Positions 1 to 64,000 of a stretch of 64,000 bases of DNA are shown here, piece after piece; within the stretch, counting starts at the first letter, position 1, and the number at the start of each line of letters is the position of its first letter. The notes beneath the pieces were generated by a model that did no database searches, had not been told where the DNA came from, and saw nothing but the letters and a program-made list of their open reading frames with translations. Location of the stretch: NCBI RefSeq assembly GCF_013375555.1, contig NZ_JABXWB010000005.1:1129501-1193500 (forward strand), written 5' to 3'. The stretch is from Sphingobium sp. EM0848. Lineage in GTDB: Bacteria; Pseudomonadota; Alphaproteobacteria; Sphingomonadales; Sphingomonadaceae. A program made the translations under genes and the position numbers.

Positions 1-1
1 G

Positions 2-163
2 CTGCCGGAAGAACAGCGGCTGGCCGTCAAGCTCGTCGTCCTCAACGAACTTTCCTACTCTGAAGCCGCTGCAATCCTTGAAATACCGGAAGGCACATTG
101 ACAAGCCGTCTCGTAAGGGGGCGCTCCGCCTTGTCACGCCTGATCGCTGAAGGCCGACCATGA
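2..163 (+). CDS. ECF RNA polymerase sigma factor, C-terminal end (partial)
   Basis: Only the last 53 residues lie in the window; the gene begins upstream. They form a sigma-70 region 4 helix-turn-helix: the stretch starting LPEEQRLAV and the recognition part SYSEAAAILEIPEGTLTSRL match the region 4 core of extracytoplasmic-function sigma factors, which binds the -35 element. The stop codon overlaps the ATG of the following anti-sigma gene (ATGA), the usual translational coupling of an ECF sigma/anti-sigma pair. Subgroup and stimulus cannot be told from this fragment. Confidence 0.85.
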   Translation: MPEEQRLAVKLVVLNELSYSEAAAILEIPEGTLTSRLVRGRSALSRLIAEGRP

Positions 164-879
164 CCGATCAAATTGAACAAGACATAGTGGCTTATCTGGA
201 CGGCGAAATGCCGGCCGCGGCGCGGCAGGCCTTGGAGGCGCGGATACAGGCAGACCCGGTACTGGAGGCAGCGGTCGCCGACCATCGGCAGCTTTTGAGC
301 CAATTGCAGCGAGCCTATCCGGCTGGTCCCGACAAAAGCTTTGACGATCAGGAACTTGCCGCTCTGGACTTGCTGGACTCCTCCCCTGTGATCGACCTGA
401 GCCACGCACGCGCCGCGAAAACGGGGCAAAGAGGTTGGAGAGCGATTGCATGGGTCGCGATGGCGGCATCGCTGGTGGGCGGCATTGCGGTCGGGCGTCT
501 GGCCTTCCGCGAACAGGGCTTCGTCACGCAACGGAACGACGAGTTGCTGGCCTCCGCCGAACTGGACAGAGCGCTTGATGCCATGCCCGATGGTGGCAAG
601 GGTGCCGTTCGTATCGGGTTGAGCTTTCGCGGTGAGGCGGGGCTGTGCCGGACCTTCCGGCTGGACAACGGCTATGCGGGGATCGGTTGTAGGTCCGACG
701 ATCGCTGGCAGGTTCCCGTGCTGGTCCGGTCTTCAGCCTCTTCGCCTTCTTCCCCGGACTTTGAGCTGGCTGGCGGTGATTTCCCGCCAGCGGTCATGCA
801 GGAGGTCGATGCCCGCATCGCCGGCTCTCCGCTGACCCCCGTTCAGGTTGATGAGGCGCGCCGAAGGAACTGGCGTTGA
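160..879 (+). CDS. Membrane anti-sigma factor
   Basis: A 239-aa protein with an N-terminal cytoplasmic segment starting MTDQIEQDIVAYLDGEM, typical of the helical anti-sigma domain of sphingomonad and rhizobial anti-sigma factors. One transmembrane helix (about residues 94-113, AIAWVAMAASLVGGIAVGRL) precedes a C-terminal periplasmic domain with two cysteines (CRTF and GCRS). It should hold the upstream ECF sigma factor at the membrane until a periplasmic signal releases it. No zinc-binding HxxxCxxC motif is visible, so it is not a ZAS-type factor. The function comes from gene order and topology; sequence identity to a characterised member was not tested. Confidence 0.75.
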   Translation: MTDQIEQDIVAYLDGEMPAAARQALEARIQADPVLEAAVADHRQLLSQLQRAYPAGPDKSFDDQELAALDLLDSSPVIDLSHARAAKTGQRGWRAIAWVAMAASLVGGIAVGRLAFREQGFVTQRNDELLASAELDRALDAMPDGGKGAVRIGLSFRGEAGLCRTFRLDNGYAGIGCRSDDRWQVPVLVRSSASSPSSPDFELAGGDFPPAVMQEVDARIAGSPLTPVQVDEARRRNWR

Positions 880-960
880 GCTGTGGCTGACATCCGGTTA
901 GTCACACCGCAGGTGGGGTGTTCACACTGATGACCGATCGTCTCGACAATCTCGAAGACT

Positions 961-1063
961 AGAGCGGTTTGCGATCTGATCGAATCAGATCGACCGATCT
1001 ATTGCTTTGTTTCGCCGCGATTTCTTAACCGCCAGATGATGCCATCTGACTGGAAATCGCTCT
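961..1063. repeat. Structured intergenic element with nested inverted repeats
   Basis: The ends pair (AGAGCGGTTT at 961-970 with GGAAATCGCTCT at 1052-1063, allowing G-U). Inside are two perfect hairpins: GATCTGAT/ATCAGATC (973-980 and 984-991, 3-nt loop) and CAGATG/CATCTG (1033-1038 and 1043-1048). The fold is cloverleaf-like, like the palindromic repeats that litter alphaproteobacterial intergenic DNA. It lies between the anti-sigma gene and the convergent glycosyltransferase gene, so it may also help end transcription. Confidence 0.55.
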
Positions 1064-1156
1064 GGCTTTGCAGGCGAGGATCAGGCGATATCACCATGAT
1101 GTGAAAGCTGCCTGGCTCCATGGTTCGGCGTTTGCTGCCCAGAGCTGGCATGAACC

Positions 1157-2695
1157 TTAGCCGTTTGCTCCGTTGCGACGGAACAGGGTGAGCGGCCGCC
1201 GTCCAAGGGGAAAGTCGCCCACGGCATGATAATCGCGATCAACGGCCCGATAGATCTTGGCCCGAATCGGCAGGCTTTCGCCATTTTTTAGCGGCATCGT
1301 CACGATCCATTCCGGGCGGGAGGCAAGGATGCGATCCACTTCCTTTGCTGTGTCAACGCCAACCGCTTGCGCTTCGGTGATCCGCATGAGGTGATCGGGA
1401 AAGGCCCAGGGTGAAGCCGGTGGCCGGCCGGTCAGCAGATAGAGCGCTGGCGGACCGGAATAGACATAAAGTCGGCCTGATCCCTTGCCGATGGTGTCGA
1501 CAATGGGTTGCAGCGTGCGGCCGGTTCCGAAACGTCGGTCATTCTGGTAAATGACGAACTGCCCCCCGATGGCGAGCAGGATCAGGAAGGAGGCGCCGAT
1601 GCGCCTGTACGATCCCAGAAAACGGGCTGAGCAACAGGCTGCGGGAAGCATGACGGGAAGGCCATAATGCTCGAAATACGTCCCGAACAGAACGACCGCC
1701 ATAACCGCGACGATCAGCCAGAGCCGGAGGAAAAGGGCGGTTCGTACCTGCCGATCGGCGGATGCTGACGATGTGTCGCGCGGGACTGGCCAGAACGCCA
1801 GAGCGATGCCCGGCGCGAGGATCAGCGTGAGTATGATCGCATTGTGGCCAAGATCTGGCACGGACCCGCTGCGATGGAAGATCGACACGAAATTGGCGAA
1901 GAAAAACTCGGGAAAATGGCCGATGGCCAGATAATAGAGCCCGGCGGCGATGGTGGGAGCCAGAGCAATGCCGATCAGCGACAGGCCAAGGCCAATGACG
2001 GGTTTCAGCCGGCGATGGGCGCGCCATTCCTCGTAACAAAGCCACAGGCCAAACAGCATGCCTTCGAACAGGACATTATATTTGATCTGGATTGCGACGC
2101 CGACCAGCGCCATGGCGCCCAGCCCGGCGTTCCGCCGTTGCCGGTTGCCGGGACTGGCCCGGATGGTGCGCAGGATCGCCAGTACCGCGCCTGCCATCAG
2201 CAGATTGTAGAAGACCGGCGATTGGCCGCCTTGCCCGTCGGCCACATTCAACCAGAGGATGTAGAATATCGCCGCTGCCGTGGCGCCGCTGGTCCAGCCA
2301 GCCTGCCGCGCGATCTGGCGGATCGCCAGCGCGGTTCCGATGACGAAAGCGGTCGCCATCGCCTGATAGGCTATAATGGCGGCTTGCGCAGGGAGCAGGG
2401 CGGCCGGCCAATAGAGCAGGAACAGGCCGATCGGCTTGCGATCCCAGATATCGACATAAAGATGCTGGCCTTGGACCATGGCGCGCGCGACGAGCAGATA
2501 GAATTGCTCGTCGACCTGGATCAGCGGATTGCCGCAAGAGGCTATCCGCGCCGCAATTGCCACGCAGCCAAGCAGCAGCAGCAGTGGCGACAGCCGTGCC
2601 AGCGAGGATGGAAAAGACGACCGCCCGTGCGAAAGGGGCAGCGTCGGGTTTATTTGTCCCGCCATGTCAGCCAGCGGGATGCCAGAAAATTCCAT
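1157..2695 (-). CDS. GT39/ArnT-like membrane glycosyltransferase
   Basis: A polytopic membrane protein of about 512 aa. Near the N-terminus, LIQVDEQFYLLVARAM followed by HLYVDIWDRKPIGLF is the first periplasmic loop of the PMT/ArnT superfamily, whose acidic residue is catalytic; about ten hydrophobic helices and a periplasmic C-terminal domain follow. Such enzymes transfer a sugar from a polyprenyl-phosphate carrier on the periplasmic side. It directly follows the GtrB-GtrA fusion gene and overlaps its 3' end, so together they resemble a gtrABC-type three-step glycosylation unit. The chosen start has GGAG four bases upstream; a later ATG at 2662 is the alternative. The acceptor (O-antigen, lipid A or other) is unknown. 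Confidence 0.7.
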   Translation of the reverse strand: MEFSGIPLADMAGQINPTLPLSHGRSSFPSSLARLSPLLLLLGCVAIAARIASCGNPLIQVDEQFYLLVARAMVQGQHLYVDIWDRKPIGLFLLYWPAALLPAQAAIIAYQAMATAFVIGTALAIRQIARQAGWTSGATAAAIFYILWLNVADGQGGQSPVFYNLLMAGAVLAILRTIRASPGNRQRRNAGLGAMALVGVAIQIKYNVLFEGMLFGLWLCYEEWRAHRRLKPVIGLGLSLIGIALAPTIAAGLYYLAIGHFPEFFFANFVSIFHRSGSVPDLGHNAIILTLILAPGIALAFWPVPRDTSSASADRQVRTALFLRLWLIVAVMAVVLFGTYFEHYGLPVMLPAACCSARFLGSYRRIGASFLILLAIGGQFVIYQNDRRFGTGRTLQPIVDTIGKGSGRLYVYSGPPALYLLTGRPPASPWAFPDHLMRITEAQAVGVDTAKEVDRILASRPEWIVTMPLKNGESLPIRAKIYRAVDRDYHAVGDFPLGRRPLTLFRRNGANG

Positions 2696-3810
2696 GCCGC
2701 TCCGACGACCGCCCCCGCTATCCCGGCGAGCCACCAGTTTGGCCGTTCGGCGAAGGCCAGCATTCCGACTCCCACATTGGCCAGCGCCCCCAGGCCGCAT
2801 ATGGCGTAGAAGGACGCCATGCCCTGTATCATGCGCCATCCCTTGAGGCGCCGGTCACGATAGGTGATGGCGTTGTTCAGCAGGAAATTGAAACCGATGG
2901 CTACGCCGACCGCCAGAGTCTGCGCCGCGCCGAACGGCAGTTTCAGTATCGACAATCCAGCCGACAGGGTGGCCAGATGCACCGCCAGCCCCAACAGGCC
3001 GACCAGCCCGAACAGAAGCAGGCGCGGCGGCAACAACCGCTCCAGCCGCTTGTTGACGACCATCAGCAGAAAATCGAACAGCACCCGGAAGCCGAGCTTA
3101 CTCTCGCCCGCATTCCGGTTGCGGAAATGATAGGGCAGTTCGATCACGCGGGTGCCGCGATCGCTCGACAGCAATATGTCCAGCAGCACCTTGAACCCAA
3201 GCTGCGACAGCCGCGGCACCATCTGTTCCAGATGACGACGCCGGAACGCGAAAAAGCCGCTCATCGGATCGCTGATCGGGATATCGAGCAGCTGGTTGGC
3301 GATGCCGGTCGCAAAGCGGCTGGCGCGCTGCCGATCGATATTCCAGTCTCCGGTGGATCCATTGGCGCAATAGCGTGAGCCGATGACGATATCGGCCTGA
3401 TCGGACAGCAGGGCGTGCACCATGTCGGGCAGCAGCCGTTCGTCATGCTGCATGTCTGCGTCCATCACCACGATCATGGGTGCGAACGTTGACAGGGCGC
3501 CTTCGATCACGGCTGACGACAGGCCCTTGCGCCCATAGCGCGACAGGACGCGGATCGTGGGTCCGGTATCGGCCCGGGCCTCCGCCTCGCGGGCGATGGT
3601 TTCGCGGGTTCCATCGCTGGACCAGTCGTCGACAAAAATCAGTTCATAGTCGAATTGCGCCAACGTGCGGTCCAGTGCCGCGATGATGACCGGTATGTTG
3701 GGGGCCTCGTTCAGCGTGGGGATGACCACGGCGAATTCCGGTCGGGCGACAGGATCGGGCAGAAATTTTCTGGCTAGCGACCTGTCAATGAACGAAGCGG
3801 CAGAAGGCAT
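2650..3810 (-). CDS. Polyprenyl-phosphate glycosyltransferase fused to GtrA flippase domain
   Basis: A 386-aa fusion. The N-terminal 235 residues or so are a GT2 DPM1/GtrB-like transferase: VVIPTLNEAPN opens the Rossmann fold, FVDDWSSDGT and the DxD motif in VMDADMQHD bind the nucleotide-sugar and metal. The remainder is a four-helix GtrA domain with the typical NFLLNNAITYRDRR segment and the ending NFLASRWLTWRDK. It should charge undecaprenyl phosphate with a sugar and help flip it to the periplasm for the downstream transferase. AGGAGC five bases before the ATG at 3810 decides the start; a longer in-frame ATG at 3861 has no such site. Confidence 0.85.
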   Translation of the reverse strand: MPSAASFIDRSLARKFLPDPVARPEFAVVIPTLNEAPNIPVIIAALDRTLAQFDYELIFVDDWSSDGTRETIAREAEARADTGPTIRVLSRYGRKGLSSAVIEGALSTFAPMIVVMDADMQHDERLLPDMVHALLSDQADIVIGSRYCANGSTGDWNIDRQRASRFATGIANQLLDIPISDPMSGFFAFRRRHLEQMVPRLSQLGFKVLLDILLSSDRGTRVIELPYHFRNRNAGESKLGFRVLFDFLLMVVNKRLERLLPPRLLLFGLVGLLGLAVHLATLSAGLSILKLPFGAAQTLAVGVAIGFNFLLNNAITYRDRRLKGWRMIQGMASFYAICGLGALANVGVGMLAFAERPNWWLAGIAGAVVGAAWNFLASRWLTWRDK

Positions 3811-4062
3811 CGTTGCTCCTGGAACGAAGAGGATGGTTCGTGCCCGCTGTGACGCCGCCAAGGCATAGGTCCCGTCACGCCGGCTGTGGAAATATTGGCA
3901 CGGAAGGGTAGTCGTCCGACGACTGCATCCATGCGGTCATCCCGCATCCTGCCACCTGATATTGGCGGTAAATCTCGCCTTCCGTGGGTTACGGCGAAAA
4001 CCCCCGCCGTCTGACTGTCCTGGAGCGGCGGCAACGGCGCTGCCTCACCTGACTGAAGAGTA

Positions 4063-4082
4063 GGCCCTGCCGCGGCAGGGCC
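4063..4082 (-). terminator. Hairpin downstream of the DUF1501 gene
   Basis: A perfect palindrome GGCCCTGCCGCGGCAGGGCC (8-bp stem and 4-nt loop when folded) lies 22 nt past the stop of the minus-strand DUF1501 gene. There is no clean T tract after it, so it is either a weak intrinsic terminator or an mRNA-stabilising hairpin. Confidence 0.5.
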
Positions 4083-4103
4083 GCCGCCCTTGCCGGATAT
4101 TTT

Positions 4104-5324
4104 TCAGACGAGACCCAGATTGGCCGCCGGCACTGCGGGAAACACAGTTTGCAACCGGTTGGGCGACAGCGCGAATTGCCGTGCGACAATGCCGCCGATC
4201 AGCGCGCGATAATCGGTCAGCACGGGTAGATCGCGCGCCTGGTTCAGCATGTCGGGCGCCAGCCTGACCTGTGGTCCGGCGACGCGTCCGCCCTGCACAT
4301 TGCCGCCCAGCACCCAATAGACGCTGCCATGTCCATGGTCGGTGCCCCGGTTACCATTTTCCCGGAAGGTGCGGCCGAATTCGGAAATCACCACGACAGT
4401 CGTGCTGCGCCAGGCTTCTGGTCCGATCTCATCGGCAAAACCCGCCAGAGCGCGACCCAACTCGCCGATCCGGTTCGCGAGATAGCCCTGAGCGCCACCT
4501 TGATTGACATGGGTGTCCCAGCCGCCGACATCGACAAAGGCGAGGTTGAACTGGTCGCGCATCAGATGGCCGATGCGCCGCGCGGAGAGCTCGAAGCCCT
4601 TGGGTGTCACCGCGCCCCGGCTGGCCTGCGTCATTTCATCCTGAATGGATTTGAACACGGTTTCGCGCACCGCGAAACCTTCCGTCACCGCCTTTTCCAG
4701 ATCAACGCCGCCGATGCGTTGGCCCTTGTACATGGCGGTGATGAGGCCGGTTTCCTGCGGGTCGAGCGGCGGCTTGCCGCTGGCGTTGGAGAGCGCGATG
4801 TTCGGCACCACCGGACCGCCACGGAAGCATAGCGGCAATTGCTGGGTAAAGGCGATGGGCGCGTCATGGCCCAGCGCGGCTGCCAGGCGGCCCATGAAGC
4901 CTGACCCATAGTCGCGATGCCCGCCAATGGGCTGGCCCAGTTCGATGCTGTCCTGCGTTTCGAAATGGCTGCGGCTCATGTCGTCGGTTCCCGCAAAAGG
5001 TATGAAGGCGACCTGCCTTGCCCTCCAGAGCGGCAGGATACTGTCCTTGAGCGCTGGATGCAGGCTCCAGTCGGCATCGAGAGGGATGGGCGCATCCGGA
5101 TTGGCCGGGTCCGGCTTGCCAAGGCCGATATTGGGGCGGGACTGATGATAGAAATCGCTGGAGGTCGGAGCGACGATGTTGATGGCGTCGTAAGCGCCCC
5201 GCAGGAACACTAGCAGCAGCCGGTTGCCCGCCGCCGCGGGGGCGGCAAAGGCGCGCCCGGCGAGTAGCAACGGAGCCGCCACGGCGGCGGATTTCAACAT
5301 CTGTCGGCGGTCGATGGGGTGCAT
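4104..5324 (-). CDS. DUF1501 family exported protein
   Basis: A 406-aa protein starting MHPIDRRQMLKSAAVAAPLLLAGRAFA. The RRQML plus hydrophobic stretch plus AFA cleavage site is a twin-arginine signal, so it is probably exported folded. The body is DUF1501 (sulfatase-like alkaline phosphatase fold) with SRSHFETQDSIELG, GWDTHVNQGG and VVVISEFGRTFREN, the last being the family signature. No member has a well-settled reaction. It sits 13 nt downstream of a DUF1800 gene, and the two families co-occur very widely, so they probably act as one unit at the cell envelope. Upstream in-frame ATGs lie inside DUF1800 and are rejected because the Tat signal starts here. Confidence 0.85.
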   Translation of the reverse strand: MHPIDRRQMLKSAAVAAPLLLAGRAFAAPAAAGNRLLLVFLRGAYDAINIVAPTSSDFYHQSRPNIGLGKPDPANPDAPIPLDADWSLHPALKDSILPLWRARQVAFIPFAGTDDMSRSHFETQDSIELGQPIGGHRDYGSGFMGRLAAALGHDAPIAFTQQLPLCFRGGPVVPNIALSNASGKPPLDPQETGLITAMYKGQRIGGVDLEKAVTEGFAVRETVFKSIQDEMTQASRGAVTPKGFELSARRIGHLMRDQFNLAFVDVGGWDTHVNQGGAQGYLANRIGELGRALAGFADEIGPEAWRSTTVVVISEFGRTFRENGNRGTDHGHGSVYWVLGGNVQGGRVAGPQVRLAPDMLNQARDLPVLTDYRALIGGIVARQFALSPNRLQTVFPAVPAANLGLV

Positions 5325-5337
5325 GACTATGCCCTTT

Positions 5338-6861
5338 TCAGCGGCGCATGAAATCGGGGGAGGCGAGGAACAGCATGTTCCATTGCTGCGGGCTGTTCGC
5401 CTGATCGAGTACCGTGCGCGTGGCGGGGGACAGCGTCTGGGCCAGTCCGTCATAATAGAGCGCATTCTGCAATTGAGGGAAGGCGGGCCGGTCGGCCGTC
5501 CCCGGACCGCGCGGGCGGAACAGCCCCGCCGCGCCGTTGCCGATGGTGCGGGCGATCTCGAAGCGCGTTTCCATCTGGCCCGGCCCGGTCCAGGCGCTGG
5601 CACTCATCGGATAGCCGTCGGGCGTTTCGTGATTATAGAGGCCTTCGCCCATGCGGTTGAGCCAGTTGATCATCGGATCGGCGTTCAGGATCACGCGCCC
5701 GTCATAGGCATAGCGCACGGCGGAAATCACATAGTGGACCGGATCCTTGAAGGTCTGGCCCAGCGAAGCCCGATATTCGTGCGACTGGAACAGCGTGCGC
5801 AGCACGGTGGAGATGTCGCCGTCGCTGCTGCGCCAGGCCGTGGCCATGCGGTCCACCAGCGGTGGTGGCGGATTATCTCCCATGAAATAGATGGCGATCT
5901 GGCTGGAGACATGGTGGGCGGTCGCGGGGGAGGCGGCGATCAGGTCCAGCGCCTGTTCCACCTCATGAAAGCCGCTGCCTTCGATAGCGTGGCCCAGAAA
6001 CTGCTTCGGGCCGAAATCATGGCGGTTCGGATTGAATTCGAACAGTCCTTCGCGAATGAGCAATGGTTGCAGGACGGGTTTCAGCCGTGGCGGATCGGGG
6101 TTGAGGCTGACACCCACGCCGGTCAGGATACGCGCCAGTTCCTGCACATCCTTCTGCGTATAGCCTGAACCTACGCCCATGGAGTGCAACTCCATGATCT
6201 CCCGCGCATAATTTTCGTTGATGTGGCCCACAGCATTCTGGTCATTATCGAGATAGCGCAGCATCGCCGGGTGCCGCAGCGTCGTTTCCAGCAGGTCACG
6301 GAACCGGCCGAGCGCATGGGAGCGGATATGGTCCTCATAATCGCCGACCATGGCGCGGATGTCGCGCTTGCTGGCATGAACGTTGAAATGGTTGAACCAG
6401 AACCATGTCATCTGCTCACGAAGCTGGGCGGGCGAATAGAGATCGCGCAGGATGGACCGGGTCGCAGATTCGTGGGCAAGGTCGTTCATCGCCTGCTGCC
6501 AGGCCTGTCGCGCTGCCTGTTTCTGGGTCGGATCGGTCAGGGCGTTAGCGGCTTTTTGCTGCGCGTTCATCTCGATGGCCAACTGCGTCAGCGGCTCGCG
6601 AGTGATGCGCATGGCCGCCATCTGTTCGGCAGCGGCGGCAGGCAGCATCCGGTCCGCCTCGGCAGCGGATGGTTCCTCGTCCGGGTGGCTGGCGTCGAGC
6701 GACGCCATGTTGATCCCCCAGCTGGCCCGGTTCGCAGCCGCGATCTGTTCCTGGTCGATCTCCGGCCTGGCGACATCGCTGCCGTTGGCGCTGGCGACGG
6801 TGCCCCCAAGGATCAGGGGGACGAGCATCAGGCTACAGTATCTTGCGCTGATATGCCGCAT
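5338..6861 (-). CDS. DUF1800 family exported protein
   Basis: A 507-aa protein with a Sec-type signal (MRHISARYCSLMLVPLILGGTVASA). The core carries the DUF1800 hallmarks: MTWFWFNHFNVH, LRHPAMLRYLDNDQN, NENYAREIMELHSMGVGSGYTQKDVQELARILTG split over about residues 160-260, and a C-terminal TRTVLDQANSPQQWNMLFLASPDFMRR end. The ATG at 6861 has GAGG six bases upstream; the TTG four codons earlier is not preferred. It is the first gene of a two-gene operon with DUF1501. The biochemical function of the family is undefined. Confidence 0.85.
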   Translation of the reverse strand: MRHISARYCSLMLVPLILGGTVASANGSDVARPEIDQEQIAAANRASWGINMASLDASHPDEEPSAAEADRMLPAAAAEQMAAMRITREPLTQLAIEMNAQQKAANALTDPTQKQAARQAWQQAMNDLAHESATRSILRDLYSPAQLREQMTWFWFNHFNVHASKRDIRAMVGDYEDHIRSHALGRFRDLLETTLRHPAMLRYLDNDQNAVGHINENYAREIMELHSMGVGSGYTQKDVQELARILTGVGVSLNPDPPRLKPVLQPLLIREGLFEFNPNRHDFGPKQFLGHAIEGSGFHEVEQALDLIAASPATAHHVSSQIAIYFMGDNPPPPLVDRMATAWRSSDGDISTVLRTLFQSHEYRASLGQTFKDPVHYVISAVRYAYDGRVILNADPMINWLNRMGEGLYNHETPDGYPMSASAWTGPGQMETRFEIARTIGNGAAGLFRPRGPGTADRPAFPQLQNALYYDGLAQTLSPATRTVLDQANSPQQWNMLFLASPDFMRR

Positions 6862-7112
6862 GCCGAACCTCAATGGATGCTGAAGGACGCAGGATAATCC
6901 GATCGAAATTACCCGTTAGTGAACGGCTATCGCCTGCACCTTACAATTTGGAGACGGGCTTGACATCGAAAGTGCGCGGGCGCAATCGGCCGCTCCCAGG
7001 CGATTTCATCCATCGATTGCGGTTTGATCCATTTGAAGCTCCGGTCTTTTGTTTCTCCTTGGGTCAATTTATAAATCGGTACTGCCTGACGGTGTGATGA
7101 GGGTTGTGGCCG

Positions 7113-7787
7113 ATGCGCATATTACTCGTCGAGGATGACGATGCCCTCGCTGCGGCCTTGATCGATCATTTCAGCCTGCGCGGCTTCGCACTGGAACGCG
7201 CGGGGAGCCTCGAGGATGCCGCATTGATGCTGGCTACTAGCCGGTATGCGGCGTTGATACTTGATCGCGGTTTGCCCGATGGCGATGGCATCGAGCTGTT
7301 GCAATCGCTCCGCGCGCAGCGAGATACGCTGTCCGTGATCGTCCTTACTGCCCGGGGTGAGATTGCTTCGCGCATCGCCGGCCTAGATGCGGGCGCCGAT
7401 GATTATCTCGCCAAGCCCTTCTCACCGGACGAACTGGCCGCGCGGCTTCGGGCGGTGCTGCGCCGCAACGGCGCCTATCAAGAGCGTGAGATTATTTGCG
7501 CCAATCTTGTCTTCGATATCGAGAATCTGGTCCTCAGAATTGATGGTGGGATCGTCATTCTGTCGCAACGCGAAACATGTTTGCTCCGCCTCCTGTTACG
7601 CCGGGTGGGGCTGGTGGTGACGAAACGCCTTGCCGAAGATCAGCTGTTAAGCGCCGGCGAGCCGCTCGGATCGAACGCCATCGAAGTTTATATCCACCGT
7701 CTGCGGCACAAGCTGGAAGCTGCGGGCAGTCGCGCGGAAATCGTTACGCTGCGTGGTTTGGGCTATGTGCTGCGGCCCTGCTCATGA
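7113..7787 (+). CDS. OmpR-family response regulator
   Basis: A 224-aa regulator. The receiver domain shows the acidic pocket EDDD (8-10), the phospho-acceptor D51 in LILDRGLPDGDG, T79 and K101 (YLAKPF). A C-terminal winged helix follows, with the OmpR-type end SNAIEVYIHRLRHKLEAAG and TLRGLGYVL, close to the QseB/TctD/PmrA subgroup. The ATG at 7113 starts the receiver strand MRILLVEDD; a TTG 9 bp upstream is possible. The partner kinase that should follow is broken, so this regulator is now orphaned or served by another kinase. Confidence 0.88.
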   Translation: MRILLVEDDDALAAALIDHFSLRGFALERAGSLEDAALMLATSRYAALILDRGLPDGDGIELLQSLRAQRDTLSVIVLTARGEIASRIAGLDAGADDYLAKPFSPDELAARLRAVLRRNGAYQEREIICANLVFDIENLVLRIDGGIVILSQRETCLLRLLLRRVGLVVTKRLAEDQLLSAGEPLGSNAIEVYIHRLRHKLEAAGSRAEIVTLRGLGYVLRPCS

Positions 7788-7790
7788 TCT

Positions 7791-7995
7791 GTGAACAGTT
7801 CGAAAGGTCGCCGGCTCACTGCTCACACGCATCCTGCTGGTCGGAATGCTGACCATCCTCGCGGTCTGCCTGCTGTTGCCGCTGCTTGCCCGGTCCGTGT
7901 TGCAGAACAGCTTGGCCGCCGTCGAGCGGGAAATGCTGCGTGGGCAGTTCCACTTGAGTTTGCCGAAATGGCGATCGGGGTTATTGCCGAGTTGA
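7791..7995 (+). pseudogene. Decayed sensor histidine kinase, N-terminal fragment
   Basis: A GTG four bases after the response-regulator stop opens MNSSK; one extra base near 7806 shifts the frame, after which VAGSLLTRILLVGMLTILAVCLLLPLLA reads as the first transmembrane helix of a QseC-like kinase, followed by the start of a periplasmic domain (NSLAAVEREMLRGQFHL). The frame ends at the TGA at 7993. No HAMP, HisKA or ATPase domain is present downstream. This is inferred to be the kinase partner of the preceding regulator, inactivated by frameshift and loss of most of the gene. Confidence 0.6.
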
Positions 7996-8030
7996 CGCCG
8001 AACGAAATGATGTTCGATTATGGCCTGTAA

Positions 8031-8687
8031 ATCGGGCAGATCAGCATTGGCTATAGGCTTGATCTGTTTGGTGGCAGTTGGGAGCAGGCAGAGTCAGAAC
8101 GACTTACAGACCCCGACACCCCGTTTCCGGCTCTGTGTGGCTGTTGGGCGAATAATGTTGACGCCAGAATGGAATGAAATTGATTTCCGGCAATGAGGCT
8201 GTTTCTCTATAATGAGAGATATATTTCTAAAAATATACCTATCTTCTTTCGAGATTAATATTACAATTTGTAAGGATAATCGAAAGAGATTTTCGTGAAA
8301 ATTGGCAGTTATAGTTGACACTATGCACAGGGCACTGGCAAAATTAGTCATGGATTTTGGCGTTGAAATTTGAGTCAGAATATGAGTCGTCCCGTTGGAG
8401 GTGGGCGGTTTAATGGGAGTTTCTTGCCATCTCCCTCAAGGTGGGGCGAGTTTCGAGGCAAAACGATCTGCTTCCATAGCCTTCAGTTCGACCGTTCATT
8501 TGACTGTTCTAATCTCGTGCAAGAAAATCTTCTTGTGCGATCAGATTTTTATAATTCGATAATTATCATATTGCTGAATTGTACTATAATAACGGCCGGA
8601 CCGATCATTTCTCATATTTTATAAAATCAATTCGTGGTCGCAAATTTATGAAATGGAGATTGATGTATATAAGTCTGGGGAAGTGCC
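8031..8687. other. AT-rich intergenic region before the deacetylase gene
   Basis: About 650 nt, clearly richer in A and T than its surroundings. The first 100 nt, read in the frame that ends at 8030, contain IGYRLDLFGGSWEQAE, which is reminiscent of a conserved segment of outer-membrane efflux proteins and may be gene debris. The rest holds no credible gene. The last 60 nt must carry the promoter of the deacetylase gene, whose GGGGAAG site sits just before its ATG. Confidence 0.4.
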
Positions 8688-11549
8688 ATGTATCTTGGAC
8701 ACAGCATTACATTGGATGGCTCTCTTAACGACTGGCTCAGCACCGACAGGGTGGATGATAACAGTGTTCCAGGCTATCAGGTCTATTCGACAGTCAATAA
8801 TGGCGATTTCGTCTTCGCCTTGAGCGCCCCTGTGGCGATCGGCACGGGAACGACCATCTGGCTGAACACCGACGGGAAGGCGGCAACCGGCTATCAGGTC
8901 TTCGGATCCACGATCGGCGCGGAATATAGTATCGCCGTCGACGCCAGTGGCCAACTCAGCCTTTATCAATATGTAGCGGGGAGTACGACACCGACCCTGG
9001 TCCAGGCCAATCTGCAGGAGGCCTGGTCGGCAGACAAGACGACAGTGGAATTTCGCCTGCCTGCCTCGCTCGTCGGCAGTCCTCAGGTGATGTACACTGC
9101 CTATGATTTCAACAATCAGGCTTATCTGCCGACCAATTATTTTTCCGGGCAGGAATTCGCCGTTTTCAACCAGAGCACGGCTCCATCCACCCCGAACGAG
9201 CGTATCGGTATCGTCTATTCGGCGACGACCGCTGCCAATTACTTCAGCACGACCGCTTATTCCCAGCTCTTCATGTCGGCGCAGGAGCAGGCACAACAGG
9301 CGGGGGTCGCTTATGACATATTGACGGAATCCGACCTCACCAACCTCAGCAAACTGTCTCAGTACAAGGCGCTGGTCTTTCCGGATTTCCGCAATGTGCA
9401 GGCGTCCCAGGTGGAGGCGATCTCTCACACCTTGCAAGAGGCCAGCAAGCTGTTCGGCGTCAGCCTGATCGCCTCGAGCGAGTTCATGACGGACGACGCC
9501 AATAATAATCCATTGCCGGGCGATCCCTATCTCCAGATGAAGACGCTGTTCGATGCCACGCGCGTGACCGGCGGCACCGGCAATGTGACGATCACGGCGA
9601 CGGACCCCACTCAGACTGTCCTTACAGGTTATACCAACGGGCAGGTGGTCAACAATTACACCAATGTCGGCTGGAACGCTTTTGCGAGTGTCAGTGGCAC
9701 CGGACAGCAGATCGCCACCGAAACCATTAATGGCACGACCAGCTATGCTGCTGCACTGGCGACGCAGACCGGTGCGCGCAACGTCCTCTTTTCCAGCGAT
9801 GGCGTCATGGCGGACGCCAATATGCTGCAAAAGGCGATCGATTATGCCGTTAACGGCACCGGCATGTCTGTCGGCCTGCACCTGTCGCGCGATACGGGTA
9901 TCGTCGCCGCCCGCGTCGACATGGACCAGAGCCAGGAAACCAGCGATGTCAGCCCCGGCAATGGTCAGCCCGGCATTTACGACAAGCTGCTGCCGATCCT
10001 GACCCAGTGGAAGAACCAATATGATTTCGTCGGCAGCTTCTTCGTCAATATCGGCAATAACCCGCCCGACCAGACAACCAATTGGAAAGTGTCCCTACCC
10101 TATTATCAGGCGATTACTGCGCTTGGCAGTGAGATCGGCAATCATAGCTATACCCATCCTGAAAACACCAACACGCTGACGGCTGCCCAGCTTCAGTTCG
10201 AATTCGGTCAAAGCACAACATTGCTGAATCAGGAACTCGCGACCGTCGGCGTTCCTCCGATTCAGGGCATTGCGGTTCCGGGTATGCCGGAAACATTGGC
10301 CACGTCCGAAGCCATCATGCAATATGCCGCCACCTATCTGACGGGCGGCTATGCAGGGCAGGGGGCGGGCTATCCCAATGCGTTCGGCTATCTGACGCCG
10401 AGCGACCAGAGCAAAATCTACTTTGCCCCCAATACCGTCTTCGATTTCACGCTGATCGAATTCCAGCACTTGACGGTCGCTCAGGCGGAGGCCGAATGGG
10501 CGGCGGAATATAACAAGATCATCGCCAATGCGGATACGCCGGTGATCGTATGGCCTTTCCACGACTATGGCGCGGCGGCATGGGATACGAGCGGCACGGG
10601 CGCGGCCAGCCCCTATACGACCGACATGTACACGCAATGGATTGCGCGGGCCGCAGCGGATAACATGGAATTCGTCGCGATGGACGATCTGGCCCATCGG
10701 ATGGAGGCATTGAACGCGGCGAATGTGACGCAAACGGTCAACGGCAACGTCATCACCGCCACCGTCACCGGCAGCAATCTGGGCAATCTTTCGCTCGATG
10801 TCGACCGGCAGGGATCGCTGGTGATCCAGAATGTGAGCGGCTGGTATGCCTATGACAACAGCAAGGTTTTCATGCCCCAGAATGGCGGAAAATTCACTAT
10901 CACCATGGGTGTCGCGCCCGACGATGTGACCCATATCACTCAATTGCCGATGCGGTCTGTGTTGATGAGCCTGACGGGCGATGGCCATAATCTCAGCTTT
11001 TCCGTGCAGGGCTCTGGGGATGTTGTGGTCGATATCGCCACGCCTGGAACCGACAAGGTTGTTGTGTCCGGCGCAAAGGTCATCAGTCAGGTCGGTGATG
11101 TCTGGACTCTGGATCTTGGCGCCGACGGGCTGCACAATGTGGGGGTGCATTATCAACATCAGCATGGGGCGCATAGCGGGGCTGCGTCGAATTTGATTAC
11201 CGCCAGCGGCAGCGGCGAAATTCTGACGGGTACTGCCGGGGCAGATACGTTCATCTTCAACTCAGTAAGCGACAGCACGCCCCTTGCGATGGACACGATC
11301 ACCAATTTCCAGGACGGCACCGACAAGATCGATCTGTCCGCTATCGATGCCAATTCGACATTGCCCGGAACTCAGGCGTTCACTTTCATCGGCGGAGCAA
11401 GTTTTAGCGCCGCTGGACAACTGCATGTCTATAATGACGGTACCAATACGTTCGTCGAGGGTAATACGGACGGCAATCCGCTGACAACGGAATTTCGCAT
11501 CGAACTGCTGGGTATTCACGCGCTGACAACGCATGATTTTGTGCTTTAG
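8688..11549 (+). CDS. Secreted multidomain polysaccharide deacetylase with RTX/M10-type C-terminal domain
   Basis: A 953-aa protein without an N-terminal signal peptide. Residues about 1-160 look like a beta-sandwich carbohydrate-binding (CBM9/DOMON-like) domain starting ITLDGSLNDW. Residues about 165-390 form an alpha/beta domain (ERIGIVYSATT) like a class I amidotransferase fold. Residues about 400-690 are a NodB/CE4 deacetylase: D411 and D413 in VDMDQ, and metal-binding H486 and H490 in NHSYTHP. From about 838 the sequence SGSGEILTGTAGADTFIFN, then DTITNFQDGTDKIDLS, is the C-terminal domain of serralysin-type proteins exported by type I secretion. It probably deacetylates an exopolysaccharide outside the cell. 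No type I transporter genes are in the window. Confidence 0.8.
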   Translation: MYLGHSITLDGSLNDWLSTDRVDDNSVPGYQVYSTVNNGDFVFALSAPVAIGTGTTIWLNTDGKAATGYQVFGSTIGAEYSIAVDASGQLSLYQYVAGSTTPTLVQANLQEAWSADKTTVEFRLPASLVGSPQVMYTAYDFNNQAYLPTNYFSGQEFAVFNQSTAPSTPNERIGIVYSATTAANYFSTTAYSQLFMSAQEQAQQAGVAYDILTESDLTNLSKLSQYKALVFPDFRNVQASQVEAISHTLQEASKLFGVSLIASSEFMTDDANNNPLPGDPYLQMKTLFDATRVTGGTGNVTITATDPTQTVLTGYTNGQVVNNYTNVGWNAFASVSGTGQQIATETINGTTSYAAALATQTGARNVLFSSDGVMADANMLQKAIDYAVNGTGMSVGLHLSRDTGIVAARVDMDQSQETSDVSPGNGQPGIYDKLLPILTQWKNQYDFVGSFFVNIGNNPPDQTTNWKVSLPYYQAITALGSEIGNHSYTHPENTNTLTAAQLQFEFGQSTTLLNQELATVGVPPIQGIAVPGMPETLATSEAIMQYAATYLTGGYAGQGAGYPNAFGYLTPSDQSKIYFAPNTVFDFTLIEFQHLTVAQAEAEWAAEYNKIIANADTPVIVWPFHDYGAAAWDTSGTGAASPYTTDMYTQWIARAAADNMEFVAMDDLAHRMEALNAANVTQTVNGNVITATVTGSNLGNLSLDVDRQGSLVIQNVSGWYAYDNSKVFMPQNGGKFTITMGVAPDDVTHITQLPMRSVLMSLTGDGHNLSFSVQGSGDVVVDIATPGTDKVVVSGAKVISQVGDVWTLDLGADGLHNVGVHYQHQHGAHSGAASNLITASGSGEILTGTAGADTFIFNSVSDSTPLAMDTITNFQDGTDKIDLSAIDANSTLPGTQAFTFIGGASFSAAGQLHVYNDGTNTFVEGNTDGNPLTTEFRIELLGIHALTTHDFVL

Positions 11550-11591
11550 CGGCGGGCGTGCTCTGCGGTGCGCTCGCTTGTTAACCAACCG

Positions 11592-11801
11592 GGCATCTTC
11601 AAGCCTCAGGCGATCCGGCGACCGCCCGAAATAGCGACTGAACTTGGTCACTGCGTGCGAATGGTAGCTCCCGGTAGGCTGGCCCATCCGCAGCTTACAG
11701 CTTGACGGGCCTCAACGAGATACAGGGGGCAGGTTGCGCAAGCTCATGTCGTCGATCATGCGACGGCGCAGCTGGCTGACCGGTACTGTGACTTCTGTCA
11801 T
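11592..11801 (-). pseudogene. Broken tyrosine integrase, N-terminal fragment
   Basis: From an ATG at 11801 with CAGGAG upstream the frame reads MTEVTVPVSQLRRRMIDDMSLRNL and then hits a TGA. About 40 nt later, in another frame, SYHSHAVTKFSRYFGRSPDRL follows. Both pieces match the N-terminal SAM-like domain of the phage-type integrases that accompany IS91-like elements. The gene is interrupted and the catalytic domain is absent. Family placement is by recall of that conserved N-terminus. Confidence 0.65.
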
Positions 11802-12189
11802 GGGGGTGAACTCCTGGTGAGGGGTTGGGCTTCAGTAACCAAATCCTCCCACTAGGGGGCATTCCCGCCAGCCCCAAGGCGCCAGTCGAGCGTCAGCGAG
11901 TCGTCTAATCGCCCCTCTGTCAAGCCAGCAAAATCATTCGTTCATAACTGTTGCCATGCGTATGCCGGGTACAGGGTCGTCTACGCGGTCGATGCAAGTT
12001 GATCGCCGCAGGATGGGTTCCGTAGGCAAGATCTTCCTATGTTCGTGACGCAATCTGCTTATGAGGACAGTTGCTTCCCGCTTCGCGGAATGATCTCGGC
12101 CGCGTCCCGGCAGGGACGGCTCGGCACGCCCTGAAAGGGCGTTATCAGTGAAACGATGAGTGTTCTGTTAATGGCGTTGGTTTATTGGG
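11802..12189. other. Flank between integrase fragment and IS110 transposase
   Basis: No coding potential was recognised. The segment next to the transposase stop must include one end of the IS110-family element, but IS110 elements lack obvious terminal inverted repeats and I cannot place the end. Short hairpins (such as CCCTGAAAGGG near 12130) occur. Regulatory sites for the neighbours were not seen. Confidence 0.3.
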
Positions 12190-13221
12190 TCAGACTGATA
12201 CGGTGGTCCCGGCGTTTGGATCGAACAGTTCGCCCGTCTTCAGCATCGCGTGCATGATCACCGCTAATTTGCGGGCAAGAGCTACAGCCGCTCGCTTGAA
12301 ACCAAGCCGCTCTTTTAACGCCAGCGCCCAAGTGCGTAACGTGTTCGTCTCCGTTGATCTGTTCAATATGACCGCGGCCGCCTCGTACAACAGCGTCCGT
12401 AACTTAGGGTCGCCACGGCGCGAGATGTGGCCTTCATAATCAACTTCCCCCGATTGATATCGCTTTGGGGTGAGCCCGACCCACGCCCCGACAGCGCGGG
12501 AGTTCTTGAAGTTGATCGAATCCTCCACTGCTGCTGCAAAGGCGGTAGCGGTGACCGTGCCCACGCCAGGCACCGAGGTGAGCAGACGGCAGCGTGGATC
12601 CGTGCCAGCCATCGCAACCAGCTGCTTGGTCAACTCCGCCACCCGAAGCCGAATATCGCTCCAGGCCTTAAGCAGCGGTAGGATGATGCGCGACAGATTG
12701 TCTTCGCCTTCCAGAAGCGTAACGACGTTGCGCTCAAAAACGCTGCCGGTGCCTTTGGGTATGACAAGCCCGAATGTCTTCATCAGCCCGCGTATCTGGT
12801 TCGACATCTGTACCCGCATCTTCATCAGTTGGCGTCGGGCGCTGATCAGCGTCCTCATCAACATGCTGTCAAAGCCTTTGACGCGCACCTCCCGATAAAA
12901 GCCCACCTCAGCCAAATGAGCCAGACCGTCGGCGTCGTTTGCATCGGTCTTGTTGGCAGCCATATCGAGGGCGGCCTTTGCATGGCGCGCGTCTATACAG
13001 ATCGCGGGCAAACCCTCCGCAGTAAGCGCATGGTAAAACCAAACCGACAACGGTCCGGTCTCAAATACCACGCGCTTTGCATTCGGCGCGCGTTTGCGGA
13101 TCACTTCGGCAAGCAGTTTGGGATCGGAGGCACACTTGCCGCGCCAAACGCGCTTGCCATCCTGACGAACCGATAGCGAAGTGTCTTTTAGAGAAACGTC
13201 GAGTCCGATATACTGATCCAC
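12190..13221 (-). CDS. IS110-family transposase
   Basis: A full-length 343-aa transposase. The N-terminal RuvC-like DEDD domain starts MDQYIGLDVSLKD (first Asp D8), continues through FETGPLSVWFYHAL, and has DANDADGLA. The C-terminal Transposase_20 domain shows LLTSVPGVGTVTATAF and GAWVGLTPKRYQSGEVDYEGHISRRGDPKLR. IS110 enzymes use an RNA (bridge RNA) made from the element's non-coding end to choose donor and target. The reading frame is intact, so the element may be active. It sits in the integrase/ParB debris field. Confidence 0.93.
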   Translation of the reverse strand: MDQYIGLDVSLKDTSLSVRQDGKRVWRGKCASDPKLLAEVIRKRAPNAKRVVFETGPLSVWFYHALTAEGLPAICIDARHAKAALDMAANKTDANDADGLAHLAEVGFYREVRVKGFDSMLMRTLISARRQLMKMRVQMSNQIRGLMKTFGLVIPKGTGSVFERNVVTLLEGEDNLSRIILPLLKAWSDIRLRVAELTKQLVAMAGTDPRCRLLTSVPGVGTVTATAFAAAVEDSINFKNSRAVGAWVGLTPKRYQSGEVDYEGHISRRGDPKLRTLLYEAAAVILNRSTETNTLRTWALALKERLGFKRAAVALARKLAVIMHAMLKTGELFDPNAGTTVSV

Positions 13222-13563
13222 GGTTGTCCTCCGTCTGATGCTGGGCCCGGTCCAAAATCGTGAGCCCGTTCTTCATCTTATCGGGGGGCAACCAACCTTC
13301 CAGTAATCTCGTGCTCCTGGCCCGCGGCCGGTGCTCCCGCGATTACGTCATGTTCGTTCAATCCCTCGATTCAGATTTTATCAGATTTTAGGCTCGGGGC
13401 TCTAGGCACAAATTATAATTTATGGAAGGATGCTTTATCGACCGCAGGAAGTCCATTCTGCTTCGCTCGACTATTGGCCAAGGCGCCGGGCGCGCCAATC
13501 ATGAGACCAAAACCCGCAGAATTTTCGTTCTGTGCGATGATGTACGCGTCCTCGCCTACGCCC
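13222..13563 (-). other. Non-coding leader of the IS110 element, candidate bridge-RNA region
   Basis: About 340 nt upstream of the transposase contain no recognised gene. In IS110-group elements the left non-coding end encodes the bridge RNA just upstream of the transposase, and this stretch has GC-rich self-complementary segments (for example GCCCGCGGCCGG around 13320). The outer IS boundary is not determined, so part of this is host DNA. The assignment rests on the family's known architecture; no fold was computed. Confidence 0.4.
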
Positions 13564-14145
13564 TCAGACTTCCTCGCTCGGGTCCTGGATTTCGAGATGG
13601 ATCCGCCACCCCTCGAAGGTCATGAGCATGCGACCAAATTGCTCCCAACTCACCTCCCGCCCATCGATGACCAGCAGCGGCATATAATCGGCGGATTCAG
13701 GGTCGCAGGTGAGTTGGCCTCGAACTGTCGTTCCCGAAATGGCCAACCCCAAATCGCCTTCGACCAGATAGGTCGTGGCAAGATCATGCCGCATCTGTTC
13801 GAGCAGGCGCGTCATGAGATCAAACGGATCCGCGTTCGCAGCGCCATGCACCTGGAATTCGTAGCCTTCCCGTTCTCCGGCTTTGACCTCGACAGCCTCA
13901 AGCGACAGCCTCGTGCCGAGGAGCCGCAGCACAAAATGGAACCGATGCGTGGCCCGGTTCGCATCGGGCAATTCCATTGGCAGGAAGGCGATATGGGTGA
14001 ACGTTAACCCGCTCCGGCGGGCGATCTCCTCGTTATAGCAGCGGCTGCAAAGATCCCGGTATCCTGTCTCAAGGCTCCCGAAGTGCGTTATCTCGAATTC
14101 TGGAACGCCGCTATGGCATTTGTCGCATGATATGTGCGGCGTCAT
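13564..14145 (-). CDS. Hypothetical protein with N-terminal zinc ribbon
   Basis: A 193-aa protein starting MTPHISCDKCHSG. Cysteines in CDKC and, 26 residues on, CSRC make a probable four-cysteine zinc site. The rest is a soluble alpha/beta region with many acidic residues (TCDPESADYMPLLVIDGREVSWEQFGRML) and no recognised catalytic motif. It begins 8 nt after the stop of the UPF0158 gene, so the two form an operon. The upstream in-frame ATGs lie inside UPF0158. The function is unknown; it may be cargo of the surrounding mobile region. Confidence 0.65.
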   Translation of the reverse strand: MTPHISCDKCHSGVPEFEITHFGSLETGYRDLCSRCYNEEIARRSGLTFTHIAFLPMELPDANRATHRFHFVLRLLGTRLSLEAVEVKAGEREGYEFQVHGAANADPFDLMTRLLEQMRHDLATTYLVEGDLGLAISGTTVRGQLTCDPESADYMPLLVIDGREVSWEQFGRMLMTFEGWRIHLEIQDPSEEV

Positions 14146-14152
14146 TCTCCGC

Positions 14153-14662
14153 TCAACTCCTGCCTCTCGCATCTGGATGGGGGTCGCGCGTCCAGGCCAA
14201 GCCAACATCGTCGCACCATCGGCACATAGCTGCCTCGACCGCGCGCTCCTCATAGGCATACCATCTTTCAAGCGCTCCCTTCGCCTCAAGCAGATGTTTG
14301 AAACGCCTGTAGGCCCCTCTCCGGGTGAAGATGTCCCGTGCCTCAGCCCCTGCTTCTGGCAGTTCCTCGGCGACGAATGCGAGCGCCAGCTTTTTCCCAA
14401 GATCGAGATCGCGGCGATGGGGCACCAGGATATAGCCTGCTGCCTCCGGATCGTCAGGCAGCTCCTCAGCATCGTCCATATCGACGCTGTCGGCCAGAAA
14501 GAGAATGCGACCCGATTGCCTGCAAATATAGGCCTGATGTTCGTCATATTGGGAAGCGCAGACAAACTCGAGTGCGTCGACGAGGTCCCTCAACAGAATG
14601 GGCACTGTCTGACGATCTTCCGGTGTCATGCGCACGACTCGCCTATCAAAGACCGGGACCAT
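14153..14662 (-). CDS. UPF0158 family protein
   Basis: A 169-aa acidic protein resembling UPF0158: an N-terminal helix (LLRDLVDALEFV), then YICRQSGRILFLADSVD, then LPDDPEAAGYILVPHRRDLDLGKKLALAFV and an alpha-helical C-terminus with the typical RRGAYRRFKHLLE and ERWYAYEE motifs. The molecular role of the family is not established. It is first in a two-gene operon with the zinc-ribbon protein, inside a region of plasmid and transposon remnants. Confidence 0.6.
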   Translation of the reverse strand: MVPVFDRRVVRMTPEDRQTVPILLRDLVDALEFVCASQYDEHQAYICRQSGRILFLADSVDMDDAEELPDDPEAAGYILVPHRRDLDLGKKLALAFVAEELPEAGAEARDIFTRRGAYRRFKHLLEAKGALERWYAYEERAVEAAMCRWCDDVGLAWTRDPHPDARGRS

Positions 14663-14788
14663 TTTCTCTCCGGGAAATGGTGACGCATCATGGAGAACAA
14701 AGCCAGCTTAGGCAAGCTTGAGGTACAAGCTGTATGGAGCTGCGGGCGGCGCCAATTTCACCCTTCTTCGGCATGCCGTGGACGGCAT

Positions 14789-14914
14789 TCACTCGGGAAA
14801 CAACACGATTCGCAGGCTATCTACGAGGGCGTTGCGCCGTTCGAGGGAGAGTTCTCCGAGATTGTGCATCTTCCAGTTCACTGCTGGCAGCGTCGAAGCG
14901 TTGGGCACGTCCAG
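14789..14914 (-). pseudogene. Orphan C-terminal gene fragment
   Basis: Forty-one codons between two stops read LDVPNASTLPAVNWKMHNLGELSLERRNALVDSL split into a short loop and an amphipathic helix, ending VLFPE. The composition looks like a true protein C-terminus, but no start, ribosome site or longer frame precedes it. I do not recognise the family. Probably the end of a gene cut off by rearrangement. Confidence 0.3.
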
Positions 14915-14949
14915 TTACGACCAATCCGGTGAGCCCTGTTTGAATGCGA

Positions 14950-15081
14950 TCAAAAATGCCGGTGCGTATCGGGCATGTCGCCGATCATCGTGGTGAGCAT
15001 CGCTTCGCGCGCCTCGATGAGCGCGTTCATGGCGCCTTTGGTCGGACGGACTGACCAGACCGGGCCGTTCCGCCATGTCAT
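14950..15081 (-). CDS. Small ORF of unknown function
   Basis: A 43-codon frame, MTWRNGPVWSVRPTKGAM then NALIEAREAMLTTMIGDM, with a plausible amphipathic helix. There is no ribosome-binding site before the ATG and no neighbour that would co-transcribe it. It may be another remnant in this debris field. Kept at low confidence because its residue composition resembles coding sequence. Confidence 0.2.
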   Translation of the reverse strand: MTWRNGPVWSVRPTKGAMNALIEAREAMLTTMIGDMPDTHRHF

Positions 15082-15092
15082 AAGGGCGAGGC

Positions 15093-15541
15093 GTGACAGA
15101 TGCCGATCAACCGCGCATCAGCCAGCGTCTGGCTGATGAACAGGGCGAGATGAAGGCCGAACTGCTCCGCGTCCATGTCGCCAGCGATCTCCGCGTCGCA
15201 CTCGACCTTGCCACCGAACTGCGTGCCAATGCGCCTGATTCCCGGCTCACCGGCTATAAGAACGGGACGCCGGCGGCCGAGGATTGGATGAAGTTCGACG
15301 CCGGCATCGATCGCAGCTGGACCGAACATGCCCATGAGCGGGACCACTATGACGCCTTCTGTGCGCTGGCCGAGGAAGTCCGTGCCGCCTGGTTCGGCTG
15401 GTCGATTGCCCGAACGATGCAAGCCATACCCGCCGGTCGCACCGGGAGCCGCTTCGTCGCTCATCTCGGACAGAAGCTCGAAATCGACGTCGCTTCATGG
15501 TGGCGGCCCACCGTGACGAACTATTTTGACCGGATGAGCAA
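15093..15541 (+). pseudogene. ParB/RepB-like partition protein, internal-to-C-terminal fragment
   Basis: About 150 codons resemble the C-terminal half of plasmid-type ParB proteins: ISQRLADEQGEMKAELLRVHVASDL, a helical middle (WTEHAHERDHYDAF, LAEEVRAAWFGWSIARTM), then KLEIDVASWWRPTVTNYFDRMSKA, a segment typical of the ParB C-terminal dimer region. The N-terminal CTPase and helix-turn-helix are missing, and the similarity ends abruptly where LuxR-like sequence begins in another frame. No origin or ParA is nearby. It suggests past integration of, or recombination with, a plasmid. Confidence 0.55.
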
Positions 15542-15700
15542 GGCGTCGTTCTGGTCTACATGCGAGAGGACAGCATGCACGGTCCAGATGCCAATGTCCG
15601 TCACAGCCTGGCGGAGATATTCAGCCTCACACCCACAGAGACAGACATCGCTCAGGGCTTGGTTTGTGATGTAGCCAAGATAAAGAGTGGGGAGCCGTAA
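15542..15700 (+). pseudogene. LuxR-type regulator fragment
   Basis: Fifty-two codons, GVVLVYMREDSMHGPDANVR followed by HSLAEIFSLTPTETDIAQGL, match the linker and first helix of sphingomonad LuxR-family regulators, which read LTPxExxxAxxL at the start of the DNA-binding domain. The frame stops before the recognition helix. It is joined directly to the ParB-like fragment, so both ends are recombination scars. Confidence 0.45.
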
Positions 15701-15736
15701 GGTTAACCGATCATAGGGACCTATCGCAAGGCTTGG

Positions 15737-16651
15737 CTATAGCTGTTCTGTGGACATATTACGGAAATTCATGCGTTCTTGGCCCCTGTCGGCCAATTGC
15801 TTGCCGATTTCCGTCATCAGGGGCAGTGGCTCGCGGAGCATTAGTTCTGTATCCTGCGTCGCCGCCCAGCCCAACGTACGGGTCAGGTCAAATCCTGTCA
15901 GTCTGGGGCGCGCCACGCCGTCCGCGCGGTAACATTGGGGCATGACAGTGATTCCCAGTCCGGCACCTACCATTTGCAAGACGCGTTCATCGTTGGTCGA
16001 TCGTAGCGCGAAATGCGGTCTGACGCCGCGCTCCGTGAAGAAACGGCTCGTATCTGACAGCGCCTCGCAATGACGCCGGACGATCATGACCTCATTGGCG
16101 AGCCGACTGGCGCCGATCTCGGCGTTGGCTGCAAGCGGATGATCGGTCGCCATTGCCAGCGCATAGCCTTCGGTACAGATCGCCTGCTCGAGGAAACGCT
16201 CGCCGCCACGGCCGACGAGTGTCAGCGCAATGTCGATCCGCCCCTTGGCGAGATGTCCGGTCAATTCCCGTTCGGTTCCGAATAGAAGTTCGAACCGATG
16301 TTGCCGTTCAGGGCGTGTGCGCGCAATCGATGTTGCAATGATGTCACCCGGAATGCTGGACAGAATGCCCAGTCGAAGCGAGGGAAGCGCTTCAGTCACG
16401 CTCATCATTTGCGTGGCCAGATGGAACTCCCGCTCTATCCGTCGCGCATGGGTCAGGAACCGCGTGCCGCCAGCCGTCAACTCCACCCGCTGGTTTGACC
16501 GCACGAATAGCTGGATACCCAGCGTGCGCTCCAGTTTGGCGATGCCCACGGAGAGTGTGGGCTGCGAGACGTTGCAATGGCTTGCCGCGCGTGAGAAATT
16601 GCCCTGGTCGACGACAGCGAGGAAATAGCGCAGAAGATAGCGGTCCAGCAT
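15737..16651 (-). CDS. LysR-family regulator, divergent to the leucine-catabolism operon
   Basis: A 304-aa LysR regulator. The winged helix is complete: [43 protein letters not shown], then [15 protein letters not shown]. An effector-binding domain follows to the end. The ATG at 16651 has AGGA six bases upstream; the longer frame to 16960 would cross into the divergent gene. The 142-bp gap to isovaleryl-CoA dehydrogenase carries GGAAA-N8-TTTCC (16730-16747), a possible operator. The divergent arrangement suggests it controls the neighbouring operon; this is inference. Confidence 0.85.
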
Positions 16652-16793
16652 CGAAATTCCTGTAGTCTGGGCATCGGCGTCGTTTACGGGGCCGGGTTTG
16701 TGCATAGATACCGTTAATGGCGTTGTTAGGGAAAGTTCAATTTTTCCTTGGGGTCGTGCTACGCTAGAACGTCTCCCGACAGGAGAGCCCTTC

Positions 16794-17939
16794 ATGACCG
16801 ATTTCGATTTTGCGCTTGGCGACAATGCCGACATGATCCGCGAGAGCGCGGCCCGCTTTTCCGCCGACAAGATCGCGCCGCTGGCAGCGGAGATTGACGA
16901 AAAGGACTGGTTCCCGCGTGAATTGTGGCCGGCGATGGGCGACCTTGGCCTCCACGGCATTACCGTGCCGGAAGAGGATGGGGGCCTGGGCCTTGGCTAT
17001 CTGGAGCATGTCGTCGCGCAGGAGGAAGTAGCCCGTGCGTCGGCGTCCATTGGCCTCAGCTATGGTGCGCACTCCAATCTTTGCGTCAACCAGATCCGTC
17101 GCTGGGGCAATGCGGAACAGAAGGCGAAATATCTGCCCAAGCTGATTTCGGGCGAGCATGTTGGCTCCCTCGCCATGTCGGAGGCGGGTGCGGGTTCCGA
17201 CGTCGTGTCGATGAAGCTCAAGGCCGAGAAGAAGGGCGATCGCTACGTCCTCAACGGCACGAAATTCTGGATCACCAACGCGACCTATGCCGACACGCTG
17301 GTCGTCTACGCCAAGACCGGCGAGGGATCGAAGGGCATCACCACCTTCCTCATCGAAAAGGATATGAAGGGCTTTTCCATCGGCCAGAAGATCGCGAAGG
17401 TCGGCATGCGCGGTTCGCCCACCGCCGAACTGGTGTTCGAGGATTGCGAGGTTCCGCAAGAGAATATCATGGGTCCGCTCAATGGCGGGGCGGGGGTGCT
17501 GATGTCGGGCCTCGACTATGAACGGACGGTCCTTTCGGGCATCCAGCTTGGCATCATGCAGGCATGTCTCGATGTCGTCCTGCCCTATGTTCGGGAGCGC
17601 AGGCAGTTCGGCAAGCCGATCGGCGCCTTCCAACTGATGCAGGCGAAGATCGCGGACATGTATGTCGCGCTGAACTCTGCCCGTGCCTATGTTTATGCCG
17701 TTGCCAAGGCGTGCGACGCGGGCAGGACGACGCGCTTCGACGCCGCTGGCGCAATCCTGCTGGCGTCGGAAAATGCCATGAAGACGGCGCTGGAGGCGGT
17801 GCAGGCGCTGGGCGGCGCGGGTTACACCAAGGACTGGCCGGTGGAGCGCTACATGCGTGACGCCAAACTGCTCGACATCGGGGCGGGCACCAACGAAATC
17901 CGCCGCATGCTGATCGGCCGGGAGTTGATTGGGGCATGA
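16794..17939 (+). CDS. ivd: Isovaleryl-CoA dehydrogenase
   Basis: A 381-aa acyl-CoA dehydrogenase oxidising isovaleryl-CoA to 3-methylcrotonyl-CoA with FAD, third step of leucine breakdown. The N-terminal part carries [21 protein letters not shown] and the FAD/substrate motif [13 protein letters not shown]. The catalytic base is E243 in GLDYERT, the position used by isovaleryl-CoA (not short- or medium-chain) dehydrogenases. [22 protein letters not shown] closes the domain. AGGAGA before the ATG at 16794 sets the start; an upstream frame is noncoding. Its stop overlaps the mccB start by ATGA. Confidence 0.93.
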
Positions 17940-19537
17940 GCGGGCCTGTCCTCGACACCAAGCTCTCGCCCCAGAACGAGACCTTCCGTGCCAACGCCTC
18001 GCACAATGCTGCGCTGGTCGAGGAACTGCGCGCCAAGGTTGCGGACGCCGCGCAGGGTGGTTCCGAAAGCGCGCGCGCCAAGCACATGGCCCGCGGCAAG
18101 CTGCTGCCACGCGACCGCGTCGAGCGGTTGCTCGATCCCGGCTCGCCTTTCCTGGAGATTGGCCAGCTCGCCGCCAACGGCCTCTATCATAATGAGGTGC
18201 CGGGTGCGGGCATCATCGCCGGCATCGGCCGTGTTTCCGGCCGGCAGGTGATGATCGCCTGCAATGACGCGACGGTGAAGGGCGGGACCTATTATCCCGT
18301 CAGCGTCAAGAAGCATCTGCGCGCGCAGGAGATTGCGCTGGAGAACCGGCTGCCCTGCGTCTATCTGGTCGACAGCGGCGGAGCCAACCTGCCCAATCAG
18401 GCGGAGGTGTTCCCTGACCGCGAACATTTCGGCCGCATCTTTTATAATCAGGCGAACATGAGTGCGCGCGGCATTCCCCAGATCGCATGCGTGATGGGTT
18501 CGTGCACCGCCGGTGGTGCCTATGTGCCGGCCATGTCGGACGAGACGGTGATCGTGCGCAATCAGGGCACGATCTTCCTCGCTGGGCCGCCGTTGGTACA
18601 GGCGGCGACGGGCGAGGTCATCAGCGCAGAGGATCTGGGCGGCGGCGACCTGCATGGTCGCAAGTCCGGCGTGGTCGACCATGTCGCGGAGAATGACGAG
18701 CATGCGCTCTCGATCGTGCGCGACATCGTCTCGACGCTGCAACCGGACCTCAATTCCGACCTCAATCTCCGCACGCCGGTGCCGCCGAAGTTCGAGGCTT
18801 CCGAGCTTTACGGGATCATCCCGCAGGATGTACGTGCGCCCTATGATGTCCGCGAGGTGATTGCCCGCATCGTCGATGGCTCCGAGTTTCACGAGTTCAA
18901 GGCGCTTTACGGCACGACGCTGGTTTGCGGTTTCGCCCATATATGGGGGATGCCGGTGGCGATCCTTGCCAATAATGGCGTGCTGTTCTCGGAAAGCGCG
19001 GTCAAGGGCGCGCATTTCATCGAACTGGCCTGCCAGCGGCGCACTCCGCTGCTCTTCCTCCAGAATATCTCCGGCTTCATGGTCGGCGGGAAATATGAAG
19101 CTGAGGGTATCGCCAAGAACGGCGCGAAGCTGGTGACGGCGGTGGCGACGGCAAGCGTGCCCAAGATCACCGTACTGATCGGCGGCAGCTTCGGCGCGGG
19201 CAATTATGGCATGTGTGGGCGTGCCTATCAGCCGCGCTTCCTCTTCACCTGGCCCAATGCCCGTATCTCGGTGATGGGCGGCGAGCAGGCGGCTTCGGTG
19301 CTGGCGACGGTCCACCGCGACGCCAGGAAATGGACGCCGGAAGAGGCCGAGGCCTTCAAGGCGCCGATCCGCGAGAAATATGAGCATGAGGGCAATCCCT
19401 ATTATGCCACGGCGCGTCTGTGGGACGATGGCATCATCGATCCCGCGCAGACCCGCGATGTGCTGGGACTTGCCTTCGCCGCCACGCTGAACGCGCCGGT
19501 TGCCGACCGCCCGCAGTTCGGTATTTTCAGGATGTGA
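17936..19537 (+). CDS. mccB: Methylcrotonyl-CoA carboxylase, carboxyltransferase subunit
   Basis: A 533-aa carboxyltransferase subunit that moves the carboxyl from biotin to 3-methylcrotonyl-CoA. It has the crotonase-like halves typical of Mcc[38 protein letters not shown], and C-terminal [22 protein letters not shown] with [20 protein letters not shown]. The length is usual for the family. It overlaps ivd by 4 nt and is followed 5 nt later by the biotin subunit, so subunits are made from one message. Confidence 0.95.
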
Positions 19538-19542
19538 ACGTA

Positions 19543-21384
19543 ATGATCCAGTCTCTTCTCATCGCCAATCGTGGCGAAATCGCATGCCGGATCATTCGCA
19601 CCGCGCGGCAGCTGGGTATCCGCACCGTGGCTGTCTATTCGGATGCGGATGCGGACGCACTGCATGTTCGTTCGGCGGATGAAGCCGTGCATATCGGGCC
19701 TTCGCCGGTCCGGGAGTCTTATCTCTTGGGCGACAGGATCATCGCGGCTGCCAGACAGACCGGAGTGGAGGCAATCCATCCGGGCTATGGTTTCCTTTCC
19801 GAAAATGCCGAGTTCGCCCAGGCGGTCATGGACGCGGGCCTGATCTGGGTCGGTCCCAATCCCTCCTCGATCACCGCCATGGGCCTTAAGGATGCGGCCA
19901 AGAAGCTGATGCAGGATGCCGGGGTTCCGACGACGCCCGGCTATCTGGGCGATGACCAGAGCCCTGAGCGGCTGAAGTCGGAGGCCGACAGTATCGGCTA
20001 TCCGGTGCTCATCAAGGCGGTCGCGGGCGGCGGCGGCAAGGGCATGCGCAAGGTGGACAGTGCGGCCGATTTCTCTGACGCTCTGCTGTCCTGCCAGCGT
20101 GAGGCGGCTTCGAGCTTTGGCAACTCGTCGGTGCTGCTCGAAAAATGGGTCACCAATCCGCGCCATATCGAGGTACAGGTCTTCGGCGACAAGCATGGCA
20201 ATGTGGTCCATCTCTTTGAACGCGATTGCTCGCTCCAGCGCCGCCACCAGAAGGTGATCGAGGAAGCGCCTGCGCCGGGCATGGATGCGGAGACACGTGC
20301 GGCGGTATGCCAGGCGGCGGTCAATGCGGCCAGGGCGGTCGACTATGTCGGTGCCGGTACGATCGAGTTCATCGCTGATGGATCGGAAGGCCTTCGCGCC
20401 GACCGCATCTGGTTCATGGAGATGAATACCCGCCTTCAGGTCGAACATCCCGTGACCGAAGAAATTACGGGGCAGGATCTGGTTGAATGGCAGTTACGGG
20501 TGGCGTCGGGCGAAAAGTTGCCGAAACGCCAGGAGGAATTGTCGATCAACGGCTGGGCGATGGAAGCGCGCCTTTATGCCGAGGACCCGGTCAAGGGCTT
20601 CCTGCCCAGCATCGGCACGCTCGACCGGTTCGACATCGGCCCGTCCTATCGCACTGACACGGGCGTCGAGCAGGGCTCGGAGATTTCGCCCTTCTACGAT
20701 CCGATGATCGCCAAGCTGATCGCCTGGGGACCAGACCGCGATGCCGCGCGCCGAAAGCTGGCGCAGACGTTGGAGCAGACCACGATCTGGCCGCTCAAGA
20801 CCAATGCGGGCTTCCTCGTGAAGGCGCTGCATCATCCCGCCTTTGCGCAGGCGCGGCTCGACACGGGCCTCATCGCGCGGGAAGGTGATGCGCTGCTGCC
20901 TGACGCGTCGCCATCGGACGCCACGCTGGCCAAGGGGGCTGCCACCATCGCCGCGCCGGGCCCGCTGGGCGGCTTCCGCCTGAACGCGCCTGCCCGCCAT
21001 GAAGGCCACTTCCTCCTTGACGGCACGCCGGTGGCGATATCGGTGCAACCGTCCGCAGCGACTGAGGGAGCGGCAAACGCCATCCTGTCCGAAGGCGGGC
21101 AGGTGTGGCAGTTGCTGCCGTGGCGCGCAGGCGGGGCGGGTGGAGCCGATGCGTCGGATGGCGCGATCCTTTCGCCCATGCCCGGACGCATCATCGCCGT
21201 GTCTGTCGTCGCTGGCGAGACGGTGGCGAAGGGGCAGAAACTGCTGACGCTGGAAGCCATGAAGATGGAACACAGCTTGCTCGCGCCCTTTGATGGCAGC
21301 GTCGCTGAACTGAACGCCAGTGAGGGAGGTCAGGTGAGCGAAGGCGCCCTGCTGGCAAAGATCGAGAAGGGGGATGCGGCCTGA
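19543..21384 (+). CDS. mccA: Methylcrotonyl-CoA carboxylase, biotin carboxylase/BCCP subunit
   Basis: A 613-aa biotin-containing subunit. The biotin carboxylase domain starts LIANRGEIACRIIRTAR, has the ATP-grasp glycine loop VAGGGGKGMRKV and the catalytic region FMEMNTRLQVEHPVTE. A shorter-than-usual linker leads to a C-terminal biotinyl domain with the acceptor lysine K574 in EAMKMEH. The start at 19543 lies just after mccB; a longer frame overlaps mccB and is rejected. Together with MccB it makes 3-methylglutaconyl-CoA. Confidence 0.94.
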   Translation: MIQSLLIANRGEIACRIIRTARQLGIRTVAVYSDADADALHVRSADEAVHIGPSPVRESYLLGDRIIAAARQTGVEAIHPGYGFLSENAEFAQAVMDAGLIWVGPNPSSITAMGLKDAAKKLMQDAGVPTTPGYLGDDQSPERLKSEADSIGYPVLIKAVAGGGGKGMRKVDSAADFSDALLSCQREAASSFGNSSVLLEKWVTNPRHIEVQVFGDKHGNVVHLFERDCSLQRRHQKVIEEAPAPGMDAETRAAVCQAAVNAARAVDYVGAGTIEFIADGSEGLRADRIWFMEMNTRLQVEHPVTEEITGQDLVEWQLRVASGEKLPKRQEELSINGWAMEARLYAEDPVKGFLPSIGTLDRFDIGPSYRTDTGVEQGSEISPFYDPMIAKLIAWGPDRDAARRKLAQTLEQTTIWPLKTNAGFLVKALHHPAFAQARLDTGLIAREGDALLPDASPSDATLAKGAATIAAPGPLGGFRLNAPARHEGHFLLDGTPVAISVQPSAATEGAANAILSEGGQVWQLLPWRAGGAGGADASDGAILSPMPGRIIAVSVVAGETVAKGQKLLTLEAMKMEHSLLAPFDGSVAELNASEGGQVSEGALLAKIEKGDAA

Positions 21385-21848
21385 TGGCGGGGAAGTTTTT
21401 TGACCAGTGGACAGTTGGCGAGACGCTGGCCCACGAAATCCGCCGGACGGTGACGGAGACGGACAATCTTCTCTTCTCGACCATGACCCATAATCCGCAA
21501 CCTTTGCACATCGATCTTGAAGCGGCGAAGGCGAGCGAATTTGGGCAAATACTGGTCAACGGTACCTTCACCTTCTCGCTGATGATCGGCCTGTCGGTGG
21601 GCGACACGACGCTGGGCACGCTGGTCGCCAATCTGGGCTATGACAAGCTGGTCATGCCCAAGCCCGTCTTCATCGGTGACACACTGCGCGCCGAAAGCGA
21701 GGTGACAGATCTCAAACCCAGCAAGTCGCGGCCCGGTGCGGGCATCGTCACCTTCACCCATCGCCTGATTAACCAGCGGGACGAGGTGGTGTGTCAGTGC
21801 CTGCGCATGGCGCTGATCAAGGGCAGCCCAAAGGAAATGCACGCGTGA
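21384..21848 (+). CDS. MaoC-family hot-dog hydratase
   Basis: A 154-aa hot-dog protein with the MaoC/hydratase-2 signature in STMTHNPQPLHIDLEAAK, followed by LVNGTFTFSLMIGLSV. It shares one base with the mccA stop (TGATG), so it is the last gene of the leucine operon. Many such operons carry a crotonase-type methylglutaconyl-CoA hydratase (LiuC) here instead; this protein may serve a hydratase step, though MaoC proteins of this length also act in other CoA pathways. HMG-CoA lyase is not in the window. Confidence 0.75.
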   Translation: MAGKFFDQWTVGETLAHEIRRTVTETDNLLFSTMTHNPQPLHIDLEAAKASEFGQILVNGTFTFSLMIGLSVGDTTLGTLVANLGYDKLVMPKPVFIGDTLRAESEVTDLKPSKSRPGAGIVTFTHRLINQRDEVVCQCLRMALIKGSPKEMHA

Positions 21849-22306
21849 AATTGCGCTCGCTGCTCTTGATCCAATACCCCGTTTTCAGGCGCCTTGGCCG
21901 GTGTTTATCAACAATCTCATTCAATTGATTTTGCCTTCGAGCGGCCCCGTCAAGAAAGTCGATTGGCGTGCGCGCACCCCTGCGTTTCGCCTGATGGCAA
22001 GGCGAGCGGTGGCCGCAACCTAAGCTCTGGCATCCAAATCGCGTCGCGGCCAATTTTGCATATTTTTTATATCATTGATTCCTGATGTCCCGGAAGGGGC
22101 GGATCAATTTGCATCTGCTATGATAATTTGCGTTATGGTATGATATAAAATCTACGCAAATGAAAAATATAAATGGATATAATTTCGTAAAATATCAAAA
22201 AATATTGAATTATTGTACGAAAATTGGCTCCTGTTTGATTTCGGTCAATTACGTCCGGCCATGACGTTCGATAAGCTGCATTTCTGGAAACGAAGGAGTA
22301 TCCGGA
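21849..22306. other. Intergenic region, promoter of cassette A
   Basis: A 458-nt gap whose last 200 nt are very AT-rich. TTTCGTA (22183-22189) and TACGAAA (22216-22222) form an inverted repeat with a 26-nt spacer, a possible operator for the following dioxygenase-monooxygenase-oxygenase operon. No regulator gene lies next to it. No small gene was seen. Confidence 0.4.
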
Positions 22307-23221
22307 ATGCAGCCAAATGCTCTGTCCTATGTGGTCATAAAGGCCCGTGAGATCGAAGCATGGCGTGTCTTTGGGCAACAGGTGCTCGGTATGAGGGCAC
22401 AGGATGTCGCCGGCGGTCTGGCGCTGCGGATGGATGAGCGCGCGGGCCGTCTGTTCGTCGAGAAAGGCGAGGAGGATCGCTATTTCGCGTCAGGTTGGGA
22501 GTTGCACTCCGCCGGGGCATTTCATGCCGCGAAGGAGACGTTGGCTCGTCATGGCGTCACCTGTCATCAGGCGACGCAGGCGGAACGTGACCTTCGCCAT
22601 GTCTTCGATATGGTCTGGTTCCATGATCCAGCCGGGAACCGGCATGAGCTTGCCTATGGCTATGTGAGCGATTTCGAACGCTTTGTCTCGCCCGTCGGCG
22701 TATCGGGCTTCGTTACCGGCGATCTGGGCCTTGGCCATGCTGTGTTGCCCGCGCCGAATATCCATGAAACCCGCGATTTCCTGACGAATATTCTGGGTTT
22801 CGGGCTGGCGGACATATTGGTGCATCGGCCGGCGCCCGGAATCGAGCAGCGGATCGATTTCATGCATTGCGGCAATGCCCGGCACCACAGTCTTGCGCTG
22901 TTCGAAGGGCCTGTTCCGGCGGGGTGCGTGCATCTGATGGTCGAGGTTGAAAGCCTCGATGAAGTTGGGCGTGCCTATGATCGGATGGTGCAGCAGGGCG
23001 TGCGGCTGATGGCCACTCTGGGCAAGCATAGCAACGACCATGTCACCAGCTTCTATTTCGCGTCGCCGGGCGGCTTCGCGATCGAATATGGCTTTGGCGG
23101 CCGTGCTGTCGACTGGGACAGGCACAGCGTTTTCGAAAGCACGTCCGTGAGCCTTTGGGGCCATGATTTCAGCGTCGGCTTCGGTGCCGATGAACAGAGG
23201 CATCTGGTCGATGCAGCCTGA
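22307..23221 (+). CDS. Type I extradiol (catechol) dioxygenase, BphC/HsaC-like
   Basis: A 304-aa two-domain vicinal-oxygen-chelate dioxygenase that cleaves a catechol next to its hydroxyls using Fe(II). The iron ligands H144 (LGLGHAVL), H209 (GCVHLMVE) and E260 (FAIEYGFGG) fall almost exactly where BphC has H146, H210 and E260. H193/H194 and H241 match the second-shell acid/base residues, and Y250 is present. AAGGAG precedes the ATG. First gene of a three-gene operon with an HsaA-like monooxygenase and a Rieske oxygenase; in steroid degraders these three types form the ring A/B-opening set. The exact catechol is unknown. Confidence 0.9.
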   Translation: MQPNALSYVVIKAREIEAWRVFGQQVLGMRAQDVAGGLALRMDERAGRLFVEKGEEDRYFASGWELHSAGAFHAAKETLARHGVTCHQATQAERDLRHVFDMVWFHDPAGNRHELAYGYVSDFERFVSPVGVSGFVTGDLGLGHAVLPAPNIHETRDFLTNILGFGLADILVHRPAPGIEQRIDFMHCGNARHHSLALFEGPVPAGCVHLMVEVESLDEVGRAYDRMVQQGVRLMATLGKHSNDHVTSFYFASPGGFAIEYGFGGRAVDWDRHSVFESTSVSLWGHDFSVGFGADEQRHLVDAA

Positions 23222-23246
23222 CCAATATCTGACGGGAGAGAAAGAC

Positions 23247-24440
23247 ATGCAACAGTCAAGCGCAGCGCAGGGCGACATTGGTCTGGCCCTGATCGATCGT
23301 GCCAGAGCAATGATACCGACCCTGCGGGAGAGGGCACTGCAGTGCGAAAAGGATTGCAAGGTGCCCGACGAAACCATCGCGGATTTCCGCGAGGCAGGCT
23401 TTTTCAAGATACTCCAGCCCAAGCGCTATGGCGGGTTCGAACTCGATCCGCAGATATTTTATGCCGTACAGATGATCGTCGCCGAAGGCTGCATGTCGTC
23501 GGCCTGGGTTCTGGGTGTCGTCGCGGTTCATAACTGGCAGCTTGCGCTGTTCGATCCTCAGGCGCAGGCAGATGTGTGGGAACCGGACGCGGGTACCCTG
23601 ATTTCGTCGAGCTACATGCCCAAGGCAGTCGTGACGCCGGTAGAGGGTGGTTATCGCATTTCGGGTCGCTGGGGATTTTCATCCGGCGTCGAGCATTGCC
23701 AATGGGTCTTCCTCGGCGGATTGGTGCCCGACCCGGAAGGCGGAGCGCCGGATTACCGCACCTTTCTGGTGCCGCGGTCGGACTGGGAAATCGATCATGT
23801 CTGGGACACGCTGGGCTTGCGGGGTACTGGTAGCCAGGATGTGATCGTCAAGGATGCGTTCATTCCCGCCTATCGCACGCATCGTTCCAAGGACGGGTTC
23901 CACGCCGGTAGCCCCGGATTGAAGATCAACGATGCGCCGCTCTACAGGCTGCCCTTCGGCCAGATTTTCGTGCGCGCCGTATCCTCGTCCGCGATCGGGG
24001 CGTTGCAGGGCGCGCTCAACGATTTCACCGCCTATGCGAACAAGCGCGTCAGCAACAATGATTTTTCCCGGCTGGCGGATGACCCGGACGTGACGATCAT
24101 CCTGTCCGATACGGCCTGCGCCATTGACGAGATGAAGACGATCCTGAACCGCAATTTCGCGGCGTTGATCGATGCCGCCAGATCGAGCGCAGATTATCGG
24201 CTGGATGACCGCTTGCTCTACCGCCACCAGTCGGCGCAGGTCGTCGACCGTTGTGCCCAGCTGATCACCCGTATGTTCTATGCCAGCGGGGCCGACGGCA
24301 TCTATCTCGACCGGCCGATCGGGCGGGCCTTCGTCGACATTCATTGCGGGCGGACCCACGTCGCCAACAATTTTACCAAGACCGGGCGGAATTTCGGCGG
24401 CGTCATGCTTGGCAAGCCCAATGCCGACACCTTCATCTGA
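23247..24440 (+). CDS. Flavin-dependent monooxygenase, HsaA-like (acyl-CoA dehydrogenase fold)
   Basis: A 397-aa oxygenase component of a two-component flavin monooxygenase with the acyl-CoA dehydrogenase fold. Features are FKILQPKRYGGFELDPQ, SAWVLGVVAVHNWQLALF, RISGRWGFSSGVEHCQWVFLG and the C-terminal GRAFVDIHCGRTHVANNF. It lacks the acyl-CoA dehydrogenase catalytic glutamate context and fits the HsaA/HpaB-like group that ortho-hydroxylates phenols to give catechols. Such enzymes need reduced flavin from a reductase (HsaB type), which is not in the window. GGGAGAG precedes the ATG at 23247. It would supply the substrate of the dioxygenase encoded just upstream. Confidence 0.85.
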   Translation: MQQSSAAQGDIGLALIDRARAMIPTLRERALQCEKDCKVPDETIADFREAGFFKILQPKRYGGFELDPQIFYAVQMIVAEGCMSSAWVLGVVAVHNWQLALFDPQAQADVWEPDAGTLISSSYMPKAVVTPVEGGYRISGRWGFSSGVEHCQWVFLGGLVPDPEGGAPDYRTFLVPRSDWEIDHVWDTLGLRGTGSQDVIVKDAFIPAYRTHRSKDGFHAGSPGLKINDAPLYRLPFGQIFVRAVSSSAIGALQGALNDFTAYANKRVSNNDFSRLADDPDVTIILSDTACAIDEMKTILNRNFAALIDAARSSADYRLDDRLLYRHQSAQVVDRCAQLITRMFYASGADGIYLDRPIGRAFVDIHCGRTHVANNFTKTGRNFGGVMLGKPNADTFI

Positions 24441-24474
24441 CGCACGCGCCCCAAAAAGAGAGGAACTCCCACCA

Positions 24475-25560
24475 ATGGCAAAAGCTGCTGAATATGGACT
24501 GGGGCCGCTAACCTACCCGCGCGGCTGGTTCATGATCGCCCAATCCTCAGAAGTGACCGACAAGCCGATTCCGCTGCGCTTCTTCGGCCGGGAATTCGTC
24601 GCCTATCGCGGCGAGAGCGGCAAGGTCTATCTGGTCGATGCCTATTGCCCCCACATGCGTATCCACCTTGCCCGCAACACGACATCCTATGTCGTGCGCG
24701 ACGGGCAGCAGGTGCAGGGGGAATCGATCCGCTGTCCGGGGCATGGCTGGCGTTTCGGGCCGGACGGGCAATGCGATGACATCCCCTATTCGACGCACGG
24801 CATCCCCAAGGCTGCCTGCATCCGTACTTTCCCCGTCGTGGAGAAGGCCGGATGCATCTGGATGTGGCATGACGAGGAAGGCGGCGCGCCCGATTTCGAC
24901 CTGCCCGATTTCGCCGAATGGGACATGGAGGATCAGGGCTGGGTCCGCTGGCGGATCGATGAACTCGGCACCTTGCCGGTCCATCCGCAAGAGATACTCG
25001 ATAACATGACTGATATCGCGCACTTCATTCCTGTGCACGGTAGCCGCGATATCGTCTATTTCGAAAATGAGTTTCGCGATCACAAGATCTATCAGCGCTT
25101 TGGTGCCGGTCATCGGACGCTGGTATCGGGGTCGGACGATCTGCTGGTTACTGATACCTGGTATACCGGGCCGGGTATTCTGTTGTCACGCATGGAAGGC
25201 GAGCACCCCTCCGTCATCATGATCTGCAACACGCCGGTCGAGGATGGCGTGGTGCGCGTCTGGTATGCGCTGATGGTCAAGGTATCGACGGGCCACGCAG
25301 ACAGCGCCGGCATTGCCATGGCCCGATCCTATCAGGATGTGGCGCTGGAGGCTTTCGCGCAGGATTTCGAGATATGGCAGAACAAGGAACCAGCCCTCAA
25401 TATCCTCCAGATCCAGGATGACGGACCGTTCCACAAGGGTCGCATCTGGCACCGCCAATTCTACAGTCCAAGGGAAAAGGCGGCCGATTATCACCGCCGC
25501 GTCAACGGCGTCCATGTTACCATCGACAGGCGTATGGGGGCAAAGTCGAAAGCGGCGTAA
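24475..25560 (+). CDS. Rieske non-heme iron oxygenase, KshA-like
   Basis: A 361-aa single-component-type oxygenase alpha subunit. The Rieske cluster is held by C58-x-H60 (YCPHM) and C87-x2-H90 (CPGHGW); the 26 residues between them exceed the usual 16-17, an insertion around NTTSYVVRDGQ. The mononuclear iron site is in NMTDIAHFIPVHG. The C-terminal half fits the KshA/cholesterol-desaturase type of catalytic domain. It should hydroxylate an alicyclic or aromatic substrate with electrons from a reductase encoded elsewhere. AGAGGAAC before the ATG at 24475 sets the start. Last gene of cassette A. Confidence 0.85.
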   Translation: MAKAAEYGLGPLTYPRGWFMIAQSSEVTDKPIPLRFFGREFVAYRGESGKVYLVDAYCPHMRIHLARNTTSYVVRDGQQVQGESIRCPGHGWRFGPDGQCDDIPYSTHGIPKAACIRTFPVVEKAGCIWMWHDEEGGAPDFDLPDFAEWDMEDQGWVRWRIDELGTLPVHPQEILDNMTDIAHFIPVHGSRDIVYFENEFRDHKIYQRFGAGHRTLVSGSDDLLVTDTWYTGPGILLSRMEGEHPSVIMICNTPVEDGVVRVWYALMVKVSTGHADSAGIAMARSYQDVALEAFAQDFEIWQNKEPALNILQIQDDGPFHKGRIWHRQFYSPREKAADYHRRVNGVHVTIDRRMGAKSKAA

Positions 25561-25585
25561 AGGGGGAAGACTGTAATCGGATATG

Positions 25586-25618
25586 TACCGGCGCGGTGGA
25601 CTATTGACCGCGCCGGTA
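25586..25618 (+). terminator. Bidirectional terminator between cassette A and cco operon
   Basis: TACCGGCGCGGT (25586-25597) and ACCGCGCCGGTA (25607-25618) form a perfect 12-bp stem with a 9-nt loop, 26 nt after the Rieske gene stop and about 115 nt past the convergent ccoS stop. There is no strong T tract. Placement between convergent operons supports a terminator role. Confidence 0.65.
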
Positions 25619-25733
25619 GCATGGCGTCGATGAAAACAGCTTCCTTGCCACGCGTGGGGCTCGGGATGCTACTGTGGCGGTGCCCCTGCGACTGCCGTCC
25701 ATCGCCCGACCCTATCTGGCGCTCGTGCTCACC

Positions 25734-25877
25734 TCATTCCTCATCATTGATCAGGATACGCATCGCCGCGCCGTCGCTATCCTCGAACTGCCCCGATCGC
25801 AGTGCCCAGAAGAAGGCGGCCAGCCCCAGCAGACCCATGACAAGGGCGATCGGGATGAGCAGGGTGAGACCGGTCAT
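25734..25877 (-). CDS. ccoS: cbb3 oxidase maturation protein CcoS
   Basis: A 47-aa single-helix protein: MTGLTLLIPIALVMGLLGLA then AFFWALRSGQFEDSDGAA. The helix followed by FxWAxRSGQFDD is the CcoS signature. CcoS is needed to place haem b and copper in CcoN. The start overlaps the ccoI stop by ATGA, so it closes the ccoNOQPGHIS operon. Confidence 0.92.
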   Translation of the reverse strand: MTGLTLLIPIALVMGLLGLAAFFWALRSGQFEDSDGAAMRILINDEE

Positions 25878-28009
25878 TTCGCGGCTCCCTTCAGGCGCAA
25901 GGCGTTGGCGATGACGATCAGCGATGATGTCGACATGGCCACCGCCGCCACCAGCGGCGTCACTTTCCCGGCGATGGCCAGAGGCACGGCCAACATATTA
26001 TAGCCAATCGCCAGCGTGAAATTCTGTTGCACCACCGCGATTGTCCGCCGTGCCGCCCGAACGGTGAGCGCTACCGGCGCCAGCCGGTCGCCCAGAAACA
26101 CTGCGTCGGCTGTCAGTTGGCTCGCATCGCTGGCAGAGGCAGGCGCCATGCTGGCGTGACCGGCGGCCAGAGCCGGGCTGTCATTCAGGCCATCGCCCAC
26201 CATCAGCACCTTTTCTCCCTTGGCCTTCAGCCGGTTGATCAGCGCCAGCTTGTCGGCGGGACGCAGATGCCCGACCGCGGTCGCATGCGTCGCGCGGGCG
26301 ATGTCGTTCAATGCTTCCGGCCGGTCGCCGCTCGCGATGAGAATCCGGATGCCCATTTCACGCAATACGTCCAGTGTTTCGCCTGCATCGGGTCGCAGCG
26401 CATCGGCGAAGCCGATCAGCGTTGCCTGATCGCCTCGCCGATATTCGCTGGCCAGACCGAAGAGGTTGATCAGGCTGCGCGGCCGAGCCAAGGACACGGA
26501 TATGCCCTGATATTTGGCAAATATCCCTTCGCCGGGCGCTTCATGGATTTGGTCGAGCGAAACAGCCGCAACCTCGCTTGCCTCGAGCGATTGTCGCAGC
26601 GCCGCACTGAGCGGATGGCGGCTGGCCCGAGCCAGGCCCAGCAGGATCGCCCGGTCGTCCTCCAAAAGCTGGTCAAGCCCCAGTGGCACGGGCCGCCCCA
26701 GCGTCAACGTGCCCGTCTTGTCGAACACCGCCTCCGTGACTTCGGAAAGCCGCTCCAGCGCCGAACCGTCCTTCACCAGCACGCCCTTGCGCATCAACGC
26801 TCCGCAGGCGACAATCTGCGCCGCCGGCACCGCGAGGCCGAGCGCACAGGGGCATGTGATGAGCAGTACCGCCACCGCGATCAGCAACGCCTGGTGGACG
26901 CCTGCGCCCGCCAGCATCCACCCGGCGAAGGACAGCGCCGCCAGCAGGTGCACGCAGGGCGCATAATAGCGCGCGGCCCGGTCGGCCAGCCGTACATAGC
27001 GCGACTTGCCCTGCGCTGCCTGCTCCATCAGACGGGCGATGTCGGCGATCACCGTGTCCGCGCCCGCCGCCGTGACTTCTATGGTCAGTGGCCCGTCGAC
27101 ATTCATCGCCCCGGCCTGCACCACATCGCCGGGTCGAACCCGGACCGGCTCGCTTTCCCCGGTCAGGAAGGCGATGTCGACGCCGCTGGTCCCTTCCGTG
27201 ACGCGCCCGTCCGCGGCCAGCCGCTCGCCCGCCGCCACGATCATCTTCATCCCCGGCCGCAGGTCCTTTGCCGGTTGCCAGCGGCTGCGTCCTTTCTCAT
27301 CCAGCACCAGCGCGCCGGACGCTGTCTGCTTCAACAGCGCCGCGACACCCGCGCGTGCCCGGCTGCGCATCATGCTGTCGAGGCAGCGCCCCGCAAGCAG
27401 GAAGAACAGCAGCATGACCGCTCCGTCGAACCAGGCATGGTGCCCGCCTGTCACGGTTTCATACAGGCTCATGCCCGTCGTCAGCAGCACGCCGATGCTG
27501 ATCGGCACGTCCATATTGGTCCGCCCATGCCGCAGCGCCGCCCAGGCCGACCGGAAAAAGGGTTGTCCCGCATAGGCGACTGTGGGCAGCGCAATCAGCG
27601 CGGACAGCCAGTGAAACATTTCCCGCGTGGGCCCTTGCGCACCGGACCAGATAGAAACGGAAAGCAGCATGACGTTCATCGCCGCGAAGCCTGCGACGGC
27701 CAGAGCGCGAACCAGCGCCTTGTCTTCGTCCGCCGCTGTTTCGGCCGCCGGGTCGGCCAGCGGCTCCGCATTGAATCCCAGCCGCGCGATTGCCGCCTTC
27801 AGGTCAGGTGGAGCGAGCGTGGAATCGTGCCGGATGGCCACCTGCTTTGCGCTGACATTGACGCGTGCCGACAGGATGCCGGTCGTGGCGGGCAGGCCGT
27901 TTTCGATCTTGACGATGCAACTGGCGCAATGGATGCCGGGCACGGCGAACAGGGTTTCCCGCGCTTCGGTGGAAGCCGGAAAATCAACCTTCAAGGCTTG
28001 CGAAGCCAT
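25874..28009 (-). CDS. ccoI: Copper-exporting P1B-type ATPase for cbb3 assembly
   Basis: A 711-aa P-type ATPase that moves Cu(I) across the inner membrane for insertion into cbb3 oxidase. It has an N-terminal metal-binding domain (GIHCASC), the actuator TGES, the membrane metal site CPCALGLA, the phosphorylation motif DKTGTLT and the hinge VGDGLNDSPAL. Position between ccoH and ccoS identifies it as CcoI/FixI, not a general CopA. It overlaps both neighbours by 1-4 nt. Confidence 0.95.
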   Translation of the reverse strand: MASQALKVDFPASTEARETLFAVPGIHCASCIVKIENGLPATTGILSARVNVSAKQVAIRHDSTLAPPDLKAAIARLGFNAEPLADPAAETAADEDKALVRALAVAGFAAMNVMLLSVSIWSGAQGPTREMFHWLSALIALPTVAYAGQPFFRSAWAALRHGRTNMDVPISIGVLLTTGMSLYETVTGGHHAWFDGAVMLLFFLLAGRCLDSMMRSRARAGVAALLKQTASGALVLDEKGRSRWQPAKDLRPGMKMIVAAGERLAADGRVTEGTSGVDIAFLTGESEPVRVRPGDVVQAGAMNVDGPLTIEVTAAGADTVIADIARLMEQAAQGKSRYVRLADRAARYYAPCVHLLAALSFAGWMLAGAGVHQALLIAVAVLLITCPCALGLAVPAAQIVACGALMRKGVLVKDGSALERLSEVTEAVFDKTGTLTLGRPVPLGLDQLLEDDRAILLGLARASRHPLSAALRQSLEASEVAAVSLDQIHEAPGEGIFAKYQGISVSLARPRSLINLFGLASEYRRGDQATLIGFADALRPDAGETLDVLREMGIRILIASGDRPEALNDIARATHATAVGHLRPADKLALINRLKAKGEKVLMVGDGLNDSPALAAGHASMAPASASDASQLTADAVFLGDRLAPVALTVRAARRTIAVVQQNFTLAIGYNMLAVPLAIAGKVTPLVAAVAMSTSSLIVIANALRLKGAAK

Positions 28010-28485
28010 CAGCGAACCTCCCGCAGCAAAACTTCTTCCTGTCCCCTGGCGCGCAGAGCGAAATGGACCTGCCAGCGGCCAGCCGGCAGCGGTCTGTCAC
28101 TCACATATTGTCCGGGCTGCGTCGCATGGAAACCCAGCATCACGTCCGGCGCTCGGCCCAGCGGATGCCGTGCGACCGCACGGACACTGGCCAGATTGAC
28201 TGGTGTGCCGCGCGCGCCCGAAATGGCGATGCGCACATGGCGCCCGGCGTCCAGCGTCACCCGGTCCTGCCAGCCCAGCTGTCGCTGCGCCCGCGCCGTA
28301 GCGAGCCAGCCGTTGAACTTCTGGCTCGCGACATAGCTGTTTTCCACCACGGTCCCACCGAAGGATCGCACCGCAACGGTCGCCATCAACATGTTGACCG
28401 TGATCACCACGGCGAAGAAGGCGACCAGGATCGCTGTCATGTGCCAACCGGTGAAGCGGCGGGCAGGGCGAGGAGGCGGGGTCAT
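28009..28485 (-). CDS. ccoH: cbb3 assembly protein CcoH/FixH
   Basis: A 158-aa protein with one N-terminal membrane helix (HMTAILVAFFAVVITVNMLMATVAV) and a periplasmic beta domain, including SYVASQKFNGWL, the conserved FixH motif. FixH takes part in stable assembly of the oxidase. Overlaps ccoG and ccoI. Confidence 0.9.
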   Translation of the reverse strand: MTPPPRPARRFTGWHMTAILVAFFAVVITVNMLMATVAVRSFGGTVVENSYVASQKFNGWLATARAQRQLGWQDRVTLDAGRHVRIAISGARGTPVNLASVRAVARHPLGRAPDVMLGFHATQPGQYVSDRPLPAGRWQVHFALRARGQEEVLLREVR

Positions 28486-29921
28486 GCGGGGGGCCTTTCA
28501 AAACGCGCGGGTTCGCGGGCGCTGCCGCCTTCGCGGTCGGTCGCGCGCACGGTGAAGTCGAAATCCTGCCGGGCGGGACCGGCGGACGGCAGTAGCAGAA
28601 AGACGCGGAGCCTGGCGACGCTGTCTGCCGGGACGCTGGTGCGCAAGGTCGCACCGGCCGTCTCGCGCGTGCCGCCTTCGGTCCACAAGCGGCCAGCGGG
28701 CGCGCCAGCGATACCGATCTCCATCGTCCGTGGCCGCGCCTCCATATTGCGTAGCTTGACCGTATAGGCGTTGCGGATGGCCCCGTCCGAAAGGCGCACG
28801 AAAATGGGATTGCGATCCTGCTGTGCGCTGATGTCCAGCCGGCTGCGTACACCCAGCGCGAACAGCATGGCGAGGCCCACGCTGCTCCAGATGCAGAAAT
28901 AGGCGATGGTCCGGGCGCGCAGCAGCGTCCTGATCGCTGGTTGTGGCTCCGCGCCGTTGCGCTCGGCCTGCGCGCTTTCCTCGGTGCAATAGTCGATCAA
29001 GCCCCTTGGCCTGCCTACCTGCGCCATCACCTTGTCGCAGGCGTCGATGCACAGGGCGCAGGTGATGCACCCGATCTGAGGCCCTTCGCGAATATCGATG
29101 CCGGTCGGGCATACCGCCACGCACTGGTTGCAATCCAGGCAGTCGCCATAGGAGCCCGGCCGTGCCTCGGCCTTTTTCAGACTGCCGCGCTGTTCGCCGC
29201 GCCAGTCCTTGTACGTGACGACCAGCGATTTTTCATCCAGCATCGCCGTCTGGATGCGGGGCCAGGGGCACATGTAGATACACACCTGCTCGCGCATGAA
29301 GCCACCCAGCACAAAGGTGGTCGCGGTCAGTATCGCCACGGTCGCATAGGTGACGGGCGGGGCTGTCCCGATCCAGAAGGCATGCTGAAGTGTCGGAGCA
29401 TCGGCGAAGTAGAATATCCATGCCCCTCCGGTTATGAACGCGATGCCCAGCCACACCGCCCATTTGACAAGGCGCCGGGCGAGCTTGCGAACGCCCCACG
29501 GCGCCTTGGCCAGTTTCAGCTGCGCGTTGCGATCGCCATCGATGAAGCGTTCGACATGCTGGTAGAGGTCAGTCCACACCGTCTGCGGACAGGCATAGCC
29601 GCACCATGCCCGCCCCACCGCCGACGTGACGAGGAACAGTCCGATCCCTGCCATGATGAGCAGCCCCGCCACATAATAGAATTCCTGCGGCCAGATCTCG
29701 ATCGCGAACATGTAGAAGCGCCGGTGCGCCAGGTCGATCAGTACCGCCTGATCGGGCGCATAGGGGCCCCGGTCCCAGCGGATCCACGGCGTCCCCCAGT
29801 AAATGGCGAGCGTCATGGCCATCACCGCCCATTTCAGGCGGCGGTAGAAACCGTTCACCGCCTTGGGATAGACGCCCTTGCGCTTGGCATAGAGGGAGGG
29901 GGGAGCGGTGGGCGCGAGCAT
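28482..29921 (-). CDS. ccoG: Polyferredoxin-like cupric reductase CcoG
   Basis: A 479-aa membrane protein with five helices, the CGYACPQTVWTDLY and YMCPWPRIQ motifs, and two 4Fe-4S ferredoxin motifs (CLDCNQCVAVCPTGIDIR and CITCALCIDACDKVM). An Ig-like periplasmic C-terminal domain follows. CcoG (RdxB/FixG) reduces Cu(II) for the cbb3 copper pathway. It starts 3 nt after the ccoP stop. Confidence 0.95.
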   Translation of the reverse strand: MLAPTAPPSLYAKRKGVYPKAVNGFYRRLKWAVMAMTLAIYWGTPWIRWDRGPYAPDQAVLIDLAHRRFYMFAIEIWPQEFYYVAGLLIMAGIGLFLVTSAVGRAWCGYACPQTVWTDLYQHVERFIDGDRNAQLKLAKAPWGVRKLARRLVKWAVWLGIAFITGGAWIFYFADAPTLQHAFWIGTAPPVTYATVAILTATTFVLGGFMREQVCIYMCPWPRIQTAMLDEKSLVVTYKDWRGEQRGSLKKAEARPGSYGDCLDCNQCVAVCPTGIDIREGPQIGCITCALCIDACDKVMAQVGRPRGLIDYCTEESAQAERNGAEPQPAIRTLLRARTIAYFCIWSSVGLAMLFALGVRSRLDISAQQDRNPIFVRLSDGAIRNAYTVKLRNMEARPRTMEIGIAGAPAGRLWTEGGTRETAGATLRTSVPADSVARLRVFLLLPSAGPARQDFDFTVRATDREGGSAREPARFERPPA

Positions 29922-29924
29922 GAT

Positions 29925-30827
29925 TCAGCGCCCGCCCCCGGCCACCGAAGGTACGGCATCTCCTCCGCCAAGGCTGTGTACATAGGCCGCCAGCATGCGA
30001 ATAGTCGCCTTGTCCAGCTTGTCGTTCCAACGCGGCATCACCCCGTGGCGGCTGTTCCAGACAGTCTCCCGGATCGTGTCCGCGTCGCCACCATAGAGCC
30101 AGATGGCGTCCGTCAGTCTGGGCGCGCCGACGGCCCGGTTTCCTTCCCCTGCAGGGCCGTGGCAAACCGCGCAATTGTCGGCAAAGACTCTGGCGCCGCG
30201 CTGCGCTGCTGCGCTGCGCTTGTCCTGCCCGCTGATCACCCGGACGTGCGCGACGACATCATCGATCTGCTCGAGGGTCAACAACTGGTCCTTTCCGAAA
30301 GCGGGCATCAGGGATGTGCGCGTCGCGGCATGGTCCGGATTCCGCACGCCGTCGGTGATGGTCTTTTCAATCGCTATAAGATCGCCGCCCCAGAGCCAGT
30401 CATCGTCATTCAGGTTGGGATAGCCTCTGGAACCCGCCGCGCCCGATCCATGGCATTGCACGCAATGCACCCTGAACGCCGCGCGCCCACCTTCAACAGC
30501 CGCCTGCATCAATTGCGGGCGGCCCGGCAAAGCTGTGATCGGTGTCTCCGCAATCGCCAGACGGATCGGCGCCATCTGCCTTTCCCGCGCCTCCAGTTCC
30601 TTTTCCAATGCTCCCCGGCTCGACCAGCCGAGCATGCCGCCGGTTGCCCTGTCGATCATCGGCCATGCGGGATAGGCAATCGTATAGCCGATCGCGAACA
30701 GGATGGTCGCGTAGAAGGTCCACAGCCACCAGCGGGGCAACGGCGTGTCCAGTTCCTGGATGCCGTCCCATTCATGATGCTTTATCTCGGTGCCGGTCGC
30801 CGGATCGACGCGCTTTTCGTCAGCCAT
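29925..30827 (-). CDS. ccoP: cbb3 cytochrome c oxidase subunit III (dihaem)
   Basis: A 300-aa subunit. The N-terminal segment EWDGIQELDTPLPRWWLWTFY with one membrane helix is typical, followed by two cytochrome c domains with CVQCH and CAVCH haem sites. It accepts electrons from soluble or membrane cytochromes and passes them to CcoO. The ATG at 30827 follows AGGA and overlaps ccoQ by 8 nt; the earlier in-frame ATG at 30881 lies inside ccoQ. Confidence 0.95.
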   Translation of the reverse strand: MADEKRVDPATGTEIKHHEWDGIQELDTPLPRWWLWTFYATILFAIGYTIAYPAWPMIDRATGGMLGWSSRGALEKELEARERQMAPIRLAIAETPITALPGRPQLMQAAVEGGRAAFRVHCVQCHGSGAAGSRGYPNLNDDDWLWGGDLIAIEKTITDGVRNPDHAATRTSLMPAFGKDQLLTLEQIDDVVAHVRVISGQDKRSAAAQRGARVFADNCAVCHGPAGEGNRAVGAPRLTDAIWLYGGDADTIRETVWNSRHGVMPRWNDKLDKATIRMLAAYVHSLGGGDAVPSVAGGGR

Positions 30828-30984
30828 GATCGGCTTCCTCTTGTTCGAAAATGGCGAGCGCGGCTTCCGCACTCCGCTCACGCCCCTTGGGCAGGAAGTG
30901 CCAGCCGATCAGGATGAGATAGGTCATCCCCATGAACACCAGCCCCCAACTGTCCGCGAAATGCCGCAGGTCGTTATAGCTCAC
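30820..30984 (-). CDS. ccoQ: cbb3 oxidase small subunit CcoQ
   Basis: A 54-aa protein with a GTG start that overlaps the ccoO stop (GTGA). [20 protein letters not shown] then [17 protein letters not shown] forms one helix with the typical positively charged follow-up. CcoQ stabilises the complex. Its size and GTG start make it easy to overlook. Confidence 0.9.
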
Positions 30985-31727
30985 CGTTCGACCTCCTGCG
31001 GCTTTGCGCTTTCCACATCGACCAGCGTGCCCAGCATCTGGAGATAGGCGACCAGCGCATCCATCTCGGTCAGCTTGCCCGGCTTGCCGTCAAAATCGCG
31101 TGCCTGCGCCTTGGGGTAGCGTTTCAGCAGATCGCTGGCGTCCGCATCGGGATCGGCCTGAACCTTCAGGTCGTCATTGGCCCGGGCAACATCCTCCTTG
31201 CTATAGGGAACGCCGACATCGGCGAGTGCCGTCAGGTCCTTGCGCATGTCGCCCGCCTTCAGTTCCCGCTCGTTCAGGAAGGCATAGGTCGGCATGATCG
31301 ATTCCGGTACGACGGCGCGGGGGTCGTTCAGATGCTGGACATGCCATTCATCGGAATATTTGCCCCCGACGCGGGCCAGATCCGGCCCGGTGCGCTTCGA
31401 TCCCCATTGGAAGGGGTGATCATACATGCTCTCGGCCGCCAGGCTGTAATGGCCATAGCGTTCCGTCTCATCGCGGAAGGGACGGATCATCTGGCTATGG
31501 CAATTGTAGCAGCCTTCGCGGATGTAGATATTGCGTCCCGCCAGCTCCAGCGGAGTGTAGGGGCGCATGCCCTCCACCTTCTCGATCGTGTTGTCGATCC
31601 AGAAGAGCGGCGCGATCTCCACAATGCCGCCGATGGCGACGACGATAAGAGAGGCAATGCCCAGCAGCGATACATTCCGCTCCAGCCTGCCATGGTCGAA
31701 GAATTTGCCCTTGGGTTTGGTTGTCAT
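30981..31727 (-). CDS. ccoO: cbb3 cytochrome c oxidase subunit II (monohaem)
   Basis: A 248-aa membrane-anchored cytochrome c. After one helix ([17 protein letters not shown]) comes the haem motif [18 protein letters not shown] with the axial methionine region further on ([11 protein letters not shown]). GGAG nine bases before the ATG at 31727 sets the start. Second gene of the operon, 13 nt after ccoN. Confidence 0.95.
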
Positions 31728-31740
31728 GTCTGGACGCTCC

Positions 31741-33399
31741 TCAAGCTGGCTGGCTGACGAGGGGGCGATCGGCCGCCCCGTCATAGGCGGCATCATTCAT
31801 CGGCTTTTCTGCGCGCAGCGGGCTGCCCGCGATGGTCTTGCCGATGTTCCACGCCATGATGATTGCGCCGCTGAGGTACATGAGCCCCCCCACCGCCCGG
31901 ATCAGATACATGGGGAACATGGCGCTCACGACTTCGGAAAAGGCGTAGACCAGATAGCCGTCACTGCCATATTCGCGCCACATCAGCCCCTGCATGATGC
32001 CTGCGACCCACATCGCCGCGGCGTAGAGCACGATCCCCAGCGTCGCGAGCCAGAAGTGCCAGTTCACCAGGCGCAGCGAATAGAGACGTTCCCGCTTCCA
32101 GAGGCGCGGGGTGAGGTAATAAAGGCAGGCAAAGGTGATGAGACCGTTCCATCCCAGCGCGCCCGAATGAACATGGCCGATGGTCCAGTCCGTATAATGC
32201 GACAGGCTGTTGACCGCCTTGATCGACATCATCGGCCCCTCAAAGGTCGACATGCCGTAAAAGGCCAGCGCCATCACCATCATGCGGATGATCGGATCTG
32301 TACGGATGCGGTCCCACGCGCCGTTCAGCGTCATCAGGCCGTTGATCATCCCGCCCCAGCTTGGCATCCACAGCATGATCGAAAAGACCATGCCCAGTGT
32401 CTGCGCCCAGTCGGGCAGCGCGGTGTAATGCAGGTGATGCGGCCCTGCCCAGATATAGAGGAAGATCAGCGACCAGAAGTGGATGATCGACAGCCGGTAG
32501 CTGTAGACCGGCCGCTCCGCCTGTTTGGGCACGAAATAATACATCATGGCGAGGAAACCGGCGGTCAGGAAAAAACCGACCGCATTATGCCCGTACCACC
32601 ATTGGGTCAGCGCATCCTGCACGCCCGCAAAGGCGCTATAACTCTTGGAACCGACCCAACTGACCGGCACCGACAGGTTGTTGACGATGTGCAGCATCGC
32701 GATCGTCAGGATGAAGCTTAAGTAAAACCAGTTCGCCACATAGATATGCGGTTCACTCCGCTTCAGGATGGTGCCGCCGAAAACCAGCAGATAGGCGACC
32801 CAGACGATCGTCAGCCACAGGTCGACATACCATTCCGGCTCGGCATATTCCCTGCCCTCGGTGATGCCGAGCAGATAGCCGGTCGCCGCCAGCACGATGA
32901 AAAGCTGATAGCCCCAGAAGACGAAACGGGCGAGCGCCGGAAAGGCCAGGCGCGCCCGGCAGGTGCGCTGCACGACATAGAAGCTGGTGGCGATCAGCGC
33001 ATTACCGCCGAAGGCGAAAATGACGGCGGAGGTGTGGAGCGGCCGCAGCCGCCCGAAACTTGTATATTCGATGCCCAGATTGAGTGCGGGGAAGGCCAGT
33101 TGAAGCGCGATGTAGAGGCCGGCGAGAAATCCGGCCAGCCCCCAGAAGACGGTGGCGATGACGCCCCAGCGAATCGGATCGTCATCATATTTCCCCTGAT
33201 CCACGGGCATTTTCAGCAGCCCGCGCGCAATCGCCTCATAGTCGGCGTGGCGCATTGTCAGCACCGCCCCGGTCAGCGCCGCAGCGCAGGCGATCCCCAT
33301 ATGCACGGCAAAGCCAAAGTCCGCCGCCGCCAGCATGCCCAGAAACGCCAGCGTAGCGAGCACGAACCAGCCGCCCGTCTTCCACACCAATTGATCCAT
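31741..33399 (-). CDS. ccoN: cbb3 cytochrome c oxidase catalytic subunit I
   Basis: A 552-aa twelve-helix haem-copper oxidase subunit of the C family. Seen are [18 protein letters not shown], the copper/haem b3 region [18 protein letters not shown] with [16 protein letters not shown], and [20 protein letters not shown]. It reduces oxygen to water at very low oxygen tension. The first gene of the operon, preceded by an FNR/FixK-type box centred 64 nt upstream of the start codon. Confidence 0.96.
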
Positions 33400-33456
33400 C
33401 GGATTTCCCCGTCAAAGGTCTTGCCGTCTCCATCATCCAGGAGGCGCGCCCGTGCA

Positions 33457-33470
33457 TTGATCTCCCTCAA
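33457..33470 (-). promoter_or_regulatory. FNR/FixK-type binding site upstream of ccoN
   Basis: On the minus strand the site reads TTGAGGGAGATCAA, one base off the palindromic consensus TTGAT-N4-ATCAA bound by FNR and FixK. Its centre is 64 nt before the ccoN ATG, where low-oxygen activators of cco operons usually bind. The regulator gene is not in the window. Confidence 0.7.
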
Positions 33471-33597
33471 AAACGAAAGGCCCGCCTGTGGCTTCGTCTT
33501 GGGAAATGCGCAGAAGCGCATTTTCGGCGCGGCGCCAGCCGGCCACCCATAAGATACTGCCGTTGGATGGCCAGGTGGGGGAGAGGGCCGGTGCCGC

Positions 33598-33619
33598 AAA
33601 TCCGGCTTCAACCGGATTT
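33598..33619 (-). terminator. Hairpin downstream of ompW
   Basis: AAATCCGG (33598-33605) and CCGGATTT (33612-33619) make an 8-bp stem with a 6-nt loop, 13 nt past the ompW stop. It separates ompW from the cco promoter. Confidence 0.6.
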
Positions 33620-33631
33620 CCAGACAGGCTC

Positions 33632-34294
33632 TCAGAACTTCATGCCGACGCCCACGCCAAAGACGAAGGGATCAAGATTCAGCTTCACACGCTGGACGCC
33701 AGCCGCGGTTGTGGAAAGCCGTGCGGTCGTGTCGATATCGATATATTTGACATCGAAATTCAGGAACATCCGCTCGTTCAGGTCTATATCCACCCCGGCC
33801 TGTCCTGCCCAGCCGAAGCTGTCGGACATATGGACGCGTGTCGCGCCGACCGCCCCCTCCAGCGCGCCCGAAGCCTTCTCATTGTAGAACAGCGTATAGT
33901 TCACGCCTGCGCCGACATAGGGACGGATATGGCTTTCCGGCAGGAAATGATATTGCGCGGTCAGCGTCGGGGGCAACACCCAGGTCGATGCAAGCTTGCC
34001 AAGCGCGCCTGTCGTCCCGGTTCGCCCGCTGGCGTTATGCTTTGTGGTGGCTGCGATCAACTCGAAGCCGATATGGTTCGTCGCCATATATGTAATGTCG
34101 ACCTCGGGCATGATGCTGTTGTCGACCTTCACCTTCTCGCCCGGAAAGGCGGGCAACACGCTGCCGCTCTTCTCGTTGGGGGCGACGAGGATGCCGCGCA
34201 GCCGCAAGAGTACGTCTCCCTCAGCAGCTTGTGCCGACCCCGCAAGCATCGCGCCGGCTGCCGTCGCGCCCATCAGCAGGCTCTTTAACGTCAT
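33632..34294 (-). CDS. ompW: OmpW-family outer membrane beta-barrel protein
   Basis: A 220-aa outer-membrane protein with a signal peptide cleaved after AGSAQA. The eight-strand OmpW barrel is evident from GDVLLRLRGILVAPNEKSG, WVLPPTLTAQYHFLPESHIRPYVGAGVNYTLF split in two adjacent strands, and the C-terminal FVFGVGVGMKF ending in phenylalanine. OmpW forms a narrow hydrophobic channel and in other bacteria responds to oxygen. GGAG lies seven bases before the ATG at 34294; a GTG one codon earlier is possible. A poor FNR-like site lies upstream. Confidence 0.9.
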   Translation of the reverse strand: MTLKSLLMGATAAGAMLAGSAQAAEGDVLLRLRGILVAPNEKSGSVLPAFPGEKVKVDNSIMPEVDITYMATNHIGFELIAATTKHNASGRTGTTGALGKLASTWVLPPTLTAQYHFLPESHIRPYVGAGVNYTLFYNEKASGALEGAVGATRVHMSDSFGWAGQAGVDIDLNERMFLNFDVKYIDIDTTARLSTTAAGVQRVKLNLDPFVFGVGVGMKF

Positions 34295-34354
34295 CACATG
34301 TCTCCTTCCCTATTATCGGAGACATCTTCCTGCCGTCCCGGTCCATGCAGGACA

Positions 34355-34368
34355 TTGATCGGGCGCAA
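34355..34368. promoter_or_regulatory. Degenerate FNR-like site upstream of ompW
   Basis: TTGATCGGGCGCAA keeps one half-site of TTGAT-N4-ATCAA and has two mismatches in the other. Its centre is 67 nt from the ompW ATG, nearly the distance seen at ccoN. A single such match can occur by chance. Confidence 0.3.
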
Positions 34369-34490
34369 GGCGCAATTTGACCTCGCGCAAGGCCATGTGC
34401 GGCGCTTCATGCGATCAGCGGCATGTGAGCCAATTATCCCAATCTGCGATTACTTCGCACTGCCCGATGATGCCCCCGGGCATTTCAGTC

Positions 34491-34742
34491 ATGCGGTATA
34501 GCTTGTTGATGCTGACGGTTCTTGGCTACGCAAGTCTGCCGTTGGCTGGGGCCGTGAAATTCACAGCGCCGTCCCCCTTTGCTTGTGGGGCATCGCTCAT
34601 CGGCTGGACCCCGCCATGGGAACGTAAGCCCGTCCTGCCAGACGGCGAGAATATGCCATGTCATCTCATCATGTGCGACAGGCCAAAGCTCAGGCGAAGC
34701 TCACGGTCTTTTGCTCGCCGAAAACTGGGTGGTGGTGGGTGA
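34491..34742 (+). CDS. Small exported hypothetical protein
   Basis: An 83-aa protein. MRYSLLMLTVLGYASLPLAGA is a probable signal peptide. The mature part contains three cysteines, two of them in MPCHLIMCDR, and a basic tail (KLRRSSRSFARRKLGGGG). The CHxxxC spacing could bind metal but matches no motif I can name. No clear ribosome-binding site is seen, and the neighbours give no context. Confidence 0.45.
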   Translation: MRYSLLMLTVLGYASLPLAGAVKFTAPSPFACGASLIGWTPPWERKPVLPDGENMPCHLIMCDRPKLRRSSRSFARRKLGGGG

Positions 34743-34870
34743 GTAAGTTCGTGGGCGCATCGCCGCCTCAGATCGAAACTCGCTTCAAACCGCCGATAAA
34801 CCACTGGTCCGATACGAGGACAGGACGCGGTCCAGCAGAGCGGCCCTTTTTATGTGATCCGGCCCAAAAA

Positions 34871-35263
34871 TCAGGTAGGCATGGCTGACAGCTTGACGAT
34901 CAACACCTTCGTAATGCGGCCGTCGACGCGCTGCAGGACAGGCGTCAATGCAGCCGTCAGCCTGTTGGCATCGACCGCGGTGAAGGGGGAGCCGTGAAGC
35001 CTGGCAAGCTCGATTGCGGCGGCCAGCCCCGCCGCCCGCAATTCCGGCATCCGCCGCGCAAGGCGCGCCGCCCCATGGGCATCGCGCACCTGCAATACCA
35101 GGGAGACGCGCAGCAGGCCGTCGACACGACTGGCATCGACGATGGGGGCGCTGATTTCCTCCATGACGACGAAGGTCGCGCCCGGCATTTCCTGCGCATA
35201 CGCGGGCAAAGCTGCAAGCGACGCGGCCGTGATGGCGCTCATGGTCAGGGTGGAACGGGTCAT
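34871..35263 (-). CDS. FliL-like periplasmic protein of unknown function
   Basis: A 130-aa protein with a signal peptide (MTRSTLTMSAITAASLAALPAYA). The rest reads like the periplasmic domain of FliL: an extended segment ISAPIVDASRVDGLLRVSLVLQV, a helix (RDAHGAARLARRMPELRAA), and a final strand ITKVLIVKLSAMPT. The resemblance is of pattern only. GGAG six bases before the ATG at 35263 sets the start. It is divergent from the TPR pseudogene. No flagellar genes are in the window. Confidence 0.5.
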   Translation of the reverse strand: MTRSTLTMSAITAASLAALPAYAQEMPGATFVVMEEISAPIVDASRVDGLLRVSLVLQVRDAHGAARLARRMPELRAAGLAAAIELARLHGSPFTAVDANRLTAALTPVLQRVDGRITKVLIVKLSAMPT

Positions 35264-35362
35264 GATTGTCTCCGGATCGGGCGCCGCATCATATTTGCAC
35301 GGTCCGTTCGACCGCGTCGGCGCACTTCTCCTTCTATAATAGAGGGAAATATCTTGAGGCAG

Positions 35363-36664
35363 ATGCAGATGAGCAGCGATCAGCGGCCCGCAAAGGTCCG
35401 GGTCTTTTCCTCCAGCGTGGCGGCTGTGCCCGTTCCGGCGCCCAGTCAGGCCCGCCGTCGCGGCGATCCGGTAGAAGCGGCGCCCGCGCCAGCCCGCCGA
35501 TGCCCTGCGCTGGTTACAGGGCGTGCCGGATCGCGATCCGGCCGCCAATCTCTATCGTGGTCGCGCCGAACTGGCGCTGGGCCATCCTGATCAGGCTTTG
35601 CCCGCTTCGAACAATCGGGCGGCATGGCCCTGCGGATGGACGCCCGGCTCAGTGACATCGAGGCGGAAGTCGCCAATGGTTCCCTGCGCGGTGATGCGGC
35701 GCTGAAACGCCTCACGGCCCTGCGTTACGCCTGGCGCGGCGACGTCATTGAGGAACGCGCGCTGCAACTCAGCTATCGCCTGAGCACGGAACAGGGTGAT
35801 CTGCGCGGAACTATGGCGACGGGTGTGACGCTGTTCCGTTTCTTCGACAGTACGAAACGCGGCGCTGACTTCCTGCCCACGCTTCAGGCGAAGCTGGCCG
35901 AGGCGCTCGACCCCGCGCGCAAACTGCCGCTGGAGCAGGCGGCGGGGCTGTATTGGGACTATCGCGATCTGTCCCCCAGCGGCGCGGAGGGGGATCTGCT
36001 GGTCAGTCGCCTTGCCGAACGGTTGCAGACGGCGGGCATTTATGGCCGTGCTGCGGACCTGCTCGAATATCAGCTGTTCAACCGTGCCGGCGATCTGGCG
36101 CGTGGGCCGCTGTCGGCGCGGGTCTCAGGGTTGCCCATATTGGCCGGGCGGCCGGACCGGGCGCTCGATCTGCTCAAGCGGTCCAACGACCCCAGCTTTC
36201 CCGATGCCATGATCTTTGCACGCAAGCGGGTGGAGGCGGCGGCCCTGACGCAGATCGGCCGGGTGCCCGAGGCGCTCGCCGTGTTGCAGGATGTGCCAGG
36301 ATCACCAGCGCTGCGGGCCGAAATCCTGTGGAAGAAGCGCGACTGGAACGGCCTGGTTGCAGAGACGGCAGGGGGCCTGCCGCGCGGTAAGGGGTTGAGC
36401 GAGGTTGATCAGGCGGTCGTGCTGCGCCACGCCATTTCGCTTGCCATGCTGGGGCGAGAAGGTGCGCTTGCTGCGCTGCGCGGACGCTATGAGGCGAGTT
36501 TCCGGGGGGGGAAGACGGCGGCGGTGTTCGACATGCTGACTGGACCGCCGGGGTCCGCCGACCCGGAGGCTCTGGCAAAGGCGATGGCCGCAATTCCGGG
36601 CGGGAGTCCGGCTGGGGATTTTGCCACGCTGCTGGATCAGGCACTGATCGCGGCGAAGAGCTGA
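35363..36664 (+). pseudogene. Frameshifted TPR-repeat protein
   Basis: The first 30 codons (MSSDQRPAKVRVFSSSVAAV) look like the cytoplasmic start of a membrane protein. The reading then moves to another frame (ADALRWLQGVPDRDPAANLY, AELALGHPDQA), and near 35603 one missing base returns it to the first frame, where 346 intact codons run to the stop (MALRMDARLSDIEAEV... LLDQALIAAKS). That part is helical with repeated A/L/G patterns typical of tetratricopeptide repeats. No hydrophobic anchor is visible, so an internal piece may also be lost. An intact product from the ATG at 35624 cannot be excluded. Confidence 0.55.
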
Positions 36665-36933
36665 GAGCATGGCTGGAAACGGTTGATAGTTGAGTTGATG
36701 CGCAAAATGTCAGCCCGGGGATTGGTCTGGGATGGCGGAGAAAATGTCATTTTCGACTACAAACAGGCATTGGCTGGGAAAAACGCCACGCCCAAAATCA
36801 GATGCGATGAGAGACAGCATTGGCAATCGAAACTCGGTCACGAAAGTGCGGACAGTTGATGATGCCGCACCTGACTGGCCGGCAGTTTTCCATGCATTTT
36901 AAAGTTTACTATCGATAAACTATAGGCCATCGA

Positions 36934-37491
36934 ATGGCGATGGTGTCCAGTTTGCGTTATCTGTTAGCCTGCATTCTGTTATCGATGACAGTGCCCGCTT
37001 TTGGGCAAGCCGCAATGCAACCGGCCATGATGCGTCTACACGACGCTTCGGATGCGGCAGCGATCGGTACAGCGAAGATGGTTGGGGCGATTCTGGAATA
37101 TGCCCACTGGCCAATCGCGCGTCCTCACCTCCAGCTTTGCATCGCCGGCACGGCTCAACATGCCGAACGGTTGACGGACATCCAGCTGTCGAATGGCGCA
37201 ACGCTGGCAATATCGCCTGCTGGCGAGCAAAAATCTCTTCCCCTGGTCAAATGCGACGCGCTCTACATTGGCCGTGTCGATGAAGCCGCGATGCGCCAAC
37301 TGATCGCGGGAGTTCGCGGCAAGCCGGTCCTGACCATTGCTGAAGACGATCCCGAATGCCGCAGCGGTTCTATGTTCTGCCTTATATTCACGCCCCGCAC
37401 CATCTCCTTTCAACTCAGCGTCGATGCGGTATCGCGGTCGGCGGTACGGGTTGATCCACGGGTACTGCGCCTGTCTCAGGGAGCCTATTGA
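36934..37491 (+). CDS. yfiR: YfiR-family periplasmic repressor of the diguanylate cyclase
   Basis: A 185-aa periplasmic protein with a signal peptide (about residues 1-25) and the YfiR domain: KMVGAILEYAHWP at the N-terminal helix, LQLCIAG, LPLVKCDALYIGR, and PECRSGSMFCLIF. The four cysteines match the two disulphides of YfiR (TpbA-system) proteins. In Pseudomonas YfiR binds and silences YfiN until released by YfiB or reducing conditions. It begins a three-gene yfiRNB operon and ends 3 nt before yfiN. AGTTTA-N7-TAAACT (36903-36921) just upstream may be an operator. Confidence 0.9.
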   Translation: MAMVSSLRYLLACILLSMTVPAFGQAAMQPAMMRLHDASDAAAIGTAKMVGAILEYAHWPIARPHLQLCIAGTAQHAERLTDIQLSNGATLAISPAGEQKSLPLVKCDALYIGRVDEAAMRQLIAGVRGKPVLTIAEDDPECRSGSMFCLIFTPRTISFQLSVDAVSRSAVRVDPRVLRLSQGAY

Positions 37492-37494
37492 GGC

Positions 37495-38724
37495 ATGATG
37501 GTTCAGACCAAAAGCTCCATGCCGACCTTACGCCAGGTGCTGGCGCGCATGCATCTTCGTATCATCCTTTGCGCCGTTTTGATGGCTGGGGTGACGTTGA
37601 TCCTTACAGGCGTGCTTGTCATTCGCGGTTATTCCGGTCGCAATCTGACCCTGATCGCCCGTACCGTTGCCTATACCGTTGAGCCGGCGCTGGTATTCGA
37701 TGATATGGAGGCGGCAAAACGCGGGATTGCAGCAGTAGCGTCATCGGAAAGCGTCCACCGCGTTGAAATAAGCGATGGTTCCGGTCGTGTGCTGATCGTG
37801 TGGCAGCGGCCGAAAGATGGCTTCATGACGATGGTCGAACGGAACATCGGGGAACTGGTTGCGCCTTTGCCCGCTCTTGCCGACGTGCGCAGGGTCGGCC
37901 CATTGGCGGCCAAGGTCCGCATATATGGCGGCGCCGATGGTCTGGGCCGCTTCATTCTTTCGGGACTGGCGACGGCGCTCGCCTGTCTGGTCCTTACCTC
38001 ATTGGCCACCTGGAGGTTGGCAAGGCGTCTGCAACGCGACGTGACCGAACCCCTTGCCAGCATTGCGGAGGTCGCCCATGCGGTCCGTGCCGATCGTCAG
38101 TTCGACCGCCGCGTTCCGACCTCCAACATTCAGGAAGTCGACCAGCTTGGACATGATTTCAATGCCCTGCTGGACGAGTTGCACGACTGGCATCGAGGTG
38201 TACTGTCGCATAATCGCATGCTCGAACAGCAGGCGACAAGCGATGCGCTGACTGGCCTTGGCAATCGCGCGATGTTCGAGCGGGTGCTGCCAGCTACTGT
38301 CGCCATGGCAAAAGCGCAGCAGCTATCCTTTGCCATCGTGTATATCGACCTTAACCATTTCAAGCAGGTCAACGATACGCACGGCCATGATGGAGGCGAT
38401 ACGATGCTGGTCGTGGTCGCTGCCCGATTGCGGGCGGCATTGCGGCGCGGCGATCAGGCCTTCCGCCTGGGCGGCGACGAGTTCGCGCTCATTCTCGTGC
38501 CAGGTGTCACGCGCCCGGAGATCGTCTCCATCGAACGCCGGATTTCCGACAGCATGATGCAGCCAGTCCAGCTTCCCAATGGCGCACATGTCGATGTGTC
38601 GCTCAGTATAGGGAGTGCCTGCTATCCCGATGACAGCGACGATGCCCGCGATCTCCTGCGCTTTGCCGATGCCGCAATGTATGCGGCCAAGGCAGGCCAT
38701 CGCGCTGCAACCCGGGATCATTGA
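37495..38724 (+). CDS. yfiN: Membrane diguanylate cyclase YfiN/TpbB
   Basis: A 409-aa cyclase making cyclic di-GMP. Transmembrane helices at about 21-43 and 153-175 enclose a periplasmic CHASE8-like domain; a HAMP segment (about 176-230) leads to the GGDEF domain. The active site is GGDEF at 326-330 and the inhibitory site RxxD is R317-D320, five residues before it, so product inhibition should operate. It is sandwiched between yfiR and yfiB as in pseudomonads, so a periplasmic or envelope-stress signal should set cyclic di-GMP and biofilm behaviour. Confidence 0.93.
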   Translation: MMVQTKSSMPTLRQVLARMHLRIILCAVLMAGVTLILTGVLVIRGYSGRNLTLIARTVAYTVEPALVFDDMEAAKRGIAAVASSESVHRVEISDGSGRVLIVWQRPKDGFMTMVERNIGELVAPLPALADVRRVGPLAAKVRIYGGADGLGRFILSGLATALACLVLTSLATWRLARRLQRDVTEPLASIAEVAHAVRADRQFDRRVPTSNIQEVDQLGHDFNALLDELHDWHRGVLSHNRMLEQQATSDALTGLGNRAMFERVLPATVAMAKAQQLSFAIVYIDLNHFKQVNDTHGHDGGDTMLVVVAARLRAALRRGDQAFRLGGDEFALILVPGVTRPEIVSIERRISDSMMQPVQLPNGAHVDVSLSIGSACYPDDSDDARDLLRFADAAMYAAKAGHRAATRDH

Positions 38725-38740
38725 CATCATGGAAATCAAG

Positions 38741-39247
38741 ATGCGTAACTTCTTTCTTTTGCTTTCCTTCGTTTTGCTCGCCGCCTGCCAGACTGTGCAA
38801 GGCCAACGGCACGGCGCATTCACGCCCCAACAGGTGGCGGCACTTAAACAGCAGGGTTTCGAGCAGGCGGGTGACAATTGGCAGTTCGGCATGGCCGATC
38901 GCCTGCTGTTCGCCACCGATGAAAGCATCCTGATACCGGATCAGAAGGTTATCATTGGGCGTATCTCATCGGTCTTGGTCAAAGTCGGGATTCGTGGCGG
39001 ACGCGTGGAAGGGCACACCGATTCAAGCGGAACGGCCGATTATAACGACGCATTGTCGATACGGCGCGCACAGGCCGTCGCCGATGCCTTGATCCAGGGC
39101 GGTATGGTGCCAGCAGCGATACGAGTCGTCGGCATGGGCGCGCGCGTTCCTATAGAAAGCAACCGATCGGTCAGTGGACGACGCGAGAACCGCCGGGTGG
39201 TCATTATCGTATCGCCTGCCGATGCAGAGGCGATCGTAGGGAATTGA
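38741..39247 (+). CDS. yfiB: YfiB-like OmpA-domain lipoprotein
   Basis: A 168-aa outer-membrane lipoprotein. The lipobox LLAAC puts the lipid-bearing cysteine at residue 16. The OmpA-like peptidoglycan-binding domain shows GRVEGHTDSSGTADYNDALS and GARVPIESNRSVSGRRENRRV. YfiB captures YfiR at the outer membrane and so frees YfiN. The ATG at 38741 has GGAAA upstream; an in-frame ATG at 38729 is possible. Third gene of the operon, 16 nt after yfiN. Confidence 0.9.
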   Translation: MRNFFLLLSFVLLAACQTVQGQRHGAFTPQQVAALKQQGFEQAGDNWQFGMADRLLFATDESILIPDQKVIIGRISSVLVKVGIRGGRVEGHTDSSGTADYNDALSIRRAQAVADALIQGGMVPAAIRVVGMGARVPIESNRSVSGRRENRRVVIIVSPADAEAIVGN

Positions 39248-39428
39248 GTCACTCGGTTTATGCTGAATGAAAGGCATATCTGTCTCCATTACCTTGACGG
39301 TCACGGGAGGTTGTTTTTCCGTCACGTGAAATGACCGCTATCGTGCTGTGCTTTCCCGGCGCCGTCAGTCCGCAGGCCACACTTCTCCACCGCTCGGCCA
39401 CTTGATGCAGCATCTCAAAAGTTGCCGC

Positions 39429-39457
39429 TTGCGGACTTCCTCGATCCCGGTTATTAA
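39429..39457 (+). promoter_or_regulatory. Promoter of the ArsR-SRPBCC pair
   Basis: TTGCGG (39429-39434) and TATTAA (39452-39457) are spaced by exactly 17 nt. Transcription would start about 7-10 nt later, at or next to the ATG at 39467, and no ribosome-binding site lies between, so the message is probably leaderless. Confidence 0.55.
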
Positions 39458-39476
39458 CTGAACCATATGGTTCAGT
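39457..39476. promoter_or_regulatory. ArsR operator: perfect 20-bp palindrome over the start codon
   Basis: ACTGAACCATATGGTTCAGT is a perfect palindrome that starts at the end of the -10 box and has the ArsR ATG at its centre. Its position would let the bound repressor cover the promoter, which fits autoregulation by the ArsR protein encoded there. Confidence 0.75.
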
Positions 39477-39823
39477 GTAAGATCGAAATTCTCGATATAT
39501 CGTTCGCCGCGCTTTCGGACGCCACGCGGCGGGGCGTCCTTGCGCGGCTTGCGCGGTCGGATGCGTCGATCTCCACTCTCGCCGCGAGCTTTGACATGAG
39601 CCTGACGGGCATGAAGAAGCATGTCAGCGTCCTGGAACAGGCGGAACTCGTCACGACCGAGAAGGTCGGGCGGGTGCGGACTTGCAGGCTGGGCCGCCGC
39701 GATCTGGAGGCGGAGCTGGCCTGGATCGAGGAGTATCGCCGGCTTTGGGCGGCGCGCTTCGATGCCCTGGACGAGATCGTCAAGGAATTGAAGATGGAGG
39801 AGGAAGCCGATGCGCATGAATGA
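39467..39823 (+). CDS. ArsR-family regulator paired with an SRPBCC protein
   Basis: A 118-aa winged-helix regulator: FAALSDATRRGVLARLARSDAS, then LAASFDMSLTGMKKHVSVLEQAELV and a beta wing (TEKVGRVRTCRL). There is no metal-binding CVC motif, so it belongs to the metal-independent group that travels with AHSA1/SRPBCC genes. The ATG lies in the middle of a perfect palindromic operator with no ribosome-binding site. It overlaps the SRPBCC gene by 14 nt. Confidence 0.88.
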   Translation: MVQCKIEILDISFAALSDATRRGVLARLARSDASISTLAASFDMSLTGMKKHVSVLEQAELVTTEKVGRVRTCRLGRRDLEAELAWIEEYRRLWAARFDALDEIVKELKMEEEADAHE

Positions 39824-40313
39824 TGCTGAAACCGCCATGGAGCGAACATCCGAACGCGAGTTGATCGTCACGCGAATCGTGAGAGGGCCGGCGAGGCTGG
39901 TGTTCGAAGCATGGGCCAGGCCCGAGCTGTTCCAGCGATGGTGGGCGCCGAAGTCCTTTCAGTTGACCATCCTCTCCTACGAGGCCGATGTCCGCACTGG
40001 CGGTTCCTACCGTCTCGTGATGGGGCACCCGTCCTCGGAGCGGCCGATGACTTTCTTCGGCAAGTATATCGAGGTCGTACCCCACACCCGCATCGTCTGG
40101 AGCAACGAGGAAGGCGACGATGACGGGCCCATCACGACCGTGACTTTCGAGGAAAGAGACGGCGAGACGCTGGTCAACGTTCACGAGCTTTATCCTTCGA
40201 AGGAAGCGCTCGACGAAGCGATCGATTCCGGAAGCACGAGCGGGTGGGGCGAGCAGTTCCAGCAATTGCAGGCGCTTCTCGCCGATCTCGGTGCCAAGGC
40301 GGGGAATGCATGA
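39810..40313 (+). CDS. SRPBCC/AHSA1-domain protein
   Basis: A 167-aa START-like ligand-binding protein. RELIVTRIVRGPARLVFEAWARPELFQRWWAP is the family N-terminus in two parts, followed by DVRTGGSYRLVMG and IVWSNEEG, ending with the C-terminal helix GWGEQFQQLQALLAD. These proteins bind hydrophobic ligands; the partner ArsR usually regulates them. GGAGGAGG before the ATG at 39810 and overlap with arsR show co-translation. The ligand is unknown. Confidence 0.85.
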   Translation: MRMNDAETAMERTSERELIVTRIVRGPARLVFEAWARPELFQRWWAPKSFQLTILSYEADVRTGGSYRLVMGHPSSERPMTFFGKYIEVVPHTRIVWSNEEGDDDGPITTVTFEERDGETLVNVHELYPSKEALDEAIDSGSTSGWGEQFQQLQALLADLGAKAGNA

Positions 40314-40455
40314 CCATTGTTCGAATTTGATCGCCCTTTGTACGAGACTGGAGAGCAAAGGGTGCCGACGCCCCTCGTTCTCCGGCCTGAGGATGGGTGG
40401 CGTTCGGTTGGGGCGGCATGGCAGTAACGCGCCTGTCCCGATCACCCAGCCGACC

Positions 40456-40531
40456 CTAGTGACCCGAATCTGAAGTTCGTCACACTATCGGGCAGGCGCT
40501 GAACGAACGTCAGATTCATCAGGGTCACTAG
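40456..40531. repeat. CTAG-bounded palindromic repeat, copy 1
   Basis: A 76-bp element starting CTAGTGACCC and ending GGGTCACTAG. Inner arms GAATCTGAAGTTCGT and ACGAACGTCAGATTC continue the pairing after a 4-nt bulge. It has the same CTAGTG/CACTAG ends and nearly the same length as the next element, 13 nt away. Confidence 0.75.
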
Positions 40532-40544
40532 CAAATATATGTTT

Positions 40545-40622
40545 CTAGTGTGGTTTATGGATTTGAAATACGCTCCCCACCTGGCCGCTATAATGAGGCG
40601 TATTTCAAATTCACCACACTAG
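40545..40622. repeat. CTAG-bounded palindromic repeat, copy 2
   Basis: A 78-bp element starting CTAGTGTGGT and ending ACCACACTAG, with inner arms ATTTGAAATACGC and GCGTATTTCAAAT around a central loop that includes TATAATG. It is a different sequence from copy 1 but the same architecture. It lies between the SRPBCC gene and the pseudoazurin gene. Confidence 0.78.
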
Positions 40623-40698
40623 GACCAAAGGCCCATTGCGCGGCTGCGCTGCGCTGCGTCATCTTTCGTCCCAGCCAAATTTGCCGGGAGAGAGAGCC

Positions 40699-41151
40699 TT
40701 GAACGACATTCGCATGACCCTGGGTGGGGTTGCCGCCGCCGTGCTGCTGACGTTGGTTCCGCTGTCGGGACAGGCCAAGGACATCGTCGTCCACATGAAG
40801 AATCAGGGGGCGGACGGCGCCATGGTGTTCGAACCTTCCTTCGTGAAGGCGGCGGTGGGCGACACCATCCGGTTCCAGCCGACCAACCCCAGCCATAATG
40901 CCGAAACCATGCCCAATATGCTGCCCGCCGGGGCGACGCCGATGAAGGGCGCGATGAATAAGGAAGCGGTGATGACCGTGACCAGGCCCGGCCTCTACGG
41001 CATCAAGTGCATGCCGCATTATTCTATGGGCATGGTCGCTTTGGTGCAGGTGGGCAAGGTCACGCCGGCCGAGCTCGCCGCAGCCAAAGCGGTGAAGCTG
41101 CCGCCCTTTGCCGCCAAGCGGATGACCGCTGCTCTCGCGCAAGTGAAATGA
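40699..41151 (+). CDS. Pseudoazurin (type 1 blue copper protein)
   Basis: A 150-aa periplasmic electron carrier. A signal peptide ends at LSGQA. The copper ligands H66 (NPSHNAET), C104, H107 and M112 (in CMPHYSMGM) keep the exact spacing of pseudoazurin (38, 3 and 5 residues). A TTG start with GGGAG eight bases upstream is preferred over the ATG at 40714, which lacks a site. Pseudoazurin donates electrons to copper nitrite reductase or nitrous oxide reductase in other bacteria; neither is in the window. Confidence 0.9.
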   Translation: MNDIRMTLGGVAAAVLLTLVPLSGQAKDIVVHMKNQGADGAMVFEPSFVKAAVGDTIRFQPTNPSHNAETMPNMLPAGATPMKGAMNKEAVMTVTRPGLYGIKCMPHYSMGMVALVQVGKVTPAELAAAKAVKLPPFAAKRMTAALAQVK

Positions 41152-41160
41152 GGCGAGCCG

Positions 41161-43125
41161 ATGTTGACGATACATGCGCAAATGGGCGATGATCTCTACC
41201 CCGTGCCGTCCCATTGGGCGGCGGAGGCGAAGGTTGACGCGGCGGGATATGCCATGGGATACCGCCGCTCTATCGAGGATGCCGATGCCTATTGGTTGGA
41301 ACAGGCGCAGCGGTTGAACTGGCTGCGGGAACCGACCCGCGCCGATGAGAGCAGCTTTGCCGAAGCGGATTTCGGCATAAGCTGGTTCAGCGACGGTGTA
41401 CTGAACGTATCGGCCAATTGCCTTGACCGGCATCTGGCCGATCGGGGGGATCAGGCTGCTATCATCTGGGAACCGGACGATCCGGCGGAAGCGCCACGCC
41501 GCTTTACCTATCGGCAGCTGCATGGCGAGGTGTGCCGCTTTGCCAATGTGCTGAAGGGGGCCGGCGTCGGGCGCGGGGATCGGGTCACGCTCTATCTGCC
41601 GATGATTCCGGAGGCGGCCTTTGCCATGCTTGCCTGCGCGCGTATCGGTGCGATCCATTCGGTGGTGTTCGGCGGCTTTTCGCCCGAAGCTCTGGCGGGG
41701 CGGATCAGCGATTGCGATAGCAGGATCGTCATCACCGCCGATGAGGGGCGGCGCGGCGGCAAGACCGTTCCCCTGAAGCGCAATGTCGACGCGGCGGCAG
41801 CGCTGGCGCCGATGCTGGACCGCGTGATTGTCGTCCGGGCGACCGGCGGCGATGTGGCGATGCAGCCGGGGCGGGATGCCTTCTATGACGAACTGGCGGC
41901 CGATATTTCTGATGACTGCCCGGCCGAGGCGATGAATGCGGAGGACCCGCTGTTCCTCCTTTATACTTCCGGCTCGACCGGCAAGCCCAAGGGCGTGCTG
42001 CATTCGAGTGGGGGCTATCTGCTGTGGGCGGCGATGACCTTCGACATCAGTTTTGACCATCGGCCCGGCGAAGTGTTCTGGTCCTCCGCCGATGTCGGGT
42101 GGGTCACGGGGCATAGCTATATCGTCTACGGGCCGCTGGCCAATGGGGGCACGACGCTGATGTTCGAAGGGGTGCCCAACTGGCCGACCCCCTCGCGCAT
42201 CTGGGAAGTGGTCGACCGGCATCAGGTGACGACGCTTTATACCGCGCCGACCGCGCTACGTTCGCTGATGAAGGAGGGGGACGATCATGTACGCTCTACC
42301 AGCCGGGCGTCGCTGCGCTTGATGGGCACGGTGGGGGAACCGATCAATCCGGAGGCGTGGCGCTGGTATCATGAGGTGGTGGGCGAGGGGCGCTGTCCCA
42401 TCGTCGATACCTGGTGGCAGACGGAGACGGGCGGGCACATGATCACGCCCTTGCCGGGAGCGACGGACCTGAAGCCGGGTGCTGCGACCAAGCCGTTCTT
42501 CGGCGTCGAACCGCTGTTGGTGGATGGCAATGGCGTGCCGGTTGAGGGCGCGGGCGAGGGCAATCTCTGCATCGCGCGGAGCTGGCCGGGGCAGGCGCGG
42601 ACGGTCTGGGGCGATCATGACCGCTTTTTCCAGACTTATTTCACCACCTATCCGGGGCTGTATTTCACTGGCGACGGATGCCGGCGTGACGAGGGTGGGG
42701 ATTATTGGATCACTGGGCGCGTGGACGATGTGATCAACGTGTCGGGCCACCGCATGGGTACGGCGGAGGTCGAAAGCGCGCTGGCCGCCCATGAAAGCGT
42801 GGCGGAGGCGGCGGTGGTCGGCTTTCCGCATGATATCAAGGGGCAGGGCATCTATGCCTATGTGACGCTGAACAGCGGTGAGGAGGCGAGCGAGCCATTG
42901 CGCAAGGCGCTGGTCGCCTGGGTCCGGCAGGAGATCGGGCCGATCGCGACGCCGGACGCGATCCAGTTCACGCCGGGCCTGCCAAAGACCCGATCGGGCA
43001 AGATCATGCGCCGCATCCTGCGCAAGATCGCAGAGGGGGAGACTTCGGCGCAGGCACTGGGGGATGTGTCGACGCTGGCCGATCCGGGCATTGTGGTGGA
43101 ACTGGTGCGGAACCGGGTGGGGTAG
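41161..43125 (+). CDS. acsA: Acetyl-CoA synthetase
   Basis: A 654-aa AMP-forming synthetase converting acetate, ATP and CoA to acetyl-CoA. The P-loop-like [10 protein letters not shown], the specificity segment [10 protein letters not shown] with the tryptophan typical of acetate-specific enzymes, and the C-terminal [11 protein letters not shown] with the regulatory acetylatable lysine are present. Length matches Acs. It begins 9 nt after pseudoazurin and has GAGG upstream of its ATG, so the two are probably co-transcribed, an unusual pairing. Confidence 0.93.
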
Positions 43126-43172
43126 GGCCGAATGTCGTTCAACCTCAGAGTGCTCGGGGCGGGGTTCTTGGT

Positions 43173-43533
43173 TATCTCAGGAAATTGCTAAGCACGTCCG
43201 GGTGGAAGGCCCACCCGGCAAAACCGCACACCCCCATGAACAGGCCGAACGCGCCGAAGGTCCAGCTTGCAAACAGCAGCCCCATGCTCTCGCACAGCGC
43301 AGCGATATGGCCGTGGCGATCAGCGCGTCGCTTGCGTTGAACTGGTCGTCATGGATGTTGGGCGCATCATAATCCTGCCGATATTGCTTGGCCTGTCGCT
43401 CCAGCCCGGGCGCTTCCGCCTGATATTTCGCGATTTCACTGTCGAGTGTGGTGAGCGCGGCCCGCGCTTTGCTACCGTCGCCTTCTACCTGCTCTATCGG
43501 AGGGACAATGTGCTTGGTCCGATGATCACGGGT
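43173..43533 (-). pseudogene. DUF4337 protein, frameshifted and truncated
   Basis: Reading in from 43533, IVPPIEQVEGDGSKARAALT then LDSEIAKYQAEAPGLERQAK and NIHDDQFNASDALIATAISL match the DUF4337 membrane-protein pattern. The frame shifts in the CGCTGTGCG stretch and continues as CESMGLLFASWTF and GLFMGVCGFAGWAFH to the stop. The N-terminal third is absent. It ends right beside a plus-strand ORF, marking a rearrangement point near 43534. Confidence 0.6.
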
Positions 43534-43535
43534 TC

Positions 43536-43727
43536 ATGGAACTGTGGTCGCAAGAGAAGCGCCTTGAGCTTCGTCTGATGGTCGAGCGGGAGCCCCGCTT
43601 GCGCAAGGCGATGGAGCAGACCAAAGCTGATATCCGTGCCGCCAAGGAGGCGCAGGAAGACCACGCCGAGATCGAACGACGTGTCGCCGCCAACGCCCGC
43701 GAAGAGTGCATCAACCAAGTGGTCTAA
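43536..43727 (+). CDS. Short charged hypothetical ORF
   Basis: A 63-aa frame rich in Glu, Arg and Lys (EKRLELRLMVEREPRLRKAM, TKADIRAAKEAQEDHAEIER) that would form one long amphipathic or coiled-coil helix. There is no recognisable ribosome-binding site and it begins at the edge of the DUF4337 pseudogene. It may be the tail of a lost gene. No family recognised. Confidence 0.3.
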   Translation: MELWSQEKRLELRLMVEREPRLRKAMEQTKADIRAAKEAQEDHAEIERRVAANAREECINQVV

Positions 43728-43909
43728 GCGAAGACGCGCATGCGCCGGAATACCGTCTAACCCCAGCGACCGAAGCTCCGCCTGCCGAAAAGCGGCGGGG
43801 TCTTCCTATCTCCCAAGGTCACCCTTGGCAAAACGTAAGCCGTCCCCCGTGCCCTTGAAGGCCGGGGAGAAGTATTGCTTCATGGGCGGCCGTCAAATAG
43901 GAGGAGCTC

Positions 43910-45046
43910 CTATAATCGGGCCGCTACCCAGTCGGCAATGAAGCTGCGCACCGGTTCGATATTGTCCACGCCGGTATGTTCGATGCCGCCTTCATGGGGG
44001 GTGAAGACCTTCAGTTCCCGTTCTGGACTGTTCACGGCTTCCTCAAAACTTTCATAGGCATATTCCAGCGGAATCTGGCGATCGTTCTCGCCATGGGTGA
44101 TGAGAAAAGGAACGGTCATGTTCTGAAGATGTCCGCGCAAGGTGATGTGGCTGCAATTGGCCAGCAGCAATTCGCCGGAGGCTTCTCCCCAGACCCAGGC
44201 GACATGGTCCCAATAATGGGGGACCGGACGGTCGCCTTCCCGCGCTGCGCGGCGATGCTGAAGCGCGCCCCAGTCATGGTTCGCGCCCCAAGCCACGCAG
44301 AGCTTGAATCTCTTTTCGTAGCAGGCCGCGCGCGGCGCATAATAGCCCCCCAGCGACCAGCCCGCCATACCGATCCGGTTCGCCACGACATCGGGGCGCG
44401 ATTCCAGATAGTCGATCGCTGCGCCTGCCCATCTTTCACTGTCATGGATGGCGGTCAGGCCGTTGAATCGCAGGGCTCCCCCTGTGCCCGGTTGATCGAT
44501 CATGAGCAGCGCGATGCCGCGTCTGGCAAAGGCATGGCGGTTGACGAGGAAAATCATCTCCTTCACGCTGTCCAGGCCGTTGCAGAACAACAGGCAGGGC
44601 CAGGGTCCCGGACCGTCTCCGGGCAGGAACAGGGCGGGCAGGCTGCTTCCTTCATAGGGGATATCCATGGCCTCGCAGGGAATGTTCCCGGTGCGGATCA
44701 TGGCGTCGCGGACCTCCAGCATTTGGGCATAGGCCCGTTTGCGGGGCTCATAGTCGCGGGCCTGCATCCGTTCGGCGGTCATGTAATAGGCTAGGGAGCG
44801 ACCGTATTTTTCGCTGGCGGTGAGGCCGTTTCCAGCGGCCTCCGCCGCCTTGCCTTGTTCCGCAAGACGCTTGGCCAAAGCCATCCAGGCGTTGAAAAAC
44901 GCCTCGGTGCCGACATCTTCGCCCTGCGTGGCGGCCTTGCGCACCGGGGTATTGGCTTCCTCGATCTCGCCGATGGCGCCGCCCATGGCCAGGCAGATAT
45001 TGACCGAAAGATTCCAGACATAATTGCCGGGAAACGGTTCGAACAT
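43910..45046 (-). CDS. Alpha/beta hydrolase, DHPON hydrolase/FrsA-like C-C hydrolase
   Basis: A 378-aa hydrolase with a helical N-terminal domain (about 1-140) and an alpha/beta catalytic domain. The nucleophile serine is in GMAGWSLGGYYAPRA, the acid/histidine lie in THGENDRQIP and GGIEHTG. This two-domain layout is that of FrsA/DUF1100 and 2,6-dihydroxypseudooxynicotine hydrolase, which cuts a C-C bond next to a ketone on an aromatic ring. It lies 48 nt downstream of the FAD monooxygenase on the same strand and opposite a TonB receptor, so a role in degrading an imported compound is likely. The substrate is unknown. Confidence 0.75.
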   Translation of the reverse strand: MFEPFPGNYVWNLSVNICLAMGGAIGEIEEANTPVRKAATQGEDVGTEAFFNAWMALAKRLAEQGKAAEAAGNGLTASEKYGRSLAYYMTAERMQARDYEPRKRAYAQMLEVRDAMIRTGNIPCEAMDIPYEGSSLPALFLPGDGPGPWPCLLFCNGLDSVKEMIFLVNRHAFARRGIALLMIDQPGTGGALRFNGLTAIHDSERWAGAAIDYLESRPDVVANRIGMAGWSLGGYYAPRAACYEKRFKLCVAWGANHDWGALQHRRAAREGDRPVPHYWDHVAWVWGEASGELLLANCSHITLRGHLQNMTVPFLITHGENDRQIPLEYAYESFEEAVNSPERELKVFTPHEGGIEHTGVDNIEPVRSFIADWVAARL

Positions 45047-45094
45047 GATGATAGCTCCTGTTGAAAAGGGGAAATACCGAACCGGGCCGGGTTG

Positions 45095-46213
45095 TCAGAT
45101 CGGCTGGCGTATCAGTTCGAATGCCGCGCGGGTGACGCCGATGTGGTCGGCATTGGGGGATCGTTCGATTTCCCAGCGGCACAACTGTTCCGACCATTGC
45201 TTGATCTTGCTGGCGCGGGGCAGGCGGCGATCCATGAAGGCCCGGAATGCAGTGGCGAGGTCGATATCCCTGCCGAGTTCCTCGCCCAGCACCACGGCAT
45301 CCTCTATCGCCATCGCCCCGCCTTGCCCCAGATGGGCGCTGGAGGCATGGGCAGCGTCGCCGATGATGATGACCCGTCCCTTGTGCCAGGGGGGCGGAAG
45401 GTCGACGAGCAGGAAGGGTTTCCAGACGATTTCTTCCGCAGGGGGAAGGTCATCCCGCAACTTGCCGATCAGCCCGCCATAGCCGGCGAGCTTGGTCCGC
45501 AACACCTCACGCAGGTCGCCTGCTGGCCGAACCGGTGTTTCGGTCTTGTCGGTCACATACATGTACATGACTGTATCGCTGAGCGGCACCACGCCTGCCC
45601 GGTCGCCATTCTCGCCGGTATAGCTTTGCAGTTCATCGACCTGACGGGGATAATTGACGCGCCATGCCGCCTGGCCGCTATAATAGGGTTCGGCGATGGT
45701 TCCGAACAGCAATTTGCGGGTGACAGAATGGATGCCGTCGGCGCCGATCACCGCATCATAGCGCCCCTTGCGTCCATCGGTGAAAATAACGTCCACACCG
45801 TCTGCGTCCTGAACCAGATCGGTGATAGTGCAATTGTTCCAGATGGTCGCCCCTGCGCCGACCGCGGCTTCGGTGAGGATGCGGCCATAGTCGGGCCGGG
45901 TGATCCCCATCATCGAGGGGTAGTCTGCTCCCGCGATCAGATCGCCTTGCAGGAAAGTGCGATTCTGCCCCTGCGAGTCAAAGAAGGCGAAGCCGTCATA
46001 GGCATAGCCTTTCTTGCGGATTTCCCCGAAAATGCCGAGTGCGTCGAGCGCACGCAATGCATTACCTTGCAGGATGATGCCGATTCCCAGCACGGCATCG
46101 GTCTGATATTTTTCCGCGACATCCACTTCTGTGCCGTGTCTTCGCAATGCGATCGCGACGGAAAGTCCGCTGATCCCACCGCCCACCACCAGAACCTTGC
46201 CGACACTGCTCAC
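45095..46213 (-). CDS. FAD-dependent aromatic hydroxylase (salicylate hydroxylase type)
   Basis: A 372-aa group A flavin monooxygenase. The ADP-binding GGGISGLSVAIALRRHG, the middle DG motif DAVIGADGIHS and the FAD-ribityl motif IIIGDAAHASSAHLGQGG are all present. These enzymes hydroxylate phenols with NAD(P)H and O2. It is the first gene of a two-gene unit with the alpha/beta hydrolase and is divergent from the TonB-dependent receptor. Confidence 0.87.
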   Translation of the reverse strand: MSSVGKVLVVGGGISGLSVAIALRRHGTEVDVAEKYQTDAVLGIGIILQGNALRALDALGIFGEIRKKGYAYDGFAFFDSQGQNRTFLQGDLIAGADYPSMMGITRPDYGRILTEAAVGAGATIWNNCTITDLVQDADGVDVIFTDGRKGRYDAVIGADGIHSVTRKLLFGTIAEPYYSGQAAWRVNYPRQVDELQSYTGENGDRAGVVPLSDTVMYMYVTDKTETPVRPAGDLREVLRTKLAGYGGLIGKLRDDLPPAEEIVWKPFLLVDLPPPWHKGRVIIIGDAAHASSAHLGQGGAMAIEDAVVLGEELGRDIDLATAFRAFMDRRLPRASKIKQWSEQLCRWEIERSPNADHIGVTRAAFELIRQPI

Positions 46214-46601
46214 CTGATTTCTCCTCTACCCAATGACCGATTATCCTGATCAGTTATTGCTGCGAGCCTAGGGCAGTTGCCTGACGCGCTGAAATAGACG
46301 CTTGGAATGCGAGGTATCGGGTTTGGCAATTGATGATCTTTAATAATTTAACATATTGATATTAAGCTATAAAATTGAAATTTCGTCGACTTTGCCGCCG
46401 TTGGCATCGCCTGAGCGAATGCGAGCTATAGGTACAATATATTGGTGACTGTGTTGGTCGGCTGTCATCCCTCATGCCTGCATCGACCCATGATGGTGCA
46501 CCCCCTGCTTTTGCCATCATGGAAGAAGAAAATGAAACGCCATGGCGCAAACAGGCGCCAGCCATGGAAGGAGAGGGGCGCCGAGAGGGAGAGGATTTGT
46601 G
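46214..46601. other. Divergent promoter region of cassette B import genes
   Basis: A 388-nt gap between the flavin monooxygenase (minus) and the TonB receptor (plus). The middle is AT-rich; TTAATA (46340-46345) and TATTAA (46360-46365) form a loose inverted repeat that could be an operator. The half next to the receptor contains GAAGGAGAGGGGCG but no further gene. Confidence 0.35.
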
Positions 46602-48815
46602 ATGCGTTTAGGGTTGTTGCTCAGTTCGGCTTGCATGATGGCCGTCAGTTTCTCCACTGCCGCACTGGCTGCTGAGGCGGCGGATCAGGACGTCTCGGCA
46701 CAGGCCGACGGGGCCAATGGCGGGCTCGCCGATATTGTCGTCACCGCGCAGAAGCGCGAAGGAAAGCTGCAGGACGTGCCGATGGCCGTGTCAGCCATCG
46801 GTGCCCAGGAATTGGAGCGCCGGCAGGTCAGCTCGGTCGCTGATCTGGCCAAGTTGTCGCCGGGTGTCTCCGTGGCGCAGCATGCGGGCTATAACCGGCT
46901 GTTCATTCGCGGCATCGGCCTGACCTCGATTTCCAACGGACAGGACCCGAGCGTTGCCTTTCAGGTCGATGGCGTGGTGATCGGCCGCCCTTCGGCGCAG
47001 CTTGCTTCCTTCTTTGACATCGAACGGATGGAGGTGCTGCGCGGGCCCCAGGGCACGCTTTATGGCCGCAACGCGACCGGCGGCAGCGTCAACCTGATCA
47101 CCCGCAAGCCGACCCGCGACTTCAGCGGCTATCTCAATCTGTCCTACGGCAATTACGATGCGCTGACGGTGGACGGCGCGATCAGCGGCCCGCTGGACAA
47201 GGGCGGGAATGTGCGTGCGCGGCTGGCCTTCCAGCATATCGAACATGATGGCTATGGCCGCAATGTGACGCTGGGTGAGCAGATCGACAATCAAAACAGC
47301 ACCGCCGTTCGCGGCACTATCGAGGCGGACCTCAGCGATAGCGTGCATGTCACGCTGAGCGGCGATTATGCGCGCGAGCGCGACCATAATTACGCCTTCC
47401 ACGCCTTTGGGCCATATCGATCCGACGTAACGATGCCGGGCCTTGCCAATGGTGGTACCATTTTGATCAATAGTCGCGATATCACCAGCGAGGTGCCTAC
47501 CCGAAACCGGCGAGAATTTTGGGGATTTTCCGGCAAGATTGCAATTGATCTGACCGATCATTTGACGATCCAGTCGATCACTGGATACCGTCATTCGGAT
47601 CGATGGAGCAGCAACGACCCGGAAACCACCTCTTTCGATGCCTTCTCCCCGGTCGTTACCATAGAACGTGCGAAGCAATTTTCCCAGGAACTGCAACTCA
47701 ATTACAGCAGCGACCGGCTGAAGGGTGTTTTCGGCCTGTTCTATTATGACGAGCCGCTGCATGCCGAACTGGACCTGACCTGGCCCTATATCGGGCGGCT
47801 GCTGGGTTTCGCGAACCCCGCCTATCATGAGAATGGCGATATCGGGATCAAATCCTATGCCGCTTTCTCCGAATGGACCTATGAGGTGCTGGACGGGCTG
47901 CGGTTGACGGCGGGCCTGCGCTACAGCGAGGACAAGCGCGATTCCAACGGGTCGCTCACCGTGTTCAATTTCATGCCGCCGCCCAATGGCGCCAATCTGG
48001 TCATTCCGGTGAACGCGAAGAAGAAATGGGATGCGCTGACGCCCAAATTCGGCATCGACTACAGGCCCAGCGAGGATGTGATGCTCTATGCCTCGGTCAC
48101 GCGCGGCTTCAAGAGCGGTGTGCTGCTGGCGGGCAATCCCAATCCGCCGGTCAATCCTGAATATGTCTGGTCCTATGAAGCGGGCTTCAAGACGACGTTG
48201 CTCGATCGCCGCCTGCAATTCAACGGCAGCGCCTTCTATTACGACTATACCGATCTTCAGGTGAACAAGATCGTCGGCAATTCGATCATCACCCAGAATG
48301 CGGCGGCCGCTCGGGTCAAGGGCCTTGAACTCGAAACGCGTGCGCAGCCGGTGCCGGGCGTGAACTTGAATGCGGCGTTGACCTTTCTGGATACGAAATT
48401 CGTGTCCTTCATTACGCAAAATCCGGCGCGGCCGGAAAATGGCAATGTCGATCTGAAGGGCAATCGACTGGTCAACGCGCCCAAGGTGGCGATCAATGCA
48501 GGTGCAGAGGTCGATCTGCCCCTGAACGTGCCGGGCCGGTTCTCGTTGCGGGGCGATCTGACCTATAGCGGCCGCATCTACTTCACGGAATTCAACGAAA
48601 AGGCGCTGTCGCAAGGCGCGGTGGCGTTGATCGACGCCTCGCTGCAATATGAGAGCGCCGATCAGCACTGGAGCGCCAGCCTGTTCGTGAAGAACCTGAC
48701 CAACAAGAAGGTCATCAGCAACAAGTTCGTCGCCGCAGCGCTGACGGGCTATGCGATCAACGGATCGTTCAAGCCGCCCCGGCTTTACGGCGTGCGTGTC
48801 GGCTACAAGTTCTGA
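46602..48815 (+). CDS. TonB-dependent outer membrane receptor
   Basis: A 737-aa receptor with a signal peptide ending ALAAEA. The TonB box region is DIVVTAQKREGKLQDVPMAV, the plug carries VLRGPQGTLYGRNATGGSVN, and the barrel ends in LYGVRVGYKF. It is of the FecA/BtuB-like group abundant in sphingomonads, many of which import aromatic or steroid compounds and not iron. GAGG before the ATG at 46602 sets the start. Its place beside the hydroxylase and hydrolase suggests uptake of the cassette B substrate. Confidence 0.93.
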   Translation: MRLGLLLSSACMMAVSFSTAALAAEAADQDVSAQADGANGGLADIVVTAQKREGKLQDVPMAVSAIGAQELERRQVSSVADLAKLSPGVSVAQHAGYNRLFIRGIGLTSISNGQDPSVAFQVDGVVIGRPSAQLASFFDIERMEVLRGPQGTLYGRNATGGSVNLITRKPTRDFSGYLNLSYGNYDALTVDGAISGPLDKGGNVRARLAFQHIEHDGYGRNVTLGEQIDNQNSTAVRGTIEADLSDSVHVTLSGDYARERDHNYAFHAFGPYRSDVTMPGLANGGTILINSRDITSEVPTRNRREFWGFSGKIAIDLTDHLTIQSITGYRHSDRWSSNDPETTSFDAFSPVVTIERAKQFSQELQLNYSSDRLKGVFGLFYYDEPLHAELDLTWPYIGRLLGFANPAYHENGDIGIKSYAAFSEWTYEVLDGLRLTAGLRYSEDKRDSNGSLTVFNFMPPPNGANLVIPVNAKKKWDALTPKFGIDYRPSEDVMLYASVTRGFKSGVLLAGNPNPPVNPEYVWSYEAGFKTTLLDRRLQFNGSAFYYDYTDLQVNKIVGNSIITQNAAAARVKGLELETRAQPVPGVNLNAALTFLDTKFVSFITQNPARPENGNVDLKGNRLVNAPKVAINAGAEVDLPLNVPGRFSLRGDLTYSGRIYFTEFNEKALSQGAVALIDASLQYESADQHWSASLFVKNLTNKKVISNKFVAAALTGYAINGSFKPPRLYGVRVGYKF

Positions 48816-48829
48816 TCAACAAGGATGAA

Positions 48830-48856
48830 GAAGGCCGGGATGATGTCCCGGCCTTC
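48830..48856 (+). terminator. Terminator after the TonB receptor gene
   Basis: GAAGGCCGGGA (48830-48840) and TCCCGGCCTTC (48846-48856) make a perfect 11-bp stem with a 5-nt loop, 15 nt after the stop. The following bases are CTGTTG, so the T tract is weak. Confidence 0.7.
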
Positions 48857-48879
48857 CTGTTGCCGTAGGAGAAAAACGG

Positions 48880-49269
48880 GTGGAGGAATATAGCATCGAC
48901 GGCGTGATCGCTGCGGAACGGAGGCGTGGCGAGGCGCTGGTGCAGCAGGATTATGACAGCCTGCGCGCGATGATCTCACGCACGGTCACGCATACGCACA
49001 CGCGCGGCGTGACTGACGATTTCGACAGCTATTTCTGTTACATTGAGGGAGAGTTGACCTTTTTGGAGGTGACGCGCGGGCCGCTCGACGTCCGCCTGTT
49101 CGGGGATGCGGCGGTGATGAGCGGGGAGATGAGCAATCTGCTGTCGCTCAAGGGTAGGGCCGAACCCATATTGTCCCGCTCTCTGGTGTTGCAGGTCTGG
49201 GCCTGGCGGGGAGGGCGCTGGATACAGGAAGCCTTTCAGTCCACTAGCCTGCCGGAAACGCAGATATGA
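48880..49269 (+). CDS. NTF2-like/SnoaL-type protein
   Basis: A 129-aa NTF2-fold protein with a GTG start preceded by GGAGAAA. The cone-shaped fold is suggested by DYDSLRAMISRTVTHTHTRG, FLEVTRGPLDVRLFGDAAVM and the final strand WIQEAFQSTSLP. Members include small isomerases, hydratases and ligand-binding proteins. Its stop overlaps the next gene start (ATGA), so it works with the amidohydrolase. Confidence 0.65.
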   Translation: MEEYSIDGVIAAERRRGEALVQQDYDSLRAMISRTVTHTHTRGVTDDFDSYFCYIEGELTFLEVTRGPLDVRLFGDAAVMSGEMSNLLSLKGRAEPILSRSLVLQVWAWRGGRWIQEAFQSTSLPETQI

Positions 49270-50336
49270 ACGCTATCGGCGGCGCGGTGCTGCACCGTTG
49301 CGGCATGGCCGATTATCCCGTTCGTGTGGGCACGCCGGTCACGCGGCTGCCGTGGACGACCATCGACCTGCATTGCCACCTCGCCGTTCCAGCGGTGGAA
49401 GCGCTGGTGGCGAACCATCCGGATCGGACCGCGCGGGCGGTGGCTGAAGCCGAAGCGATGGGCGCGGCTTCTCTGGCGGTCAATGCCGCGATGATGGCCG
49501 ACCTGATGCCGCGTCTGACCGATGTGTCGGTGCGGCTTGCCGACATGGATGCGATGGGGGTGGATATCCAGGCGATCAGCCCTTCGCCCACGCAATATCA
49601 TTATTGGGCCGAGAAGGATCTGGCACGCACCGTCGTCGGCAGGATCAATGATGGAATTGCGGCCCTGTGCGCCGATCACCCGGATCGCTTCGTCGGGCTG
49701 GGCACGGTTGCGCTCCAGCATCCCTCGCTTGCCGCGCAGCAGCTGGAAAGCGCGATGCGCGACCATGATTTCAAGGGCGTGGAGATTTCCTCGCTCGCCG
49801 GCGGGCGCGACATTGCCGATCGCTTCTTCGATCCTTTCTGGCAAAAGGCCGATGAACTGGGTGCGGTGGTGTTCATCCACCCCTGGGGCACGACGCTGGG
49901 CACGCGGCTGGCCGATCATTATCTGATGAACACCATCGGCCAGCCTTTCGAAACCACGGTCTGCCTTTCCAAGCTGATCTTCGGCGGTACGCTGGATCGC
50001 CATCCCGGCGTGAAGATCATCGCCGCGCATGGCGGCGGCTATCTGCCTGCCTATGCCGGGCGATCGGACCATGCCCATGCGGTGCGGCCTGAGGCGCAGG
50101 GCTGCTCCTGCCGCCCCACCGACATATTGCGCCGCATCTGGTTCGACAGTCTGGTCTACGATCCCCGGCAATTACGGCGCCTGATCGAGGAGGTGGGCAT
50201 CGACCGGGTCGTGCTGGGCAGCGACTATCCCTTTGACATGGGGGATTATGATCCGGCCGGCCTGCTGGCGGACCTTGCAGAAGAGGATCAGCGCCGGATA
50301 CTGGGGGAGAATGCCCGGACCTTGCTGAACCTGTAA
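49266..50336 (+). CDS. ACMSD-type amidohydrolase (decarboxylase/hydrolase)
   Basis: A 356-aa TIM-barrel amidohydrolase_2. Metal ligands are in DLHCHLA, a histidine in VFIHPWGTT, IIAAHGGGYLPAY, and the aspartate in VLGSDYPFDMG. This subfamily contains nonoxidative decarboxylases of aromatic acids (ACMSD, gamma-resorcylate, carboxyvanillate) and some hydratases. Reaction is likely decarboxylation or hydrolysis of a ring-cleavage intermediate. Translationally coupled to the NTF2-like gene. A second relative occurs at 53519-54583. Confidence 0.8.
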   Translation: MNAIGGAVLHRCGMADYPVRVGTPVTRLPWTTIDLHCHLAVPAVEALVANHPDRTARAVAEAEAMGAASLAVNAAMMADLMPRLTDVSVRLADMDAMGVDIQAISPSPTQYHYWAEKDLARTVVGRINDGIAALCADHPDRFVGLGTVALQHPSLAAQQLESAMRDHDFKGVEISSLAGGRDIADRFFDPFWQKADELGAVVFIHPWGTTLGTRLADHYLMNTIGQPFETTVCLSKLIFGGTLDRHPGVKIIAAHGGGYLPAYAGRSDHAHAVRPEAQGCSCRPTDILRRIWFDSLVYDPRQLRRLIEEVGIDRVVLGSDYPFDMGDYDPAGLLADLAEEDQRRILGENARTLLNL

Positions 50337-50366
50337 AGGCGGGAGGGGGCAGGCTCGGGTACTCCC

Positions 50367-51398
50367 TTAGACTTCCGGCTTTCCAAGCGGGGCGAAGGGG
50401 CGGTGCAGTACCGCATCTTCGTCCGTCCTTTCCACACGGCAGGGCACGATCTGCTCGCCCAGCCCCTGAATCGCTCCCCGCATTACATCGCCGTCGCGCA
50501 GGAAGCGGTTATAATGGGTTCCGTTGCCTGCCGGCGAACCTGTGCAGATAATGTCTCCGGGCATTAGCTGGATGTGAGTGGAAAGAAATTCGATCAGCCG
50601 GGGAATGCGGAAGATCATGTCCGCGCTCGCTTCATCCTGCATCACCTGCTCGTCCAGCCGCAACGTGATTTGCAGGTCGTGCGGATCGGGGATCAGCGCT
50701 GTGGGGACGATGAGCGGACCCAGCGGCAGGAAGCCGGGACAGGATTTGCCCGCGATGAAATCCAGCCCCATGCCGGGAATATCCGGCCGCGTGATATGAT
50801 CGCGCGCGCTGATGTCATTGGCGATCGTATAGCCCGCGACATGATCCATTGCCCGTTCGCGCGTCACGCGGCGCGCCGGGCGGCCGATGACCACCGCAAG
50901 TTCCAGTTCCCAGTCGGTCTGGATGCTGTCGGCGGGAATGGTGAGGGGGTCATAGGGCCCCGCGAGCGCCGAAATGGGCTTCACAAAGGCGAAGGGCGAA
51001 CCGGCCTGGGCACGATGGTCCATCAGTCGGGTGGCCCGTATGCGCCGCTCCGCCGCGTCAAGGCCCGGTTCGCTACCCGCCTCATGATCGGTCATGATGT
51101 CGATGACATGGCGCCGGTAATTGGCGCCCGCGCATAATATCTGGCGCGGTTGGACCGGCGGCAGCGTGCGCAGGCCGGAGAGCGCGATGCCCCGTTCGCC
51201 GCTGCTGCGGATGGCGGCGACACGCTGCTCCAACTCCGGCCACACCTCGGTCCAGCGCTCGAACAGATCGACGGTGTCGGCCTTGCCTGCGCTGGCGATC
51301 GGATAGGCGGCGCCATCGACCACGAGCGCCACGAAGGGGGCGGCGCCCTCTTGTACGAAGCGGCCGATGCCCACGGCCGGAAATTGCATGTTCGTCAT
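50367..51398 (-). CDS. Fumarylacetoacetate hydrolase-family protein
   Basis: A 343-aa FAH-fold enzyme. The core has ILCAGANYRRHVIDI, WELELAVVIGRPARRVTRE, GYTIANDISARDHI and the end IICTGSPAGNGTHY; the acidic metal ligands sit in the ELELAVVIG strand. The family includes 2-keto-4-pentenoate hydratases, acylpyruvases and C-C hydrolases acting after ring cleavage. GGAGG six bases before the ATG at 51398 fixes the start; a frame to 51497 is longer but unsupported. Divergent from the NmrA-like gene across 216 nt. Confidence 0.82.
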   Translation of the reverse strand: MTNMQFPAVGIGRFVQEGAAPFVALVVDGAAYPIASAGKADTVDLFERWTEVWPELEQRVAAIRSSGERGIALSGLRTLPPVQPRQILCAGANYRRHVIDIMTDHEAGSEPGLDAAERRIRATRLMDHRAQAGSPFAFVKPISALAGPYDPLTIPADSIQTDWELELAVVIGRPARRVTRERAMDHVAGYTIANDISARDHITRPDIPGMGLDFIAGKSCPGFLPLGPLIVPTALIPDPHDLQITLRLDEQVMQDEASADMIFRIPRLIEFLSTHIQLMPGDIICTGSPAGNGTHYNRFLRDGDVMRGAIQGLGEQIVPCRVERTDEDAVLHRPFAPLGKPEV

Positions 51399-51614
51399 GA
51401 TGCCTCCTCCTGCACGATGGCTAGGGCGGCGGGGCAGGGCGTACCAATCACCAGATGGGATGGCTACCATTGGCGGGCCCGATGGCCGATCCATCAACTC
51501 ATCCTATAGGTCCTATCCGATTTTGCGTTTTCTATCGCGTACCAGCCGGGCCTAGAGCATGGGCAGGTAAGGATGGAGGGGGCTGGAAACCCCTCCACGT
51601 CGGAGGAGGCACAT

Positions 51615-52499
51615 ATGACAGGCGGCCCAATTTTCCTTAATTGTGCAGGCAGTCGCACACAGGGCGCTGTCATGGACGCGTTGCAGGCGCGCGGGGCGGC
51701 GTTCCGCGCTTATGGCCGTTCGCTCGATCCGGTGGCGATGGCAGCGCGGGGTGCCAGCGAGGTGATCGAGGGCAGTATGCTCGATATTGAGGCGCTTGCG
51801 GAAGGCATGGAGGAAGCCGCTACCGTGATCCATGTCGCGCCTGCCCTGCAGGACAAGGAGGTGGCGATGGGCCAGTTCGCCGTCGATGCCGCCCGCCGTG
51901 CCGGGATCGGCCATTTCATCTATATTTCGGTGATCCATCCCCAGATCGAATATCTGATGAACCATCGCGCCAAGCTGGCGGTGGAAGATTATCTGATCGG
52001 TTCGGGCCTGCCCTTCACCATTCTGCGACCGATGCATTATTTCCAGAATATCGACGTTGCGGCGGCAATAGAGACCGGGCGCATGCAACTGACCTATTCG
52101 GTCGAACAATCGCTGGGTTTTGTCGACATGGCCGATGTGGGCGAGGTGGTCGCAAGGGTCGCGACCGAGGAAGGGCATGATTATGCCACCTATGACCTGT
52201 GCGGGCCGCAGCATCTGACCGGTATGGAGATGAGCATGATGCTGACCCGGCTTGCGGGACGGGAGGTCCTCCCGGTGCGGATTCCACTCGACCGGCTGGT
52301 GCAGATGCTGGCGCCGGTTCTGGCGTCGGACGCGGTGTCGATCGACTGGACCGCGAGCGCGATCGAGCGGCTGTTCCTCTATTATGACCGCTTCGGGCTC
52401 AACGGGAACGCCAATGTGCTGCGCTGGCTATTGGGTCGGGAGCCCGGCACCTTCCTCGACTTTGCCCGCCTCCAGATCGCCCGTTCCGGCGGGCGCTAG
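51615..52499 (+). CDS. NmrA-like NAD(P)-binding protein
   Basis: A 294-aa Rossmann protein with a somewhat changed glycine loop (LNCAGSRTQGAVM), FIYISVIHPQIEYLMNH, and LPFTILRPMHYFQN, as in the NmrA/atypical SDR group. Members act as redox sensors or NAD(P)H-dependent reductases. GGAGGAGG before the ATG sets the start. The last 72 nt overlap the convergent LysR gene. Confidence 0.78.
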   Translation: MTGGPIFLNCAGSRTQGAVMDALQARGAAFRAYGRSLDPVAMAARGASEVIEGSMLDIEALAEGMEEAATVIHVAPALQDKEVAMGQFAVDAARRAGIGHFIYISVIHPQIEYLMNHRAKLAVEDYLIGSGLPFTILRPMHYFQNIDVAAAIETGRMQLTYSVEQSLGFVDMADVGEVVARVATEEGHDYATYDLCGPQHLTGMEMSMMLTRLAGREVLPVRIPLDRLVQMLAPVLASDAVSIDWTASAIERLFLYYDRFGLNGNANVLRWLLGREPGTFLDFARLQIARSGGR

Positions 52500-53435
52500 A
52501 TCATTGACTCCCACCACCTCAGCAGTCACCTGCGTTACAAGGTCACGGAACCAGCGATGGCCGGGGTCGAAATCATTGCGGGGGTGCCAGAACAGCCGTT
52601 CCGGAAGGGAAGGCAGTTCCAGCGGCGCTTCCATGCTGCGCAGTGGCAGCGTCTGACCATAGCGCTCGACCAGCAGGGATGGAGCGATGGTGATCATGTC
52701 GGTCTGCGCCACGGCGTTCAGCGACTGGTGGAAGCTCGGAAACCAGAAACGGGTGACTGGCCTCCGGCTCTGCCGCCGCAATATCTGTTCGGCGATGGAG
52801 GTGGAATGGCTGCCGAACCGCGTCTCGATATAGGGAAGCGAGCAGAATTGCTCATAGCTGAGACTTTCCTCCACCAGAGGATTGTCTTTCGCCACGGCGA
52901 TGACCAGTCGGTCGGTGAACAGCGGCCGTTCGCTAAATGATCGGTCGAGGCAGGTCGGATCGAGCGCCAGCATCTGGGTAACGGTGATCGCGCAATCGAG
53001 TCCGCCCTCAAACAGGCGCGTCAGCGTATCGGCGAGAAGATCGTCGAACTGGAAGCGGATGCCGGGCGCCTCGCGCATCAAGCGCTGGGCTAGCGGCAGC
53101 GCCAGCAATTCACTGCAGAGCGACGATCCGCCCAGACGGAAAAGGCGTTCGGCGGTCGAGGGATCGAAGTCCTGATCGGCGGCGGTCAGCGCCCTCGCCC
53201 GATGGAGCACATCGCGCACCGGGTCTACCAGTGCGCGGGCGCGCGGAGTCAGTTCCAGCTTGCGGCCGATGCGTTCGAGCAGTTCGTCCTTGAAATGCCA
53301 GCGCAGTTTTTGCAGCGCCGCGCTCATGCCCGGCTGAGAGATATGCACCCGCTCCGCCGCGCGCGTGACATTATGCTCGCTCAGCAGCGCATCGAGCGCG
53401 ATCAGTAAATTGAGGTCCAGCCCCTTAAGGTGCAA
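52428..53435 (-). CDS. LysR-family regulator of cassette B
   Basis: A 335-aa LysR regulator of the NodD/PcaQ-like group: MHLKGLDLNLLIALDALLSE, NVTRAAERVHISQPGMSAAL and an effector domain with FHQSLNAVAQTDMITIAPS. It starts with TTG, preceded by GGGAG. The final 24 codons overlap the end of the NmrA-like gene on the other strand, a tail (GDLEAGKVEEGAGLPTQ) that looks added beyond the usual C-terminus. Its place inside the catabolic block suggests it controls it. Confidence 0.85.
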   Translation of the reverse strand: MHLKGLDLNLLIALDALLSEHNVTRAAERVHISQPGMSAALQKLRWHFKDELLERIGRKLELTPRARALVDPVRDVLHRARALTAADQDFDPSTAERLFRLGGSSLCSELLALPLAQRLMREAPGIRFQFDDLLADTLTRLFEGGLDCAITVTQMLALDPTCLDRSFSERPLFTDRLVIAVAKDNPLVEESLSYEQFCSLPYIETRFGSHSTSIAEQILRRQSRRPVTRFWFPSFHQSLNAVAQTDMITIAPSLLVERYGQTLPLRSMEAPLELPSLPERLFWHPRNDFDPGHRWFRDLVTQVTAEVVGVNDLAPAGTGDLEAGKVEEGAGLPTQ

Positions 53436-53518
53436 GGCAACTCTCCCGCCCGTTGTTCATTCGTGCCGTCTGCCGCGGCGTTCCGAGCCTAACAGCTTAA
53501 CGCCCCTTCTGATAAGCC

Positions 53519-54583
53519 CTATATACCCAGCAGCTGAGAGGGGGTGCCATGAGCGATCCTGTCGACCATCGCCGATGTAAGGCCGGGCGTCTTGCGCAAT
53601 TCGGCAAGACCGTCCTCCTCGCCCACCGGAAAATCGGATCCGAGCACGATGCGGTCCACCCCGACGATGCGGATCAGCGCTGCCAGGATTTCCGGGCTGT
53701 AGACGCAGCTGTCATAATGGAAATCCTTGAGATAACTGCTCGGCATGCGGTGGATGTTGCGCATGGTCTGCGGGCGTTCGACGGCGTTGCGATCGAGCCG
53801 CCCGTAATAATGGGGCAGGAAGCCGCCGCCATGCGCGATCACGATCTTGACTCCGGGGAAGCGGTCGAACACGCCATTGTAGATGATCGAGGCCATGACC
53901 TTGATCTCCTCCACGCCCTGTCCGGCTGAATTGCTGAGCGCGAAATCGTCGAAGGGCGGGCGATTGTCCTGCCCATGCGGGTGGATGAACACGACAAGGC
54001 CATGATGCTGGACCGCTTCCCACATCGGGTCGAAGCGGCGGTCGCCGAAATAGACCCCGTCGGGCGTGCAGGAGGAAAGCTGCAGCACCCGCATGCCCAG
54101 CTGGGTCACGCAGCGGACGAGTTCCCCCATCGCCAGTCCGACATCCTGCATCGGTAGGCTGAAGGCGCCATGGAAGCGACCGGGATGCGCCGCCACCCAA
54201 TCGCCCGCGATGCGATCGTTGGTAGCGCGGTAGAGCTTCAGGTCATGCGCGGCATCGCCCCAACTGATGCCATGGGTCGCGTTGGAATAGCCGACGACAT
54301 GGCTGCCTGTGCCATGGCGGTCCATATGGCGGACATGCTCCTCGGGCGATTTCATCGCTTTCAGCCAGGTGTCGACATGAGTGCTGGTCAGCGCGCCGGT
54401 GATGAGATTGGGGAGGGCGGGATCGAACATATGGGTGTGGAAGTCGATAGCCTTCCAAGCTGCGCCATCGGTTCCCCCCGTGGCCGCCCGGACCCTGGGG
54501 GCCAGCGCGGCCCCTGCGGCCGCGGCGGCGAACCCTCCCATCATCGCGCGCCGTGACAGCGCGCAGCGCAGACATCCGAACAT
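53519..54583 (-). CDS. Tat-exported ACMSD-type amidohydrolase
   Basis: A 354-aa amidohydrolase_2 with a twin-arginine leader (CALSRRAMMGGFAAAAAGAA). Metal ligands are in IDFHTHMFDP, VVFIHPHG, IVIAHGGGFLPHYYG and VLGSDFPVGEED. A folded metalloenzyme exported by Tat and acting on the outer side of the inner membrane would be unusual for the decarboxylase family. It lies 84 nt upstream of the LysR gene and 34 nt downstream of the thiolase gene, all on the same strand. Confidence 0.8.
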   Translation of the reverse strand: MFGCLRCALSRRAMMGGFAAAAAGAALAPRVRAATGGTDGAAWKAIDFHTHMFDPALPNLITGALTSTHVDTWLKAMKSPEEHVRHMDRHGTGSHVVGYSNATHGISWGDAAHDLKLYRATNDRIAGDWVAAHPGRFHGAFSLPMQDVGLAMGELVRCVTQLGMRVLQLSSCTPDGVYFGDRRFDPMWEAVQHHGLVVFIHPHGQDNRPPFDDFALSNSAGQGVEEIKVMASIIYNGVFDRFPGVKIVIAHGGGFLPHYYGRLDRNAVERPQTMRNIHRMPSSYLKDFHYDSCVYSPEILAALIRIVGVDRIVLGSDFPVGEEDGLAELRKTPGLTSAMVDRIAHGTPSQLLGI

Positions 54584-54616
54584 GGTTTCTCTTCCTCTCG
54601 CGGTTATGATGATCTT

Positions 54617-55798
54617 TCAGAGTCTCTCGAAAATCGCGGCGATGCCTTGTCCGCCGCCGATGCACATGGTGGCCAGGCCATGGCGGCCGCCGCTGCGATG
54701 CAGCTCGTGGATCAATTTGGCGGCGATGATTGCGCCGGTCGCGCCCACCGGATGGCCGAGCGAAATGCCGCTGCCATTGGGATTGACCCGTGCCGGGTCG
54801 AGGTCCAGTTCCCTTGCCACGGCGCAGGCCTGCGCGGCGAAGGCTTCATTGGCCTCAATCACGTCGATGTCTTTTGTCTTTAGACCGGCACGTTTCAGTG
54901 CAATGCGGCTGGCGGGCACCGGGCCGATGCCCATCAGCGACGGCGGCACACCCGCATGGCCATAGGAGACAAGCCGCGCCAGCGGCGTCAGGCCCTTCCG
55001 TTTCACCATGGCCTCGCTGGCGAGGATCAGCGCGGCGGCGCCGTCATTGATGCCGGACGCATTGCCGGCGGTCACCGTGCCCTTCTCCTTCCGGAAGATC
55101 GGTTTCAGGCTGGCAAGGCTTTCGGGGCTGGCATCATGACGGACATGTTCGTCGATATCGAACAGCGCGGGCTTGCGCTTCACCATCAACTCTATGGGCA
55201 GGATTTGTTCGCGAAAACGACCCTCGGCAATGGCGGCGGCGGCGCGCTGTTGGCTGGTGAGCGCCAGCGCATCCTGTTCCTCGCGCGAGATGCCGTAGCG
55301 GTTGGCAACATTTTCCGCCGTAATGCCCATCAGCACCTTGTCGAAGGGATCGGTCAGCGCGCCGTTCAGCCCGTCCACTAATGCGCAATCGCCCATTTTC
55401 TGTCCCCAGCGCACCGCCGGGGCGAAGAAGGCGGCGCGGCTCATCACTTCCGTGCCGCCGGCCAACGCCGCTTCATAATCGCCGAGCATCAGGCCCTGCG
55501 CAGCCGAGACAATCGCTTGTAGACCGGAACCGCACAGCCGGTTGACGGTGAGTGCGGGCGCATTTTCGGGAACGCCCGCGTGCATCGCCGCCACTCGCGC
55601 GACATAGGCATCCGCGGGTTCGGTCGGGATCACCTGACCGAAGATGCTATGGCCGATGGCGCCGGCTTCCAGCCCGCTGCGCCGGATCGCTTCGGCGGCG
55701 ACAAGGCCGCCGAGTTCCGCCGGGCGAAAGCCGCTGAGGCTGCCGCCGAAAGTGCCGATCGCGGTACGGACGGCGGAAACGATATAGACGCCGGTCAT
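54617..55798 (-). CDS. Acetyl-CoA C-acyltransferase (thiolase)
   Basis: A 393-aa degradative-type thiolase. C89 in NRLCGSGLQ is the nucleophile, H349 in SLGHPVGATG and C379 in MCIGGGQG complete the site. It removes acetyl-CoA from 3-ketoacyl-CoA. The start overlaps the stop of the upstream SDR by ATGA, so they form an operon; an upstream frame to 56023 is inside that SDR. Confidence 0.93.
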   Translation of the reverse strand: MTGVYIVSAVRTAIGTFGGSLSGFRPAELGGLVAAEAIRRSGLEAGAIGHSIFGQVIPTEPADAYVARVAAMHAGVPENAPALTVNRLCGSGLQAIVSAAQGLMLGDYEAALAGGTEVMSRAAFFAPAVRWGQKMGDCALVDGLNGALTDPFDKVLMGITAENVANRYGISREEQDALALTSQQRAAAAIAEGRFREQILPIELMVKRKPALFDIDEHVRHDASPESLASLKPIFRKEKGTVTAGNASGINDGAAALILASEAMVKRKGLTPLARLVSYGHAGVPPSLMGIGPVPASRIALKRAGLKTKDIDVIEANEAFAAQACAVARELDLDPARVNPNGSGISLGHPVGATGAIIAAKLIHELHRSGGRHGLATMCIGGGQGIAAIFERL

Positions 55799-56673
55799 GC
55801 CGTCACGCCGGACTTGCGGATTTCCCACTGGAACTGATCGAAGCCGGTTGCCGGGATGACTTCGCCATCGCGGTCGGCAACCTGGTCGAGACGATCGGCA
55901 AGGGCGGTGGCCACATCTTCGCCTTCGCCCAGATATATGCCCCGCGTCATGGTGATGTTCGCCTGTTCGAAGCTGCCCGCTCCGGCGAGCAGGATGCGAC
56001 GCGTCGGCGCGTCCCGGCCGCACAGCGCCACCACCGCCGGGCTCACCAGATCGGGCGACAGCCGGGCGAAATCATCGTCGGAAAAGATCGTCTCGGTCAT
56101 GCCTGTCGCGGCGCTGGGCGCAAGGCAGTTGACGTGGATGCCGTAACGCTCGCCCTCTAGTGCTAGCGTCTGCATCAGGCCCACCAACCCCATTTTCGCT
56201 GCGCCATAGTTGGACTGGCCGAAATTGCCGTAAAGGCCTGAAGATGATGTGGTGAAGACGATTCGCCCAAAACCCTGCGTGCGCATCTGGTCCCACACCG
56301 CCTTGGCGCAGATCGCTGCCCCCATCAGGTGGATCTCCAGTACCAGCCGGAAATCGGCGAGGTCCATCTTGGCGAAGCTCTTGTCGCGCAGGATGCCCGC
56401 ATTGTTGACGAGGATATCGACGGAACCCCAGCGGTCGGTCGTGGCCGTGACCATCGCGGCGACGGCCGTTTCGTCCGTGACATTGGCGGCAAAAGGCATG
56501 GCCTCGCCTCCCGCGGCGGTGATCTCCTTCGCGACACGGGTGGCGGCCTCCTCCGACAGATCGTTCACCACCGCCCGCGCGCCGTGGCGGGCGAGTGCCA
56601 GCGCATGCGAGCGGCCAAGGCCCCCCCCTGCTCCAGTGACGATGGCGGTAAGGGGGGAAAGGGACAAGGTCAT
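55795..56673 (-). CDS. SDR dehydrogenase, MFE-2/(3R)-hydroxyacyl-CoA type
   Basis: A 292-aa classical SDR. The NAD loop is VTGAGGGLGRSHALALA, NNAG is at the fourth strand and the catalytic S and YxxxK are in TSSSGLYGNFGQSNYGAAK. The RSHALALARHGA and C-terminal GEVIPATGFDQ fit the dehydrogenase domain of multifunctional enzyme 2, acting on 3-hydroxyacyl-CoA. AGGAG precedes the ATG. Coupled to the thiolase by overlap, so the pair would carry a side-chain beta-oxidation. Confidence 0.87.
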   Translation of the reverse strand: MTLSLSPLTAIVTGAGGGLGRSHALALARHGARAVVNDLSEEAATRVAKEITAAGGEAMPFAANVTDETAVAAMVTATTDRWGSVDILVNNAGILRDKSFAKMDLADFRLVLEIHLMGAAICAKAVWDQMRTQGFGRIVFTTSSSGLYGNFGQSNYGAAKMGLVGLMQTLALEGERYGIHVNCLAPSAATGMTETIFSDDDFARLSPDLVSPAVVALCGRDAPTRRILLAGAGSFEQANITMTRGIYLGEGEDVATALADRLDQVADRDGEVIPATGFDQFQWEIRKSGVTA

Positions 56674-56726
56674 GGAATTTCTCCTGGTCGCGCCGCATAT
56701 CCGGCGCAGGCGTCAGCTTTTTGGGA

Positions 56727-57503
56727 TCAGATGATGGTGAAGCCGCCATCGACGGCGAGAATCTGGCCGGTGATATGCCCGCCCGCGTCCGAAGCAAAGA
56801 GCAACGCAGCGCCCTTCATATCCTCCTCGCCGCCGAGTTTGCCGAGCGGGGTCTGGCCGGCAAGGGTATCGCCATGGGCATCGAGTACGGCATAGGTCAT
56901 CTTCGACGGGAAATAGCCCGGTGCGATGGCATTGACGCGCACGCCGCGCGGCCCCCATTCGGCGGCCAGCGCGCGGGTTATGTTCACCACCGCGCCCTTG
57001 GAGGCGTTATAGGCTATGGTTCCGGGACGCGACCAGTGATGGCCCATCAGTCCTTCGATGGAGGCGATATTGATCACCGCGCCCTTGCCTTGCGGTAGGA
57101 AACAGTCGCGGCCCACCGCCTGCGTCAGGCGGAAGAGGGCGGTGACATTGAGGTGGATCACCTTGTCCCACCCGTCCTCCGGATAGGTTTCGGCTGGGGC
57201 GCCCCATGTTGCGCCCGCATTGTTGACGAGAATGTCGATACGGCCATAGGTTTCGCGCACCGCCGTTACCAATGCTTCGGCGGCGCCCGGCGCGCCGAGA
57301 TCGGCGGGGAAGGGCAGCGCCTCCACCCCAAGGGCGGCAAGGCGGGCAACGGCGCCGTCAAGATCGGTCGCCTTGCGCGCCACCAGCGCCAGCTTCGCGC
57401 CATATTCGCCCAACGCCTCGGCGATCTGCAATCCCAGCCCGCGCGATGCGCCGGTGACGACCGCTACCCTGCCGCTCAGGTCGAACAATCGGGTCAGGCT
57501 CAT
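56727..57503 (-). CDS. SDR-family oxidoreductase
   Basis: A 258-aa classical SDR: VVTGASRGLGLQIAEALG, NNAGATWG, IASIEGLMGHHWSRPGTIAYNASKGAVV with the catalytic tyrosine and lysine, and the end GQILAVDGGFTII. Most like gluconate 5-dehydrogenase/FabG-type enzymes. The ATG at 57503 has AGGGAAA upstream and is preferred over one at 57518. First gene of the minus-strand catabolic operon, 53 nt before the next SDR. Confidence 0.87.
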   Translation of the reverse strand: MSLTRLFDLSGRVAVVTGASRGLGLQIAEALGEYGAKLALVARKATDLDGAVARLAALGVEALPFPADLGAPGAAEALVTAVRETYGRIDILVNNAGATWGAPAETYPEDGWDKVIHLNVTALFRLTQAVGRDCFLPQGKGAVINIASIEGLMGHHWSRPGTIAYNASKGAVVNITRALAAEWGPRGVRVNAIAPGYFPSKMTYAVLDAHGDTLAGQTPLGKLGGEEDMKGAALLFASDAGGHITGQILAVDGGFTII

Positions 57504-57788
57504 ATTTCCCTGCCCCATGGCCGGTCGGTTCTACTGGTCATCTGCTCCGTTCCTCCCTTTTTGGCTTTAGCCTGTCTTGCTAGTCCCAAGGGCAGAGAGA
57601 GGAAAATCGCCAATCATGATTGGATGCATAACCGCCAGCCATATCTGCTGCCCGCGGGAACATAGGCGAGGGCGATAGGACCCATAACATCTCTCGATTT
57701 TTCCGCCGCGATAGCCCCTCCCTACACTCCCTTCCTGAAAATCGCCCCGCGAGGCGGCGGCTCCCGTCGATATTCAAGGAGAGGGTTT

Positions 57789-58724
57789 GTGCGGAAAGTC
57801 ATCATCACATGCGCAGTGACGGGATCGGTTCATACGCCGTCCATGTCGCCTTATTTGCCCAAGACGCCCGACGAGATTGCCGATGCTGCGATCGGCGCGG
57901 CGCAGGCCGGAGCGGCGATCGTCCATCTGCATGCCCGCAACCCGGAAACCGGCGAGCCGAGCCAGGACCCGGCGCTTTTCTCCCGTTTCCTGCCACGTAT
58001 CGCGCAGGAATGCGGCGCGGTGATCAACATCACCACGGGCGGCGCGGCGACCATGACCATAGAAGAACGGTTGCGTCCCGCTTTGACCTTCAAGCCGGAG
58101 ATCGCCTCGCTGAACATGGGGTCGATGAACTTCGTGCTTTATGAGATGCTGGACCGGTTCAAGACGTTCCAACATGCATGGGAAGACCCTTTCCTGCGTC
58201 ATTCGGATCAGAATATCTTCCGCAATAGCTATCGCGATATCGAGCACATTCTGCGTAGCTGCGGTGATCAGGGAACGCGGTTCGAGATCGAATGCTATGA
58301 TGTCAGCCATCTCTACACCGCCGCCCATTTCCGGGACAGGGGCCTTTTGACCGGGCCGATCTTCCTCCAGACCGTGTTCGGCATCCGGGGCGGCATCGGC
58401 GCGCATTATGAGGATGTGGCGATGATGAAGCGCACCGCCGACCGGCTTTTCGGCCCGGACGATTATGTCTGGTCCGTGCTGGGTGCCGGGCGCAACCAGA
58501 TGCCGTTGTCGACGATATCGGCGGCTCTGGGCGGCAATGTCCGTGTGGGTCTTGAGGATTCGCTATGGGGCGAGCCGCGCCAGTTGGCGAAGAGCAATGC
58601 CGAGCAGGTGACGAAGATCCGCACCATATTGGAGGCGCTCTCGCTGGAGATCGCGACGCCTGAGGACGCGCGGCGGATGCTGCAACTCAAGGGATCGACC
58701 GATGTGGGGGCAACGTCATGGTGA
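57789..58724 (+). CDS. Beta-keto acid cleavage enzyme (BKACE, DUF849)
   Basis: A 311-aa TIM-barrel enzyme that condenses a beta-keto acid with acetyl-CoA to give acetoacetate and a new CoA ester. The zinc site HLHARNPETG, NITTGGAATMT, PEIASLNMGSMNF and GNVRVGLEDSLW are the family hallmarks. It starts with GTG preceded by GGAGAG, and overlaps the lactonase gene by 7 nt. Members differ in substrate (3-keto-5-aminohexanoate, dehydrocarnitine, beta-keto glutarate); which one here cannot be told. Confidence 0.88.
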   Translation: MRKVIITCAVTGSVHTPSMSPYLPKTPDEIADAAIGAAQAGAAIVHLHARNPETGEPSQDPALFSRFLPRIAQECGAVINITTGGAATMTIEERLRPALTFKPEIASLNMGSMNFVLYEMLDRFKTFQHAWEDPFLRHSDQNIFRNSYRDIEHILRSCGDQGTRFEIECYDVSHLYTAAHFRDRGLLTGPIFLQTVFGIRGGIGAHYEDVAMMKRTADRLFGPDDYVWSVLGAGRNQMPLSTISAALGGNVRVGLEDSLWGEPRQLAKSNAEQVTKIRTILEALSLEIATPEDARRMLQLKGSTDVGATSW

Positions 58725-59755
58725 TGATCCGTGAGGGACGCGGCCCCAATCCGCTCAAGGGCTTCACCGTCGATCCCGCCGACATCCATTTCGTCGGCAA
58801 GGATTTGCAACGCCCCGAATGCATCCTTGCCGAGCGTGATGGCACGCTCTGGTCGGCCGACGCGCGGGGCGGGCTGATGCGCATCGCGCCTGATGGCAAG
58901 CAGCAGCTTATCACGCAGGAGGTGGACGGCCATTTCGACCTGTCCGGCGATGCGGCGCAGAGCCTGCTGTTCGGCACATTGCCCAATGGTCTCGCCTTTG
59001 CGCGCAACGGCGACATATTGATCTCCAATTTCGGTAACGACCGGCTGGAACGTATGACCCGCAGCGGAGAAACCCGGGTGCTGGCCGACAGCATCGACGG
59101 CAAGCCGCTGGGTAAGGTCAATTTCGTGTTGCGCGACAGCAAGGACCGCATCTGGGTGACGATTTCCACGATGGTCAATCCGTGGAGCGACGCCACGCGT
59201 CTGGGGCTGGCCGATGGCTATATCGCCCTGCTTGACGAAAAGGGGTTTCGTATCGTCGCAGACGGCTTCGCCTTTACCAATGAGATCCGGCTCGATGTGA
59301 AGGAGGAGTGGCTCTATGTCGCGGAAACGACTGCCAAGCGCGTGTCGCGTCTGCGGGTCCAGCCCGACGGATCGCTGATCGACCGCGAGATATTCGGGCC
59401 GGACAATCTGGGTAGCGGGGTGGTCGACGGCATCTGCTTCGACGCCTATGGCAATCTCTGGGCGGCAATGATCCTGGCCGACCGGCTGATCGCCATTACC
59501 CCCGATGGCGAGGTGCTGACGCTTCTCGACGATGGCAATGCGCAGGCGACGGCGGCTTTCGAAGCCGAATTTGCAAGCGGTAATATAGTGAAGTTCGAAA
59601 CGATGATGCAATGCGGCGGCACGTTGGCGCCATGGATGGCGAGCATCACCTTCGGCGGGCCGGACCTTTCAACTGTCTATCTTGGCAGCCTGCGTGGTAA
59701 CAGGCTGCCCGCCTTCCGCTCGCCGGTGGCGGGCCTGCCGATGGTGCACTGGTAA
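58718..59755 (+). CDS. SMP-30/gluconolactonase-family lactone hydrolase
   Basis: A 345-aa six-bladed propeller hydrolase. Seen are RPECILAERDGTLWSADARGG, GLAFARNGDILISNFGNDR, GFAFTNEIRLDVKEEWLYV and GVVDGICFDAYGNLWAAM, with metal ligands E, N and D expected in these loops. These enzymes open lactones. It is translationally coupled to the BKACE gene and followed by an SDR, so a lactone intermediate is likely in the pathway. Confidence 0.85.
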   Translation: MVMIREGRGPNPLKGFTVDPADIHFVGKDLQRPECILAERDGTLWSADARGGLMRIAPDGKQQLITQEVDGHFDLSGDAAQSLLFGTLPNGLAFARNGDILISNFGNDRLERMTRSGETRVLADSIDGKPLGKVNFVLRDSKDRIWVTISTMVNPWSDATRLGLADGYIALLDEKGFRIVADGFAFTNEIRLDVKEEWLYVAETTAKRVSRLRVQPDGSLIDREIFGPDNLGSGVVDGICFDAYGNLWAAMILADRLIAITPDGEVLTLLDDGNAQATAAFEAEFASGNIVKFETMMQCGGTLAPWMASITFGGPDLSTVYLGSLRGNRLPAFRSPVAGLPMVHW

Positions 59756-59759
59756 TATC

Positions 59760-60494
59760 ATGGACCTGTCAGGCAGGAATATTCTCGTCACCGGCGGCGG
59801 CGCAGGCATAGGGCTGGCGCTTGCCCGCGCGCTGCACGCCAAGGGTAACAGGGTCATCATCTGCGGGCGCGATGAAGCGCGTCTGGGCGAGGTTGTAAGG
59901 GAGACGCCGGGTCTGATACCCGTGCGCGCCGATGTCGCGACAGCGGCGGGGCGTGATGCGCTGCTGGCCGATGCACTGGCTCGGCTGCCGGACCTCGACA
60001 TGCTGGTCAACAATGCAGGCATCCAGCGTCGCGCAAAATTTCATGCGGACGCTGCCGATTGGACGGAGCGTGCGCAGGAAATAGCGATCAATTTCGAGGC
60101 GCCGGTGCATCTGGCGGCGTTGTTCCTGCCTCATTTCCTCGCTTGTCCCGGTGCGGCAATCGTCAATGTGAGTTCTGGGCTGGCCTTCCTGCCGGTGACC
60201 TTCGCGCCGGTCTATGCCGCGACCAAGGCGGCGCTGCACAGCTTCACCATCGCGCTGCGCGACGATCTGCGTGGTACCAGGGTGAAGGTGGCGGAGATTA
60301 TTCCGCCAATGGTCAATACCGGGCTGGGTGGGCAGGGACTCCATGTCGCGGGTGTGCCGGTCGATATCTTCGTCAAGGCAGTGGTTGATCGCCTCGCCGC
60401 TGGAGAGTTGGAGATTGGCTATGACATGTCCGAGAAATTCCGCACCGCTAGCCGAGAAGAGCTGGCAGGGATACTCGCACAGCTAAACGGCTGA
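59760..60494 (+). CDS. SDR-family oxidoreductase, DltE-like
   Basis: A 244-aa SDR. VTGGGAGIGLALARALHAKG, NNAGIQRRA, SSGLAFLPVTFAPVYAATKAALHSF with the catalytic serine, tyrosine and lysine, and a C-terminus PMVNTGLGGQG typical of the DltE-like subgroup. The ATG at 59760 follows the lactonase stop by 4 nt. Ends the plus-strand operon. Confidence 0.85.
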   Translation: MDLSGRNILVTGGGAGIGLALARALHAKGNRVIICGRDEARLGEVVRETPGLIPVRADVATAAGRDALLADALARLPDLDMLVNNAGIQRRAKFHADAADWTERAQEIAINFEAPVHLAALFLPHFLACPGAAIVNVSSGLAFLPVTFAPVYAATKAALHSFTIALRDDLRGTRVKVAEIIPPMVNTGLGGQGLHVAGVPVDIFVKAVVDRLAAGELEIGYDMSEKFRTASREELAGILAQLNG

Positions 60495-60552
60495 GGTCCG
60501 GCAGTTCGTCTGGGGACAGTTGTCAGGAGAACGCCACCAATCATCAGTCCCA

Positions 60553-60601
60553 ATATGAATATCCGGCCGCTTTCCTAAGGAAAGCGGCCGGATATTCATA
60601 T
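60553..60601. terminator. 49-bp perfect palindrome between convergent genes
   Basis: A 24-bp left arm (60553-60576) is the exact reverse complement of the right arm (60578-60601), with only A60577 between. The core is CCGGCCGCTTTCC and its complement. Position between the convergent SDR and monooxygenase genes supports a bidirectional terminator, though the near-absence of a loop is unusual. Confidence 0.7.
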
Positions 60602-60618
60602 GTAACCTTCCAATGCGA

Positions 60619-61818
60619 TCAGCGCGGGGACAGGAGATATTGTCCCAGTCCCTGGAACATGCTGTCATATTTGAGCGCACCATGATTGGTGACCGCATGC
60701 AGGTCGCGCCAGTGCCGACTGATCGCATTGCGTGTGTCGAGGCCTCGTCCGCCAGCCTGATAGAATAGGCGTTCGCCCGCCCGCGTGAGCGTTTTGGCGG
60801 CAAAGCCCATCGCCCCGCGACAGCGCAGGATCGCATCGGGCGTCTTCATCCCGCCCCTTAGGATCAACTCGTCGAAACGCTCCATCAGCGCATGGACGGC
60901 CGTGATCTCGGCTTCGGCTTCGCCCACGCCCGATTGCAGATAGGGATCGTCCGCGAGGCGGCCGGGCACCAACAGCCCTTCGCGCGTGCGGTTGAAGCCG
61001 GTGATCGCTTCCTGCAAGGCGCGTGCGATCGCATACATGGGGCCGATCAGCCCATAGGGGAACTGGCCCATCGGCGGGCTGCTGAACAGGGGATGGGTGT
61101 GGCCGCTGACCGCCGTGCCGACATCGCCGATCCCATAGCCGGCGATGTCCAGCGTATAGGCGTCTTCGATCAACGCATCCTTCACCAGCACATTGTTCGA
61201 TCCGCTTCCGGCGAGACCGACGCTGTGCCAAACATCCTTCACCTCGAACTGGCCGGGCTTCAGCAGGAACCAGTGATTGGCGCGCGGCACGCCGTCGCCC
61301 TTGCCGACAAACCCTGATAGGATCACCCAGTCGCAATTGTCGACACCGGAAGAGAAGGACCATTCGCCCGAAAGCCGCAGCCCGCCGGGGACCGGCTCTG
61401 CCCGTCCGCAGGGGGCGAACATCGACGCGATACGGGGATCGCTGGCCTGGCTGTAGACCTCATCCTGCGCCTCTTTGGGGAAGAAAGCGAGCGCCCATTG
61501 ATGGTGCAGAATGAAGCCCAGCACCCAGGCGAGTGAGCCGGATTGCGCCGCCAGCGGAACCAGCGCGTCGGTGAAGGCCATCCAGCCCAGTTCATAGCCG
61601 CCATAGCGCGCGGGCCGCACCAGCGGCATCAGTCCGGAAGCGACCAGTGCATCGACGGCGGCGCGGGGCACGCGCCGGTCCCGCTCGGTCTCCTCGACAT
61701 AACGGGCTATGTCCCCGGCGAGATCATAGGCGAGGTCGACACATTGCGCGGGCGTAGGAATATTGCCCGGCGGGCTGAGCGTGGCGAGATTCTGGGGAGG
61801 ATTGACCATGACCGGCAT
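60619..61818 (-). CDS. Flavin-dependent monooxygenase, HsaA-like, second copy
   Basis: A 399-aa oxygenase with the acyl-CoA dehydrogenase fold: VRPARYGGYELGWMAF, SGSLAWVLGFILHHQWALAFF, RLSGEWSFSSGVDNCDWVILSG and the end NHGALKYDSMFQGLGQYL. It is the same family as 23247-24440 but clearly divergent. It should ortho-hydroxylate a phenol with reduced flavin. AGGAA before the ATG at 61818 supports the start. It lies 26 nt downstream of an extradiol dioxygenase, in the same operon. Confidence 0.85.
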   Translation of the reverse strand: MPVMVNPPQNLATLSPPGNIPTPAQCVDLAYDLAGDIARYVEETERDRRVPRAAVDALVASGLMPLVRPARYGGYELGWMAFTDALVPLAAQSGSLAWVLGFILHHQWALAFFPKEAQDEVYSQASDPRIASMFAPCGRAEPVPGGLRLSGEWSFSSGVDNCDWVILSGFVGKGDGVPRANHWFLLKPGQFEVKDVWHSVGLAGSGSNNVLVKDALIEDAYTLDIAGYGIGDVGTAVSGHTHPLFSSPPMGQFPYGLIGPMYAIARALQEAITGFNRTREGLLVPGRLADDPYLQSGVGEAEAEITAVHALMERFDELILRGGMKTPDAILRCRGAMGFAAKTLTRAGERLFYQAGGRGLDTRNAISRHWRDLHAVTNHGALKYDSMFQGLGQYLLSPR

Positions 61819-61844
61819 CCATTTCCTTCAAAGAGATGTTGAGG

Positions 61845-62861
61845 TCAGTCCTCGGCGGCGGCGAGGTTGGGACGGCGCTGCACGCTTCCCTTGGACGGGG
61901 CGGAGCCTTCGGCGAAGCGCACGTCCCAATCGGCCCCGTCCCACCATTCCGGCAGATCATGCATCCAATGGGCCAGGCCGAACATCGGATCGAAATCACG
62001 CGGTATCCAGCCGTCGTCCAATGCGTCGGAATCGGCGCCATATTCGGCTTCGCCGCCAGCCGGGCAGGGGAAGTAGCAGAACAGCGCCGATGCGATGCGA
62101 TGGCGGCCGATGCCCAGATCCGATTTCGGCCAGCCGCGCCGTTCGATATAATTTTTCCCGGCCATGATTTCGTCGAGGTCCGTCACCGCGAAATTGGCGT
62201 GGTGGAAGCGAAGCTGGCCATCCATGCCGGGCAGGCCCGCATTGGCGTTGAGGAGCGCGATATTATGATGGTCGGTTACGCCATCGGCGCGGCAATAGAC
62301 GGCAAAATGGCGCTGGCGATCACTCAGTCGGAAATTGAGCCGGGTCTGGAGGAAATTTACCAGTCCTTCCAGATCGGGGGACAGCAGGCCGATATGGCTG
62401 ATCCCCTTGGGAAAGGCCCGCGCGATCCAGCGGCGATGCGCATTCATGCGGCGAATATTGCCCGGAGAATTGACCGGATCGGTCGGGGCGAACACCAGGC
62501 GCTTTTCGGACCAGTGACGCAGGCCCATTGCGATGCCCTCATCGGTGACGAAATGGGCTATGCCTTCTTCGTCGCGACGAACCTCGCGGTCGGTGGCGAT
62601 GCCTGTGACCAGCTTTTCGAGATTGTCGGCGCTATCGACGCCCCATATCAATTCATGCACACCTTGCCCGACGACGCGCGAACCCGGTACGGGATGGGTT
62701 GCCAGCGAACGAAAATAGACGCGTGAATTGTCGGGTAACTGGAAACGCGCTGAATCGGGGGTACGTTCTTGCGGGCTCAGGCCGAAATCCTCGAAGAACT
62801 GCGCGCTCTTTTCGACATCTTCGACACAATAGATCAGCCGCTCAATTCCGATGATTGCCAT
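61845..62861 (-). CDS. Type I extradiol dioxygenase, second copy
   Basis: A 338-aa two-domain ring-cleavage enzyme. The likely iron ligands are H156 (KGISHIGLL), H220 or H221 (RFHHANFAV) and a glutamate in GGEAEYGAD. It carries long tails and a C-terminal region (GWIPRDFDPMFGLAHWMHD) absent from the BphC-like enzyme of cassette A, so it belongs to a separate subgroup. GAGG seven bases before the ATG at 62861 sets the start. First gene of a two-gene operon with the monooxygenase that should make its catechol. Confidence 0.85.
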   Translation of the reverse strand: MAIIGIERLIYCVEDVEKSAQFFEDFGLSPQERTPDSARFQLPDNSRVYFRSLATHPVPGSRVVGQGVHELIWGVDSADNLEKLVTGIATDREVRRDEEGIAHFVTDEGIAMGLRHWSEKRLVFAPTDPVNSPGNIRRMNAHRRWIARAFPKGISHIGLLSPDLEGLVNFLQTRLNFRLSDRQRHFAVYCRADGVTDHHNIALLNANAGLPGMDGQLRFHHANFAVTDLDEIMAGKNYIERRGWPKSDLGIGRHRIASALFCYFPCPAGGEAEYGADSDALDDGWIPRDFDPMFGLAHWMHDLPEWWDGADWDVRFAEGSAPSKGSVQRRPNLAAAED

Positions 62862-63053
62862 TATCGGTCCTCTTCCTGTTCCGGCTGGAGTCGATGGCCA
62901 TCGGCCCGATGCCGTTTGTGGCCCGCCCATCCGGCGGACTCCGTCATCCGACGCTAGAGGCATGTTTTGCTTCGCGGAAATAACTAGTGGCTATCGGACC
63001 CATTGCGCGGGGAGATATACCGCCGAAGCCGGATCAAATCGGCGCTGCCTGTC

Positions 63054-63530
63054 CTATTGCCCGGGCGCGTTGAGCGGCAGGGCGGTCTTGTAGACGACGG
63101 GGCGCAGGGCAAAGCTGGTGGTCAGTTGCGACACGCCTGCGATGCGGGTCAGCTTGTAGCGCAGGAAATCTTCGAAAGCCCGCAGATCGTCGACCAGGAC
63201 GCGGAGTTGATAATCGGCATCTCCAGTCATGAGGTAGCATTCCATGACCTCGGGAAATCCGGCGACGGCTTCTTCGAAAATGGTAAGTTGCCGATCATCC
63301 TGCCGGTCAAGCCTGATCCGTACAAAGGCGGTGACGCCCAGTCCCACACTGTCGGGGTCAACCAACGCGACATAGCGGGTGATGACCTTGTCCGCCTCCA
63401 GCTGTTTCAGGCGGCGCAGGCAGGGGCTGGGGGACAGGCCGACCCGCTCCGACAGTTCCTGATTGGTCATGCGGCCATTGTCCTGAAGTTCGGCCAGAAT
63501 CTTCCGGTCCAGATCGTCTATCTTCATCAT
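63054..63530 (-). CDS. Lrp/AsnC-family regulator
   Basis: A 158-aa regulator: DDLDRKILAELQDNGRMTNQ and LSERVGLSPSPCLRRLKQLE form the helix-turn-helix, and the RAM ligand-binding domain follows (VMECYLMTGDADYQLRVLVDD). Lrp-type proteins sense amino acids and similar acids. It is divergent from the transketolase-like dehydrogenase gene across 135 nt and probably regulates it. Two ATGs at 63530 and 63527 are both possible starts; a frame to 63581 is less likely. Confidence 0.88.
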   Translation of the reverse strand: MMKIDDLDRKILAELQDNGRMTNQELSERVGLSPSPCLRRLKQLEADKVITRYVALVDPDSVGLGVTAFVRIRLDRQDDRQLTIFEEAVAGFPEVMECYLMTGDADYQLRVLVDDLRAFEDFLRYKLTRIAGVSQLTTSFALRPVVYKTALPLNAPGQ

Positions 63531-63665
63531 TGGAAGAATGTGCCTTTTGTGCGTTTGAATTGAGCATAATCTGTCAATCATGAAGCATATGGCGCATGTT
63601 TTTGCAAGGACATGCCGAGGTCATTTGCGGTAATCATAGCGCATAAACTTAATGGAACTGCGCCA

Positions 63666-64000
63666 ATGACAGATATTATCGCCAAGGATGAGGATGCGCT
63701 GATCAGCAATCTGGAACAGCTGGATACGCGGTTGCGCTGGCTTTCGTCGTGGATGATCCACAATGCCAATCATATCCGCCCCAAGCGCGATGGGCTGAAG
63801 GTTGGCGGGCATCAGGCAAGCTGCGCATCGATGACCGCGATCATGTCCGCACTCTATTTCCATGCGCTGCGCCCGCAGGACAAGGTGGCGGTGAAGCCCC
63901 ATGCCGGGCCGATCCTGCACGCGATCCATTATCTGCTGGGCAACCAGTTGCTCGACCGGATGCAGCGTTTCCGTGGGCTGGGCGGCGTGCAAAGCTATCC
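63666..64000 (+). CDS. Transketolase-type 2-oxoacid dehydrogenase, N-terminal part (partial)
   Basis: The first 111 residues of a gene cut by the window end. LRWLSSWMIHNANHIRPKRD and LKVGGHQASCASMTAIMSALYFHALRPQDKVAVKPH, given in two parts of about 20 residues, match the thiamine-diphosphate N-terminal region of homodimeric AceE-like pyruvate dehydrogenase/transketolase proteins. The position opposite the Lrp regulator suggests amino-acid-responsive control. Full identity needs the rest. Confidence 0.7.
   Translation, partial: MTDIIAKDEDALISNLEQLDTRLRWLSSWMIHNANHIRPKRDGLKVGGHQASCASMTAIMSALYFHALRPQDKVAVKPHAGPILHAIHYLLGNQLLDRMQRFRGLGGVQSY

What the first reader, a model, noticed from the sequence alone, without database searches (positions are those of the whole stretch)
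43910..62861. Cassette B: an apparently complete but unassigned ring-degradation system
Some 17 genes on both strands encode uptake (TonB receptor), hydroxylation (FAD and HsaA-like monooxygenases), extradiol ring cleavage, C-C hydrolysis (DHPON-hydrolase-like and FAH-fold enzymes), two ACMSD-type amidohydrolases, lactone opening (SMP-30), beta-keto acid cleavage (BKACE), two SDRs, NmrA-like protein, MFE-2-like dehydrogenase and thiolase, with a LysR regulator. I know of no named pathway with this combination, especially BKACE plus lactonase plus extradiol dioxygenase. The substrate is unknown.
Basis: partly seen in the sequence, partly recalled or inferred. Interest (0 to 1): 0.8.

Follow-up and report, generated by a model that had tools for sequence, protein, structure and literature searches.

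The report
Gene cluster degrading ring-shaped plant phenolics
A bacterium carries 17 neighbouring genes that look like one pathway for taking in and dismantling a plant-type ring compound by a lower route I did not find described, and relatives share it in pieces; the substrate is still a prediction.

Summary
It is not a set of unrelated known pathways. Twelve of 16 tested cassette genes recur together in two genomes of one genus (one is Rhizorhabdus histidinilytica), seven in a Sphingomonas MAG. In 249 family genomes all 10 dioxygenase places at 46% identity or more, window included, have a BKACE gene within 6 kb; none of 10 more distant places does.

The upper part resembles A-ring cleavage of isoflavones (ifc) and naringenin (fde), where the ifc paper shows by NMR that a hydroxypyrone is left. 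My model: this cassette makes an analogous 4-hydroxy-2-pyrone, the SMP-30 lactonase opens it, BKACE cleaves the beta-keto acid with acetyl-CoA, and a hydroxyacyl-CoA dehydrogenase and thiolase finish. BKACE passes the NCBIfam 3,5-dioxohexanoate model and is 60% identical to an enzyme with that activity; the SMP-30 model matches lactonases and keeps an E-N-N-D site.

The substrate class (2-substituted chromone or flavonoid) is inferred. Ten searches of an open-access library found no pathway joining these steps. Verdict: real and conserved; a new lower-route variant of a known kind, untested in the lab.

The parts
43910..45046 (-). abH: alpha/beta hydrolase, DHPON-hydrolase/Ayg1-like; proposed retro-Claisen C-C hydrolase
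   Evidence: best PDB hit 2JBW E 1.4e-22, next an Ayg1-like protein; S231, D322, H357 in 30 of 30 aligned sequences; AlphaFold pLDDT 94, no fold search obtained
45095..46213 (-). fadmo: FAD monooxygenase; proposed ring 8-hydroxylase
   Evidence: NF005313 395.8 bits over cut-off 372; 75% identical neighbour in L042
46542..48815 (+). TonB-dependent receptor
   Evidence: PF00593, PF07715; 71-77% over the part held in L021, L022, L041, median 34% in 14 of 27 BKACE-linked loci with a hit covering over 80%
48880..49269 (+). small DUF4440 protein, the 17th gene
   Evidence: PF14534 E 1.6e-06, 28.9 bits over cut-off 25.2
49266..50336 (+). amh1: ACMSD-type Amidohydro_2 enzyme
   Evidence: PF04909; ACMSD structures, best E 1e-55
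50367..51497 (-). fah: fumarylacetoacetate-hydrolase-fold enzyme (listed from TTG; true start may be internal)
   Evidence: PF01557; HpaG-type and acylpyruvase structures
51573..52499 (+). NmrA-like NAD(P)-binding protein
   Evidence: PF05368
52428..53435 (-). LysR regulator
   Evidence: PF00126, PF03466
53519..54583 (-). amh2: second Amidohydro_2 protein; N-terminus looks like a twin-arginine signal (by eye, no predictor run)
   Evidence: PF04909; sequence
54617..55798 (-). thl: BktB-like beta-ketothiolase
   Evidence: NF006552 646 bits over cut-off 565; BktB equivalog 629.6, below its 725
55795..56673 (-). sdr1: MFE-2-like (3R)-hydroxyacyl-CoA dehydrogenase, overlaps thl
   Evidence: best PDB hit 2ET6 (3R)-hydroxyacyl-CoA dehydrogenase, 358 bits
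56727..57518 (-). sdr2: SDR oxidoreductase
   Evidence: NF006070 373 bits over 279
57789..58724 (+). bkace: beta-keto acid cleavage enzyme
   Evidence: NF053538 '3,5-dioxohexanoate:acetyl-CoA acetone transferase' 513.9 over 430; 60.3% (182 of 302) to BKACE15, 8RIO; H46, H48, R252, E256 in 21 of 21 aligned sequences
58718..59755 (+). smp30: SMP-30-fold lactonase, overlaps bkace
   Evidence: PF08450; model pLDDT 93, highest-ranked PDB matches are lactonases; E34, N135, N188, D237 in 22 of 22 aligned sequences
59760..60494 (+). sdr3: SDR oxidoreductase
   Evidence: PF00106; 68% in L042
60619..61818 (-). HsaA-like two-component flavin monooxygenase, oxygenase part
   Evidence: NF045629 225.9 bits, below its cut-off 450; PF08028
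61845..62861 (-). edo: VOC-type extradiol dioxygenase
   Evidence: H156, H221, E273 with H198, H199, H254, Y263 in 13 of 13 aligned sequences, the region aligns with BphC 1HAN

Best explanation
An aerobic catabolic unit for a benzopyran-type phenolic (a 2-substituted chromone, flavone or flavanone). Proposed order: uptake by the TonB receptor; hydroxylation of the A-ring next to an existing OH (FAD monooxygenase and/or HsaA-like); extradiol cleavage next to the carbon that bears the ring oxygen, so that this carbon becomes a lactone carbonyl; C-C hydrolysis by abH or by FAH/amh1, removing a C4 keto acid and leaving a 4-hydroxy-6-R-2-pyrone; opening by the SMP-30 lactonase to a beta-keto acid (3,5-dioxo or 5-hydroxy-3-oxo); BKACE plus acetyl-CoA giving acetoacetate and an acyl-CoA; sdr1 and thiolase finishing to acetyl-CoA units. 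Shown here: gene content, conserved linkage, intact active-site residues. Inferred: substrate, order, every reaction.
For: Isoflavone precedent: IfcA makes 8-hydroxydaidzein, IfcB is an FdeC-like VOC protein (65.8%), and NMR shows a later intermediate to be 2-hydroxy-5-(4-hydroxyphenyl)-4H-pyran-4-one, i.e. the C-ring left as a hydroxypyrone; the mass of an IfcD product fits pyrone + H2O - CO2, as an opened beta-keto acid would give (my reading). The 2-substituted analogue would be a 4-hydroxy-6-R-2-pyrone; with R = methyl its opened form is 3,5-dioxohexanoate. The BKACE passes that NCBIfam model and its 60% relative BKACE15 accepts 3,5-dioxohexanoate and 5-hydroxy-beta-ketohexanoate. BKACE and SMP-30 genes overlap and co-occur in 17 of 86 loci against 7.8 expected. 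Lactonase fold and putative metal residues. A cupin query (from L133, its kinship to IfcD unproven) hits 0 of 27 BKACE-linked but 15 of 59 other loci, as if cupin and BKACE were alternatives. Median identity to the window falls from SMP-30 74% (n 17), abH 62% (n 21), BKACE 59% (n 27) to dioxygenase 51% (n 27), monooxygenase 40% (n 21), TonB 34% (n 14), as expected if different substrates funnel into one lower route.
Against: In Variovorax, disrupting the DHPON-like hydrolase gene did not affect daidzein degradation, and the X2-to-X3 gene is unknown. Within the stretches held, BKACE is undetected in 59 of 86 related dioxygenase loci and SMP-30 in 10 of 27 BKACE-linked ones. The thiolase is not conserved with the cassette (1 of 86, a 44% hit in L062, which has no BKACE). 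The HsaA-like protein is in only 2 of 86. abH and FAH/amh1 rarely meet elsewhere (1 and 0 of 86), so having both is unusual; 10-kb flanks would have missed abH in the window itself. VanA-type O-demethylases occur in 11 of 27 BKACE-linked but also in 18 of 59 other loci, so they do not mark this route. The identity gradient has no housekeeping control, and the FMO hits may not be orthologues. No FdeC or IfcB sequence could be compared. No expression or growth data.
Confidence: 0.45

Rival explanations
1. The substrate is a monocyclic polyphenol (acyl- or alkyl-phloroglucinol or resorcinol type). Hydroxylation and extradiol cleavage give trioxo acids; hydrolases shorten them and the lactonase and BKACE handle triacetate-like products.
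For: Triacetate is the substrate of a BKACE-family lyase in anaerobic phloroglucinol degradation; FAH- and abH-type enzymes include C-C hydrolases (functions partly recalled).
Against: The nearest described set with the same FMO, VOC dioxygenase and DHPON-like hydrolase is a flavonoid cluster. Weak: position 14 of the BKACE is V/I/A/L in 21 of 21, not the Trp reported for the Clostridium lyase, but I matched the position by numbering, not by a printed alignment.
Confidence: 0.22
2. The block is two pathways side by side that share lower enzymes: an HsaA/FAH/amh module (as in Rhizorhabdus) and an FMO/abH module (as in Sphingomonas 67-36).
For: L021/L041 show the first without abH or FMO; L042 shows the second without FAH, amh or HsaA, within about 20 kb each; abH and FAH/amh1 are near-exclusive in relatives.
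Against: The genome has one match to this dioxygenase at E<=1e-30 and the cassette one BKACE and one SMP-30 gene; genes of the two modules interleave, and sdr2 is found with both.
Confidence: 0.2
3. A steroid- or terpenoid-ring pathway: HsaA-like hydroxylase, extradiol cleavage and beta-oxidation genes, linked to the KshA/HsaA-like cassette at 16.7-25.6 kb of the window.
For: HsaA-like protein, MFE-2-like dehydrogenase with thiolase; the other cassette has a BphC-type dioxygenase, HsaA-like and KshA-type genes.
Against: HsaA-like scores 225.9 against a cut-off of 450 and the dioxygenase 19.4 against 450 for HsaC; SMP-30 + BKACE have no role in the 9,10-seco pathway (recalled).
Confidence: 0.08

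Closest known systems
ifc isoflavone catabolism cluster, Variovorax sp. V35 (PMC11069340; sections 14-18 read, other parts as passages)
   Same: FAD monooxygenase, VOC dioxygenase of the FdeC type, DHPON-like alpha/beta hydrolase, A-ring cleavage leaving a hydroxypyrone
   Different: ifc acts on the pyrone with cupins IfcD1/D2; BKACE or SMP-30 are not mentioned in what I read (its gene table is in a figure not held). The cassette adds lactonase, BKACE, thiolase, FAH, two amidohydrolases and an HsaA-like gene
fde naringenin cluster, Herbaspirillum seropedicae SmR1 (known here only through passages in PMC11069340, PMC11303751, PMC8552027)
   Same: 8-hydroxylation then A-ring dioxygenation
   Different: FdeE is said to work with a Rieske protein FdeD; no Rieske protein is among the 17 cassette genes. 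Sequences not available to compare; BKACE/SMP-30 not mentioned in those passages
Anaerobic phloroglucinol pathway, Clostridium scatologenes (PMC10470551, passages incl. abstract)
   Same: A BKACE-family lyase cleaving triacetate
   Different: Starts with a reductase under anoxic conditions; no dioxygenase or lactonase among the enzymes described in the passages
BKACE15, Paracoccus denitrificans, PDB 8RIO (PMC11961710, passages)
   Same: 60% identity; nearly the same N-terminal motif; accepts 3,5-dioxohexanoate and 5-hydroxy-beta-ketohexanoate; its authors suspect a role in aromatic degradation from gene context
   Different: Physiological role unknown; no pathway assigned

Membership tests
ifc/fde-type flavonoid A-ring pathway | FAD 8-hydroxylase gene | tested here: inconclusive
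ifc/fde-type flavonoid A-ring pathway | FdeC/IfcB-like VOC dioxygenase with extradiol residues | tested here: inconclusive
   VOC extradiol residues intact; no protein named FdeC or IfcB among the 120 listed of 707 homologues, few of which carry a name
ifc/fde-type flavonoid A-ring pathway | IfcD cupin acting on the pyrone | tested here: not met
   No cupin family among the hits of the 17 cassette genes
ifc/fde-type flavonoid A-ring pathway | growth on or conversion of a flavonoid | not testable with these tools
   needs bench work
BKACE family | PF05853 match with conserved Zn and catalytic residues | tested here: met
   359 bits over 24.8; H46, H48, R252, E256, D257 in 21 of 21 (residue roles recalled)
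3,5-dioxohexanoate-cleaving BKACE | NCBIfam NF053538 above curated cut-off | tested here: met
   513.9 vs 430
Triacetate acetoacetate-lyase (TAL) of the phloroglucinol pathway | Trp in place of Glu14 of Kce | tested here: inconclusive
   Val14 in the window, V/I/A/L in 21 of 21, but the equivalence of position 14 rests on numbering, not on a printed alignment with Kce or CsTAL
SMP-30/gluconolactonase-like lactonase | beta-propeller with E-N-N-D metal site | tested here: met
   the four residues were matched by eye to DFPase E21/N120/N175/D229, which appear in entry titles
Steroid 9,10-seco (HsaA/HsaC) pathway | HsaA and HsaC equivalog scores | tested here: not met
   225.9 vs 450 and 19.4 vs 450

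The most novel reading that the evidence does not exclude
A previously undescribed aerobic route in which the C-ring left over from A-ring cleavage of flavone/flavanone/chromone-type compounds becomes a 4-hydroxy-2-pyrone, is opened by a dedicated SMP-30 lactonase and is cleaved by BKACE, giving BKACE a defined role in plant-phenolic catabolism. Among the loci examined, both genes sit with the dioxygenase in Alphaproteobacteria and one Pseudomonas, and BKACE without detected SMP-30 in Burkholderia/Paraburkholderia.
Probability: 0.4. Interest if true: 0.75.

Novelty: new variant of a known kind. Interest (0 to 1): 0.55.

Why it matters
BKACE genes are common in this family (93 of 249 genomes), and even a structurally studied one, BKACE15, has no known physiological role. 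A conserved dioxygenase-lactonase-BKACE unit would give one of them a job and would explain how bacteria finish off the pyrone that A-ring cleavage leaves. It makes a direct prediction: named intermediates (4-hydroxy-6-R-2-pyrone, 3,5-dioxo acid) that can be assayed. It also offers hydroxylases and dioxygenases for flavonoid-type compounds.

Tried and rejected
Rejected: chance clustering (linkage repeats in different genera). Rejected: plain HsaA/HsaC steroid cluster (scores far below cut-offs). Considered but not decided: TAL of the phloroglucinol pathway (pocket position differs by numbering only). Considered: mobile-element origin; in 40-64 kb there was no direct repeat family of 30 bases or more and two imperfect inverted pairs (74% and 76%), and no tRNA in the window; not pursued.

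Led nowhere: paper searches on chromone, triacetic acid lactone and BKACE with flavonoids found no pathway with this gene set (listings only). Eight plasmid records have relatives at 37-50%; I viewed two of the eight and their annotation names no pathway. In a phylum draw 12 of 398 genomes matched at E<=1e-30, the window's own included, the other 11 at 29-36%, so no fde or ifc cluster was placed. The protein search listed 120 of 707 homologues, none with a characterised name. The fold search for abH was never accepted because the machine was busy.

Limits: the 86-locus statistics use the 80 loci kept of 152 confirmed plus L021, L026, L029, L033, L133, L134. Some come from the same genome or near kin, so Fisher values overstate independence. 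Neighbours were counted only within about 10 kb and on contigs that may end. The match list is cut at its end, but for the genomes the listed BKACE numbers equal the per-genome counts. Gene calls in relatives come from my own simple ORF script and are approximate. The tree is the quick kind, with SH-aLRT support only.
Full report
WHAT IS THERE. The stretch 43,910-62,861 carries 17 genes on both strands. Families: alpha/beta hydrolase, FAD monooxygenase, TonB receptor, DUF4440 protein, Amidohydro_2 (amh1), FAH, NmrA-like, LysR, Amidohydro_2 (amh2), BktB-like thiolase, MFE-2-like SDR, two further SDRs, BKACE, SMP-30, HsaA-like monooxygenase and VOC dioxygenase. By strand they form seven runs; the longest are lysR-amh2-thl-sdr1-sdr2 (minus) and bkace-smp30-sdr3 (plus). 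BKACE and SMP-30 overlap by 7 bases, sdr1 and thl overlap, edo and hsaA are 26 bases apart.

IT IS A CONSERVED UNIT. Eighteen window proteins were compared with relatives, 16 of them from the cassette. In the MAG Sphingomonas sp. 67-36 (L042) seven lie together: sdr3, abH, FMO, SMP-30, BKACE, EDO, sdr2 at 61-87%. Between them every tested gene but the thiolase has a neighbouring relative, the LysR one being weak. In 249 family genomes the EDO is found in 15 at E<=1e-30, the window's own included. All 10 EDO places with identity of 46% or more (window included) have a BKACE within 5.9 kb; none of the 10 at 43% or less does.

TWO MODULE TYPES. A named-genome scan gave 152 relatives of which 80 were kept. 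Over 86 loci I found BKACE in 27, SMP-30 in 25, abH in 46, FAH in 16, amh1 in 14, FMO in 61. BKACE goes with SMP-30 (17, expected 7.8) and abH (22, expected 14.4). FAH goes with amh1 (12, expected 2.6). abH avoids FAH (1, expected 8.6) and amh1 (0, expected 7.5). On the EDO tree one clade of 27 holds 23 BKACE-linked rows; a clade of 13, none BKACE-linked, has FAH in 12 rows and amh1 in 11; the window sits with L021, L041, L042 and L043 on a long separate branch (SH-aLRT 99). The BKACE label needs 8 changes against 23.9 in shuffles. I read abH and FAH+amh1 as alternative solutions for the step after ring cleavage. The window carries both, so it may be a mosaic; with 10-kb flanks this could not have been seen in all relatives.

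WHAT THE ENZYMES CAN DO. EDO: residues in the region aligned with BphC (1HAN), at its metal and catalytic positions, are present in 13 of 13 (BphC roles recalled). SMP-30: an AlphaFold model with pLDDT 93 matches lactonase RPA3624, xylonolactonase, luciferin-regenerating enzyme and SMP30/GNL first in the PDB, and four putative metal residues are invariant in 22 of 22. By sequence alone its PDB hits are weak. abH: nearest solved structures are DHPON hydrolase and an Ayg1-like protein (Ayg1 as a C-C hydrolase is recalled), with Ser, Asp and His in 30 of 30. BKACE: above the curated cut-off of the 3,5-dioxohexanoate model and 60% identical to BKACE15, whose confirmed substrates include 3,5-dioxohexanoate and 5-hydroxy-beta-ketohexanoate (passages of PMC11961710). 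sdr1: closest to a (3R)-hydroxyacyl-CoA dehydrogenase.

MECHANISM. The isoflavone paper (PMC11069340; sections 14-18 read, other parts as passages) shows 8-hydroxylation by IfcA, a product of the X2 mass from 8-hydroxydaidzein with the FdeC-like IfcB (conversion incomplete), and an NMR-determined later product 2-hydroxy-5-(4-hydroxyphenyl)-4H-pyran-4-one. That is a tautomer of a 4-hydroxy-2-pyrone, so A-ring cleavage leaves the C-ring as a lactone. The masses agree: X2 is 8-hydroxydaidzein + O2, X3 is that + H2O - C4H4O4, and an IfcD product is X3 + H2O - CO2 (the mass reading is mine). For a compound substituted at C2 instead of C3 the same chemistry gives 4-hydroxy-6-R-2-pyrone, whose opened form is a 3,5-dioxo acid; for a 2,3-saturated ring, a 5-hydroxy-3-oxo acid. 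BKACE15 accepts a six-carbon acid of each kind; acids with an aryl R were not mentioned in what I read. This explains a lactonase next to BKACE, and a 3-hydroxyacyl-CoA dehydrogenase next to a thiolase. The identity gradient (SMP-30 74, abH 62, BKACE 59, EDO 51, FMO 40, TonB 34) fits varied uptake and hydroxylation feeding a shared lower route; I ran no housekeeping-gene control for it. A cupin query hits 0 of 27 BKACE-linked and 15 of 59 other loci, which fits two ways of dealing with the pyrone, but that query's kinship to IfcD is unproven.

AGAINST. Disrupting the DHPON-like gene did not affect daidzein degradation in Variovorax. SMP-30 is not detected in 10 of 27 BKACE-linked loci; a cyclase query (PF04199) hits 17 of 27 and may do a related job there, but no cyclase is in this cassette. 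VanA-type O-demethylases are in 11 of 27 BKACE-linked and 18 of 59 other loci, so they do not mark this route. The thiolase is not conserved. I could not compare with FdeC or IfcB sequences. Everything about the substrate is inference.

COMPARISON AND NOVELTY. It works like the ifc/fde A-ring pathways at the top, but I do not file it as a member: no IfcD-type cupin is present and the key sequences could not be compared. The lower route (lactonase plus BKACE) was not found in ten searches of the held open-access library; most subscription papers are not held, and I did not read the two original fde papers. New variant of a known kind.

Noticed in passing
window 16,698-25,560: Another ring-degradation cassette: acyl-CoA dehydrogenase, two acyl-CoA carboxylase subunits, BphC-type dioxygenase, HsaA-like monooxygenase and KshA-type Rieske oxygenase.
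   Followed up: partly
L128 4,914-19,489 (own genome, about 24-39 kb past the window's end): A second BKACE cluster: Amidohydro_2, FMO, VanA-type O-demethylase, zinc-type dehydrogenase, BKACE, VOC protein, acyl-CoA dehydrogenase, FAH, with TonB receptor and SDR by tblastn only.
   Followed up: partly
L130 8,739-15,786 (own genome): Third BKACE gene, between a class III CoA-transferase and a pyridine-nucleotide reductase, with aldehyde dehydrogenase and a TonB-receptor hit.
   Followed up: no
L021 and L041, L023, L102: Relatives' clusters contain Rieske VanA-type O-demethylases (L041's overlaps the dioxygenase gene) and, in L102, a two-subunit ring-hydroxylating oxygenase.
   Followed up: partly
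L133 (Novosphingobium aromaticivorans pNL2, record 17,637-42,656): Unnamed cluster with two large VOC proteins and one small one, two FAD monooxygenases, alpha/beta hydrolase, FAH, cupin and TonB receptor; a like layout (FMO, TonB, LysR, dioxygenase, FMO, dioxygenase, alpha/beta hydrolase, no BKACE) is in seven Novosphingobium loci: L100, L104, L109, L115, L117, L119, L120.
   Followed up: no
window 41,161-43,125: Acetate-CoA ligase beside the cassette (955 bits over 725); link to the cassette unknown.
   Followed up: no
window 13,564-14,565: Protein with domains DUF7685, DUF7686 and DUF7713, near an IS110-type transposase at 12,190-13,221.
   Followed up: no
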